50,147 nucleotides of DNA from Methanomicrobia archaeon JdFR-19 (GTDB lineage Archaea > Halobacteriota > Methanosarcinia > DSM-18856 > Methermicoccaceae). Position 1 is the stretch's first letter. Each line of letters starts with the position of its first letter. Both the position numbers and the translations under genes were made by a program. Location: contig MTMG01000008.1 of assembly GCA_002010075.1 (NCBI GenBank), positions 1 through 50,147 on the forward strand. The letters are read 5' to 3'. The notes below the pieces were generated by a model, which saw nothing but the letters and a program-made list of their open reading frames with translations, had not been told where the DNA came from and made no database searches. Positions 1 through 50,147 of the stretch are shown here, in pieces.

Positions 1-185
1 GACATTAGAATGAGGGTAAGTATCATTGCAAAAACGGCCCATTTGTAGTTTGAGCCGAAGACAATGGGGATTGGGCCGATCATTATAACTCCGCCGTACT
101 CCCCACCACCCGCTAACATTAGCACAATCATCAACAATACAATTATCAACAGTATTGTCCATACTCCAACTCTCATAGCTCTCAT
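1..185 (-). CDS. DUF131 / TIGR00304 family small membrane protein (C-terminus cut by window edge)
   Basis: The visible N-terminal part begins MRAMRVGVW and has a hydrophobic membrane segment (ILLIIVLLMIVLMLA) followed by a GGGEYGG stretch and the family signature GVIMIGPIPIVFGS, then the start of a second hydrophobic segment. This matches the small archaeal two-helix DUF131 proteins, whose function is unknown. The start at 185 lies two bases after the DUF366 stop, so the gene is the last visible member of the purL-flpA-DUF366 run and is probably translationally coupled. An alternative ATG is at 176. No stop is in the window. Confidence 0.75.
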   Translation of the reverse strand, partial: MRAMRVGVWTILLIIVLLMIVLMLAGGGEYGGVIMIGPIPIVFGSNYKWAVFAMILTLILM

Positions 186-187
186 AA

Positions 188-721
188 TTACAATGTCCTA
201 CTTTTTGATATATCTCTCTCTATGTCATCGAGTTCAGACACAAATCTCATAGCAACGTTCTCTGCAAATGCCTTCCAGTCTTTTACATGGATGGCAGAGA
301 CTTTCACATCCTCAGGAGTTCCACTTGTCGTGAGGTTCACACCACAGTGAAACTTCTCAGAAGAGGGAGATATGGATGCTATGGATACTGTAAGCTTGCC
401 TTCCCCCATATATAGGTCTCCTCCTTTTCTCACCACATCGAATCCTTCTTCTCTCAGTACATCACACAAACAACATAAAAACAATCTCTGGATGAGATAG
501 GCTTCGATCATAGTTGGTGGGTTTGAAAACCTCTCCATGATGAAGTGTATCAGTTCGTCTCCTCTGATGTCTGTGTCCTCTGCATCCTTTATATCCACCA
601 CATTCATTGACCCTTTGAAAGCTACAATCGAATCGCCCTTCACACCCTTCGATAGTGCCCATAAGGGAGAGAGTTGGGAGCCATCATAACACTCTTCATG
701 TTCAAGCACCACTATCTTCAT
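188..721 (-). CDS. DUF366 family protein
   Basis: Archaeal protein of unknown function, about 177 residues, beginning [17 protein letters not shown]; the opening with a Gly-Ser-Gln-Leu stretch is typical of DUF366. There is no signal peptide or membrane segment, so it is probably cytoplasmic. The start at 721 is chosen because a GGAGGGG ribosome-binding site sits at 727-733; an adjacent ATG at 724 is possible. The 5' end overlaps the fibrillarin gene by 20 bases, so the two are co-transcribed. The stop is TAA. Linkage to a 2'-O-methyltransferase gene hints at RNA biology, but that is only context. Confidence 0.75.
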   Translation of the reverse strand: MKIVVLEHEECYDGSQLSPLWALSKGVKGDSIVAFKGSMNVVDIKDAEDTDIRGDELIHFIMERFSNPPTMIEAYLIQRLFLCCLCDVLREEGFDVVRKGGDLYMGEGKLTVSIASISPSSEKFHCGVNLTTSGTPEDVKVSAIHVKDWKAFAENVAMRFVSELDDIERDISKSRTL

Positions 722-1256
722 CATATCCCCTCCTTGCAACAAAGCAAACATGGTCTTTGTGATAGGGTAATCTAATAATCTCGTCTATTTTGAACTCTTC
801 CTCGAGTTCCTTCCTCACCTCATTCACAATTTTTGAACGGGGAGCTGAAAAGTCTATACTTTTGAGTTTACACATCATTATCAGCAACCCCCTGTCAAGA
901 AAATATCTGGCATTCTTGATTGCAATCTCTGCCTGATTTGGCTGTGCAACATCCTGATATATCATATCTACTTTCTCCACTATCCCTGAATATCTTTCTG
1001 GATGGTTTGCATCCTCAAGTACAGGTATCACCCTCTCGTTTCCTTTGAAGAGCGAGAGGAGTTTTCTCATCGGCTTTGGTGCTATCTCCACCGCATATAC
1101 ATGCGAGTGTGGTATGAGTTCGAGCATGAACCTCAACGTTGTTCCAGCACCAGCTCCCAGATATAGGATCTTTGCACCCTCTCCTACACCTCTGATAATC
1201 TTCGGGTTCTTCTCGATCAGAGATAGAAATTTGCTCCTCTTTGACTTACCCTTCAT
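702..1256 (-). CDS. flpA: Fibrillarin-like rRNA/tRNA 2'-O-methyltransferase, N-terminally short
   Basis: SAM-dependent methyltransferase of box C/D sRNPs, which 2'-O-methylates rRNA and tRNA with Nop5 and L7Ae. The SAM loop [10 protein letters not shown] lies at about residues 31-40, and the fibrillarin block [13 protein letters not shown] and terminal [10 protein letters not shown] match the family. At 184 residues it lacks about 40-50 residues of the usual N-terminal beta domain. This is not a start error: an in-frame TGA stands two codons upstream of the ATG. The ATG overlaps the purL TGA in an ATGA arrangement. The usual neighbour nop5 is not in the window. Family call firm, function of the shortened form inferred. 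Confidence 0.88.
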
Positions 1257-3391
1257 TTTTCATCTCCAATCATCGTTTTCGTAAGAGAAGATAAAGCGGT
1301 CTGAACATCTGACAAATCAAGCAATATATCGTTTATCTTTATCCTTTTGCCTCCTGCTTTTCCTATCACCTGTCCGCCTGTCTTTGATAAGACTTCGTCA
1401 ACGAACTCCTCTTCAACACCGAGAACGAACCTGCCATATGTCTCTGAGAACAGCAGTGTATTCAATGTCGCACTATCATGCTCAATCCTGACTTCTGCTC
1501 CGCATTTCAGAGCCATCTTGCATATCCCCACTGCAAGACCTCCAATCGACAGGTCATGGGCAGAGCTTACAATCCCCTGTCTCACAACCTCTCTAACCTT
1601 CTTGATGCTCTCAACATACTCCCTTCTGAACTTGGGTGCGTTCGATTCAGATAAAACACCACAGCATTCATAAAATTCGCTTCCCAGCATCTCATCGTAC
1701 GTTGCACCAACAAGTACGATGGACTCCCCCTCACTCAGATACATCGATGGTACTCTCATCTTAGGAAGGATTCCAACCATTCCTATCGAAGGTGTTGGGA
1801 GGACTTCTGTGCCAAACTCCTCACTTTCGTTGTAGAACGAAACGTTTCCCCCCACGACAGGGACACCAATTTCTCTTGCTCCGTCTCCCAAACCTCTTAC
1901 ACTTTCCCTGAAATCCCAATACACCTCCTCATCCTCAGGATTTCCAAAGTTCAGGCAGTTCACAATACATATGGGTTCTGCACCCACTACCGCAAGGTTC
2001 GAAGAGTTCTCGATTATACTCAATTTTGTCCCCTCATACGGATTGAGAGCAACATGCCTCGGGTTGCACCCGCAAGACAACGCAATCATATGCTCACACA
2101 TCGGGTCAAGTAAAACACCACAGTCCTCGCCCGGCTTCACATACGTTCTTATCTGTACTTCATGGTCATACTGTCTGAACACCCAGTCCTTGAATGCGAC
2201 ATTCGGAGAAGATAGTATTTTCAAAATGATATTACGGTAATCAGATACTTCTGTAGATACAGAGGGGAGGGTGTATGTGGTTCTCTTCCTCGCCTTTCTA
2301 TCATAAGGGGGGGCTCCGCCAACAAGCAAATCCATCGGAAGATCAACAACCACTTCCCCATTATGTTCGACCACAAATTTCTTTTCTTGTGTTAGAACAC
2401 CCACAACACCAAATGCTATGTCATACTTGCGAGCTATCTCGGCAATCTCCTCAACATTTTCAGGTCTGACCTCGATTATCATCCTCTCCTGAGACTCTGC
2501 TAACAGTATTTCGTAGGTTGTGAGTCCTTTTTCTCTCAACGGAACCGCATCAGCAAATATTCTGATTCCAAGTCCCCCACCAGCAGCCATCTCAGAGCTC
2601 GCACCAGCAAGTCCTGCGGCTCCCAAATCCTTGCAAGCCTCGACTATCCCTCTGTCCATAGCCTCAAGCGTAGCTTCTATTATCAGCTTTTCAGTATATG
2701 GATCACCTATCTGAACACTCGGTCTGTCCTCATCTGGTGTGCTTGACAAATCTCGAGATGCAAATGATGCTCCACCAAGCCCATCTCTCCCGGTTGTAGA
2801 GCCTATCAGAACAACATAATCCCCTGCTCTTCTTCCCTTTGACGAAATGATTTTTTCCTCTTTTACGATGCCTATGCACACAACATTCACAAGTGGATTA
2901 CCAGAATAACTCTCATCAAAAAAACACTCTCCCCTCACCACAGGCACACCTATACAATTACCATAGTCAGATATGCCAGCAACCACGTGCTCGAAAAGAT
3001 AGAGATTCTTGGGATTATCGATGTTTCCGAAGTAGAGTGGGTCCATCAATGCAATCGGTCTTGCGCCCATGCAGAGTATGTCTCTAACAATTCCGCCAAC
3101 TCCCGTGGCTGCACCGCTGTATGGGTCAACGTATGACGGGTGATTGTGGGATTCCATCCCGATGACGAGACAAATATCGTTTTCAAGTCTGATAACCGCT
3201 GCATCCTCTCCAGGCCCCACCACCACTCTTTCTCCTTGGGTGGGAAGGGTTTTCAGAAGCTTTGAACTCGAACGATAGGCACAATGCTCGCTCCACAGAT
3301 TCAAAAAACACCCTTGTTCAACTAAGTTTGGTTCCCTTCCCAACTCCTTCCTTATTATCTCATAATCCTCTTCTGGAATTATTCTCTCCAT
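1253..3391 (-). CDS. purL: Phosphoribosylformylglycinamidine synthase subunit PurL
   Basis: ATP-dependent FGAM synthase, step four of de novo purine synthesis; it uses ammonia delivered by PurQ with PurS. The 712 residues fit the archaeal/Gram-positive small PurL. Visible signatures are SEHCAYRSS (34-42), ESHNHPS (80-86), [12 protein letters not shown] (93-104) and a duplicated AIRS-like ATP-binding fold with HDLSIGG near the C-terminus. purQ and purS are not nearby. It follows the AdoMet synthetase gene by 9 bases and overlaps flpA by four, so it sits inside an operon. The stop is TGA. Confidence 0.95.
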
Positions 3392-3400
3392 ACCTCATCC

Positions 3401-4603
3401 TCAAAAAGTTCTGAGCTTACCTGCAATGAGCATATCCACGATTTCGGTTATGTTCGGTAACCATCTCTCTATGATGTCCCTTGCTTCTCTCTGAACCTTA
3501 TCTATGTCCGCTCCTTTTTCTGGAAGTATCTGGGCATCTGCAACAAGTGGCTCATCTATCGGCTTGCCTATTTGAGAGAGCAACCGTATGTACACCTCCT
3601 CAACACCATCGACCTCAGATGCAATATCTGATGCGATTTGGTTTGATAGGATGTTGTATATCTTCCCAACATGGTTGATTGGATTCTTGCCACTCGTCGC
3701 CTCCATGCTCATGGGCCGGTATGGGGTTATCAGTCCATTGCATCTGTTTCCTCGCCCTACTGAGCCATCATCACCCATCTCGGCAGACGTTCCGGTCACC
3801 GTTAGATAATAACACCCATCTGAGTCTGCAGTATTCACAAACACCTTTACACTGCGTTGCGTATACTCCTGCGCTATTTCAAACACTCTTTCCCTTATTT
3901 CCTCCTTTATCTGAGCATAGTGATGTGGGTCATCCACATAAGCATCTACCATCGCACACGCTATTGTAAGTTCGATTTCGTTGTCCTTTCTTACGCCCAT
4001 CACCTTTACATCCTCTCCGATTGCCGGCTCACTTTTCCTGAGTTCTCCAACGATGTACCGCTCAGTATGATAGACAAGCCTTTCAGTTTCAGAGAACGGA
4101 GCATAACCAACACCAAATGATGTGTCGTTGGCACATGGTACTTTGTCTTTCCTTGTGAACACATCCTTTAACTCTGTTGAGCCTTCTCCGATTCTGCAAT
4201 CAAGCACAACATACTCGTCCTTTAGATTTGGAAAGTTCTCATGGATGTACTCTCTGGCAGCCCTCAACACAACTGTGTCTGTGGGTATGCTCTCCCCATC
4301 AAATTCTTTGGTTGCTCTACCGACCAACAAAATGTAGATAGGGGATATCACCTCTCCTCCACCAAACTTCGGCTTCGATTTTCCAGCAACTATCTGTGTC
4401 TCGTCTGTATTGTGATGAAGAACGAAGCCAAATCTTCTTTTGTATTCCTTGCACAAAGCCCTGCTCATTGCCTCAGCAATCCCATCCGCCATGCTGTCTG
4501 GATGTCCTATACCCTTCCTTTCAACTATTTCGATTCGCTGTTGTTCGATAGGTATCTGAGATATTGTCTCAACCCGAATATTTCTCACACGCCCGTTTTT
4601 CAT
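3401..4603 (-). CDS. mat: Archaeal-type S-adenosylmethionine synthetase
   Basis: Makes AdoMet from methionine and ATP; the archaeal branch (about 400 residues) is very divergent from bacterial MetK. It shows the family blocks [50 protein letters not shown] and [18 protein letters not shown]. The start at 4603 ([12 protein letters not shown]) is preferred over an upstream in-frame codon at 4624, because a TATA-like ATTTAAATATG lies about 25 bases upstream and would give a near-leaderless message. It provides the methyl donor used by several methyltransferases in this window (FlpA, RlmE). The stop is TGA. Confidence 0.95.
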
Positions 4604-4626
4604 ATATACCGCCCTTAACACCATTC

Positions 4627-4637
4627 ATATTTAAATC
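4627..4637 (-). promoter_or_regulatory. TATA box for the AdoMet synthetase operon
   Basis: AT-rich element reading ATTTAAATATG on the minus strand, about 25-30 bases before the mat start at 4603. The spacing fits an archaeal TBP/TFB promoter with a very short leader and supports the downstream start choice. Confidence 0.5.
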
Positions 4638-4659
4638 TCATCAATATCTTCAAAACAAT

Positions 4660-5256
4660 TTACCTGACATAGAAATCTGCACCTATTTTTCTTGCAATCA
4701 TCTCACATGCATGTACATCGACATCAACATACCCTACAACCGTAAGCCTAACATCCATCCCCTCCTTCACACACTCGGTTGCGAATTCGATGACTCTGTT
4801 GAATGCTCCCATTAATTTCGGATTACATATCTCCTCATAGCTTTTTTCATTTTGTGCATTCAAACTGATGGAAACCGCATCCATCCCGCTCTCTTTCAAT
4901 TCACGGGCAACGTTTCTGTGTGGATATAATAGAGTTGCATTTGCATTCGTATCCAACCTTACCCTTTTTACGCCTCTATTCTTCAGATATTTCGTGATTT
5001 CAATTACATCGTCCAGCCTCATAAGAGGCTCACCAAACCCGGTAAACACAACTTCATCGTACCTCATCACATCAACACTCTCAAGCACATTTATAATGTC
5101 CTCCAGAGATGGCTCACGCTCGAGCATGAGTCTGTACCCCCATATTCCATCAACATATTTCCTTATACAAAATATGCAGTCGTTCGTGCATCTGTTCGTG
5201 ATGTTCAGATACAAATTCCCATTTCCCTCGTACACAATGCTTCCGTTCATGTTCAT
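4660..5256 (-). CDS. Small radical SAM protein, TatD-linked type
   Basis: Radical SAM enzyme of 198 residues with the [4Fe-4S] motif CTNDCIFC (Cys23, Cys27, Cys30) and the GFGEPLMR block that follows the first strand. Short length and overall pattern match the radical SAM proteins often linked to TatD-type hydrolases; the substrate is not known. There is no extra iron-sulfur or SPASM domain. It lies directly downstream of dph2 (15-base gap). It is not the NrdG activase: the Cys spacing resembles NrdG, but the GFGEP region and overall pattern fit the TatD-linked family better. The stop is TAA. Confidence 0.8.
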   Translation of the reverse strand: MNMNGSIVYEGNGNLYLNITNRCTNDCIFCIRKYVDGIWGYRLMLEREPSLEDIINVLESVDVMRYDEVVFTGFGEPLMRLDDVIEITKYLKNRGVKRVRLDTNANATLLYPHRNVARELKESGMDAVSISLNAQNEKSYEEICNPKLMGAFNRVIEFATECVKEGMDVRLTVVGYVDVDVHACEMIARKIGADFYVR

Positions 5257-5271
5257 GTCATCACTCCTGTG

Positions 5272-6237
5272 TCATCCCCTTATCTCATCGAGTTCGTACT
5301 CCTTTCTGAGACCCAGTACAATTTCAAATTCTTGTGGTGTTAGCATGGGTGCTGAAAACCTTTCAGAATCGTCGATCGCAACTCTTGGACATCCACACAT
5401 CACATAAGCATCAAGTCCGAAATCCTCAATTTCCTCACTGACCTCGTCAATCGATATCACCACGCCTTTCTTACCACACTTCTCACACAGATTGTGGATG
5501 TGTTTTACAACCTTTGGTCTGGTCTGTCCCACTTTAGTGCAGTGTATTATGCCGAACGTTTCGGCATCCATGCTCTTCCATATCATACCATATCTCTTCC
5601 TAATCAACTTCTCTGTTTCCTGTGTGTCTATCACCCTCACTCCAAAATACGGGTCTGCAACCACGACCCTCTTCCCTGTTGCAAGTGCTATGCCAAGAGG
5701 GTGAAACCCGCCCTCTCCAAGGTACAACACCTCATCGCACGTCTTGTCAACCGCACTGAAGTTGCATCCGAGGACCTGTCCCCTGTGTGATATTCTCGTG
5801 TCCCCACTGCCCACCAGCGGCTCAAAACCATTGTTTTCCAAGATTGAAACCACTTCATCGATTTTATGGATGTATTGAAGTATCGTTGTTAGGGCTATTT
5901 TGCTTCCTTTGAGATATTTTACGCTCTCTTCCACACACTTTCTCACATCAACATTGCTCCTCGGCTCGATGTAAATCACATTCTCGAGTGGTACGACCAT
6001 CGAATGCCCAACATGAACAAGAACGTCCACCCTCTCTAACAGCTCAACATCTATATCGCATCCTCCATGACATGGCTTGCCAGACACAACAACCTTACAT
6101 CCTATTTCCTCAAATGGATGCACAAAATCAAATATCCGTCTCTTCAATCCGGTTGGAAGAGAGATACCTATGGTCTCAGCACCCCTCTTTGCAACTTCAA
6201 CCAATGCATCCTCAATATTGAACTCAAGCACGCTCAT
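5272..6237 (-). CDS. dph2: Dph2, 2-(3-amino-3-carboxypropyl)histidine synthase
   Basis: First enzyme of diphthamide synthesis: a noncanonical radical SAM enzyme that transfers the 3-amino-3-carboxypropyl group of SAM to a histidine of elongation factor 2. The three domain cysteines that hold the iron-sulfur cluster are visible at about residues 60 (PCHGGCD), 158 (VLGCNF) and 283 (MCGCPR), close to the archaeal positions. The start at 6237 (MSVLEFNIED) overlaps the endA TGA as ATGA, which decides it over an earlier codon at 6249. Length 321 residues, typical. The stop is TGA. Confidence 0.93.
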   Translation of the reverse strand: MSVLEFNIEDALVEVAKRGAETIGISLPTGLKRRIFDFVHPFEEIGCKVVVSGKPCHGGCDIDVELLERVDVLVHVGHSMVVPLENVIYIEPRSNVDVRKCVEESVKYLKGSKIALTTILQYIHKIDEVVSILENNGFEPLVGSGDTRISHRGQVLGCNFSAVDKTCDEVLYLGEGGFHPLGIALATGKRVVVADPYFGVRVIDTQETEKLIRKRYGMIWKSMDAETFGIIHCTKVGQTRPKVVKHIHNLCEKCGKKGVVISIDEVSEEIEDFGLDAYVMCGCPRVAIDDSERFSAPMLTPQEFEIVLGLRKEYELDEIRG

Positions 6238-7241
6238 GGTCTGAACCATTCAACCTCAATATACTTTACCTCATTCATTATTAAGTTGGCGAACAACATC
6301 TTCTTCCTCACAGAGTGAGCGAGTCTCACTGACTTTGACATCTCTGGTAGAGAGAGCGTATCAACTATGTGAAGTAAATAGTCAGAGTGTTTGTTTGGCC
6401 TCTTGTAGACCCTGAAATGACTGCCGAATTTGTATCCGGTCTTCGGGATGAGACCTTTTCTTCTCATGTCTCTATATATTGTGAGTTTTTTATCAAAATC
6501 AAAGTCTATGCTCTTACCAATGTCCATTATGTTCTCCACTTTCTTTCCATCCACATCTGTGAGTGTTAGTGCATTCTCATCAAGCAGATACGCAACCTCT
6601 ACCATGGACAGATGGAGTCTGTTCTCGTCAAGCATGGTACCAAAGAATTTCTCATGCAGGGCTTTTGAGAACTCTCCTCTCCACACAATAGCCCTGTCTG
6701 AGAGAAGGGTTGCTTCGGGTTGGAAGGGTGTTTCCTCTGTTTCCATAGTGAATTCTCCTGATGGCTCAACTGTTCTCACGAGATAATATGTAATGTCTCC
6801 CTCCTCATCCACAACAGCAATCACAAGTCTTCTACGCAATCCTTCGATACTGTGTGTCATATCCCACAATCTTGAGAATGTTATTCGCTCTCTTTCACTC
6901 AACACATGAACGATAGCCCAAGAAGGTTCTTCTCCAGTACATTTTCCTCTTCTGTATAGTTTTAAATCGATTGCGTGCAGACTGGGATGATAACCTCTGT
7001 TCCTGAGGTCGGTGTAAACCGTGTACATCAGCTCAAACCGTTCTGTTCTTCTGGTTCCTTCCTTGAAAAGCTCCTCGAAAGTTAGTTCTCTTCCGTTTTC
7101 AACCACTTTCATCTTGCCAACCGAGAGCAGATAAGTGGCTTCGACAAGCGACAAGACTGAGCCTTCTTTTGTTCTTCTCCCGTACCCTCTCATCTCCTTC
7201 TGGATTAACACTGTACTTCCTTTCAACTCTCCTACCATCAT
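6234..7241 (-). CDS. endA: tRNA-splicing endonuclease, duplicated (homodimeric) archaeal type
   Basis: Cuts introns at bulge-helix-bulge motifs in pre-tRNA. With 335 residues it is the tandem-repeat form known from many Euryarchaeota: the N-terminal half (about 1-165) is a degenerate copy and the C-terminal half carries the active site. The catalytic Tyr (HFRVY, about 279), His (KHSDYLLH, about 285) and Lys (SVRKK, about 313) are all present; the loop between Tyr and His looks a few residues short. Its start overlaps the DUF2119 stop (ATGA) and its own stop overlaps dph2, so all three are coupled. Confidence 0.94.
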   Translation of the reverse strand: MMVGELKGSTVLIQKEMRGYGRRTKEGSVLSLVEATYLLSVGKMKVVENGRELTFEELFKEGTRRTERFELMYTVYTDLRNRGYHPSLHAIDLKLYRRGKCTGEEPSWAIVHVLSERERITFSRLWDMTHSIEGLRRRLVIAVVDEEGDITYYLVRTVEPSGEFTMETEETPFQPEATLLSDRAIVWRGEFSKALHEKFFGTMLDENRLHLSMVEVAYLLDENALTLTDVDGKKVENIMDIGKSIDFDFDKKLTIYRDMRRKGLIPKTGYKFGSHFRVYKRPNKHSDYLLHIVDTLSLPEMSKSVRLAHSVRKKMLFANLIMNEVKYIEVEWFRP

Positions 7242-7852
7242 GGATACTCCCCGCCCAGACCAACCTTCTTTGCAAACCTCTCAAACAATTCCTTTCCGAC
7301 CAGTGTCTGCTCAGGATAATTCCTCTCGAGGTACTTAACAAACTCGAGTCTTGTGTTGCTGGTAAGACCTGCCACCAATATCTCAACCGCTATCTCCTCG
7401 CTCTCTTTCATATCAATCGGAAGCTCAAGCATAAAGAACGATTCGGGAGGGTTTGGATGGGCATCATACAAAATGTTCCTGAGTATGGGGGACACTGAAC
7501 CCTTAAGAACGCCTCTCTCGAGCTCAACAAGGGGTGGAACTCCTTCAATCTCCATCCTCTGTGGGGAAGTCATCCTTTCGTACGATGAGAGAGAGTATGA
7601 ATGGAGTTCGAAATACATGTCTGGCTTTACCATATCTATCAGAGATAACAGCCTCATTCCGTCTTTTGTGGAATAGAAACGTTTATCGAGTGTACTGATG
7701 TTTGCACTTCCCTCGAGATTGCACACAACAACCTATCCTTGCAAAGGTCTCACTCTCAACCTCTCAAGAAGGTTTCTCAGATGTTTGCCCTCTTTTCTAT
7801 GAACTCCGCCCACGCACAGCCTTATTGGATACTCTGAGTCAGAGCAAGACAT
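7238..7852 (-). CDS. DUF2119 family protein with one in-frame TAG (codon 40)
   Basis: Archaeal protein of unknown function. The N-terminal piece (LCVGGVHRKEGKHLRNLLE) and the long C-terminal piece (ISTLDKRFYS, LELHSY, EGVPPLVELERGVLKGSVSP, YPEQTLV) are the two parts of one DUF2119 protein, separated by a single TAG at 7733-7735 with no frame change. With the TAG read as sense the product is 204 residues, normal for the family. Under the standard code only a GTG-started C-terminal fragment would be called. The start at 7852 is the only ATG near the conserved beginning. It is coupled to endA by an ATGA overlap. The final stop is TGA. Confidence 0.85.
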
Positions 7853-7870
7853 ATAAATGTACATATATGT
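7849..7870. promoter_or_regulatory. Divergent promoter region with two AT-rich near-palindromes
   Basis: Two adjacent dyads, ACATATAAATGT (7849-7860, imperfect) and ACATATATGT (7861-7870, perfect), lie between and partly over the start of the DUF2119 gene and the divergent flavin reductase. They could act as TATA-like elements or as a regulator site for one or both genes. Confidence 0.4.
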
Positions 7871-7873
7871 GAG

Positions 7874-8431
7874 ATGAATAAAGGGATATATATGGTTGCG
7901 GTTGATGATTATTATAAACTGATAGCACCAAGGCCTGTCGTCTGTGTATCTACTGTTGGGAAGAACGGGGCGCACAACATCGCACCGTTCAGCTTCTGCA
8001 CACCACTTTCATTCTCGCCTCCGCTCTTGGGTGTGGCGGTTGGCAAGGGAAAGGATACGCTCAGAAACATGCTTGAGAGTGGAGATTTCGTTGTTGTGCC
8101 TGTCACCCGTGAATGGGCTAAGCAGGCGATTATGACTGCTGAACCTCTGCCCTACGGAAAGAGTGAATTTGAGCTGGCTGGATTGACACCAATCCCTTCA
8201 AAAGTTGTGGCATCTCCCTCGGTTGCTGAGGCGCCCATAAACATCGAATGTACCACCCAAGATAGCTTTGAGACAGGAGACCATGTGTTTGTTGTTGGTA
8301 AGGTTGTGCATGTGGAGTGTTCCGATGAGGCTTTGAAGAAAGGAAGGATAAACATTGAAGAGCTTGGAACGGTTGGACATATCACGAGTGGAGAATTCAC
8401 AATATCAAGTGAAGCGGTTATAATCGAGTGA
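7874..8431 (+). CDS. Flavin reductase-like (flavoredoxin-type) FMN-binding protein
   Basis: Split-barrel FMN-binding protein of 185 residues with the family blocks RPVVCVSTVGKNG, NIAPFSFCTPLSFSPPL and GHITSGEF near the end. Related archaeal proteins are flavoredoxins or NAD(P)H:flavin reductases; the exact partner cannot be told. The start may be at 7874 or at an internal ATG at 7892 that is preceded by AAGGGAT. It lies four bases upstream of cofD on the same strand, so it probably shares a transcript with F420 synthesis. The stop is TGA. Confidence 0.82.
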   Translation: MNKGIYMVAVDDYYKLIAPRPVVCVSTVGKNGAHNIAPFSFCTPLSFSPPLLGVAVGKGKDTLRNMLESGDFVVVPVTREWAKQAIMTAEPLPYGKSEFELAGLTPIPSKVVASPSVAEAPINIECTTQDSFETGDHVFVVGKVVHVECSDEALKKGRINIEELGTVGHITSGEFTISSEAVIIE

Positions 8432-8435
8432 TGAC

Positions 8436-9347
8436 ATGATAGTGTTGTCAGGAGGCACTGGAACGCCGAAACTCATAGATGGACTGAGAGAGATAATAGA
8501 GCCTACATAGCTGACGGTAATCGTGAATACTGCAGATGATATATGGGTGATGGGGAATCTTGTATGTCCTGACTTGGACACTGTGTTGTATCTGCTATCT
8601 GACAAGCTTGACAAAGAAAAATGGTGGGGGGTGGAAGGAGATACGTTCCACACCCACGAGGCCCTCAGCGAACTCGGGTTCGAGGAACCTTTGATGCTGG
8701 GCGATCGAGACAGGGCATTACACATCGTAAGAACCACGTTCCTCTCAAAAGGATACACCCTTACACAAGCCACCATCAAGATTGCAAAGCAGATGGGGAT
8801 AGAACAGACAGTGCTTCCTATGTGTGATGAGAAAGTTGATACATTTGTGGAGACGCCAGAAGGAAGGATGCACTTTCAAGAGTTCTGGGTTGCAAGAAAG
8901 GGAGAGCCATGTGTGGTGGGTGTTCATCATGAGGGAATTGAAGATGCGAAGCTAACATACCAAATACTAAAGGCATTCCGAAGGACGAAATGTGTGGTGA
9001 TAGGACCATCGAATCCAATCACGAGTATAGGTCCGATACTCCATGTGAAGGGAATGAGAAAACTTGTAAAGAAGAAGACAACGGTGGTGGTGTCTCCGTT
9101 GATCGGGAAAAAGGCGGTGAGCGGTCCGGCAGAGAAACTCATGAGGGCGTGTGGTGTGGAGTCTTCCTCAGTTGGAGTGTCACAACTCTACGAGGATGTT
9201 GCAGACTACTTTGTGATAGATGTGAGGGATGAGACAAAGAGTACGGAGTTTGCAATCGATGTTATCCGAGCAGACACTCTAATGGTGTCAAAGGAGAGAA
9301 GTATTTCGCTGGCAAAGGAGATTCTATCGATTCTTGAAGGTGTATGA
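8436..9347 (+). CDS. cofD: CofD, 2-phospho-L-lactate transferase, with one in-frame TAG (codon 25)
   Basis: Joins the phospho(enol)lactyl moiety to Fo to make F420-0, a step of coenzyme F420 synthesis. The protein begins at 8436 with the diphosphate-binding start IVLSGGTGTPKLIDGL, which is then followed by TAG at 8508-8510 and directly by LTVIVNTADDIWVMGNLVCPD, the next conserved block. The TAG sits where homologues have an ordinary residue before the LTV strand. Total 303 residues, normal for CofD. A standard-code call would start at a GTG near 8523 and lose the Gly-rich loop. The gene ends TGA overlapping the ATG of rlmE. cofG is also in this window (37856). Confidence 0.93.
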
Positions 9348-10138
9348 GGATGAGGAGGAGAGGTAGGAAGGATTACTACTACAGAAAAGCGAAGAGAGAG
9401 GGATTTCGTTCGAGAGCTGCATACAAGCTTATCGAGATAGCTGAGCGATTCAGACTATTCAAAGGGAAGGAGAGTGTTGTTGATCTGGGAGCTGCTCCTG
9501 GAGGGTGGCTTCAGGTGGCAAGGGTACTGACAAGGGGAAAAGTTGTCGGTGTTGATATTCAGGAAATAGAGCCAATAGAGGGTGTGGAGATTGTGAAGGG
9601 AGATATAAGGAGAGAGGAGACGCTGGAAAAGGTGAGGGAGATCGTGGAGAGAGTGGATGTCGTTATGTGTGACGCGTCTCCGAACCTCTCTGGAGTGTGG
9701 AGCTATGACCACGCACGTTCAATCGAACTATCTGAACACGCACTCGAATTTGCTAAATCGATGTTGAGAGAAGGTGGAAGTTTTGTGTGCAAGGTTTTCC
9801 AAGGAGACATGTTCAATACTTTCGTTGAGAAGGTCAGAAGTCACTTCACTCACGTACACATATTCACACCAAAGGCGTCAAGAAAGGAGAGTGCAGAGGT
9901 GTATGTGATTGCCAAGGGGTTCTATCATCCCAAAGTTCTTCCAGGAGAAGAATATGATGTGAGGGTGGATGATGTGAGTGAAAGGGGAGAGGGTGTTGCA
10001 AGACTCGATGACTTTGTCGTGTTCATCAAGGGTGCGAAAAAAGGTGAGAGAGTAAGGTGTAGAATAACCAAGGTGAGGCAAAGGTATGCAGTTGCAAAGC
10101 TCATTCCGGATAAATGGGAGTGCCCTCGCTCTCAGTGA
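9344..10138 (+). CDS. rlmE: RlmE/FtsJ-family rRNA 2'-O-methyltransferase with C-terminal TRAM domain
   Basis: Methylates the ribose of 23S rRNA in the peptidyl-transferase region. Residues 1-195 form the FtsJ/RrmJ fold: RSRAAYKL, the SAM loop [24 protein letters not shown] and VCKVFQGD give the K-D-K-E catalytic set. A TRAM RNA-binding domain follows (about 200-260: [21 protein letters not shown]). This fusion is known in methanogens and haloarchaea. The ATG overlaps the cofD stop. The 3' end overlaps convergent ilvE by 38 bases. The stop is TGA. Confidence 0.93.
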
Positions 10139-10988
10139 CCTTTCTGAATTCTTCCATGAGTTTTTTCGTTATTCTCCCTGGTTTCCCATCCCCGATTATC
10201 CTGCCATCTATCTTCACAATAGGTGCTATTTCGGCTGCGGTTCCTGTAACAAAGACCTCGTCCGCTGTGTAGAGGTCGAAAAGTCCGAGCTGGGCCTCGT
10301 ACAACGGTATATTCAGTCTATGAACAATTTCGATTGCAACCTCTCTTGTTATCCCCCTTAGATTGTTGAGAGTTGGAGGGGTGATTATCTTTCCCCTTTT
10401 CACGATGAATATGTTGTCTCCAGAGCCTTCGGAGATGTTTCCTCTGACATCAAGAAAAATCGCCTCATCTCCTCCCTTCACATTCGCTTCTATCTTTGCA
10501 AGCACGTTGTTCAGATAGTTGAGAGACTTTATGTTCGGTGGTAAAGACTCAGGAGGATTCCTTCTTATGCACACGGTAATCGCACTCAATCCTTTCTCGT
10601 AAAGGTCTCCATACATCGCTCCCCACTGCTGTGTTATCACTATGACAGTTGGATTCGAACATTTTCTCGGGTCAAGACCAAGGTCTCCGATGCCTCTTGT
10701 GACTATGGGACGTATGTATGCATCTTTAAGTCCATTCCTTCTCAGGGTCTCGAGTATTACCTCCTTCATTTCTTCCTTTGTGAGGGGGATTTCAAGAGAT
10801 ATTGCCTTCGCAGAATCATAGAGTCGGTCTATGTGCTCATACAGTCTGAACACCCTTCCGTTGTACGCCCTTATGCCCTCAAACACACCATCCCCATACA
10901 AAAACCCATGGTCGTAAATCGATATGCTCGCTTCTTCTTTTGGTACGAATTTTCCATTGATGTAAACAAGCTCACTCAACACAGACAC
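10101..10988 (-). CDS. ilvE: Branched-chain amino acid aminotransferase
   Basis: PLP-dependent fold-type IV aminotransferase for Leu/Ile/Val synthesis, 295 residues. It begins [21 protein letters not shown], then [14 protein letters not shown], and has the PLP lysine in [24 protein letters not shown] and TGTAAEI. These are the standard blocks. The gene lies 5 bases after pycB, on the same strand, linking pyruvate metabolism and branched-chain synthesis. The stop is TGA. Confidence 0.94.
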
Positions 10989-10993
10989 CCCTT

Positions 10994-12688
10994 TTATTCA
11001 ATAATCATCATTACATCACCTGGATTTACAACATCTCCTTCCGAGACCATCAGTTTCTTCACAACACCGCTTCTCGGGGCAACCACATCGTTCTCCATCT
11101 TCATAGCTTCTATCACTGCCACCACATCTCCCTCCAAAACATTATCTCCCTCCTTCACCTTCACCCTCAGCACAGTTCCTTTCATCGAAGCGATCACACC
11201 ACCCTCCACAATCTCTTGTGTTTTTACTTCCATTCCCAGAGGTTCTACTTTCACGATATAAACATCGTTGTCAACCTCCACTCTGTACTCCATCGGGCCT
11301 ATGTATGAAGGAGAGGAGACAGCTTCTTTGGGAGGTTCGAGAGGTTCTTCCTTCAGATTGCCTTTTAAGAAATCGACAGCTATCTGAGGATACAGTGCAT
11401 ATGACAAAATATCCTCTTCCTTGCTCACTATACCGAGTTCTTCAGCCTCCTTTCTCACTTTTTCGTACTCTGGTTCGAGTAAGTCTGCTGGTCTGCACGT
11501 AATCGGCATATCGTCTCCAACAATGTGCTTCATCACCACCGGGTCTATGGGTGCAGGTGGCTTTCCATAGTAACCAAGTACGTAATTCCTAACCTCTTTT
11601 GTGACGTTTTTGTACCTCTTTCCCATCAAAACATTCAGCACAGCCTGAGTCCCCACTATCTGACTGGTTGGTGTTACTAGTGGGGGATACCCCAAATCCT
11701 TTCTCACCTTCGGCACTTCCCTCAAGACTTCCTCGAACTTTTTAAGAGCGTTCTGCTCCTTCAACTGAGAGACAAGATTGGATAACATACCTCCCGGAAG
11801 TTGATACACAAGCACATCCACATCCACCCTCTCAGATATGGGAGACATCACTGAACTGTATTTCTCTCTGATTTCTCGGAAGTACTTTGCAATTTTTGCA
11901 AGTAGATTTAGGTCAAGTCCGGTGTCGTAGGGGGTTCCTTTCAATGCTGCAACCAAACTTTCGGTGGGAGGGTGCGAGGCTCCTCCACTCAGTGGGGATA
12001 TGGCTGTATCGAGGATATCTACGCCTGCCTCACACGCAGCATAATGGGACATGGGTGCCATCCCACTCGTCGAGTGGGAGTGCAAGCACACTGGCACATC
12101 GAACTCTCTCTTGAAAGCTCTCACAAGTTCGTATGCATCCTTGGGAGAGATAAGACCAGCCATGTCTTTTATGCAGAGTGAATCACACCCAAGAGCGACC
12201 AGCTCTTCAGCCATTTTCAGATACGATTCGAGTGTATGGACTGGAGATATCGTATAACATATCGCTCCCTGAACATGTGCGTCCATCCTCTTTGCTGTCT
12301 TTATAGATAAGACGAGATTCCTTACATCATTCAATGCATCGAATATTCTGAACACATCAACACCGTTCTTTGCGGACAGCTCAACGAATTTTTCAACTAT
12401 GTCATCTGGATAGTGTCTGTATCCTACAAGATTCTGTCCTCTCAGAAGCATCTGGATCGGTGTTTCTGTTATGTGTTTCTTGAGTGTGCGAAGCCTCTCC
12501 CATGGGTCCTCATTCAGGTATCTCATACATGCATCGAATGTTGCACCTCCCCAAGCCTCTATAGAAAAATAGCCAACGCTGTCAAGGTCCTCTGCAATTG
12601 GAAGCATATCCCTCGTCCTCATCCTCGTTGCCATGAGGGACTGGTGTGCATCTCTTAACGCTACTTCGGTCAATCTAACCCTTGACAA
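10994..12688 (-). CDS. pycB: Pyruvate carboxylase subunit B (carboxyltransferase plus biotin carrier)
   Basis: Carboxylates pyruvate to oxaloacetate with the biotin carboxylase subunit PycA, which is not in the window; the oxaloacetate decarboxylase alpha subunit is the closest alternative. The carboxyltransferase TIM barrel begins [14 protein letters not shown] and includes [13 protein letters not shown] and the catalytic Lys in CIKDMAGL; the conserved PycB middle region follows, and the C-terminal biotinyl domain has EAMKMEN with the biotinylated Lys about 35 residues from the end. The start is a TTG at 12688, chosen because the family begins close to this point and a TATA-like element lies at 12721-12737; another TTG is at 12721. 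The stop is TAA. Confidence 0.9.
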
Positions 12689-12720
12689 GTGGAAACCCCC
12701 GATGGAGGTAGATTTACGCA

Positions 12721-12740
12721 ATATTTAAAATATTTTATTA
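12721..12740. promoter_or_regulatory. Shared AT-rich promoter between pycB and the Nfo-like gene
   Basis: The sequence ATATTTAAAATATTTTATTA contains TATA-like runs on both strands. It lies about 30 bases upstream of the likely pycB start (12688) and about 15-30 bases upstream of the GTG at 12754, so it may serve both divergent genes. Confidence 0.45.
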
Positions 12741-12753
12741 ATTAATCAAATGT

Positions 12754-13584
12754 GTGGAAAAACTTGTTTTTGGTACTGCTGGCATACCCTTATGCGTAAA
12801 GAACAGAGATGCTGAAGAAGGGATAAGGGAAGTTGTAAAACTTGGATTAGGGGCTATGGAGCTTGAGTTTGTGAGAGGGGTGAAGATGGGGGTGGCGAAG
12901 GCGAAGTCTGTTAGAAATGTTGCCAAGAAACTTGGTGTGGTTCTCACAGCACATGGACCTTACTACATAAATCTGAATTCGAAAGAGGGGGAGAAAAGGA
13001 GAGCAAGCATAAAAAGAATTCTTGATACCGCAAGAGTTGGATGGATGTGTGGGGCGTTCAGCATCACCTTCCATCCCGCATACTACCACAATGACCCTCC
13101 GGAAAAGGTTTATGAGGTTGTGAAGTCTGCTCTATCTGAGATTGTTGAGACACTATCTTCAGAAGGAAACAAAGTATGGGTCAGACCAGAAACTACCGGC
13201 AAGAAAACCCAGTTCGGCACACTTGAAGAGATCATACGTCTGTCTGAGGAGCTTGAACAGGTTCTTCCATGTGTCGATTTCTCTCATCTCCACGCACGCA
13301 CTGGCAAATACAACACATATGATGAGTTTTCCTATATCTTGGAGAGCATAGAAAACCTGTTGGGAAGAGATGCACTTGAACAGATGCACTCTCATGTTCA
13401 GGGAATTGAATATGGTGAGAAGGGAGAGATAAACCACTTGAATCTCCAGGAGTCTGATTTCAACTATGTCGAATTGCTCAAAGCAATGGTTGATTTTGAT
13501 GTGAAAGGAGTGGTGATATGCGAGAGCCCAAATATTGAAGAGGATGCTCTTCTTCTGCAAAAAACATACAATTCATTAATATGA
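12754..13584 (+). CDS. Endonuclease IV-like (AP endonuclease family 2) TIM-barrel protein
   Basis: 276 residues with the xylose-isomerase-like TIM-barrel pattern and the metal ligands of the endonuclease IV family: AHGPYYI, TFHPAYY, a Glu in RPETTGK, CVDFSHLHAR, the QMHSHVQG histidine pair and a final Glu in ICESPN. It probably nicks DNA 5' of abasic sites, though archaeal members of this branch are not all proven AP endonucleases. The start is GTG. The 3' end overlaps the convergent small membrane gene by 9 bases. The stop is TGA. Confidence 0.82.
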   Translation: MEKLVFGTAGIPLCVKNRDAEEGIREVVKLGLGAMELEFVRGVKMGVAKAKSVRNVAKKLGVVLTAHGPYYINLNSKEGEKRRASIKRILDTARVGWMCGAFSITFHPAYYHNDPPEKVYEVVKSALSEIVETLSSEGNKVWVRPETTGKKTQFGTLEEIIRLSEELEQVLPCVDFSHLHARTGKYNTYDEFSYILESIENLLGRDALEQMHSHVQGIEYGEKGEINHLNLQESDFNYVELLKAMVDFDVKGVVICESPNIEEDALLLQKTYNSLI

Positions 13585-13779
13585 GTACTTTTCCATAATC
13601 TTCTTTCTGCGTCTATACTCGTAGATGATGAAGCCAATGATGAATGAGATTGCTCCTGCACTTAGGCTTATCAGGGCAGCTGTCTTTCCCAAGTATGTGT
13701 AGGCAAATATCGCTATGAGTGTCCCACTTGTCATCGCAACAGGTAGCAAAAGTGCCAATATTTTCATCTCCTTACTCAT
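13576..13779 (-). CDS. Small two-helix membrane protein of unknown function
   Basis: 67 residues with two hydrophobic segments (about 7-30 and 33-52, ending FIIGFIIYEY) and a basic tail RRRKKIMEKYSY, which predicts a cytoplasmic C-terminus. I do not recognise the family. Its ATG overlaps the cobQ stop by 8 bases; an internal ATG at 13767 is also possible. The arrangement suggests coupling to cobQ. The stop is TAA. Confidence 0.6.
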   Translation of the reverse strand: MSKEMKILALLLPVAMTSGTLIAIFAYTYLGKTAALISLSAGAISFIIGFIIYEYRRRKKIMEKYSY

Positions 13780-15226
13780 TCAAATCACACCATCCGAGTA
13801 TCTTATTCACATCAACATGAGTTGATACGAGTTTCGCAAGCTCCTCATATGGATCGTAGTGGGTGTTCTGAACATTTATTTCTATCTTTAAGCCCTTTCT
13901 TTCTGCCAGAAACTCTATCAAAGCTCTACGGATACATTCATTATCGAACAAGCCATGCAGATACGTCCCAAAAACAAGACCGTCCTCGTTTTCTGTACCG
14001 TCATCACCAAACGCCTGCCTTTGTGTTGCCCCCTTTTGTGTATGTGTCTTCCCCATATGTATCTCGTATCCTCTGACCTTTTCGTTCTTTATTCTCCCAA
14101 GGATTGCTCCCCTGCCAGTCACCCTCTTCTCTGTCTGGACTGTTGTCTTCTCGTACTTTTCAAAGGTCGTGGTTATGTCAAGAAGGCCCAGTCCTTTATA
14201 AACCCCAGGCTTCTCCTCAACCCCAGAGTCTATGATTTGTTTTCCGAGCATCTGATATCCTCCACATATACCAATGACAGGGATTCCCTTCCTATACGCT
14301 TCGACTATCTGCTTAGCCATTCCACTCTTTTTAAGCTCTTCAAGATCTCCAACTGTGTTCTTTGTTCCAGGTAATACTATCAAATCAGGTTCTCCAAGCG
14401 ATGAAGTGAGAGGTACATAACGAACATTTACGAGTCCTTCAAGAGGTTCGAAATCAGTGAAGTTTGATATTCTTGGAAGCCTTATCACAGCAACATCTAT
14501 GGGATACTTTCCCCGAGTCTTTTTGTCATCGAGTGAGACCGAATCCTCGGAGGGTATTCTTATGTCTGTGTAAGGTATCACACCCAAACAAGGTATGCCC
14601 ATCATCTCCTCAAGCATTTCTGGGCCATTGCCAAGAAGTTTTGGGTCTCCTCTGAGCTTGTTGATGACAAAACCCTTCACAAGATTTCTCACGTCCTCGG
14701 GAAGAAGTTTCCATGTTCCATATATGCTCGCAAACACCCCTCCCCTCTCGATATCCCCCACTATTATCAAATGTGGTTTAAGGAGTCTTGCAATCATTAT
14801 GTTCGCTATGTCTCTTGAGTACAGATTTATCTCAGCAGCTCCACCAACTCCTTCTATGATCATGAGCTCGTGATTCGATAACCTTCTCACAGATTCTATC
14901 ACACAATCGAGTATCTCTCTCGTCCCGATGAGTCCTCCTGCCTCACAATCAGCATACGGCTTCCCGTGAACAATCACTTGAGACATCATATTTCCCTTCG
15001 GCTTCAAAAGAATGGGATTCATATGAACTGATGGCTCAAGTCTTGCTGCCCGTGCCTGAATTGCCTGTGCAATTCCCATCTCACCTCCCTCATCTGTCAC
15101 CCATGAATTGAGACTCATGTTCTGTGCCTTGAATGGCACGACATCTATTCCCATGTTTGAGAAAATTCTGCAAAGTGCGGTAACGAGCGTACTCTTTCCG
15201 GCATAAGAGGAGCATCCAACCACCAT
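13772..15226 (-). CDS. cobQ: Cobyric acid synthase
   Basis: Glutamine-dependent amidation of adenosylcobyrinate a,c-diamide in cobalamin synthesis, relevant to corrinoid methyl transfer. The N-terminal P-loop-type domain starts VVGCSSYAGKSTLVTALCRIF and continues PFKAQNMSLNSWV; the class I glutamine amidotransferase domain has GICGGYQMLG (nucleophile Cys) and a His in FGTYLHGLFDN. The ATG at 15226 is chosen because a strong GAGGAGG lies 4 bases upstream; an earlier in-frame codon at 15310 would add 28 unconserved residues and overlap the helicase. Length 484. The stop is TAA. Confidence 0.93.
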   Translation of the reverse strand: MVVGCSSYAGKSTLVTALCRIFSNMGIDVVPFKAQNMSLNSWVTDEGGEMGIAQAIQARAARLEPSVHMNPILLKPKGNMMSQVIVHGKPYADCEAGGLIGTREILDCVIESVRRLSNHELMIIEGVGGAAEINLYSRDIANIMIARLLKPHLIIVGDIERGGVFASIYGTWKLLPEDVRNLVKGFVINKLRGDPKLLGNGPEMLEEMMGIPCLGVIPYTDIRIPSEDSVSLDDKKTRGKYPIDVAVIRLPRISNFTDFEPLEGLVNVRYVPLTSSLGEPDLIVLPGTKNTVGDLEELKKSGMAKQIVEAYRKGIPVIGICGGYQMLGKQIIDSGVEEKPGVYKGLGLLDITTTFEKYEKTTVQTEKRVTGRGAILGRIKNEKVRGYEIHMGKTHTQKGATQRQAFGDDGTENEDGLVFGTYLHGLFDNECIRRALIEFLAERKGLKIEINVQNTHYDPYEELAKLVSTHVDVNKILGWCDLNE

Positions 15227-15281
15227 TAACCTCCTCTGTGTGGTTTCAGGAACCTGTAGATTCTCATAATTTAAGTGGCTC

Positions 15282-17012
15282 TCAGAGTTTAGGATGTCTT
15301 CTCTGCTCATCCATTTCCTCCTTTTCCCATCTATTCATCCACTCTCTCACAATTCCCATGTCCCTGCCACCCACAACAACCATCTCGTCCCTTATCCATT
15401 CAGGAAGATGCTCAACCACACCCTTCATTCGAAATCTTGCATCACAAAGCAGGATGACCCCTCTATCCCTCTCATCCCTTATCAGCCTGCCAATTGCTTG
15501 AAGTGCTTTGTTCAGAGCGGGAAGTGTGTATGCTATGAACTCTCCCTTCTTCCCATACTTATCTGAGAACTATTCATTTATGCATCTTTGCATCTTGGTG
15601 TATGCAGAGAAGGGTAGTCCAACGACGCACACTCCCTTCAGAATTCCTCTCGGGTAGTCCACTCCCTCAGACAGCTTTCCTCCACACACCCCTATCAACA
15701 CACTGTTATTGGAATGTATGAACTCTCTCAAGAGCTTTGGAACCTCTCTCGCATCCTTTGGCTCGATGAACACTCTTTTCCCAAACCCCTCACAAAAGTC
15801 GGCATAATCCTCCAGCATCTCATAAGATGTGAAGTAAATCGCAACATTTCCCTCTATGCCTTCTATCATCCCTTCAAGATGAGCTTTTATTTCTTCTATA
15901 TTCTGTCTTTTACGCCTTTTGGATGAGTGGGTGGTTGCATTCTTCGATACTAGCACGAGTCGGTTCTCTCTGGGGAACGGATTCGGTAGAGATAACTTAT
16001 CCGCCCTCTTCCCACCAAAGTAGTAGAGTTCGTATGCATCCAGTGGATAGAACGTTCCAGACAACATAATCGTGACACTCACACTATCCACCAACTTCGT
16101 AAGGTGTGGGCTTGGGTCTATTTCGCCAACCCATATACCTGACTCTGTACTTACTATGCTGTGTGAGTGGAGGAGTTTGAGAAACTTTTTCATCTTCCTT
16201 TCGTCACTTTCAGCTTTCTCCACTACCTTGTCTATATCAATTCTCTTCAGAAGCTCGTCTGAAGACGTTATCCCCTTCACATCCTCTGGTATCCAATCCC
16301 TTGTCTCCTCATCTGAAAAATGGACACTGTTTATCGAAGAAATCGCATTTCCAATGTTGTGTGCTTCATCCACAACCAGAATTGTCTCCCGAAGATCAAT
16401 ATCAAGCCATTCAAACACAATATCTCTCAACTCCTCATCAAAAACATGGTTGTAGTTCAGCAATATCACATCTGCATCTCTCGATGCTATCCTCATAACC
16501 TCGTATGGACATGTGCGGGAGCACATCTCCTTTAATCTGTCCGGGCTTGGAATGTCTCTGATTAGTTTGAAGGCATCGAGTAGAGCATCCTCAGAAGGCC
16601 TCCTTCCTCTCCTTGAAGCAGTGTAGTACGGGCATGTTTCTCCCTCATGCTCTTTCCCATACAAAACCCTCAGATACTCACACGCAGAATAACTCTTATC
16701 GAGCTTGCACATCTTCTCCCTACCCACAAGATACGACACTTTCACATTCTTCCCCTTCTCTCTTATTCTCCTTATCTCCTCCAGATACACTTCTATCTGA
16801 CTTACAGTTCTCAGAACAACAACCACCTTCCTCGTTCCTCTTTCGCACAGGACTGCAGATATGCAACTCGTTTTTCCTACTCCTGTCGGGGCATTTATCA
16901 TAAGGACGGGGCTCTGGATGGACTTGGTAGAAACAGCCTCTTTTACTGCCTCGAGCATCTCCCGCTGGTATGGTCTGAAATGTTCATAGGGAAACCAATC
17001 CTCAAGTTTCAT
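15282..17012 (-). CDS. XPD/DinG-type iron-sulfur DNA helicase with one in-frame TAG (codon 481)
   Basis: Superfamily 2 helicase of 576 residues when the TAG at 15570-15572 is read as sense. Motif I APTGVGKT is at 41-48, a cluster of cysteines (102, 111, 127, 164, 168) fits the XPD-type iron-sulfur domain, and DEAH is at 215-218. The part before the TAG ends just after LPFSAYTKMQ; the part after it reads FSDKYGKKGEFIAY and then helicase motif VI QAIGRLIRDERDRG (from 505) and LLCDARF, which is indispensable for ATP hydrolysis. The same frame runs on to a TGA at 15282. The start at 17012 (MKLEDWFPYEHFRPYQREM) fits the family; an upstream in-frame codon would cross the divergent lipoprotein start. 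Function: probably nucleotide excision or general DNA repair. Confidence 0.9.
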
Positions 17013-17051
17013 ATCACAACCATTATATCCTCTTCCAATGATTAAAAAAGT

Positions 17052-17612
17052 ATGAGGCGTCTGATAGTCGCTGTGATACTGGTGGTATTCCTTGGTCTCG
17101 GGTGTGTGCAATCTGGCAATGAGGTTGGGACTGGCCTTGAATCCAAGCTACCATCTGAGAACTTGCCTGAAAACCTTGAACTGGTTGCAGTACTTACATC
17201 AGAAACGAGTCCGAGCTCCCTTGATGATGTTATGCCTTTGATTGATGGGAGCAGAAGTGTGAATCCCAAGAAAGTCGATGTTGTGAGTGCTGTTGAAGGT
17301 GTGTACAGTTATGGTGGTGCATACGATGTGGTTGTGTATGTGGTGGAGATGAAAAGCTCCATGGATGCGACAGCTGGCTACTTGAACTTCCTAAATCTCA
17401 CAAGATTTCAGGGAGGGTTACCAAACGAGATCGACAGATATACGATATGGCTGGCAGATGACAAACAAATCACTGAGGTGAGAGATATCTCGCCTTCACA
17501 TAGGATAAGATTCATCTACATCTGGAAAGAGGACAACTTACTTTTCATTATAATGGGAAACAGCAACCGTGAGCAGATGAGAGAGCTTGCATTACAGATT
17601 TTACAGACTTGA
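17052..17612 (+). CDS. Predicted lipoprotein of unknown function
   Basis: 186 residues starting with a signal peptide (RRLIVAVILVVFLGLGC) whose lipobox LGLGC predicts cleavage before Cys18 and lipid anchoring on the outer face of the membrane. The remainder has no domain I recognise; it is acidic and looks like a globular alpha/beta module. It is divergent from the helicase (39-base gap) and lies just upstream of the THEP1 gene. The stop is TGA. Confidence 0.75.
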   Translation: MRRLIVAVILVVFLGLGCVQSGNEVGTGLESKLPSENLPENLELVAVLTSETSPSSLDDVMPLIDGSRSVNPKKVDVVSAVEGVYSYGGAYDVVVYVVEMKSSMDATAGYLNFLNLTRFQGGLPNEIDRYTIWLADDKQITEVRDISPSHRIRFIYIWKEDNLLFIIMGNSNREQMRELALQILQT

Positions 17613-17614
17613 AC

Positions 17615-18133
17615 ATGCACAACAAAAAAATATTCCTCACAGGACCGCCAAAATGTGGCAAATCAACAGTTGTTTAGAGAGTGGTGGATACGCTTTAGGG
17701 AATGGAGTGGAGGGTGTGTGGATTCATCAGTCCAGAAATTAGAGACAATGGGAGAGTGGGTTTCAGTCTGATATCGATTCATGACGGTTGGAAGGGTGTG
17801 CTTGCAAACGTGAAGACATCAAGTATAGAACCATCAGAGGCAAAGTTGGGTAAGTACGTTGTGAATGTGAGAGATATTGAAGAGTGTGTTGGAAGGGTTG
17901 TTGCATCGCTGGATGAGTGTGATTTGCTGGTGGTGGATGAGATAGGAAAAATGGAAATGTTATCTAAGAAGTTCAGGGACTTTGTTGAAGATGTTGTGAT
18001 AGAGGGGGATATAGATGTTTTTGCAACTGTTCATAGGTCTCTGGTGAATAAATTTGACATGGGTATCATGATTAGAGTTGATGAGGTTGAGAGAGTGGTG
18101 AGAGAGGTCATATCTCTTTTGATGTCTGAGTGA
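17615..18133 (+). CDS. THEP1-type nucleoside-triphosphatase with two in-frame TAGs (codons 21 and 28)
   Basis: P-loop NTPase/nucleotide kinase of the archaeal THEP1 family (cancer-related NTPase homologue), 172 residues. The Walker A loop GPPKCGKST is at 10-18, before both TAGs (17675-17677 and 17696-17698); after them come GMEWRVCGFISPEIRDNGRVGF, the conserved family block, and the Walker B region LLVVDEIGKMEM. In homologues a basic helix (roughly LVKKVIEELKK) joins the P-loop to the FYTPE-type block, and both TAGs fall in that helix. A standard-code call would start at 17702 and have no Walker A, giving a dead enzyme. The gene starts 2 bases after the lipoprotein stop. The final stop is TGA. 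Confidence 0.88.
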
Positions 18134-18195
18134 TTCGGCCCTCATCCACAGACTTCTCGAAGGTTTGAAATACTTCGCTGTCTCAACTCTGCCTG

Positions 18196-19401
18196 ATGAT
18201 TGTGAACTGTGATTTGCATATACACTCCAAGTACTCGGGAGCGACTTCGCAGTTTATGGAGTTTGAAAAGATAGCAAGAGAGGCAAAGAAGAAAGGAATA
18301 CAACTGATGGGTAGTGGGGACTGTCTGCATCCAGAATGGCTGAAAGAGGCAAAAGAGTATCACGAAGATGATGGTGTTTTTATTGTCGGAGCCACATACT
18401 TCATACTCACAGTTGAGGTTGAGGATAAACACAGAGTCCATCATATGCTCATAGTCCCAGATTTTTCTAAAGCAGAGGAATTGTACGAGAGGTTCTATCA
18501 CTTCTCGAATGACATAGACTCTGATGGAAGGCCAAAACTTATTTTGAGCGGGGAGGAGATAGCTGAGATTGCACTGGAGGCAGAGTGTTTGATAGGGCCT
18601 TGTCATGCATTTACGCCTTGGACATCCATGTACGCATATTTTGACTCCATCTATGACTGTTATGGTTCTATGACAAAGAACGTGAGTTTTCTTGAGCTTG
18701 GTTTGAGTGCGGACTCTGATTATGGAGATATGTTGTCTGAACTCCACGACATAACGTTTCTCACAAATTCTGATGCGCACTCTCCTTGGCTTGACAAACT
18801 TGCAAGGGAGTTCAACAGATTCGAACTTGAAGACATTTCGTTTGAGGAGTTGAAGATGGGGATTCTCAGAAAGAAAGGAAGAAAATCTGTTTTGAATGTT
18901 GGTTTCTTCCCAGAAGAGGGAAAATACAACGAGAGTGCATGTATCAGATGCTATGCTCACTATACTCTGGAAGAGGCAATTGCAAGGAAATGGAGATGTG
19001 AATGTGGTGGTGTTATAAAGAAGGGAGTCAAAGATAGGGTGAGAGAGCTTGCAGACCTTGACAAACCAATCCACCCTCCACACAGACCTCCTTATCTGCA
19101 CATAGTACCTCTTGCAGAGGTGATTCGGCTCGCTTTCAATCAGAGTGGCACCCACACAAAATCGGTGAGAGAGGAATGGAACAAATTGATAACCCACTTT
19201 GGCTCTGAGATTGCAGTATTGATAGATGAGCCTCTGAACAAAGTAGAAGAGGTTGCAGATGAAAGAGTTACAAGAGCAATCAAATTCTTCAGAAAAGGAG
19301 AACTAATAATAGAACCGGGTGGTGGTGGAAAGTATGGGGTGGTGAAACTTCCCAACAACCCTCAGAACTCTGCACAGAGTTCTGTGTTCGATTTTGATTG
19401 A
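18196..19401 (+). CDS. Endonuclease Q (PHP-domain DNA repair nuclease)
   Basis: PHP-family nuclease that cuts 5' of deaminated bases and abasic sites in DNA. The metal site CDLHIHSKYSG opens the protein; GSGDCLHP, CHAFTPW and NSDAHSPW supply further ligands. A four-cysteine zinc motif (CIRCY and CECGG, about residues 249-275) and the basic segment DKPIHPPHRPPYLH are typical of EndoQ. Length 401. The TGA overlaps the start region of the DUF2240 gene. A long ORF on the opposite strand here is a shadow. Confidence 0.9.
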   Translation: MIVNCDLHIHSKYSGATSQFMEFEKIAREAKKKGIQLMGSGDCLHPEWLKEAKEYHEDDGVFIVGATYFILTVEVEDKHRVHHMLIVPDFSKAEELYERFYHFSNDIDSDGRPKLILSGEEIAEIALEAECLIGPCHAFTPWTSMYAYFDSIYDCYGSMTKNVSFLELGLSADSDYGDMLSELHDITFLTNSDAHSPWLDKLAREFNRFELEDISFEELKMGILRKKGRKSVLNVGFFPEEGKYNESACIRCYAHYTLEEAIARKWRCECGGVIKKGVKDRVRELADLDKPIHPPHRPPYLHIVPLAEVIRLAFNQSGTHTKSVREEWNKLITHFGSEIAVLIDEPLNKVEEVADERVTRAIKFFRKGELIIEPGGGGKYGVVKLPNNPQNSAQSSVFDFD

Positions 19402-19414
19402 ATGGGGTGGTTTA

Positions 19415-19867
19415 ATGGAAGAAATGAAAAAGGTAATAGCAAGTGTGTTTAGAAAGGTTGGAAAGCAATCGGTCAGTATGAACGACTTCGTTTTCTGTCT
19501 TTCCTTCGATTTCAGGTGGTGTCCACCCGATGAGGCAAGGGAGTTTGTGAAAAGAGGGCTCGCTGAGGGGTTGCTGGAAGCGGATGATAACGTATTCACA
19601 CCAACATTTGACTTGGATGGAGTGGATGTTCCAGTTGCATACCGCCCTCCCAAAGAAGTCTTCTCAAAACCGGATCTCTTCGAGAGAATACTGTCAAGAC
19701 TGTGCAAGAAAATGGAAAAGAAAGAGGCAATATCGAGAATAAACTCACTTCAAGAGAGGTTGAAAATACTGGATGCGGAAGTTGTTGCTCTCATTATAGC
19801 AAGGAATATGAACATAGATGTGGAGGACCTTATCGATGAGACTCTTGTGAAATATGTTAAAGGGTGA
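19415..19867 (+). CDS. DUF2240 family protein
   Basis: Archaeal protein of unknown function, 150 residues. The pattern KVIASVFRKVGKQSVSMNDF, then SFDFRWCPPDEAREFVKRGL and LLE, is the DUF2240 signature and looks like a winged-helix-like N-terminal half followed by a helical tail. The start at 19415 (MEEMKK) matches the family; an earlier codon at 19394 overlaps EndoQ. It follows EndoQ, so a repair link is possible but not shown. The stop is TGA, directly abutting the convergent phosphatase gene. Confidence 0.78.
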   Translation: MEEMKKVIASVFRKVGKQSVSMNDFVFCLSFDFRWCPPDEAREFVKRGLAEGLLEADDNVFTPTFDLDGVDVPVAYRPPKEVFSKPDLFERILSRLCKKMEKKEAISRINSLQERLKILDAEVVALIIARNMNIDVEDLIDETLVKYVKG

Positions 19868-20863
19868 TTACTTTCGTTTCAGCAGAGCATACACAAACAC
19901 ATTCACAAAAAACAGCACTATCACCCCCAATATTTTCCAATGTGCTTGTATAGGTTCTCGGCTTTCATGATATCTTGGTGTTTCGTTTATTCCAACAAGA
20001 CTCAGTACGAATGGAGCAACATCTTCCTCATACATCTGGAAATCAGGAGGTTTTTGAGATGGGGTTGAAGTTGGGTCAGAAACATACAATGGAACGATTC
20101 TCACCTCGTCTGTGAAGCGATAAGGTATGTTTGCGTGTCCTCCTCTTCCATTCTTGAACGCCATGCCATGGTCTGCTGTTATCACCACAACTATTTTCTT
20201 CTCCTTACAAATGTCCACAAGTTCTCCGAGTTGGTTGAGCGTCTGTTCTGCCTCCTGAATGTATGCCTCTACACCTCTCCTATGCCCTGCCATATCGATG
20301 GATGCAATTTCAACTACCAGAATGAAAGGATGTGCCAACTCATCTATTAGATGGATTGCTTCTCTTATGCTCCACCCGTCGTATCCTCCATCCACGACAT
20401 CCCATCCACCAGCCTCTCCTGTAAACACCAGATTCATTTCCTCTGGGTCTCCCTTGAAAGAAATTGCACCATCCAATTCATTTAACATGTAGCGATTGTC
20501 CCCTTGCTCCATTATTCCGTACACATGGTAGCCATGGTTTCTGAAGATGTCGAAGATGGTTGCATTCTCATACGATAGTGTTTCTGGGGTTGCCCTTCTG
20601 TACCCTGTGAACAATATGGCAAGTGATGTTGAGGTTTCAGATGCTCTCACTACCACACTGCAATCTATCTCCATCCACTCAGGCACATCTATATTGGGGA
20701 GGGTTTTGCCATCTAATGTATGGGGAGTGTTGGGACCCAAGTAAAGATTTCCAAGACCATCAAGCACGACAATTACAACACTCGCACACGATGAAGGAAG
20801 TGTGAACAGATAGAAAAAACACATAAACAAACACATAAACATCTTCAATTTCTTACACCTCAC
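19868..20863 (-). CDS. Membrane-anchored alkaline phosphatase/sulfatase-superfamily protein
   Basis: 331 residues: an N-terminal signal or membrane segment (about 8-28), then the first metal site VVIVVLDGLGN, a possible nucleophile in ASETSTSLAILFTGY, DMAGHRRG and ITADHGMAFKNGRGGH with the other metal ligands, and a C-terminal membrane helix ending LKRK. This is the alkaline phosphatase/phosphoglycerate mutase fold and the catalytic domain lies outside the cell. The substrate is unknown. The start may be 20863 or an internal ATG at 20842. It begins 7 bases after the true end of Cgi121 and is probably co-transcribed. The stop is TAA. Confidence 0.8.
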   Translation of the reverse strand: MRCKKLKMFMCLFMCFFYLFTLPSSCASVVIVVLDGLGNLYLGPNTPHTLDGKTLPNIDVPEWMEIDCSVVVRASETSTSLAILFTGYRRATPETLSYENATIFDIFRNHGYHVYGIMEQGDNRYMLNELDGAISFKGDPEEMNLVFTGEAGGWDVVDGGYDGWSIREAIHLIDELAHPFILVVEIASIDMAGHRRGVEAYIQEAEQTLNQLGELVDICKEKKIVVVITADHGMAFKNGRGGHANIPYRFTDEVRIVPLYVSDPTSTPSQKPPDFQMYEEDVAPFVLSLVGINETPRYHESREPIQAHWKILGVIVLFFVNVFVYALLKRK

Positions 20864-20869
20864 CCTACC

Positions 20870-21391
20870 TCATCTCAACAATGCATCAAATAAGACCACT
20901 CTCTCAAGCACAAGCTCACATATCTTGTCCTAACCGACAGCTTCAATCTCTGGTTCTGTGATGGAAAACCATGAACAGAGTGTCTACCATTTCCATTCAG
21001 AACATCGGATGAGGGAGTCATCTCGATTAAGTTTCAATCTTTGCTGTATTATCTGAATGAGTCTCTGACTGGTTTCTTGATTTGCTTCTTGGTTTATGGA
21101 ATCGACAACAATAACCACCCTGCACTTTCCCCTCTTGAGACCAATCTTTCTGGCATCCTTTATCTGTCTAGTTGCAGCCATGCACAGCAGAAATTCAATA
21201 GATGGGTCGTGTGATATGTTATCTCCATCTCTGAAGGCTCTCCTTGCACACGATAGCGCAAGCTCAATGTGTTCTCTGCCAGCAACGTATTCTGCATCCA
21301 CAATCTGCACGAGATTTGTGTTTCTGATTTCCTTTAACCATGATATGGTCTCTTCCACATCACCTATATGAGCAACTCCGCCAACGAGCAT
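20870..21391 (-). CDS. cgi121: KEOPS subunit Cgi121 with two in-frame TAGs (codons 136 and 154)
   Basis: Cgi121 helps the KEOPS complex (Kae1-Bud32-Pcc1-Cgi121) bind tRNA for t6A modification. The family blocks [41 protein letters not shown] and [14 protein letters not shown] are before the first TAG (20984-20986). The C-terminal part [15 protein letters not shown] (20930-20932), [17 protein letters not shown] matches the conserved Cgi121 tail (F.IT..E..A.....ELV.ERVALLD). Read through, the protein is 173 residues, the usual size, and its TGA falls 7 bases before the next gene. A standard-code call would give a 135-residue truncated protein. Confidence 0.9.
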
Positions 21392-21410
21392 GATAAGAAA
21401 TGGACAACAT

Positions 21411-21420
21411 ATTTATAAAG
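21411..21420 (+). promoter_or_regulatory. TATA box for the L10e - aIF2-beta operon
   Basis: ATTTATAAAG lies about 35-40 bases upstream of the rpl10e ATG at 21453, with a GGAGG ribosome-binding site between. The spacing fits an archaeal core promoter. Confidence 0.6.
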
Positions 21421-21452
21421 TAATAATGGTAGTTGAAAGCTGGAGGCTGAGA

Positions 21453-21953
21453 ATGGCAAGAAAACCGGGAAAGATGTATCGGAAGCTTGAACGACCATAC
21501 ACACGCAAGGAATACATTGGAGGGGTTCCCGGAATCAAGGTCGTTCACTTCGATATGGGCGACCCCAAAGGAGACTTCCCTGTAACACTCAGACTGAAGG
21601 TGAAGGAAGCATGTCAGATAAGACATATGGCACTTGAAGCTGCGAGAGTCAGTGCAAACAAGATACTCATGAGGGCAGCTGGCAGGATGGGATACCACCT
21701 CAAATTGAATGTTTATCCACATCACGTACTTAGAGAGAACAAGCAAGCAACTGGTGCTGGAGCTGACCGAGTGTCTGATGGTATGAGGAGGGCTTTCGGA
21801 AAACCGGTCGGAACTGCCGCACAGGTTCACCCCGAACAAACCGTAATGACTGTGAGGGTGAAGCCCCAACATATCGAAATTGCAAAGATGGCTCTCAAGA
21901 GGGCGGGACACAAATTACCGTCTCCGGTTAGAATAGAGGTTGAGATGGCATGA
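21453..21953 (+). CDS. rpl10e: Large-subunit ribosomal protein L10e (uL16)
   Basis: 166 residues: [30 protein letters not shown] and FPVTLRLKV are the archaeal/eukaryotic L10e pattern; it binds near the tRNA-binding cleft and the central protuberance. The start at 21453 is supported by GGAGG in the preceding 12 bases and by family length; an upstream in-frame codon at 21390 overlaps Cgi121. The stop TGA overlaps the aIF2-beta ATG (ATGA). Confidence 0.96.
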
Positions 21954-22555
21954 GTTATGAAGAATACCTTGAAAGAGCTCTTGAAAGGTTGCCAGACATT
22001 AGAAGGGAAGACGAAAGGTTTGTTGTTCCAAAGCCAGTTGTCTCTATTGAGGGCAAAACAACAATTCTTGAAAATTTTAGTTCGATTGCAGATACACTGA
22101 ACAGAAGTGAGGAGCATCTTATGAAGTATCTTCTCAGAGAGCTTGGAACCGCTGGGAAGATTGAAGGAGGTAGAGCTATATTTCAGGGAAGATTCCAAGC
22201 TGAAGACATAGGTGAGCAGATAAACTCGTATGTTGAGGAGTATGTTCTTTGTTCGGAATGCGGAAAACCAGACACACAACTTGTAAAATCTGACAGGATA
22301 CTAATGCTCAAGTGTGAGGCATGTGGTGCTCACAGACCTGTAAAGAAGAGAAAAGTTGTTATCGAGAAGATGCGTAAAGGTCTGAACAAGGGAGACGAGG
22401 TTGAAGTGATGATTGTGAGTGTGGGGAACAGAGGGGATGGAATTGCGAGATACCAAAACTACACTATATTCGTGCCTGGAGCTAAGAAAGGAGAACTTGT
22501 GAAGGCGAGGATAAAGAAGGTATCTGGAACCCTTGCATTTGCTGAGAGAATTTAA
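21950..22555 (+). CDS. Translation initiation factor aIF2 beta fused to a TRAM domain
   Basis: The beta subunit of the heterotrimeric initiator-tRNA factor. Residues 1-135 hold the eIF2B_5 fold: [29 protein letters not shown], and a C4 zinc ribbon (CSECG and CEACG). From about 140 a TRAM domain follows ([24 protein letters not shown]). The same fusion is known in some Methanosarcina-related archaea, which supports that affiliation. It is coupled to rpl10e. The stop is TAA. Confidence 0.93.
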
Positions 22556-22594
22556 TAGATGATGTTAATTTGATTGTTTAGAAGGTATGGAATC

Positions 22595-23374
22595 TTATCT
22601 GCAGAAGCATGCTCTTGCTAAATCTATTCTGTCAACTATTCCCATTATCTTGTTTTCTTTGCCAACAGTTATCCTGCCAATGTTCCTCTTGAGAATAAGC
22701 CTTATCGCCTCTCCCACAGACTCTTCTGGAGGGAGCATGTAAAGTGGTGTACTCATGATATTCTCAACGGTGGTTACATCCCTTGCCCTTGAAGGTCTCT
22801 CATCCTCCCTGTGAATCCTTGCATATCCTTTTTTCATGAGATCGTGCCTTGTCACGATTCCTACAGCTCTGTCGGATTCGTCAACAACTGGCATGCCTGT
22901 GATGTCGTACTCAACCAATCTGTCCCACACCCTGCTAACCGGCTCATCCTTTCTGCACACATGAACCTCTCTTGTCATGATGTCTGACAGTTGAATTGGT
23001 GGAATCGAAGAGGAGTCAAGAGAGTGAAGTGCATCCACCAGACTAAAAACACCTATGAGAGTGTAGTCTTGTGGAGATACAACCACGGGTGTCGAGCCTT
23101 CATCTGCATCAACAAGCAACCTCACTGCCTCTTTAATTTCCATCTCGGGAAACACAGGTGTGAACTCCGACACAAACCCGTCAACAGTAATGTTTGAACG
23201 GGAAGATGACACTCTCACAAGGTCAGCATCCCTGACTACACCCACCACTTTCTCACCATCAACCACCGGCAACATTCTCAGATGGTTGTCTCTTGCAAGT
23301 GCTCTTGCTGTCGTTACAAGCATACCCTTTGTTGCCACCACTGGACGTTTATTCATAACCATCTCAACCTTCAT
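22595..23374 (-). CDS. Four-CBS-domain protein
   Basis: 259 residues forming two Bateman modules (four CBS motifs: about 1-60, 65-120, 130-190 and 200-259), with repeats such as MLPVVDGEKVVGVVRDADLVR and GMPVVDESDRAVGIVTRHDLM. Such stand-alone proteins bind adenosine nucleotides or SAM; the target is unknown. The ATG at 23374 overlaps the signal peptidase TGA (ATGA), so it is coupled to that gene and an earlier codon at 23458 is unlikely. The stop is TAA. Confidence 0.85.
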   Translation of the reverse strand: MKVEMVMNKRPVVATKGMLVTTARALARDNHLRMLPVVDGEKVVGVVRDADLVRVSSSRSNITVDGFVSEFTPVFPEMEIKEAVRLLVDADEGSTPVVVSPQDYTLIGVFSLVDALHSLDSSSIPPIQLSDIMTREVHVCRKDEPVSRVWDRLVEYDITGMPVVDESDRAVGIVTRHDLMKKGYARIHREDERPSRARDVTTVENIMSTPLYMLPPEESVGEAIRLILKRNIGRITVGKENKIMGIVDRIDLARACFCR

Positions 23375-23898
23375 ATAAGCCCTCCAACTATCTTTCTGAA
23401 AGCAAGTGTGATGTACCCTATCTTGGGAATCCTGAACTCTGCAACTCCAACAACCCATTCCTTTTTTATAGGTGTCATATAAGACACGCTACCTTGCTGA
23501 TCATAGTATTTATTTGTGGTTGGATTGTCGCCCTTGGTTATATAACCAGAATGTGGTGCAGATGGTCCTCCTTCCCACATCGGCTCATTCACATCCACAT
23601 AATACATTGCCCTGTGAATCACTTTTTCAGAGGTGCCAAATCTTTTGTAGAGAATTACATCACCATAATCGCCAAAAGATGTATAGTTTAGATTCTTGCC
23701 TTCCTCCCAGGTTATCACATCCTTCTTGGCATTCACAATCACAACATCTCCCTTGTATATATGGGGCTCCATGCTTCCAGACTCAACAGCTATCAATGGT
23801 TGCCATACCCCAAAAATCAAATGAGACATGGAAAGAAATACTGCGAGCAGAACTGCAGTCCATAGTATCTCTTTTATAGCTCCGTGTATCGAACGCAT
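23371..23898 (-). CDS. Signal peptidase I, archaeal/ER type
   Basis: 175-residue membrane protease that removes signal peptides from secreted proteins. A membrane helix (about 10-30) precedes the catalytic Ser42 in AVESGSMEPHIYKGD; the archaeal/ER general base is His rather than Lys, seen as His95 in KVIHRAMYY, and Asp124 in YITKGDNPTT completes the set. The start at 23898 (MRSIHGAIKE) is preferred; an upstream ATG at 23931 lies almost against the divergent DP1 start. A C-terminal hydrophobic stretch may be a second anchor. The stop is TGA. Confidence 0.88.
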   Translation of the reverse strand: MRSIHGAIKEILWTAVLLAVFLSMSHLIFGVWQPLIAVESGSMEPHIYKGDVVIVNAKKDVITWEEGKNLNYTSFGDYGDVILYKRFGTSEKVIHRAMYYVDVNEPMWEGGPSAPHSGYITKGDNPTTNKYYDQQGSVSYMTPIKKEWVVGVAEFRIPKIGYITLAFRKIVGGLI

Positions 23899-23938
23899 TG
23901 TTTCAAAACATATAACTATTATACTCATAAATGTTGTG

Positions 23939-25411
23939 ATGATGGAAGAGCTTGCGAAAGTTGTTGAGAAGTTTGCACAATTTGAACTCATGCTTGAGCC
24001 GGATGCAGCAAAATTACTGTGCAAATACACCCAAGAAGAGTTGGAGTTGATTGCAAGCCTATTCCAGAATAAAAATGTTTTGATTGTCACAAAGACTCTT
24101 GTAGAGAAGGTTATGGGAGAAGTCGAGAAGTCGGTTGATGAGGAACATGGAGGAGAAGAAGATGAGGAAGAGATAGAAGATCAATCAATAAGAAAGAAAG
24201 ATGTAATAAATGTGGTTTATTCAATGAATAATCTGAAATCAACTGGTTCTTATGAAGGCTTTCTTAGTTATTTCAAGAGTAGATACTCGAAACTGGTGTC
24301 TCTCATATCAGATAGAATCTCACCCAGACCCATCTCATCCCTGAGAAAGATTGGTACCTCTGATGATGTCTGGATTGCGGGACTTGTCTCAGATAAAAGA
24401 ACAACAAGGAGTGGGCATGTGATAATAGAATTGGAGGACGAGAGTGGTGTGATGCCTGTTCTCATACCAAAGAACAGTTTTGATGATGTGAATGAAATAC
24501 TTCCTGATGAGATGATAGGTGTGAGAGGACATTTAAATGGAGAGAAGAGGCTCTTTATAGCAACCGATGTTATCTTTCCAGACATACCTGAAAAAAGGTA
24601 TCAGAAAAGGTTGACAGAACAAAATGGAGGGTATGTTGTCCTGACATCTGATACGCATGTAGGAAGCATACATTTTCTTGAAGATGCGTGGAACAGATTT
24701 GTTAGATGGTTAAACTGTGATGTTGGAGATGCGAAAACAAAAAGGATGGCAAGGAATGTTTCGTGTATACTCGTGTGTGGGGACCTCGTAGATGGAATTG
24801 GTATTTATCCAAAACAAGAGACAGAGCTATCTATAGACAATATATTCGAGCAATACAAAGCTCTTGCCGAATACATCGAAGACATACCAGCCCACATTAA
24901 GATAGTGATGTGTCCAGGGAACCATGACATAGTGAGACAAGCCGAACCCCAACCGCCATTATCTGAAAACATTCAGAAATTCTTTGATGACAGAGTTATA
25001 TTTGTTGGAAATCCTTCACTCATTGATGTGAATGGAACAAGGATACTCATGTACCACGGGCGTTCTCTCAATGACCTCATACCCACGCTCGGACTCTCTT
25101 ACGAACGACCCGCAGAGGCAATGTGTAGAATGCTCATAAAGAGACATCTTGCCCCGATGTATGGGAGTACTGTTCCGATAGCACCTGAACCAGAGGATCA
25201 TCTCGTTATAGAGGAGATTCCTGATGTTCTGCATACAGGACATGTGCATGTAGTGGATTACATGAACTACAAAGGTGTGAAGCTTATTAACTCAGGAGCA
25301 TGGCAATCACAGACAGAATATCAGAAGATGAAGAACCTGAAACCAACGCCTGCAAAGGTTCCAGTACTTGATACATCTTCATTGAAGATTGCAATGTTGA
25401 ACTTCAAGTAA
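23939..25411 (+). CDS. polB: DNA polymerase D small subunit DP1 (proofreading exonuclease)
   Basis: 490-residue small subunit of the euryarchaeal replicative polymerase PolD. An N-terminal helical region and an acidic linker (HGGEEDEEEIED) are followed by an OB-fold (about 175-235) and the metallophosphoesterase 3'-5' exonuclease with its Mre11-like motifs LTSDTHVGS, LVCGDLVDG, CPGNHD, YHGR and HTGHVH. Two consecutive ATGs (23939, 23942) could start it. It converges with cdc6 with no gap; the large subunit DP2 is not in the window. The stop is TAA. Confidence 0.94.
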   Translation: MMEELAKVVEKFAQFELMLEPDAAKLLCKYTQEELELIASLFQNKNVLIVTKTLVEKVMGEVEKSVDEEHGGEEDEEEIEDQSIRKKDVINVVYSMNNLKSTGSYEGFLSYFKSRYSKLVSLISDRISPRPISSLRKIGTSDDVWIAGLVSDKRTTRSGHVIIELEDESGVMPVLIPKNSFDDVNEILPDEMIGVRGHLNGEKRLFIATDVIFPDIPEKRYQKRLTEQNGGYVVLTSDTHVGSIHFLEDAWNRFVRWLNCDVGDAKTKRMARNVSCILVCGDLVDGIGIYPKQETELSIDNIFEQYKALAEYIEDIPAHIKIVMCPGNHDIVRQAEPQPPLSENIQKFFDDRVIFVGNPSLIDVNGTRILMYHGRSLNDLIPTLGLSYERPAEAMCRMLIKRHLAPMYGSTVPIAPEPEDHLVIEEIPDVLHTGHVHVVDYMNYKGVKLINSGAWQSQTEYQKMKNLKPTPAKVPVLDTSSLKIAMLNFK

Positions 25412-26641
25412 TTAAATTAGGCTCGTCTGAGTTGAGGCTCTGAATCCTGAAAGTTCTTTGAGTCTGTAGTCCTCGTTGAGAACCAACTTGATTGTTTCTA
25501 TGGAGGCACTGAGAGATACTTCCTTCGTTCTGCCATGTCGCCCCTTGCTTATCACGGTCGCATTCACAATCCCAAGCATATCGAGTTCAGATATCAAGTC
25601 CGTGACTCTTCTCTGTGTAAGCACATCAGCACCTATGTACATGCACATCTGCCTATACACTCTATATATTTCACCAGTTGTAAAGCTCTTCATCCTTCCA
25701 CTAAGCCATACTATCGAAGCCAAAACAAGTTTTGACTGAGTCGGGAGGGTTCTCACAACCTCAACTACTCTGTCAACCTCTATCTTATCTTGAGCCATAC
25801 GTACATGCTCTTCAGTCACTCTCTTGTCTCCCCTCCTCTCTGCAAGCTCTGCAGATATCCTCAAGAGATCAAGAGCTCTTCTTGCATCTCCATGCTCCTG
25901 AGCTGCATACGCAGAACACAGCGGTATGACGGTATCATCCAACACACCCTCTTTAAAAGCCTCCTCTGCCCTCTGTTTGAGTATATCCTCTATCTGGGTT
26001 GCATTGTAAGGAGGGAATATTAGCTCTTCCTCCCCAAGAGAGCTCCTCACCCTCGGGTCAAGGTGGTCTGTGAATGTGAGGTCATTGGTGATTCCGATTA
26101 TACTAACCTTTGAGTTCTTCAGATTTGAATTCATCCTCGATAGATTGTACAGTACATCATCCCCCCTCCTCGCAAGTTTGTCTATCTCATCCAATATTAT
26201 TATGGCAATCCTGAACTCAGAGTCAAGTCCCTCCCTGAACTCCTCATAAACCCTGTCCGTAGGCCATCCAGTCATAGGGACGTCTCTTCCAAAATATGTT
26301 GCGAGATGTGCGAGTAAACGATACTGTGTATCCACTATCTCACAGTTCACATATATCACATAAAGGGGAAGACCTTTTGCTTCTCCCATGTCTTCAAGTT
26401 CCTTGCCAACAAACTTCGCCACTGCAGTTTTCCCTGTCCCAGTCTTGCCATATATCAGAACGTTGGAGGGTGAATCCCCTCTCAACGCAGACACCAGTAT
26501 GGATGCAAGATGATTTACTTGTTCCTCCCTATGAGGGAGATAGTCTGGTGTATGGCTTGAACGAAGTACCTCTCTGTTTTTGAATAGAGTATCTTTATTT
26601 AGTAATTCCTCAAATATCTTGCTTAACGCTCCTGTGGCCAT
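25412..26641 (-). CDS. cdc6: Orc1/Cdc6 replication initiator
   Basis: AAA+ protein that binds ORB sites and loads MCM. The Walker A GKTGTGKT is at 65-72, Walker B is IIILDEIDKL, sensor 1 is IIGITND, sensor 2 lies in GDARRALDLLR, and the C-terminal winged helix is present (RRVTDLISELDMLGIV). 409 residues, usual length. It is transcribed away from the AT-rich region 26642-27042, the normal arrangement for an archaeal origin. The stop is TAA. Confidence 0.95.
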   Translation of the reverse strand: MATGALSKIFEELLNKDTLFKNREVLRSSHTPDYLPHREEQVNHLASILVSALRGDSPSNVLIYGKTGTGKTAVAKFVGKELEDMGEAKGLPLYVIYVNCEIVDTQYRLLAHLATYFGRDVPMTGWPTDRVYEEFREGLDSEFRIAIIILDEIDKLARRGDDVLYNLSRMNSNLKNSKVSIIGITNDLTFTDHLDPRVRSSLGEEELIFPPYNATQIEDILKQRAEEAFKEGVLDDTVIPLCSAYAAQEHGDARRALDLLRISAELAERRGDKRVTEEHVRMAQDKIEVDRVVEVVRTLPTQSKLVLASIVWLSGRMKSFTTGEIYRVYRQMCMYIGADVLTQRRVTDLISELDMLGIVNATVISKGRHGRTKEVSLSASIETIKLVLNEDYRLKELSGFRASTQTSLI

Positions 26642-26694
26642 GCTCCTCCCCGAGACACCTTCTTATCTATATATATTCAAAAGTTATGGTTATG

Positions 26695-26714
26695 ACCCCT
26701 TTATTTCAACTGGA
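26695..26714 (-). repeat. ORB-like element 1
   Basis: On the minus strand the sequence reads TCCAGTTGAAATAAAGGGGT. This has the TCCAGTGGAAA dyad and downstream G-run of the Cdc6-binding ORB/mini-ORB consensus. The G-run points toward cdc6, away from the AT-rich core. It matches element 2 at 16 of 20 positions. Confidence 0.65.
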
Positions 26715-26796
26715 CAAATAAAAGGATTTTCTTCTCAATATTATCAAAATTTCTAAAACAAGTGTACGGATAATTATATAAAAATAATCATAATTT

Positions 26797-26909
26797 TTTA
26801 TATGGAATGATATGTTGGTGACGTGTATCAGTATTTCTGTAAAAAAACGTTTGTTTCATATGGAAAATATGAAGACCGACCCTATGATTTCTTATGGAAA
26901 ATGAGATTG
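26797..26909 (+). repeat. Three direct copies of a TATGGAA motif in the origin region
   Basis: Cores TATGGAATGATA (26801), TATGGAAAATATGA (26859) and TATGGAAAATGAGA (26893) occur in the same direction; the last two are also preceded by TTTC. The starts are 58 and 34 bases apart. They may be weak ORB relatives (a TGGAAA core) or sites for another origin protein. Confidence 0.45.
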
Positions 26910-26976
26910 TATTATTATTAGAGCGACTATCGAAGTTCGATATATATTGCTTACAAATGTTATCACAAAGAAGATT

Positions 26977-26996
26977 TTCAGTAGAAAAGAAGGGGT
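26977..26996 (+). repeat. ORB-like element 2
   Basis: The plus strand reads TTCAGTAGAAAAGAAGGGGT, 16 of 20 identical to element 1 and in opposite orientation, so the pair brackets about 260 bases of AT-rich sequence, as in other archaeal origins. Confidence 0.65.
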
Positions 26997-27042
26997 AGGG
27001 TCTTTATATACATAATCAAATTATACAAACATACATGAGCAC

Positions 27043-28266
27043 TTACACTCTCTTTCTTGAGCAAATCCTCTTGAGGATTTCTTCTCCAGTTCTCGTTCCT
27101 CTTGCAATAAGATAATCACCTGCCTTTAATTTCGTCTTTGCACTTGGATCATAAATCCACCATCCTTTTCTTCTTATTGCAAGCACATACATACCTGTCT
27201 CTGTAGCGAGTTTCAACTCCCCAAGTGTTTTCCCATCTACTTCAGAACCCTCTTCAACCAGTATCTGAGTCACAATCTCATCTGACTCCCTGACCGCAAG
27301 TTCGACCACCTTACTCGATACTAACCCTTTCACTACCCCTTTTATCAAATCCTCTGCAGCGTCCGATATTATCTCACATGCACTTGCAAGATACAGGAGT
27401 CCCATAAGCTGGTCCACCTCATCTATTTCCTTTGCACTTTTGAGTACCCACCTCGTCAGTTCTATTATCATCTCGTCCATCCTTCCCTCGAGGAATTCAA
27501 CCTCCCTCGCTATGTCAATGTCGTTGTGGAGCAATGCAAAATATGCAAGACCGACCGCCAACTCTGATGTATTCTTCATTTCAATCGTCAGATTCACAGC
27601 CATATCAAGGTCTTCAAGAATCTTGGATGGTGTTAGTTTTAATTTCTCATATTCTTTCCCAGTTGCAAGTTTCACAAAGAGAGGCACACCTTCATCATGT
27701 CCTCTTGCAAACAACACATCCCCTGCCTTCACGACAGTGTCTTTGTTCGGGTTGTATATCCATGTTGCTCCCCTTCTTATTGCAATCACCCACATACCAG
27801 TTTCAGCATCGAGTTCAACTTCTCCCAGACTCTTATCACACAAAACCGAGTCCTCTGACACACTCACTCTAATGATAGTCTCTTCTGCCTCTTGAAGCTC
27901 AAGCTTAAAGTCGAGGGGGATGGGAATATCGAGGAGAACCATCTTAGCAACGTCCCCAGCTGCAGAGGATATTATTTTTGCAGCTTCTGATGCTTGCATT
28001 ACTCCCACCAACTCCTTTGCATCATCGACCGTGCGAGCCGAGAGCATTCCAGCAACCCACATATGATACCCTAAGTTCTCTATTTTCTCCTCAAGCCTTA
28101 GTATTTCCTCTGCAATTTCTCTGTTATCATAGACAACTGCAGCAAAAGCAAGGTCAACCATGAGTTCGGATGTGTCTTTCATTTCTATCAATAACTCTTT
28201 CATACTCTTCGGACAGTAGTATACATCTTCACACTCTTCACCCATCATTATCACTTTTCCTTCCAA
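27043..28266 (-). CDS. Tandemly duplicated PhoU-like / TrkA-C (RCK_C) regulatory protein
   Basis: 407 residues made of two copies of the same unit: a PhoU-like helical bundle (KELLIEMKDTSELMVDLAF in copy 1, LTIEMKNTSELAVGLAYFA in copy 2) followed by an RCK_C ligand-binding domain (GMWVIAIRRGATWIYNP in copy 1, GMYVLAIRRKGWWIYDP in copy 2). Such proteins regulate cation or phosphate transport in archaea, probably by binding a nucleotide; no channel gene is adjacent. There is no membrane segment. The start may be 28266 or a nearby internal ATG. The stop is TAA. Confidence 0.85.
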   Translation of the reverse strand: MEGKVIMMGEECEDVYYCPKSMKELLIEMKDTSELMVDLAFAAVVYDNREIAEEILRLEEKIENLGYHMWVAGMLSARTVDDAKELVGVMQASEAAKIISSAAGDVAKMVLLDIPIPLDFKLELQEAEETIIRVSVSEDSVLCDKSLGEVELDAETGMWVIAIRRGATWIYNPNKDTVVKAGDVLFARGHDEGVPLFVKLATGKEYEKLKLTPSKILEDLDMAVNLTIEMKNTSELAVGLAYFALLHNDIDIAREVEFLEGRMDEMIIELTRWVLKSAKEIDEVDQLMGLLYLASACEIISDAAEDLIKGVVKGLVSSKVVELAVRESDEIVTQILVEEGSEVDGKTLGELKLATETGMYVLAIRRKGWWIYDPSAKTKLKAGDYLIARGTRTGEEILKRICSRKRV

Positions 28267-28287
28267 GGTTATTATGTATTTCTATGC

Positions 28288-29346
28288 TTATGTGTTTCTA
28301 CGGAGTGCAATGGAAAGTACTATTACAATCGAGCTTATTATAAACATTTCATTGATTGATAGAACTCTGCTAAAAAGTCCAAGTAAGGGAGGGACTATAG
28401 AAAACCCTGCATATATTGCTGTGTTGAGAATCCCCATGGCAAATCCTCTGTTTATTCTACTTCTCTCTATTAGTTGTGAGACATCACATACAATACCCAC
28501 GAATGCAAGTCCTGACCCTCCTCCCATGATAAACAGTCCGAGTGGGGTGTAAGCAGAGAGAAACGTTCCGAGTGCTGTCGTTATTATGCCAACCACAGTT
28601 ATGTTTCTGATAGGGACTCTCCATGCAACCTCTGAAAACACCATTGCACCCAAGTACACACTCCCGAGGGCAATGCCAAGATACAGCTTCGATAGTTCTG
28701 CATAGAATGGATAGAAGGCAAGAACTACACCAGTGAATCCAAACAGAACAAAACATACTAACGATATGGGTGTCAAAGTCTTTGCTCTCTCAAAATCACT
28801 ACCTACATCATAAGAAATTTTATGAGGTTCATCAGTCGTTCTTAAACCAGCTAAACAGAGTATTGCCAGAAGGAATGTAAATACATACACACTACCTTTG
28901 AGTACAAGCAGAGACAACCCTCCCCCAGCCACCATTCCCATAACGAGACCAAAATTTATCATGAAGTTGAACTGCCCAACTCTCATTCTATTTCTTGGCA
29001 ACATCGAAACCAGTGATAGGGCGGGAGGGAAAAATGCACCACATCCAATCCCTTCGAGTACCCTCATAAGAACCAGTATAGTTGGGTCATCAAAAAAGGA
29101 GATACCAACACCAGAAATGAAACTCAATACGATGCTAAACAATATGATACGCATGTACCCATATCTATCTGAAAGCATACCAAATGGCAAAAGCGATACC
29201 ATTGCCCCACCAAAATACGCTGAGAACAATATACTCGACATCACGACACTTTCTGAAAGCATGTCAAGTATGGGAACTATTGAGTTCGAAAGTCCCATTA
29301 TTGAGAATACTCCTCCATATATGAGAAGAAGTCTCCTGTCTAACAT
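28288..29346 (-). CDS. Major facilitator superfamily transporter
   Basis: 352 residues with about 10-12 hydrophobic segments and the MFS loop motif GMLSDRYGYMR after helix 2, plus RVLEGIGCGAFFPPA in helix 4. It lacks one long loop and looks slightly shorter than the usual 12-helix length (about 400), yet no break is seen. The substrate is unknown. It lies 13 bases downstream of the aCPSF1 gene on the same strand. The stop is TAA. Confidence 0.85.
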   Translation of the reverse strand: MLDRRLLLIYGGVFSIMGLSNSIVPILDMLSESVVMSSILFSAYFGGAMVSLLPFGMLSDRYGYMRIILFSIVLSFISGVGISFFDDPTILVLMRVLEGIGCGAFFPPALSLVSMLPRNRMRVGQFNFMINFGLVMGMVAGGGLSLLVLKGSVYVFTFLLAILCLAGLRTTDEPHKISYDVGSDFERAKTLTPISLVCFVLFGFTGVVLAFYPFYAELSKLYLGIALGSVYLGAMVFSEVAWRVPIRNITVVGIITTALGTFLSAYTPLGLFIMGGGSGLAFVGIVCDVSQLIERSRINRGFAMGILNTAIYAGFSIVPPLLGLFSRVLSINEMFIISSIVIVLSIALRRNT

Positions 29347-29359
29347 TCATAACCCTCAT

Positions 29360-31273
29360 TTAAAGAAGTCTGACCGTCTCAAGATTGAGAGGAGAACGAG
29401 TCTGTATCTGGTATTTCTTGTATATGGAGGAAGCAAGCTCAACACAAGCCTTTTCATCTCCATGGTTTGTTACCACATAACTCGGTTTGGGAGATATGTT
29501 ATGGACATAGCTCATAAGCTGTCTTCGGTCTGAGTGTCCTGAGAATCCATCCACAGTTTCTATTTGCATTCTCAATTTTATCGTTTCTATCCTTCCGTTC
29601 TTGGTGTATGGTATTTCACTCCAACCCTTCTGTATGCGTCTCCCTATTGTGCCTTCGGCTTGATAACCAACGAATATGAGTGTGTTCTTTTCTATGGGAG
29701 CCATTGCGTTGAAGTATTCCATCACAGGCCCACCATTGAGCATGCCAGACGTGGCAAGAATGACACACGGCTCTGTATCGTCTATGATCTCCAGCCTCTT
29801 GTCCTTGCTATCCACTCTGACAAAACAATCTGATAGGAAAGGGTTCAATCCTCTCCTGAATATCATATCCCTAAGTTCATTGTTCAGGTATTCAGGATGA
29901 GTTGTGTGGATTGCAGTTGCTTCCCATATCATGCCATCGAGATAGATGGGTATCTCTTCCATCACCCCTTTTCTTATTGCCTCCTCAAGAACAAGCATCA
30001 CCTCTTGACTTCTACCGACTGCGAATGCTGGTATGAGAACCCTTCCCCCCCTCTTGACTGTCTCATTCACCACCTTTATCAAATTTGATTCTGCGGTTCT
30101 TCTTGAGGGCTGGTAGTCTTGACTCCCGCCATAGGTTGCTTCCATCACAAGGGTCTCCACTCTCGGAAATTTACATACCGCCGGGTCGAACAACCTCGTT
30201 TTTTCGAACTTGAAATCTCCCGTGAATACGACGTTATGGTGTCCTTCTCCTATGTGGAAGTGGCATATCGCTGAGCCGAGTATATGCCCCGCATTGTGGA
30301 AGGTGAGTTTTATGTCTGGAGTGATATCAGTTACCTCCCCATAGCCAAGAGGAATCGTGTATTTCAGAGCTTTTCTTATCAGAGAAGAATCATAGGGTAT
30401 TGTTTTTCCTTCCCGTGCTGCAACCTCTATATAATCGAGTTGGAGCAGTACCATAAGGTCTCTGGTTGGGGGTGTGACATACACTGGCCCCTCGTATCCG
30501 TACTTGAACAGGAGGGGAACGAGACCAGAGTGGTCAAGATGGGCATGTGTGATTACAACAGCGTCAATACCGTTTAGAGGTGTTGCCTCTGGGATGTTTA
30601 GGTAGGGTGTGATACGGTTTTCAGAGCCAACGCTAACACCACAATCAACAAACACACGACTTGCCGGCGTCGAGATAAGAGTACAGCTCCTGCCAACTTC
30701 TCTAAATCCTCCGAGAGCTGTGAGTCTGACCCACCCTTCTTCGAGTTCGAGAGGTCTGTGTATTCTTCTTCCTATCGTCCTCAAAATCTTTTTTCTCTCG
30801 TCTCTGATATCTCTCATGTACTTTCTGATGTTGGTCACAGTTGTAGAGTCTATAGGAGGCGCCCTGATCGCAATCGGACTCCATCCTATCTTCTTTGTGA
30901 TCTCTCTGAGTGTTGAGCCATGTTTTCCTATCACGATGCCCGGCTTCTCAGTTTCTATAAAAACCTCTCCAGTGTCTGGGTCGAAATGGAGGTTTTTGAT
31001 GCCAGCCTCCTCAGGGACAATATCTTTTATGATGTCAGTAGCCCTTTCAGGCTCCATGAGTATGTTTGGGTCTGGTCTTATGACTATCCTCTTCCTGAGG
31101 TCTTTTGCAAGCTTTCTTACGAGATTTCCACCCTCCGCAAAGCTCTGAGGGTCTTTTGTGTATATCACAAGTTCAGGCCCCTCGAATTCTATGCTTGTTA
31201 TGACCACATTGGAAGGAAGCAGTTCCTTTATCTTCTCTTCTATTTCTTTCAGGACGTCCTCCACTGACCCCAT
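29360..31273 (-). CDS. aCPSF1 (FttA), beta-CASP ribonuclease / transcription terminator
   Basis: 637-residue archaeal CPSF73 homologue, which cleaves nascent RNA and drives transcription termination. Two KH-like domains occupy about 1-170 ([14 protein letters not shown] is the KH loop), the metallo-beta-lactamase fold follows with HAHLDH at 243-248, and the beta-CASP and C-terminal metal motifs are [39 protein letters not shown] and [10 protein letters not shown]. It ends just before the MFS gene and starts 16 bases after psmB. The stop is TAA. Confidence 0.95.
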
Positions 31274-31289
31274 TCAGCTCCCCTGTGTT

Positions 31290-31898
31290 TCATTCGTTTA
31301 TCTTCAGCTCATCCACTTCAACCCACTCAAATCCTTCTTTTGTTATCTTCACAATTTCCACACCATCACCACTCGCAGCATCTCTTCTCATTGCTGCCTG
31401 CAGTGCCTTGAACGCAAGTTTCACTCCTTCATCTGTGCTCATGCCCTCACGGTATTGGTCTTCAAGCACTCCATATGCTATTGGAGAACCAGAGCCTGTT
31501 GCAACTACCTTCCTCTCTTCAACCTGTCCTCCCAAGAGGTCGAGAGAATATACTGATGGACCTCTTGTATCAAATCCTCCAACCAACAGCTGAACGAGGA
31601 AGAAGTATTTGTTTGCACTCAGTATGTTTGAGAGCAGTGTTGCTATCGCTCTCACACTCATAGGCTCCCCCTTCCGTACTTTGTGCAATCTTGCCTCTGC
31701 GCTGAGTATCCTCACAAGGTGCTGTGCATCACCTACAGCACCTGCAGTTGTCATTCCTACAAGGTCATCGATTTGGTAGATCTTCTTTGCTTCGTGCGTC
31801 GCTATGAACGTTCCCATTGTTGCCCTTCTTTCACTCGCAAGTACAACTCCATCTTTGCATACTATACCTATTGTGGTTGTTCCTTTCAGTTCCTTCAT
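31290..31898 (-). CDS. psmB: Proteasome beta subunit
   Basis: Catalytic subunit of the 20S proteasome, 202 residues. A six-residue propeptide (MKELKG) precedes the catalytic Thr7 in [24 protein letters not shown]; the conserved Lys (ERRATMG context) and the C-terminal SGDGVEIV also match. The alpha subunit is not in the window. It is followed after 16 bases by aCPSF1, a grouping of protein and RNA decay genes also seen in other Euryarchaeota. The stop is TGA. Confidence 0.95.
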
Positions 31899-31950
31899 TC
31901 AAACCCCTCAAGGTTTAGAAAAACAGATACATCAGATTGTACTAATGCCA

Positions 31951-31960
31951 TCTATATAAG
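31951..31960 (+). promoter_or_regulatory. TATA box upstream of the 120-residue unknown gene
   Basis: TCTATATAAG lies about 45-50 bases before the ATG at 32004, which predicts a leader of about 20-25 bases. It is the main reason to regard the small downstream gene as real. Confidence 0.5.
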
Positions 31961-32003
31961 GATTTCTCTAAAAAATATTAAAGATGGAGGATTATTGTGG
32001 TGT

Positions 32004-32366
32004 ATGGAAGGATTTGCTGATGTAATACTTAAAGTGGTTTATGAATATGTGAAACAAGGAGATGCAGAGGAGTTATGCTCGCGTATTTGTTCGTTCATTG
32101 GAATAACAGCAAAAGACCCTATTTCGGTTGTGAATGCGGTGGGGGAAGCTGTCGTAGATCACGGTCTTGCAAAGGGATTTGAGAGCATGGAACTCATAGA
32201 TGGCGCAATCTCTCTGAATTTTTGGGGATGTGAAAGTGATTTGAAGGGCGTTGATGTGGTTCTTGTGTGTGCATTGCTTTCGAAAGTGGGGGAGGAGTAT
32301 GAGGTCGTTGAAACAGTCTCTGATAACCAACACCAGTACCTTCTTCGACCTCACTCAAGCACCTAA
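32004..32366 (+). CDS. Small cytoplasmic protein of unknown function
   Basis: 120 residues beginning MEGFADVILKVVYEYV; alpha/beta pattern, acidic, no signal peptide or membrane segment. I do not recognise the family. A TATA box precedes it, codon use looks like its neighbours, and the reading frame is intact to TAA. It converges on the ADP-kinase gene and overlaps the read-through end of that gene by 16 bases. No other function can be given. Confidence 0.6.
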   Translation: MEGFADVILKVVYEYVKQGDAEELCSRICSFIGITAKDPISVVNAVGEAVVDHGLAKGFESMELIDGAISLNFWGCESDLKGVDVVLVCALLSKVGEEYEVVETVSDNQHQYLLRPHSST

Positions 32367-33445
32367 TGAATGTATCCTCCTGTGAAAGCATCACCAAGCC
32401 CGACTGTTGTCTTTGGTTTATCGACCAACAGTGAAGGAACAACACATTCGATAACGTCCCCATACAAAACTGCTCCGTTCTCATCACCACCCATCCTATG
32501 GGCAAGCTCGACTCCTTTCTTGCTTGGTGGAGTCGAGATATCTGGCTTGAGGTTCTCGAGCGTTCCATGAGATGCAAGGAAGGACGCAACCCTCACTCCA
32601 CATCTCATACCTTCCAGAACCTTCTCAACTCTCTCCTCGCATGCGATGGTTGCATACACAAAGTCCTTGGTATGTACATATACGATGGGAATCCCCCACA
32701 TTTCTAGGGCATTTTTTAGGTTACTGGAACCCAGAAGTTCGGACATTTCCTCCTCATTGAATCCCAGACTCTATATATCAATCTCAGCAAGCACTCTTTT
32801 CACAACTTCGATGTTGGCTATCGAGCCGAGTTCTACATGAATCTCAATTCCTTCTTTGTTCATCTTTTTCAGAAAGGAGAGGGCTGGTTCAATGTCTTCA
32901 AACTTTCTTACCAGATGAAACCCGGATGCAAACATACCCTCGAATTCTTTTATATGTTCCAATGCTTCTTTTTCGAATTCAGGATTCAAACAAAGCTAAG
33001 AATTTAACGGGTCATATGTAAAAATGACCCTATCGCTATTTTTTATAAAAATATCCCCAAAGTACCCTCTTTCAAACTCGAAAACATAATGAACACACTC
33101 TCCTTCAGTACTCACAGGTGGGACAATAACACCTTTTGGTATAAGGGGCAACACATCAGGAGAGACAACGTTGAGCATGGGCCCATCCCCAAGCAACGAT
33201 AGAACTTTGGCAACGTTTGCAGCATTCCCTCCCAGTCTGTCCTCACCCCGGATGTGAGATAACATCAGGGCAACATCTCTATTCACAACATACTCTTTCC
33301 CTTTACCAGATTTCATATGTGAGAGAATTGTTTCAACGACATTGGTTGCCCCCTTTCTTTCTAACTCATTCAAGACACCCTTGCTCACTTTGATAACTCT
33401 ATCTATGTTGGAATTGAAGCCACACAATACTTTCACAATACTCAT
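32351..33445 (-). CDS. ADP-dependent sugar kinase (glucokinase/phosphofructokinase family) with three in-frame TAGs (codons 150, 225, 361)
   Basis: ADP-dependent kinase of the modified archaeal glycolysis, ribokinase-like fold. Three consecutive standard-code fragments are pieces of one protein: KVLCGFNSNIDRVI and DRLGGNAANVA (first), then after TAG 32996-32998 the FASGFHLV and GIEIHVELGS region, then after TAG 32771-32773 SLGFNEEEM, the NXXE metal motif (Asn230, Glu233), and finally KTTVGLGDAFTGG with the catalytic Asp352. A last TAG at 32363-32365 lies three codons before a TGA. At 364 residues it is shorter than typical 450-residue members. I cannot tell glucose from fructose-6-phosphate specificity. 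Confidence 0.85.
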
Positions 33446-33525
33446 ATACCATAGATGGATATATATGAATGGGGTTGATATTATTTGGGTTAAGCAGTTG
33501 AAGTTTATTTGTCTGTGGTGGTCAT

Positions 33526-33786
33526 ATGAGTGGGAGGATAGTGGTATACACTACGAGTCGTTGTCCGAGATGTAAGGTCTTGAAGGAGTTTTTGAAGAGC
33601 AAGGGCGTGGAGTATGAGGAGAAAAGCCTTGAGAATCCAGAGAATGTGGTTGACCTCAGATTAAGTGGAGTCTTCGTACTTGAAGCACCGATACTTCAGG
33701 TGGGGGATAAATACTTACAACCATCAGAACTTTTTGATCAGGGAGTTGTCAAAGAGGACATCCTCATGGAGATGTTGGGTGAGTGA
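33526..33786 (+). CDS. nrdH: NrdH-type glutaredoxin-like redoxin
   Basis: 86-residue thioredoxin-fold protein with the CPRC active site (Cys13, Cys16; VVYTTSRCPRCKVLKEFL), a glutaredoxin-like SKGVEYEE and a C-terminal helix. It directly precedes nrdD (2-base gap), as in methanogens whose anaerobic ribonucleotide reductase takes electrons from a redoxin instead of formate; that role is therefore likely. The stop is TGA. Confidence 0.8.
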   Translation: MSGRIVVYTTSRCPRCKVLKEFLKSKGVEYEEKSLENPENVVDLRLSGVFVLEAPILQVGDKYLQPSELFDQGVVKEDILMEMLGE

Positions 33787-33788
33787 TT

Positions 33789-35912
33789 ATGAAGAGCAAG
33801 GTCATTAGCAGAGATAAAAGGCTTGTACAAAAAACCCTGTTTGGAGAATATGTCTCTCCACTCCCCAAGGTGAGAACAACAGACGGACACATAATGGAGT
33901 GGGACAAAGAAAGGATTGTTGAAACTCTTATAAGAGAGTCGAAATTGGCGGAGCATTTCTATGGTATGCCCCCAATGGACAGAGACACTGCATGGGACGT
34001 TGCGAGGGAGGCTGAGAAGAGAATCATATGGATGAATCCGAAATTCCTCTCAGCTCCTTTGATTAGAGAGGTTGTGAACACGGTTCTACTTGAATGGGGC
34101 TTTCCAGAGTACAGAAACATTCTCACACGCGTCGGCATTCCAGTGTATGATGCATATGAAATAGACATGGGAAAGGGATTTGAGGCAAAGGAGAATGCAA
34201 ACCTTCAGGAGAATGCAGAAACCTCACACAAGAAGAAGGCTGACAAAATATCAAAAGAACAGTATCTCCTTTGCATCCCTCATCATATTGCAGATGCACA
34301 TCTCAATGGGGATATACACATACATGATTTGGAATATTTTGGCACGAGAGCGTTCTGTCAGGATTGGGATTTACGTTATTTCTTCTACTATGGTCTCATG
34401 CCAGACGGTTCTGGAAGAAAAGCATCGGTTGCAGGACCTGCCAAAAAACCAGAAGTTGCAGTACTTCATGCGGTGAAGACACTCGGAAGTGCCCAGACTA
34501 ACTTTGCAGGGGGGCAAGGCTTCTACAACTTCCTCACATTTTTGGCTCCTTACTTGGAGGGACTCTCTTACGATGAAATAGAACAGCTGATGCAGATGTT
34601 TGTTTATGAGATGACACAGATGATGGTTGCCCGTGGGGGGCAGATGGTCTTCTCTTCTGTTCAGCTCACTCCAGGAGTTCCAAAGCTCTGGAGAGACAAA
34701 CCAGTTGTGTATGCTGGAAAAGTTTGGGATGGTTCTCAAGCACCGCTCAGAACGTATGGCGAGTTTGAGAGGGAAACGAGATTGGCGTTCAAGGCATTGA
34801 TGAATGTCATGCTACAGGGGGATGTGATGGGCAAGCCATTCAACTTCCCGAAGCCAGAGATTGCAATCACTCCTGAGTTTCTTAATGATGGTGAAGATGT
34901 GCCTGATGCACCATCCTATGACGAGCTTTATTCGTTATCTTTTGAGCTGACCGCCAAGTTTGGTACCCCATACTTCGACAACCAGATTCCAGCTTATCGT
35001 GGTGGTGGAGAAGGTGTATCATGTTATCAGTGCTGTGCATACCAGTTCTCAAGCACAGCAGAAAATGACGAGCATTTCGAGGATAAGATGTACTTTGTGA
35101 ATGGTGCCCACTTCTCGATGGGTGCGGTTCAGGTCGTATCTATCAACTGCCCAAGGGCAGCATATCGTGCTGGAGGGGAGGACAACAGACTATTTGAAGA
35201 ACTCAAAAGAATGATGGATCTGGCGGTAGAAACATTTCATGTGAAAAAGGGATGGATTGATGAGATTGTGAAGTGTGGAAGGATGCCTTTTGCAACCCAG
35301 AGACCTCGTGATCCGAATACAGGGGAGAAGGGAGCACAGGCTGTTGATATGGATGGCTTAGTTTATACCATAGGTGTTGTGGGCATAAACGAAATGGTTC
35401 AGCACCACACTGGCTATCAGCTTCATGAGTCAAAGGATGCTTTTAAGCTGGCTGTGAGAGCCATGACTGAGATGGAATTCTATGCACGTGAGCTATCTGA
35501 AAAACACAGGATGGAAATCGCACTCGCAAGAACGCCAGCAGAAACAACTGTTCAGAGATTCGCAGTATCAGACTTGCTTAACAGAGAGTACAGAGAATAC
35601 GCCGTAAGGACAATAAAAGGGAATGTTGAGTATGCACTTTCTAACATCAGGGAAACAAGGGATTTGCCCGTATATTACACGAATGGAACCCATGTCCCGT
35701 ATGATGCAGATATTTCTCTGCACGAGCGAGTGATGATTGAGCATATATTCTTCCCCATAGTCGATGGAGGAAACATACTCCACATATTCCTTGGAGAGCC
35801 AAACCCATCGCCTGCCGGACTGAGAGAGTTTGCCATGAACATAGCGAGGAACACCCAAGTCGGATACTTCGCATTCACAAAAGACATGACGTTCTGTCTT
35901 AGCGAGGATTGA
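33789..35912 (+). CDS. nrdD: Anaerobic (class III) ribonucleotide reductase NrdD lacking its C-terminal glycyl-radical tail
   Basis: Reduces ribonucleotides to deoxyribonucleotides. 707 residues from the ATG at 33789. An ATP-cone occupies about 1-100 (KVRTTDGHIMEWDKERIVETL) and the barrel carries the CYQCC active-site cysteines and INCPRAAYR. The homologous part runs to GYFAFTKDMTFCLSED and stops at TGA, exactly where other NrdDs continue with a CxxC...CxxC zinc module and the RVTGY-type glycyl-radical loop. Neither is found in any frame downstream. No nrdG activase is adjacent. Either the tail is a separate gene elsewhere or the protein is inactive or unusual. Confidence 0.9.
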   Translation: MKSKVISRDKRLVQKTLFGEYVSPLPKVRTTDGHIMEWDKERIVETLIRESKLAEHFYGMPPMDRDTAWDVAREAEKRIIWMNPKFLSAPLIREVVNTVLLEWGFPEYRNILTRVGIPVYDAYEIDMGKGFEAKENANLQENAETSHKKKADKISKEQYLLCIPHHIADAHLNGDIHIHDLEYFGTRAFCQDWDLRYFFYYGLMPDGSGRKASVAGPAKKPEVAVLHAVKTLGSAQTNFAGGQGFYNFLTFLAPYLEGLSYDEIEQLMQMFVYEMTQMMVARGGQMVFSSVQLTPGVPKLWRDKPVVYAGKVWDGSQAPLRTYGEFERETRLAFKALMNVMLQGDVMGKPFNFPKPEIAITPEFLNDGEDVPDAPSYDELYSLSFELTAKFGTPYFDNQIPAYRGGGEGVSCYQCCAYQFSSTAENDEHFEDKMYFVNGAHFSMGAVQVVSINCPRAAYRAGGEDNRLFEELKRMMDLAVETFHVKKGWIDEIVKCGRMPFATQRPRDPNTGEKGAQAVDMDGLVYTIGVVGINEMVQHHTGYQLHESKDAFKLAVRAMTEMEFYARELSEKHRMEIALARTPAETTVQRFAVSDLLNREYREYAVRTIKGNVEYALSNIRETRDLPVYYTNGTHVPYDADISLHERVMIEHIFFPIVDGGNILHIFLGEPNPSPAGLREFAMNIARNTQVGYFAFTKDMTFCLSED

Positions 35913-35914
35913 GG

Positions 35915-36463
35915 ATGGAGGTTGAAAAACGTAGGTGGGTTGATTTTCTATTACACGATGCATCTAACTACATACAGGGAGCACGTGGCTACATCGAGAT
36001 TTTGAAGATTTGTGGGGATAAGGGAAAATCAGATGTTTATATACAAAAGTCTCTTGAACAGCTTGACAAATTGATAGAACTCTTAGATTATGCAAATATT
36101 TTAAACAAAATCGAAAAAAAGCAGTTATCATTACAGAAAATAGATGTTGAGGCATATCTTCGCAGATTTTGTACACCTGAATCACAAGGGTGTGTTGTCA
36201 ATGCAGACTCGATGTTGTATGATGCCCTTGATAACCTTGTATAGGTTGCCGAAGAAATGGGAGGAAAGTTTGTTATAACCCCCCAAAAGATAGAGTTGGT
36301 TCTTGACACTGACGAGGATATAAGCATGCTACCATATTTCACAAGGTTCAAGACCGAAAAGGATAGGGTAGGGTTTGGGCTGTCACTTGCGAAACTCGTC
36401 TGTGAGAGGCATGGTTGGGATTTTGATGTTTTTGAGAATAGAGTAGTAATACTTATTCAATGA
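35915..36463 (+). CDS. Small histidine-kinase-like protein with one in-frame TAG (codon 110)
   Basis: About 182 residues: a dimerisation/His-box-like start (DFLLHDASNYIQGARGYIEIL), an N-box-like region DALDNLV followed by TAG at 36242-36244, then VAEEMGGKFVITPQKIELVLD and a G-box GFGLSLAKLVCERHGW. The order fits a HisKA plus HATPase core with no sensor domain. The motifs are degenerate: the N-box lacks the usual second Asn and the DxGxG box is replaced by DTDED, so it may not phosphorylate. It starts 2 bases after nrdD. The stop is TGA and the end overlaps convergent purB by 11 bases. Confidence 0.6.
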
Positions 36464-37799
36464 TGGCATCTTTACTGAGTCTTTCTATCACCATGTCTAC
36501 CTGTTCAACAGCACATCCGATGTAGTTTCTCGGGTTTAACATCTTATCAAGCTCTTCCTTTCTTATGTCCAGTCCCTCTCGTTGTATCACTTTTAGCAGA
36601 GTCTCCCTGAAACTCTCACCCTCATATGCTCTCATCGCGCATTCTCTAACAAGCTCGTGAGCTCTCTGTCTTCCCACTCCTTTCCTTGTCAGCTCTATCA
36701 TCACAGCCTCGGCAAGGTTCACACCATCCATCACCATTATATTTCTCTCGATTCTCTCATGGTTGAATTTGAGCCCGCTCAGTATGTAGTCTGTGAGTCT
36801 GAGCATGTGGTCGAGCAGTATGCATCCTTCTGGGAAAATTATCCTCTCTGGGGCAGAGTTCGTGAGGTCTCTCTCATCCCATAGCACATTGTTCAATAGC
36901 TCTGCTTCAACCAAACCTCTCACAACCCTTGCAAGACCGCAAATCTGTTCAGATTTTATCGGGTTTTTCTTGTGTGGCATTGTTGATGAACCGACCTGTT
37001 TCTCTCCAAAAGGCTCCTCCACCTCTCCTATTTCTGTCCTCTGGAGTGTTCTTATCTCGGTGCATATCTTATCGAGAGTTGTTGCAACGTTTGCCATCCA
37101 CATCACAAATTCTGCATGTCTATCACGTTGGATTACTTGGTTTGCGACCAGCACCTCCCCAAGCCCGAGTATTTCGCACATTCTCTTTCTCACCTTCAAC
37201 CCCTCATAACCCAGTGATGCAAGAGTACCTACCGCCCCTCCAAGCTTGCCGACAAGCAATCTCTTCTTCATCTCTCGCAGTCTCTCGAGGTGTCTGTGTA
37301 TTTCGCATGCCCACACCGCAAACCTCATGCCATAGGTAGTGGGAACACCCACCTGTCCATGCGTCCTGCCAGCGCATACAGTATTCTTGTGTTCTTCTGC
37401 CAACTTCAACAGGGTGCCGAGCAGTATCATAATTCTCTCTTCAAGTATGGAGCAAGCCTTTTTTAGTTGGAGGGCTGTGGCAGTATCGAGTATGTCGTTC
37501 GAAGTCGCACCAAAATGTACCCATTTGCCTCCTTCCCCGCTTCTCTCAGAGAGGGCGAGCACAACCGCCATCATATCATGCTCAATTTCCCTCTCAATCT
37601 CCTTCACCCTCTCAAGTTTAACAACTTTTGAACCTCTCTCGATGTCACTTGCTGCTTTTGTAGGTATCAATCCAAATTCAGCCTCTGCCTTTGCAAGTGC
37701 AATCTCTACGTCGAGAATGTATCTGAAACGAGCCTCCTCGCTCCAGACCTCTCTCATCTCAGGATGACCATATCTATATTCAATCGGATGTATCGCCAT
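36453..37799 (-). CDS. purB: Adenylosuccinate lyase
   Basis: Acts twice in purine synthesis (SAICAR to AICAR, adenylosuccinate to AMP). 448 residues of the fumarase/aspartase superfamily: HFGATSNDILDTATALQL, the catalytic His in GRTHGQVGVPTTYG, and the signature loop VGSSTMPHKKNPIKSEQ with the catalytic Ser. The start MAIHPIEYRYGHPEM is typical. The stop is TAA. Confidence 0.96.
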   Translation of the reverse strand: MAIHPIEYRYGHPEMREVWSEEARFRYILDVEIALAKAEAEFGLIPTKAASDIERGSKVVKLERVKEIEREIEHDMMAVVLALSERSGEGGKWVHFGATSNDILDTATALQLKKACSILEERIMILLGTLLKLAEEHKNTVCAGRTHGQVGVPTTYGMRFAVWACEIHRHLERLREMKKRLLVGKLGGAVGTLASLGYEGLKVRKRMCEILGLGEVLVANQVIQRDRHAEFVMWMANVATTLDKICTEIRTLQRTEIGEVEEPFGEKQVGSSTMPHKKNPIKSEQICGLARVVRGLVEAELLNNVLWDERDLTNSAPERIIFPEGCILLDHMLRLTDYILSGLKFNHERIERNIMVMDGVNLAEAVMIELTRKGVGRQRAHELVRECAMRAYEGESFRETLLKVIQREGLDIRKEELDKMLNPRNYIGCAVEQVDMVIERLSKDAIIE

Positions 37800-37855
37800 A
37801 ATACCTAATCACACAGAATAATATATAATAGGTTGTTAGGAAGGATGGAAATGCT

Positions 37856-38824
37856 ATGATAACATATTCGAGGAATGTCTTCATACCATTAACCCACACT
37901 TGCTTTAACAGATGTGCGTACTGTGGGTTCAGGTCTGATGACATCACCCTCATGTCTCTGAAAGATGTCGAGGTGTTGCTTGGAAAGGCAAGGAAGGCAA
38001 CTGAAGCACTTCTCACTTTTGGGGATAGTCCTGCAAGGGTGGGGGGTTTCGTCAGGGCACTCGATGAGCAGGGATATGTGAGCTTTGTGGCATATGTAAG
38101 AAAGGCATGCGAGCTTGCAATATCTTATGGGCTCATACCCCACACAAATGCGGGTGTGCTGAAAAGAAGAGAGTTGAAGTACCTCAAACCATACAACGGG
38201 AGCATGGGACTGATGCTTGAGACAACAGCAGATTTGCCTGCACATGCAAAAAGCCCCTCAAAAAATCCAAAGAAGAGATTGAGAGTAATAAGATACGCAG
38301 GTTCTCTTAGAATTCCTTTCACAACCGGTATCCTCGTGGGCATAGGTGAGAGCTGGGATGATAGAATAGAGTCATTGTCAAAGATTGCAGAGCTTCATGA
38401 GAGGTATGGACACATTCAGGAGGTCATAATACAGGGCTTCTCACCGAAGAAGGGGACTGCCATGGAGAATCATTCTTGTCCCCCTCCTACCGAACTTTTG
38501 GAATGTGTGAGAATTGCAAGAGAACAACTTCCAGAGGATGTTGTTGTTCAGATCCCCCCTAATCTGATACCCATGGAAATGCTTCCTGAGTTCATAAAGG
38601 CAGGAGCATCTGATGTGGGAGGGATATCTGAAATAACTCCAGACTACATAAATCCAGAAGCTCCATGGCCCTCTGTTTCAGAGCTAAGAAGGGTAGTTGG
38701 GAGTGTGAGAGAGAGGCTTTGCATCCATCCAAAATATATTTTGTTGGGATGGTATGGAAAAAAAGTAGAGCATCTTGTTGAGGAGCTTGCTGGAGAAGAT
38801 GGGTTGGTTGCCCAATCCTTTTAA
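37856..38824 (+). CDS. cofG: CofG, 7,8-didemethyl-8-hydroxy-5-deazariboflavin (Fo) synthase subunit 1
   Basis: Radical SAM enzyme that, with CofH, makes the F420 chromophore Fo. 322 residues with the [4Fe-4S] cysteines Cys16, Cys20, Cys23 in THTCFNRCAYCGF, TFGDSPA, PHTNAGVL, GLMLETTA and the C-terminal GGISEITPDYINPEAPWP. cofH is not nearby. It overlaps convergent fumarase beta by 4 bases. The stop is TAA. Confidence 0.95.
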   Translation: MITYSRNVFIPLTHTCFNRCAYCGFRSDDITLMSLKDVEVLLGKARKATEALLTFGDSPARVGGFVRALDEQGYVSFVAYVRKACELAISYGLIPHTNAGVLKRRELKYLKPYNGSMGLMLETTADLPAHAKSPSKNPKKRLRVIRYAGSLRIPFTTGILVGIGESWDDRIESLSKIAELHERYGHIQEVIIQGFSPKKGTAMENHSCPPPTELLECVRIAREQLPEDVVVQIPPNLIPMEMLPEFIKAGASDVGGISEITPDYINPEAPWPSVSELRRVVGSVRERLCIHPKYILLGWYGKKVEHLVEELAGEDGLVAQSF

Positions 38825-39390
38825 TCTCTTGTCAACTCATCTAACCTCTGTTTAGATGTCTTTCTTACTTTCTCATACAGACTATTTCCAGTGGAATCCA
38901 CACTTACTATGAGTGGGCCGAACCCTTCCACATCCAATTCCCACATCGCCTCTGGCATACCAAGTTCCAGCCAGTGAGGAACCGCTCTCTTCACAAATGA
39001 TGCAGCCAGAGCACCACACCCCCCACAAAAACTAAGATAAACTCCTTTCCCCTTCAAGATTTCAGGTGCAGTACTCATCCCTCCTTTCCCAACAATTGCT
39101 CTAACACCTTTTTTGAGAATCGGCTCAGTTATGTAAGCCATTCTTTCACTTGTGGTTGGACCTGCAGATACCACTCTCCACACTCCGTCTTCGTTGATAG
39201 CCAGAGGTCCGCAGTGATATATGACCGCACCTTCGAGCTCAACCGGTGCCTCTTTTTCAATCATTCTCATGTGTGCCCTATCTCTGGCAGTATATATCGT
39301 ACCGTTCAGCTCGACTATGTCTCCCGCTCTCAGTTTCAGAACCTCTTCTCCCAACGGAGTTTTCAACCTCTCAGTCAATCTCTCAATCAT
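38821..39390 (-). CDS. Fumarate hydratase (class I) beta subunit
   Basis: 189-residue C-terminal-type subunit of two-subunit class I fumarases or L(+)-tartrate dehydratase; the alpha subunit carrying the iron-sulfur Cys is not in the window. Signatures: IVELNGTIYTARDRAH, YHCGPLA, SAGPTTSERM, GKGGMS and CGGCGALAA. The likely role is the reductive or oxidative TCA branch to malate. It lies directly downstream of the site-2 protease gene. The stop is TAA. Confidence 0.88.
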   Translation of the reverse strand: MIERLTERLKTPLGEEVLKLRAGDIVELNGTIYTARDRAHMRMIEKEAPVELEGAVIYHCGPLAINEDGVWRVVSAGPTTSERMAYITEPILKKGVRAIVGKGGMSTAPEILKGKGVYLSFCGGCGALAASFVKRAVPHWLELGMPEAMWELDVEGFGPLIVSVDSTGNSLYEKVRKTSKQRLDELTRD

Positions 39391-40500
39391 TTATGTCTCC
39401 TCTCTCACAGACAGAATTTGAAGTGCCCTGACTATGTCTGTTCTTGATATGATCCCGACAACTCTGTCATTCTCAACCACGAGCAACCTCCCAGAAGTTG
39501 AGCCTTGTAATTTTTTAAGTGCCTCTGACACATCATTATCCACATCTATTGTCTCCACTATCGGGTTCATAACATCTTTTACAAACACAATTTCTCTTTG
39601 TGTGAAAGGTACTCTCTGCAAGTCTCTAAACGTGACTATGCCCACCACATCATCTACTGTTATGAGACCGTTTTCTGGAATACGTGATACAACAGGATAC
39701 CCAGCGTATCTTGTATGGAACATCAATTCGAGAAGTTCAGACACCCTCATGTCTGGCAGGGCATACACAATGTTCTCACTCATGAGTTCTCTAACCTTCA
39801 CACCTTCAAGAACGGATTTCATGCGGGTTGCAGACTCCTCTTCACTCGCACCGATGTATATGAAAAATGCTATGAGCACAAGCCATATGCTCACGAACAC
39901 TCCCACGAGTCCCATGATGAACGCAAATATCTTACCTATGAATGCAGCTTTTCTTGTTGCCTCTGTGTATGGATATTTTGTTGCGAAATATGCTCTGAGT
40001 ATTCTTCCTCCATCCATTGGAAATGCAGGGATGAGGTTGAACGCTCCGAGGAGTATGTTTATGAAGCCAAGCACACGCAAGACCCTTATTATTCCTCCGT
40101 CCATAAACACCGAGAGCCCCATGTAGAGTGCGAGCAGTGTTGTGCCAATCACAAAGCTGACAAGCGGACCAACAAAAGCCATCTTTGCCTCTTCAGATGG
40201 TTTTTTAGATATCTCTTCTATCTGAGAAACACCTCCGAAGATGAAGAGTGTAATGCCAAGTATTCTTGAGCCATATCTCATTGCAACAAGCGAATGACCA
40301 AGCTCATGGAGTAGAACTGAGACAAAAAGAAGAATAGCAGTCACCAACCCCCATATGTAGTTGTATGGAGAAGGAAAATCACCAAACCCAAAGCGGTTAT
40401 CAACCGAGAAAACGAACACGAACAGAGGAAGAACAAGCAGGAATGTTATGTGTATTTTTATGGGTATTCCCTTTATCTTTCCTATTTCGTATGACCACAT
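39391..40500 (-). CDS. Site-2 protease family (M50) metalloprotease with CBS domains
   Basis: 369-residue intramembrane protease with about six hydrophobic segments. The zinc site HELGH is at 65-69 and the second ligand lies in FNLIPAFPMDGGRILRAY. Two CBS domains follow from about residue 240 (GYPVVSRIPENGLITVDDVV and LLVVENDRVVGIISRTDIV). This SREBP/SpoIVFB-type arrangement cleaves membrane-bound regulators; the substrate is unknown. It lies directly downstream of pyrG. The stop is TAA. Confidence 0.9.
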   Translation of the reverse strand: MWSYEIGKIKGIPIKIHITFLLVLPLFVFVFSVDNRFGFGDFPSPYNYIWGLVTAILLFVSVLLHELGHSLVAMRYGSRILGITLFIFGGVSQIEEISKKPSEEAKMAFVGPLVSFVIGTTLLALYMGLSVFMDGGIIRVLRVLGFINILLGAFNLIPAFPMDGGRILRAYFATKYPYTEATRKAAFIGKIFAFIMGLVGVFVSIWLVLIAFFIYIGASEEESATRMKSVLEGVKVRELMSENIVYALPDMRVSELLELMFHTRYAGYPVVSRIPENGLITVDDVVGIVTFRDLQRVPFTQREIVFVKDVMNPIVETIDVDNDVSEALKKLQGSTSGRLLVVENDRVVGIISRTDIVRALQILSVREET

Positions 40501-40504
40501 CAGC

Positions 40505-42094
40505 TCACCTCAACATTGATCTGAGAAATCCAACGAAGGGGGGAGACGCCTTCCCAGGTCTTGAATTGAATTCTGGATGGAACTGGGTTGCAAGATAGAA
40601 CCTGTTCTTCGGGAACTCAATTATTTCAACTCTTTCTTTATGTGTTCCAGAGATTACAAGCCCGTGCTTTTGAAGGAGAGGTACGTACTTTGGATTTACC
40701 TCATAACGGTGCCTGTGCCTCTCTCTTATTTTCTTTCTACCATAAATCTGATGGGCAAGTGTCCCCTCTACTATGTCTATCTCATACCCACCAAGTCTCA
40801 TCGTCCCCCCATAATCTTTCAATTTCTTCTGCTCTGGTAGTAAATCTATGACTGGATGTGGTGTCTCCGACCACTCTGTGCTTCCTGCACCCTCAAGTCC
40901 GACAACATTTCTTGCAAACTCCACAATCGATAACTGCATACCAAGACACAATCCAAGATACGGGATGTCATGCTCTCTTGCGTATCTGATAGCCATCATT
41001 TTACCCTCTACCCCCCTCGTACCGAACCCACCCGGCACCAGTATGCCATGGTAATCCCAGAGCCTTTCCACCCCCTCTTCATCTTCCTCAAACTCCTCTG
41101 CCTCAATCCATTCTATCTTTGGCTTGCATCCAAGCTCCATGGCAGCATGTTTGATTGCCTCTCTTATACTGAGATACGAGTCCACAAGGTGTGTGTACTT
41201 ACCAACAATTGCAATTCTTGGCATCTTCACATGTTTCCTTCTCGATATCGAGTCAAGCTGGATGACAACATTTTCCCACGAACTCTCCATAGCGTCTCTG
41301 TCATCAAGCTTCAGTTTTTCTTTTATCACATCAAATAGCCCCTCTTCAGCGAACACAGAGGGAAGCCTGTATATATCATCAACATCCACAGCACCGATTA
41401 CAGCCTCCTTTTTAACATCACAGAAAAGTGAAATCTTCTCTTTTGTGGAGTCAAGAAGTGGCTCTCTACATCTGGCAACTATGACATCTGGTTGGAGTCC
41501 CAACTCTCTCAACTCCTTCACTGAGTGTTGGGTTGGTTTCGTCTTTTGCTCTCCCTGAGCATCGTTGAGAACAAGAGTAACGTGCACAAACATCACTTCT
41601 TCTTCCATTCTCAACTGCCTGAGTGTTTCTAAGAAAGGCATGCTCTCTATGTCTCCAACCGTTCCACCCACTTCTATCAGGCATATCTCAGCCTCACTTC
41701 TCTCAGCCACGTCCTTTATCTGCCTCTTTATCTCATCTGTTATGTGAGGGATTATCTGGACAGTGCTACCGAGGTATTCTCCTCTCCTCTCTTTGGTTAT
41801 GACACTAAGGTAAACCTTGCCTGTTGTGATATTGTGGTCTTTTGTAAGCTCGATATCAAGGAATCTCTCATAGTTTCCGAGGTCTAAATCTACTTCCCCA
41901 CCATCGTCCAGAACGAAAACCTCTCCGTGCTGATAGGGATTCATAGTTCCTGCATCCACATTGAGATATGGGTCTATCTTGATTGCTGTGACTTCGTACC
42001 CCTTGTTTTTGAGAAGTCTTCCGATGGATGCGGTTGTTATGCCTTTGCCAAGACCACTCATCACTCCGCCCGTAACCACTATGTACTTTACCAC
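40505..42094 (-). CDS. pyrG: CTP synthase
   Basis: Converts UTP to CTP with glutamine and ATP, 529 residues. The synthetase domain begins [26 protein letters not shown], and [21 protein letters not shown] follows. The glutaminase domain has the Cys nucleophile in [16 protein letters not shown] and ends with [10 protein letters not shown] (His/Glu). It is followed by the M50 protease gene and preceded by Trm112 (6-base gap). The stop is TGA. Confidence 0.96.
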
Positions 42095-42100
42095 GACCTC

Positions 42101-42286
42101 TCACTCCTCCCTCAGTTCTGGAGGAAGCATATTGGGTATTCCATCTTCTATGGGATATGTAACATTACACTCCTTACAGATGAGCATCCCCTCAACGATC
42201 TCTTCTCCTTCCGTTCTCTCTACTCTCAGTTCGAGCTCTCCTTTACATAGAGGGCATGCAAGAATTTCCATCAACCAGTTCTTCAT
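42101..42286 (-). CDS. Trm112-like methyltransferase activator
   Basis: 61 residues from the ATG at 42286; an ATG at 42295 would add three. The four-cysteine zinc motif (ILACPLCKG and ICKECNVTYPI) and end DGIPNMLP are the Trm112 family pattern. Trm112 stabilises several SAM-dependent methyltransferases that modify tRNA, rRNA and protein in archaea. The stop is TGA. Confidence 0.85.
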   Translation of the reverse strand: MKNWLMEILACPLCKGELELRVERTEGEEIVEGMLICKECNVTYPIEDGIPNMLPPELREE

Positions 42287-42294
42287 ACTCCTCA

Positions 42295-42340
42295 CTTGCT
42301 TAGGGATGTTATATATTTTTAATGTTTAAGCCTAAGTAAG
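42295..42340. promoter_or_regulatory. Inverted repeat flanking a TATA box between Trm112 and DUF22
   Basis: CTTGCTTAGG (42295-42304) and CCTAAGTAAG (42331-42340) are complementary at 9 of 10 positions and bracket the TATA-like GTTATATATTTTTAATG. The right arm ends five bases before the DUF22 start. It could be an operator. Confidence 0.45.
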
Positions 42341-42344
42341 AGAT

Positions 42345-42743
42345 ATGGAAGAACCAATTCCAGAGCATTTTACAATAGCACTGTGTGAGGGAGAACATCT
42401 CGAGAGAACTGATGTATGGGCAATTCCTTATTGGTTCGTTTTATCAACAAAAGCTCGATGGGAGATGGTGATATCAGACGAGGACATCAGATTGAAAAAG
42501 GGAGAGGTTGCCATCATTTCTGTGAAAGAGGTGAAAATCCCTAAGAACCACATCATCATACCTCACGGAAGAACTTTCAATCCAATGGGGTGTGTTTTGA
42601 AGGTTGCTCATGAGGGTCTTTACCTTGTGGAGTGCGAGAGAGTTATAGACAGCGTGATATTCTTCGCCCTCCAAGATTATCATGTGAGGAAGGGAGATTT
42701 GCTTGATGTACTTCAGGTATATCCGATATCAATCAGACGTTGA
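42345..42743 (+). CDS. DUF22 domain protein
   Basis: 132 residues of an archaeal family of unknown function. It has a beta-rich pattern with AIPYWFVLSTKARWEMV, then HGRTFNPMGCVLKV and KGDLLDVLQVYPI. The fold and chemistry are not known to me. It is a single gene with its own promoter, divergent from Trm112. The stop is TGA. Confidence 0.7.
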   Translation: MEEPIPEHFTIALCEGEHLERTDVWAIPYWFVLSTKARWEMVISDEDIRLKKGEVAIISVKEVKIPKNHIIIPHGRTFNPMGCVLKVAHEGLYLVECERVIDSVIFFALQDYHVRKGDLLDVLQVYPISIRR

Positions 42744-42833
42744 GAATAATGGAGGAGGGGGTGGTTGGACAAAAACATAAAATATTACTTATATCAAATT
42801 TACTTTACCACCCTTCCAATTGTTTATATTAAT

Positions 42834-42845
42834 CTTATATAAAGG
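42834..42845 (+). promoter_or_regulatory. TATA box for mptA
   Basis: CTTATATAAAGG lies about 35-45 bases before the preferred ATG at 42879, giving a very short leader. It supports that start over the in-frame GTG at 42864. Confidence 0.55.
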
Positions 42846-42878
42846 TTATGACAAAAGGTAAGCGTGAAGTGGTTTGTC

Positions 42879-43814
42879 ATGAAAAAGCTTCCAGACGTCC
42901 AAGCGAACTATCCAGACATCCCTCTCAACCTTACGAGGGTTGGAGTTACAAATGTTAAGAAGCTTGTCGAGGTTGCAAGAAAGGGAAAGCGACCCATCGT
43001 CCTCATATCAACGTTTGACATATTCGTTGACCTGCCATCAGAGAGAAAAGGGGCGAACTTGTCAAGAAACTTCGAAGCCATAAATGAGGTGCTTGAGGAA
43101 GCGGTCTCTTCTCCCATATACGAAATAGAGAGTTTGTGTGAGGCTGTTGCAAATCGTTTGCTCGGGTGTCATGAATATGCAAAAAAGGCAGAGGTCAGAA
43201 TGAGGAGCGAGTACACGATAAAGAGAGTTTCTCCCGTAACGAAAACAAGTTGTCAAGACATGGTCGAGATATTTGCTGAGGCAGTATCCTATCGTGATCC
43301 TGAGTTTAGAAGCAAGAAAGTGGTTGGAGCAGAGGTAGTGGGAATGACAGTCTGTCCATGTGCCCAAGGCATAATGAGGGCAAGGGCTATAGAGGAAATG
43401 AGAAAGGTTGGGATACCAGACGATAAGATTGAAGCCTTCCTTCAAAGGATGCCCATGCCAAGCCACAATCAAAGAGGGAGGGGAAGGATTGCAATACAGG
43501 TTCATAACAGCGAGAGGGTCTCTCTTTCTAAAATCATCGAAATAATAGAGTCTTCGATGAGTGCACAGATATATGAGGTTCTAAAGAGAGATGATGAAGC
43601 ACTTATGGTGTATCAGGCACACCTAAATCCAAAGTTCGTAGAGGATTGCGTGAGGACGATGGCATACAAAATCGTATCTGAGTTCTCGTATCTACCAGAT
43701 GATGCTGTAGTCACGATAGCCCAGATAAACGAGGAGAGCATCCATCATCACAATGCATTTGCAGAGAGAATAGCAACGATAGGAGAACTGAGGCAGGAAC
43801 TGAATATAAAGTGA
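42879..43814 (+). CDS. mptA: GTP cyclohydrolase MptA (FolE2 family)
   Basis: Makes 7,8-dihydro-D-neopterin 2',3'-cyclic phosphate from GTP, the first step of tetrahydromethanopterin synthesis. 311 residues from 42879, beginning [22 protein letters not shown]. The catalytic Cys region [17 protein letters not shown] and the metal His of [12 protein letters not shown] are the family landmarks. A methanopterin precursor pathway points to a C1-using archaeon. The stop is TGA. Confidence 0.93.
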
Positions 43815-43833
43815 ATATATAAATAGTTTAAAA
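43814..43833 (+). promoter_or_regulatory. TATA box for the TBP gene
   Basis: The AT-rich run AATATATAAATAGTTTAAAA lies 25-45 bases before the TBP ATG at 43859. TBP thus appears to be read from a strong TATA element, which would allow autoregulation. Confidence 0.55.
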
Positions 43834-43858
43834 TAACTAAAAAACGTGGGGACACTTT

Positions 43859-44398
43859 ATGATAAGGATTGAGAATGTTGTCGCTTCTACAAAACTGGCA
43901 GACTCTTTCGACCTGAATCGTATCGTTGCTGAGTTCGAGGATGCAGAGTACAATCGAAAGAAATTTCCCGGTCTGGTTTATCGCGTGAAGAATCCGAAGG
44001 CTGCCTTCCTCGTGTTCACGTCTGGAAAGGTGGTTTGCACAGGTGCAAAGTCGGTGGAGGATGTGCATACTGTCATACATAGGGTTGCCAAACACTTTAG
44101 AGACCATGGCATCCCCACGTACGAGAATCCCGATATCAAGGTACAGAATATCGTAGCTTCTGCAGACCTTGGGGCAGACCTGAATCTGAACGCAATAGCG
44201 ATAGAGATGGGATTTGAGAATATAGAGTACGAGCCAGAGCAGTTCCCCGGTCTTGTTTACAGATTGGATGAGCCAAAAGTGGTTGTTTTGATATTCAGCT
44301 CTGGAAAACTCGTCGTCACCGGTGGAAAATCACCAGAAGCCTGTGTGAAAGGCGTCGAAAAGGTGAGAGAACAACTTGAAAAAATGGGATTGCTGTGA
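43859..44398 (+). CDS. tbp: TATA-box binding protein
   Basis: 179 residues built of the two TBP repeats: repeat 1 [39 protein letters not shown]; repeat 2 [40 protein letters not shown]. Key DNA-contact positions are conserved. It is followed three bases later by tsr3. The stop is TGA. Confidence 0.97.
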
Positions 44399-44401
44399 GT
44401 G

Positions 44402-44896
44402 ATGAGACTGTTGGTTTATCATGCAAATCAATGTGATCCAAAGAAATGTACGGGCAGAAAACTCGCCCGATTTGGTCTTGTACGCCTTATAAGAAATTTC
44501 AGGGAAGCGCCATCGGGTTCTGTGCTATTGAACCCATTTTCCAAGAAAGCCCTTTCGAGAGAGGATTCAAACACCCCAGCCATTGTGGCACTCGATTGCT
44601 CATGGGATAGGGTTGAGAAAATGTTTCCAGTTCGTGGCATGAGGTCAAGGTCGCTTCCATATCTGGTTGCCTCAAATCCCGTGAACTTTGGTAAGCCATT
44701 CAAACTGTCAACTGCAGAGGCACTCGCAGCCTCACTTTACATCTTGGGGTACAAGGAGATGGCTTTCGAAATCATGTCTAAATTTAAGTGGGGGCATGTT
44801 TTTCTGGAGATGAACAAACAACCACTCGAAGAATACTCGAGAGCAAAAACATCGATTGAGGTCGTGAAAATACAGAACGAATACATGGGATTATAA
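44402..44896 (+). CDS. tsr3: Tsr3, 16S rRNA aminocarboxypropyltransferase
   Basis: Transfers the 3-amino-3-carboxypropyl group of SAM onto a small-subunit rRNA pseudouridine (SPOUT-like fold). 164 residues: YHANQCDPKKCTGRKLARFGLV, LDCSWDRVEKMF, RSLPYLVASNPVNFGKPFKLSTAEALAA match the archaeal DUF367/Tsr3 family. The ATG at 44402 follows the TBP TGA closely; a GTG lies at 44399. The stop is TAA. Confidence 0.92.
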   Translation: MRLLVYHANQCDPKKCTGRKLARFGLVRLIRNFREAPSGSVLLNPFSKKALSREDSNTPAIVALDCSWDRVEKMFPVRGMRSRSLPYLVASNPVNFGKPFKLSTAEALAASLYILGYKEMAFEIMSKFKWGHVFLEMNKQPLEEYSRAKTSIEVVKIQNEYMGL

Positions 44897-44900
44897 GAGT

Positions 44901-44922
44901 TTATAAAAAAGCTTTTTTATAA
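44901..44922. promoter_or_regulatory. Perfect 22-base palindrome in the argG promoter
   Basis: A perfect inverted repeat with half-site TTATAAAAAAG ends 19 bases before the argG ATG. It overlaps the place where a TATA box would lie, so it may be both promoter core and operator; a poly-A/T hairpin for the tsr3 transcript is also possible. Confidence 0.55.
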
Positions 44923-44941
44923 CGTTATCAACATCAAATTC

Positions 44942-46096
44942 ATGGGTAAGGTAGTTCTTGCATATTCCGGAGGGCTGGACACATCTGTGTGCGTACCATT
45001 GCTCAGAGAGCATTATGGTTTTGATAGCGTAATTACTGTTTTGGTTGATGTTGGACAGCCAGATATATCAGAGGCAGAGCAGAAAGGTAGGATGATAGCT
45101 GACGAACATTACACCATTGATGCGAAGAGAGAATTTGTTGTGGATTACATCTTCCCCCTCATAAAGGCGAATGGATGTTATGAGGGATATGTTTTAGGAA
45201 CAGCAATCGCTCGCCCCCTCATCGCAAGAAAAGTTATCGATATAGCTCGCAAGGTTGGGGCAGATGCTGTCGCTCATGGATGCACAGGAAAAGGAAATGA
45301 CCAGCTGAGGTTTGAGGCAATATTCAGAGCAACTGAATTCAAAGTTGTGGCACCCATGAGGGAACTTGAACTAACGAGGGAATGGGAGATAGAGTATGCA
45401 AAGAAGCACAAGATACCTGTTCCTGCAACCAAAGAAAAACCTTGGAGTGTGGATGAGAATCTCTGGTCGAGGTCAATAGAGGGAGGAATTCTTGAAGAAC
45501 CAGGGAATGTTACGCCTGAAGAGGTGTATGCTTGGACATCATCCAAAGAAACGAGTCCAGAGGAAATAATGGTAGAATTTGAGAGAGGTATTCCGACCAA
45601 AGTTAATGGAAAGACGTTTGAGCCAGTCGAGTTGATAAAGAAGCTGAACGAGATTGGTGGGAGACACGGAGTTGGAAGAACAGATATGATAGAGGACAGG
45701 GTGATAGGGATAAAGGCGAGGGAGAATTATGAGCATCCAGCTGCAACCATCCTCCTTACAGCCCATAGAGACCTCGAATCGCTCACGTTGACCTATCGCC
45801 AGCTGAAAATAAAAAGGATGCTTGAACAAGAATGGGCAGAACTCGTTTATCACGGCTTGGTTGAAGAGCCATTGTTCAAGGATTTGAATGCGTTTATTGA
45901 TTCAACACAAGAATGTGTGAGCGGATGGGTGAAGTTGAGGTTGCATGCGGGCTCGTGTGTGGTGGTTGCTCGTGGCTCTCCGAATGCCCTTTATTCTAAA
46001 GAACTTGCCTCCTTTGAGACAAAGATAGACGGCAGAGATGCAGAAGGTTTTTGCAAGCTTCATGGTCTTCAGGCAAGGTTGAGAAAACGCACATGA
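44942..46096 (+). CDS. argG: Argininosuccinate synthase
   Basis: Joins citrulline and aspartate using ATP in arginine synthesis. 384 residues: the PP-loop SGGLDTS at 9-15, [15 protein letters not shown], and [15 protein letters not shown] bare 22-base palindrome lies upstream. It is convergent with pus10, separated by 6 bases. The stop is TGA. Confidence 0.96.
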
Positions 46097-46102
46097 GGGG
46101 AT

Positions 46103-47326
46103 TCAGATAAGAACTTCAAGGACATCCAGTTCAACAACTCTTGCCTCGAGCCCCAAGAGTTCGGACAACGAGGGAGACGTCCTCCCCTCATCCCCTGAAA
46201 CAAGCTCTTTTATGTACGTACCACTTTCTGCCTCTATTTCAATTACAGCTTCTCTACCCTGATGAGAAACCAGTTTTGTGTTCATAATCCTTCTCTCTCT
46301 TGTAAGATCTGCTCTTCGATGGAGCACCCTTTTTGGGGTTCTCTGGAATATCACAGTATTTTTGAGCTTTTGAAGTGCCTCTTCAACCACCTTCTTCTCT
46401 ACCTCTTTTTCAAACTCTACCCTCACTCTGTAGATTTTGGGAGGTTTCATGCTCTTCACATGAAGGATATCTTCTCTCTCTCCATACTCGAGTCCAATTA
46501 CCTCAACCTTCCCAGCACAATATTCGTTTACCTCCCCTTCAAGCCATTTTAGGTCAATTTTTCTTTTTCTTGGCTTTATCACCTCAAGCACAAACGGTCT
46601 CCCCCTCCCCAGCATCCTTGCATCTATGTCCTCCCTTCCAGCACCATGAAATGCGGTATCCTCTGCTTTAAATTCTTCAATCACCCTCTTTGATATCAGC
46701 TCATCTATACTTTCGGGATACTGTTTTCCTGTGAATCCGCACTCTTCACATCCTCTTCCTTTACAGGAACGATGGGGCCACCTTGTTTGTGGAAATCCTC
46801 TTACAAGCTTTCTATACCTTCCCTTTATGAAAACAGACCTGGGATGTATTCTGACTTCGTCATTCTTGAGGTCTATGTGAACAACAACATCTGGTTTATG
46901 AAAATCCACCTCCTTTCCAAGGATGGAAGATATCTTTTTTCCAACCTCTCTGTTCAATTCCGCCTTTAGAGGCTCTGCATGTATCTCTCCATTTTCATAG
47001 AGAATCGACCAGGCATATTCTTCGTTTGCAGACAGCAATCCTGAGACAGTCGTACCAACAAGAAAAGTATCGAACTCATAATCTTCAAGTTTTTTCAGTG
47101 CTTTTTTTACCCAGTTATCTATCTCTGAAAACAGACCATTACAAATCCAGCATTTTCCCTCCTATCTCTCCTGAATCCCTTCCATTTCGAGCACCAGTCT
47201 TATTGCCTTTCCTCTTTCCTCATTTGTGTAGCCAGTTGCAAGTCTGCCAAACAATCTCCCAAGGCAATTGTCACATATGTATCCCTCCCCGAGGATTTTC
47301 TTTGCTTTTTCAAGAATCAAGAACAT
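46103..47326 (-). CDS. pus10: tRNA pseudouridine synthase Pus10 with one in-frame TAG (codon 55)
   Basis: Makes pseudouridine 54 and 55 in archaeal tRNA. The full reading gives 407 residues: an N-terminal zinc module with Cys18, Cys21 (YICDNCLGR) and, after TAG at 47162-47164, Cys59, Cys62 (GKCWICNGLF), then the THUMP-like part and the catalytic domain with FHGAGREDIDARMLGRGRPFV holding the catalytic Asp and GTYIKELVSGDEGRT near the end. The TAG falls between the two halves of the zinc site. The ATG at 47326 overlaps the valS stop. A standard-code call would start at a TTG at 47038 and lose the zinc module. The stop is TGA. Confidence 0.92.
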
Positions 47327-49911
47327 CACCTTACTATCAGCACGACAGCACCTTCGGCATCAACAACATCCACTTTCTCCCCACCGACTACCACATCAGA
47401 GATTACCTCTATCGACTCAGGGGGCAGAATTATCTCTTCGCTGTTGATTGAGACCTTTATTCTCTCACCCTTGCTTGCTTTTTCAAGCTCTTCAGGTGTG
47501 AGTTTTTCAAGTGCCTTGATTATGTCCCTTGCTTTCTCTCTGAACATAGGTCCAAGCACATCCATCCTTGGCTTGAATCCCTTGACAACTCTCTCTATGT
47601 TTGGTTCCTCAAGCAGAACCACCACTTCAGAGTTCACAGTACCCGCTATGTCATCTTTCTCGATATCGTCTCCGTTTGCATATATCATGATTCTCTTCAG
47701 AGGAGCATTCAATGCAATCTTTTGCTCTGCTTTGTATCTTCTTATCGCAGACGTTATCGATGCTATTAACTCTCCGCTCTTCTCAGCCTCTTCATCTATG
47801 AGATTTTCATTTGGCTCTGGATACGGAGACAGATGAACACTCCCTTCTTCAAATTTTGAGTAAATCTCCTCTGTGATATGAGGAATGAATGGAGCAAGCA
47901 GTCTTGTGAGTGTGTTTAGCACAATGTAGAGGGTGTATCTTGCAGCTTTCTTTCCCTCTTCATCTCCCCCGTAGAGTCTTCCCTTAACGAGCTCTATGTA
48001 GTTATCTGCGAACACATTCCAGCAGAACCTTCTGATCTCTCTGAGTGTTGTGTCAAACTGGTATCTGTCCATCTCATCAACACACACGCTCACAAGTTTC
48101 TGGAGTTTGGATAGAATCCAGCGGTCGATTACCCACAACCTTTCAGGTTTTTCCTTGTTCAGACCCACGAGCATACAGAACCTTGCAATGCTCCATAGCT
48201 TTTGCTGGAAGCGAGATGCTGCCACGATATCCTTCCATCTGAACATGATATCTGAGCCGGTTGCACCACCTATTGCTGCCCACTGTCTCAATGCATCTGC
48301 TCCATACTTTTCAAGAACCTCCTCTGGCTGGATGTAGTTTCCTCTCGACTTTGACATCTTATGCCCGTCCTCTCCAAGAACCATTCCGTTTATTACTATG
48401 GTCTCCCATGGTCTCTTCCCAACAAGTGCATTTGAACGCAGTATTGTGTAGAATGCCCATGTTCTTATGATGTCATGTCCTTGCGGTCTGAGTTGGAGAG
48501 GGAGATATCCATTGTCGAGCCATCTTCCAACGTAGAGGGCAGATATCGACGAGTCCATCCACGTGTCGAGCACATCCTCCTCTCCCCTGAACTCTGTCGA
48601 GCCACATTTCTCACAAGGTGTTTTTGGTTTTTCAGTCATGGGGTCAACTGGCAACTCATCTTCTGAAGCAACCTTTACAGCACCACACTTCTCACAGTAC
48701 CATACTGGAATAGGGGTTGCGAATAATCTCTGTCTCGATATACACCAGTCCCATTCCATCCCCTCAATCCAGTTTTTGAGACGAATAAACATGTGTTCGG
48801 GAATCCACTCGATCTCTTCAGCCATCTTCAAAACATCTTCATGGTCTATTTTCACAAACCACTGCGACTCAGATAGAATCTCTATTGGGGTCTTACATCT
48901 CCAGCATATCCCAACATTCTGTTCGACATCTTCCTGATGGTACAACAGTCCCCCCCTCTTGAGGTCCCACACAACCGCCTGCTTACACTCATCTACTCTC
49001 ATACCCTCGTATTTGTCTGCGAGTGATGTCATCTTCCCGTCCTTTCCAATTGCCTTTCTCAAGGGGAGGGAATGTTCCTTCCACCATCTAACGTCTTGTT
49101 TGTCTCCAAATGTACATATCATCACAGCCCCTGTTCCGAATTGCGGGTCAACCTCCTCATCTGCAATCACCTCAACCTCATGCTCAAATAGTGGGACTCT
49201 AACCTTCTCACCTATGAGGTATGAGAATCTTTCATCGTCCGGATGAACTGCAATTGCAACACATGCACACAGAAGTTCAGGGCGGGTTGTTGCTATATCG
49301 AGTTTATCGAAATGGATGTAGTGGAGCGTACTCTTTCTCTTCTCATACTCCACTTCAGCATACGCAATGGCAGTCTCACATCTTGGGCACCAATTGACTG
49401 GGTGCTCCTCTCTATAAATCAGACCTTGCTCGTACATCCTCACAAACGATATCTGGGTGTGGGTATAGTATTCTGGATTCATTGTGATGTACTCGTTGCC
49501 CCAGTCTATTGAGAATCCAAGCCTTTTCATAGTATTCTTCATTCTTTCTATATTCGTCAGCGTAAGTTCTCTGCAGAGTTTTCTAAACTCCTCTCTATCC
49601 GCCTCACTCTTCGTTATTCCATACAGCTCCTCCACTTTCACCTCGGTAGGAAGTCCATGGCAGTCCCATCCCTGTGGGAACATTACATTGTATCCTCTCA
49701 TCCTCTTGTAACGGGCTATGAAGTCAATATAACACCAGTTGAGGGTATTTCCAATATGGAAACTTCCTGTGGGGTAGGGAGGGGGGGTATCTATTATGTA
49801 TCTCGGCCTGTCCGATTCTGGGTCGAATGAATACATGTCCTCCTTCCACAAGGAGTGCCACTTACTCTCGACCGATATCGCATTGTATTCCTTCGGGATA
49901 TCAGAGGACAT
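47326..49911 (-). CDS. valS: Valyl-tRNA synthetase
   Basis: Class I synthetase of 861 residues. HIGH-type motif HIGN is at 52-55, the editing CP1 domain follows, and the second motif is KMSKSRGN. Two zinc-finger-like pairs ([17 protein letters not shown]) are inserted before the second motif. The C-terminal anticodon-binding region is present. It is coupled to pus10 by the overlap TGATG. The stop is TGA. Confidence 0.97.
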
Positions 49912-49943
49912 GGCTCACACTTTACACTCAATCTAAAAAAGTT

Positions 49944-50147
49944 TTATGTGAGATTGTCAAGTGTGATTATCTCAATCCCAGCGGGCTTTTTCACAACACT
50001 CCCTATCTTCCTACCAACTATCTTTTGCACTCCTCTTGCTGCTGCAATGTCAAGAAGTCCTTGCGTGATTACACCGTCAAATACGATAGCCATTATTGAA
50101 CCGTTGTTTTCTTTCAGCGTCTGTCTCAACTCCTTCACATCAACTTC
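49944..50147 (-). CDS. dnaG: Archaeal DnaG-like primase, C-terminus only (cut by window edge)
   Basis: The last 67 codons (with the stop) read VKELRQTLKENNG, then IVFDGVITQGLLDIAAARGV, VGRKIGSVVKKP and IEIITLDNLT, which match the end of archaeal DnaG, a TOPRIM primase-like protein that in archaea acts mainly with the exosome. The reading frame runs off the window, so the Toprim core is not visible. It ends 32 bases before valS on the same strand. The stop is TAA. Confidence 0.75.
   Translation of the reverse strand, partial: EVDVKELRQTLKENNGSIMAIVFDGVITQGLLDIAAARGVQKIVGRKIGSVVKKPAGIEIITLDNLT

Follow-up and report, generated by a model that had tools for sequence, protein, structure and literature searches.

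UAG appears to be read as pyrrolysine throughout the genome of the uncultured archaeon JdFR-19

The methylamine methyltransferase MtmB of the Methanosarcinaceae carries a TAG codon at which, by established biochemistry, the enzyme requires pyrrolysine (Pyl), and for Methanosarcina it has been proposed that decoding of UAG is ambiguous, with competition from aRF1. Kivenson et al. reportedly described, in Science in 2025, an archaeal ‘Pyl code’ in which all TAG codons mean pyrrolysine. TAG makes up 1.6% of stops in ‘Ca. Methanomethylophilus alvus’, which has 16 predicted Pyl proteins besides its methylamine methyltransferases (PMC4153887), and UAG is read as Pyl only on trimethylamine in Acetohalobium arabaticum (PMC8211752). 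A review places Methanomicrobia archaeon JdFR-19 in the class with PylSn and PylSc, and the accessible part of its text does not mention genome-wide TAG decoding for this organism (PMC9499178). Among the matches listed in a literature search that covered few subscription journals, none described an archaeon that decodes TAG genome-wide, which does not imply that such a paper is absent from the literature.

The window analysed here, a stretch of 50,147 nt from JdFR-19 (assembly GCA_002010075.1, contig MTMG01000008.1, positions 1 to 50,147), contains on frame inspection 12 in-frame TAG codons in eight genes (Table 1), each of them where a first-pass annotation had placed it. Ten of the 12 are spanned by Pfam or NCBIfam matches that exceed their curated cut-offs and continue on either side of the codon; the others are the TAG at 36242, in the histidine-kinase-like gene, where the match is under cut-off, and that at 32363, in the ADP-dependent sugar kinase gene, which is followed by three codons and then TGA and could be either a sense codon or a relic stop with a back-up TGA. 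The cofD product also aligned with PDB 3c3d residues 1-300, with E at the TAG place, and PDB 1ye8 and 2i3b align with the THEP1-type NTPase across both of its TAGs; searches of the PDB with Cgi121 and of Rfam with the window returned no match. The helicase reading frame stays open to 17111. Gene models based on codon usage give 49 genes in the window, with 32 TGA and 17 TAA ends; the first-pass annotation had counted 52 genes, with 32 TGA and 20 TAA. These models allow only TAA and TGA as stops, which makes a TAG end impossible by construction, and termination was therefore tested separately.

Table 1 Genes of the window that contain in-frame TAG codons, with the codon found at the same place in the sister species B74_G9.
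Gene	Coordinates	Strand	TAG position	Residue	Family match	Sister codon
DUF2119 gene	7238..7852	-	7733-7735	40	PF09892, 159 bits, residues 7-193, spans TAG	TAG
cofD (2-phospho-L-lactate transferase)	8436..9347	+	8508-8510	25	TIGR01819, 388 bits, residues 1-297	TAG
XPD/Rad3-type DNA helicase	15282..17012	-	15570-15572	481	PF13307, residues 382-542, spans TAG	TAG
THEP1-type NTPase	17615..18133	+	17675..17677, 17696..17698	21, 28	PF03266, residues 5-149	both TAG
Cgi121 (KEOPS subunit)	20870..21391	-	20984..20986, 20930..20932	136, 154	PF08617, residues 22-166; NF011465, residues 2-170	both TAG
ADP-dependent sugar kinase	32351..33436	-	32996..32998, 32771..32773, 32363..32365	147, 222, 358 of 361	PF04587, residues 1-240; NF010642, residues 1-361, under its cut-off	all three TAG
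Histidine-kinase-like gene	35909..36463	+	36242..36244	112	HATPase_c, residues 101-174, under cut-off	TAG
Pus10 tRNA pseudouridine synthase	46103..47329	-	47162-47164	56	TIGR01213, 520.6 bits, residues 7-406, spans TAG	

In-frame TAGs are spread well beyond the window. A sample covering 33% of the genome yielded 85 TAGs in 65 of 417 gene models, of which 31 fail a stricter position count that retains 54 TAGs in 46 genes; some TAGs near gene starts may reflect wrongly placed start sites. When 30 of the 57 TAG genes outside the window were scanned, 30 of 36 TAGs fell inside a family match above its cut-off, and the TAG-spanning matches include thymidylate kinase (three TAGs), DHQ synthase II, FtsY, TrpD, HisB, MoaC, QueC and Trm1. 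The sister species, with a DNA identity of about 93%, keeps TAG at all 11 comparable window sites (the sister sequence used does not cover the Pus10 codon at 47162) and at 24 of 26 sites overall. This constancy (92.3%) is about that of Met codons (93.0%), with Trp codons at 96.8% and all codons at 82.6%; the two lost sites are TAT and CAG in the sister, and one sister TAG faces CAG here. The earlier claim that TAG is a sense codon, made from the window, is supported by its presence in genes genome-wide, in family matches and at conserved sites.

The genome also holds a complete pyl set, consisting of tRNA-Pyl(CUA), pylSn (TIGR03912, 94.5 bits; cut-off 51), pylSc (TIGR02367, 298 bits; cut-off 178), pylB (TIGR03910, 417.6 bits; cut-off 348), pylC (TIGR03909, 335 bits; cut-off 248) and pylD (TIGR03911, 222 bits; cut-off 150). 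tRNA-Pyl, pylSn and pylSc stand in this order on L027 (8000-9226), with pylSn and pylSc as separate genes. The tRNA-Pyl, identified with ARAGORN, has the anticodon CTA, 71 bases, a 6-bp anticodon stem, a 3-base variable loop and G73, and its sequence is the same in the sister. PylSc retains the Pyl-pocket residues at 306, 346, 384 and 417, with A replacing C at 348, in the numbering of M. mazei. The search for methylamine methyltransferases covered MtmB, and the mtmB found has a single TAG that aligns exactly to Pyl202 of M. barkeri MtmB. The first-pass annotation had named pylS, a CUA tRNA-Pyl and pylBCD as the genes to look for and had suggested pyrrolysine as the residue; all of these genes are present, the proteins over curated cut-offs, and the full set supports pyrrolysine as the amino acid predicted from the sequence.

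We consider it very probable that UAG is a sense codon genome-wide, read as pyrrolysine by tRNA-Pyl, and that UAA and UGA terminate; this archaeon thus appears to use an altered genetic code. The tRNA-Pyl with its CUA anticodon would be dedicated to reading UAG throughout the genome, would be charged with pyrrolysine by the split synthetase PylSn + PylSc, and would depend on PylB, PylC and PylD for the supply of the amino acid, while termination would be carried by UAA and UGA. The residue at the in-frame TAGs is almost certainly pyrrolysine, which would then occur in every TAG-containing protein. Termination at UAG would be weak owing to an alteration in the stop-recognition motif of aRF1, which reads YHCASEF, with A at a position occupied by D in all 28 aligned relatives (the alignment omits G030, whose match is in two pieces). 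The A-for-D change is a candidate cause of the sense reading of UAG, as a correlation in one lineage; aRF1 retains NIKS as well as the Y and C of YxCxxxF.

Termination was assessed from the coding signal over the 20 codons that follow, whose mean was +1.95 after TAG, -2.37 after TAA and -1.45 after TGA, and after TAG in relatives was -2.71 in Methanolobus and -2.84 in other Methanosarcinaceae; since a coding-like signal also follows some TGA ends (15%) and TAA ends (9%), the signal is not specific by itself. None of 64 aligned terminal TAA or TGA codons is TAG in the sister, and TAA and TGA swap five times. The earlier claim that no TAG is used as a terminator may nevertheless be too absolute: a rough count leaves about 14 of the sample's 429 standard-code models for which a TAG end is still possible. 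Of 39 standard-code models ending in TAG, 51% lack a clear coding signal over the following 20 codons, and 15 of 40 have weak extension scores (one of the 15 inside a Pfam domain), so that TAG may be a genuine terminator in some of them. Eight of the 85 TAGs lie within the last five codons, with one to four codons remaining before TAA or TGA, against 1.8 expected, an excess consistent with terminators, relic or still active, that are backed up by a second stop.

An alternative interpretation is that decoding is ambiguous, UAG being read as pyrrolysine in many genes yet terminating a minority through competition by aRF1, with the nearby TAA or TGA codons acting as safety stops. The near-terminal excess, the weak coding character beyond those 15 TAG ends and the retained aRF1 residues all speak for ambiguity, and we regard it as a serious possibility, but we lean against it because no terminator has become TAG in the sister despite the five swaps between TAA and TGA, and because proteins such as FtsY and thymidylate kinase need efficient decoding. 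This alternative overlaps with genome-wide reading of UAG as pyrrolysine and differs only in the remaining terminators. A stronger form of the genome-wide reading, which we put forward tentatively and as just short of evenly balanced, is that this Methanosarcina-related lineage has a fixed code of 62 sense codons and 21 amino acids, in which efficient UAG recognition by aRF1 has been lost via YxCxxxF changes, the making of nucleotides and cofactors and the export of proteins depend on pyrrolysine as an obligate amino acid on any growth substrate, and all that is left of the old TAG terminators is read-through relics lying a few codons upstream of a newer TAA or TGA.

Regulated readthrough, with UAG as a methylamine-dependent switch between a short product, made when pyrrolysine is absent, and a long one, made when it is present, has a precedent in A. 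arabaticum (PMC8211752), but we consider it improbable because TAGs come early (Tmk residue 27, FtsY 46, CofD 25 and Pus10 56) in proteins that are central in other organisms, where the short product would probably be useless. Less probable still is reassignment of UAG to a canonical amino acid through another tRNA. Although TAT and CAG at the two sites lost in the sister, and CAG here opposite one sister TAG, might suggest a canonical residue such as Gln, we rejected such candidates because the homologues share no residue at the TAG places (E; K/H; G/K; N/E/R/K; H; E/R; E/R; S/P/R/K; mostly A; Q/K/Y/R; mostly P), MtmB needs Pyl and the sole CUA tRNA found is tRNA-Pyl. None of the 45 other tRNAs found has this anticodon, in a genome that is about 90% complete, so that a further CUA tRNA may sit in the missing 10% or so; RF00005 misses tRNA-Pyl itself and may let other odd tRNAs escape. 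Pseudogenes, gene decay and sequencing or assembly errors have a negligible chance of explaining the TAGs, even in a genome fragmented into 27 contigs, because the 11 comparable window TAGs are all kept in a genome whose DNA differs by about 7%, family matches run on in frame past the TAG, and the mean signal downstream of TAG, unlike that downstream of TAA or TGA, is a coding one.

Genome-wide reading of UAG as pyrrolysine would make this a further lineage where central genes seem to use a former stop codon for the 22nd amino acid. Standard annotation would then shorten many genes of this organism, which also offers a split-class PylRS/tRNA pair that is probably efficient.

JdFR-19, which is related to the Methanosarcinaceae, has pylSn and pylSc as separate genes and so agrees with the class described in PMC9499178, whereas PylS-bearing relatives have a fused form with an open frame of 406 to 553 codons. 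‘Ca. M. alvus’ (PMC4153887) is alike in that TAG is rare as a stop and Pyl proteins are predicted beyond the methylamine methyltransferases, but unlike in that, of the 417 JdFR-19 models sampled from a third of the genome, 65 contain TAG, and in that JdFR-19 belongs to another archaeal branch and has PylSn. The relatives that we assign to the Methanosarcinaceae, including Methanosarcina, belong to the same class as JdFR-19 and have pyl genes; however, TAG ends 47 of 416 of their models in five control groups, none of which shows a coding signal beyond the TAG. This contrast with a family that has pyl genes yet still uses TAG as a stop, together with the aRF1 change, makes it possible to test in what order the steps of stop-codon capture took place. 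The Pyl code of Kivenson et al. reportedly shares TAG as pyrrolysine genome-wide in housekeeping genes and a full pyl set, and the JdFR-19 lineage looks like a further one with the whole-genome TAG-to-pyrrolysine code reported in 2025.

The assembly of JdFR-19 comprises 1,288,683 bases in 27 contigs and is 89.75% complete, with the window at C4:1-50147. Reading TAG as a residue recovered the 12 in-frame TAGs reported in the first-pass annotation, in the same eight genes and at the same places. Ten of them lie within a Pfam or NCBIfam match above its curated cut-off that extends on both sides of the TAG (DUF2119, CofD, the helicase C domain, THEP1 with two, Cgi121 with two, ADP kinase with two of three, and Pus10), whereas the TAGs at 36242, in the histidine-kinase-like gene, and at 32363, which is followed by three codons and then TGA, are weaker cases. 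The earlier tally of 32 TGA stops also held, but we find 17 TAA in 49 gene models rather than 20 in 52 genes; TAG ends were disallowed by the model, so their number of zero is built in. The family model of the ADP-dependent sugar kinase has 453 positions, about 90 more than the 361 residues of the protein itself. Elsewhere in the window, cdc6/orc1 stands tail to tail with a gene of the DNA polymerase subunit B type, both without TAG, and a replication origin may lie in the gap on the upstream side of cdc6.

Across a genome sample made up of the window and 19 further stretches, one of which shares 147 bases with it (419,773 bases, about 33% of the genome), 85 TAGs occur in 65 of 417 gene models when TAG is sense; at 0.71 per 1,000, TAG is used less than any other sense codon (CGG, the next rarest, 1.21). 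Uncertainty about gene starts prompted a stricter count, restricted to TAGs at residue 30 or later and at least 10 from the end, which gave 54 TAGs in 46 genes. Outside the window 57 genes carry TAG; family scans of 30 of them, picked for internal TAGs, placed 30 of 36 TAGs within the span of a family above cut-off, including three in an SMC/Rad50-type protein, where they fall in a coiled coil that the profile skips, and two at most four residues from a match edge; two of the 30 proteins had no Pfam match. TAG genes with family matches encode thymidylate kinase (three TAGs), 3-dehydroquinate synthase II, dehydroquinase, FtsY (SRP receptor), anthranilate phosphoribosyltransferase, HisB, homoserine dehydrogenase, MoaC, QueC, a CofH-type enzyme, Trm1 and a decarboxylase that we take to be MfnA-type. 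The gene for this last adjoins an ORF resembling, by eye, a phage portal protein, possibly a provirus in a recoded host.

The 20 in-frame codons following each stop in standard-code gene calls were scored by codon usage. Mean scores in JdFR-19 were +1.95 after TAG (39 genes), −2.37 after TAA (117) and −1.45 after TGA (271), with clear coding signal after 49%, 9% and 15%, respectively, and the sister species Methanosarcinales archaeon B74_G9 gave +3.07 after TAG (13 genes). In the controls (38 of 61 named loci, grouped by name) the post-TAG mean was below zero throughout: −2.71 in Methanolobus (TAG ending 24 of 212 genes), −2.84 in other Methanosarcinaceae (19 of 115; one of 11 loci labelled just Methanosarcinales), −1.74 in Methanohalophilus (2 of 54), −1.71 in Methanosarcina (1 of 23), −0.50 in a single Methanococcoides locus (1 of 12), and −1.27, −3.20, −4.78 and −2.42 in four single loci of other archaea (3 of 17, 5 of 15, 5 of 16 and 10 of 16). 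PylS was present in 60 of 119 surveyed relatives' genomes, and the 58 outside the genus of JdFR-19 belong to one family of the same class, taken as Methanosarcinaceae. Together, these results argue that TAG is still a stop in relatives whose family carries PylS, PylS being known at the level of the family.

The B74_G9 locus (scaffold B74_Guay9) belongs to a genome whose matches coincide in coordinates with those of the same-genus genome, and the two are treated as one. Long matches between JdFR-19 and the sister are 92.4 to 94.6% identical in DNA. In an alignment of 18,703 codons, TAG is kept as TAG at 24 of 26 sites (92.3%), including all 11 comparable window sites; codon identity is 82.6% overall, while Met codons reach 93.0% and Trp codons 96.8%. 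The two changed sites are TAT and CAG in the sister, which has TAG at two places where JdFR-19 has GAA and CAG. None of 64 aligned terminal TAA or TGA codons is TAG in the sister (five TAA/TGA exchanges, three without a stop), and two internal JdFR-19 codons are TGA there. TAG thus evolves in the manner of a one-codon amino acid, unlike a stop.

The pyrrolysine genes that the first-pass annotation had proposed to look for are present: the synthetase as pylSc and a separate pylSn, a tRNA-Pyl with the CUA anticodon, and pylB, pylC and pylD. In PylSc, aligned with 12 rows of relatives out of 20 loci tried, residues are kept at 306, 346, 384 and 417, and 348 is A, not C, at what we take to be the pyrrolysine-pocket places in M. 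mazei numbering. The tRNA, the same over 71 bases in the sister, shows traits listed for tRNA-Pyl in PMC9499178: its anticodon stem is 6 bp long, the D loop has 5 bases and the variable loop 3, one base separates the acceptor from the D stem, and it carries G73.

Coordinates of features in JdFR-19 (C, contigs; L, loci; positions without a contig name refer to the window)
Feature	Position	Remark
pylSc	C6:53500-54219	
pylSn	immediately upstream of pylSc	TIGR03912, 94.5 bits
tRNA-Pyl	upstream of pylSn	anticodon CTA
pylB and pylC	C6, 6.1-8.4 kb	neighbours
pylD	C18	
MtmB homologue without TAG	C9:38669-39991	divergent
MtmB homologue without TAG	C14:15182-16522 (L054)	divergent
Portal protein-like ORF	L029:8731-9810 (C2)	
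ADP-dependent sugar kinase	32351-33436	
DNA polymerase subunit B-type gene and cdc6/orc1	23936-26494	
Gap upstream of cdc6	26495-27042	

An RF00005 search of the genome, which tRNA-Pyl itself escapes, returned 45 tRNAs; all their anticodons were read (two just with introns allowed) and none is CTA. The direct ARAGORN scan covered one third of the genome, and an odd tRNA elsewhere or in the missing part could escape. Neither tRNA-Tyr nor tRNA-Trp is among the 45, perhaps because they lie in the missing part or are masked by introns. A lone TAG in one MtmB gene aligns with Pyl202 of the M. barkeri protein; two other MtmB homologues lack TAG and are candidates for relatives working without pyrrolysine. 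At other TAG places homologues carry E (CofD), K/H and G/K (THEP1), N/E/R/K (TrpD), E/R (FtsY and MoaC) and H (HisB, five near-identical sequences), and at the three of thymidylate kinase S/P/R/K, mostly A (23 of 26 rows) and Q/K/Y/R; DHQ synthase relatives have mostly P (23 of 29 rows). K replaced TAG in PDB queries, which may bias those alignments slightly. The A and P places show that some TAGs sit where relatives conserve a residue, and no common canonical residue fits the places shown. Given the MtmB site, the lack of another CUA tRNA among those found and the lack of a common canonical residue, pyrrolysine stands out as much the likeliest residue.

Some TAGs could still terminate. TAG ends 40 of 429 standard-code models in the sample, and for 15 of them the stretch from TAG to the following TAA or TGA scores below 5; setting aside one whose TAG lies within a Pfam domain (PurE-type AIRC), about 14 models (3.3%) could be real TAG ends, a rough count and no strict limit. 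Eight of the 85 TAGs fall in the last five codons (1.8 expected), which we read as former TAG terminators with a close second stop, or a few still terminating. One complete aRF1 was found in JdFR-19; a weaker two-piece match elsewhere in the genome is presumably Pelota. The complete aRF1 retains NIKS and, in YxCxxxF, both Y and C; this second motif reads YHCASEF, as in the sister, and its A stands at a place occupied by D in 28 of 28 aligned relatives. This A was singled out for its motif position, among about 25 other positions that also deviate from columns at least 90% conserved in relatives. Changes at E55, Y125 and F131 lower UAG release most in human eRF1 (PMC4698671, Table 1), and Paramecium eRF1, reading UGA, is altered in NIKS and in the YxCxxxF motif (PMC12440015). 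By analogy with these eRF1 changes, it is plausible that the A contributes to a putative weakening of UAG release.

Kivenson and colleagues reportedly described, in Science in 2025, archaea in which all TAG codons stand for pyrrolysine; we therefore count JdFR-19 as a further case of a known code rather than one new in kind, and its lineage could already be among theirs. Judged by the passages cited, its use of TAG as a sense codon far exceeds that of Ca. M. alvus (16 predicted pyrrolysine proteins besides methyltransferases, 1.6% TAG stops; PMC4153887), of Methanosarcina (4-5% TAG stops; PMC4153887), of Sifarchaeia, which have pyrrolysine genes yet 21% TAG stops (PMC9723677), and of nine genomes whose PylS lacks the N-terminal domain, with two to six TAG-bearing methylamine methyltransferase genes (PMC9071458).
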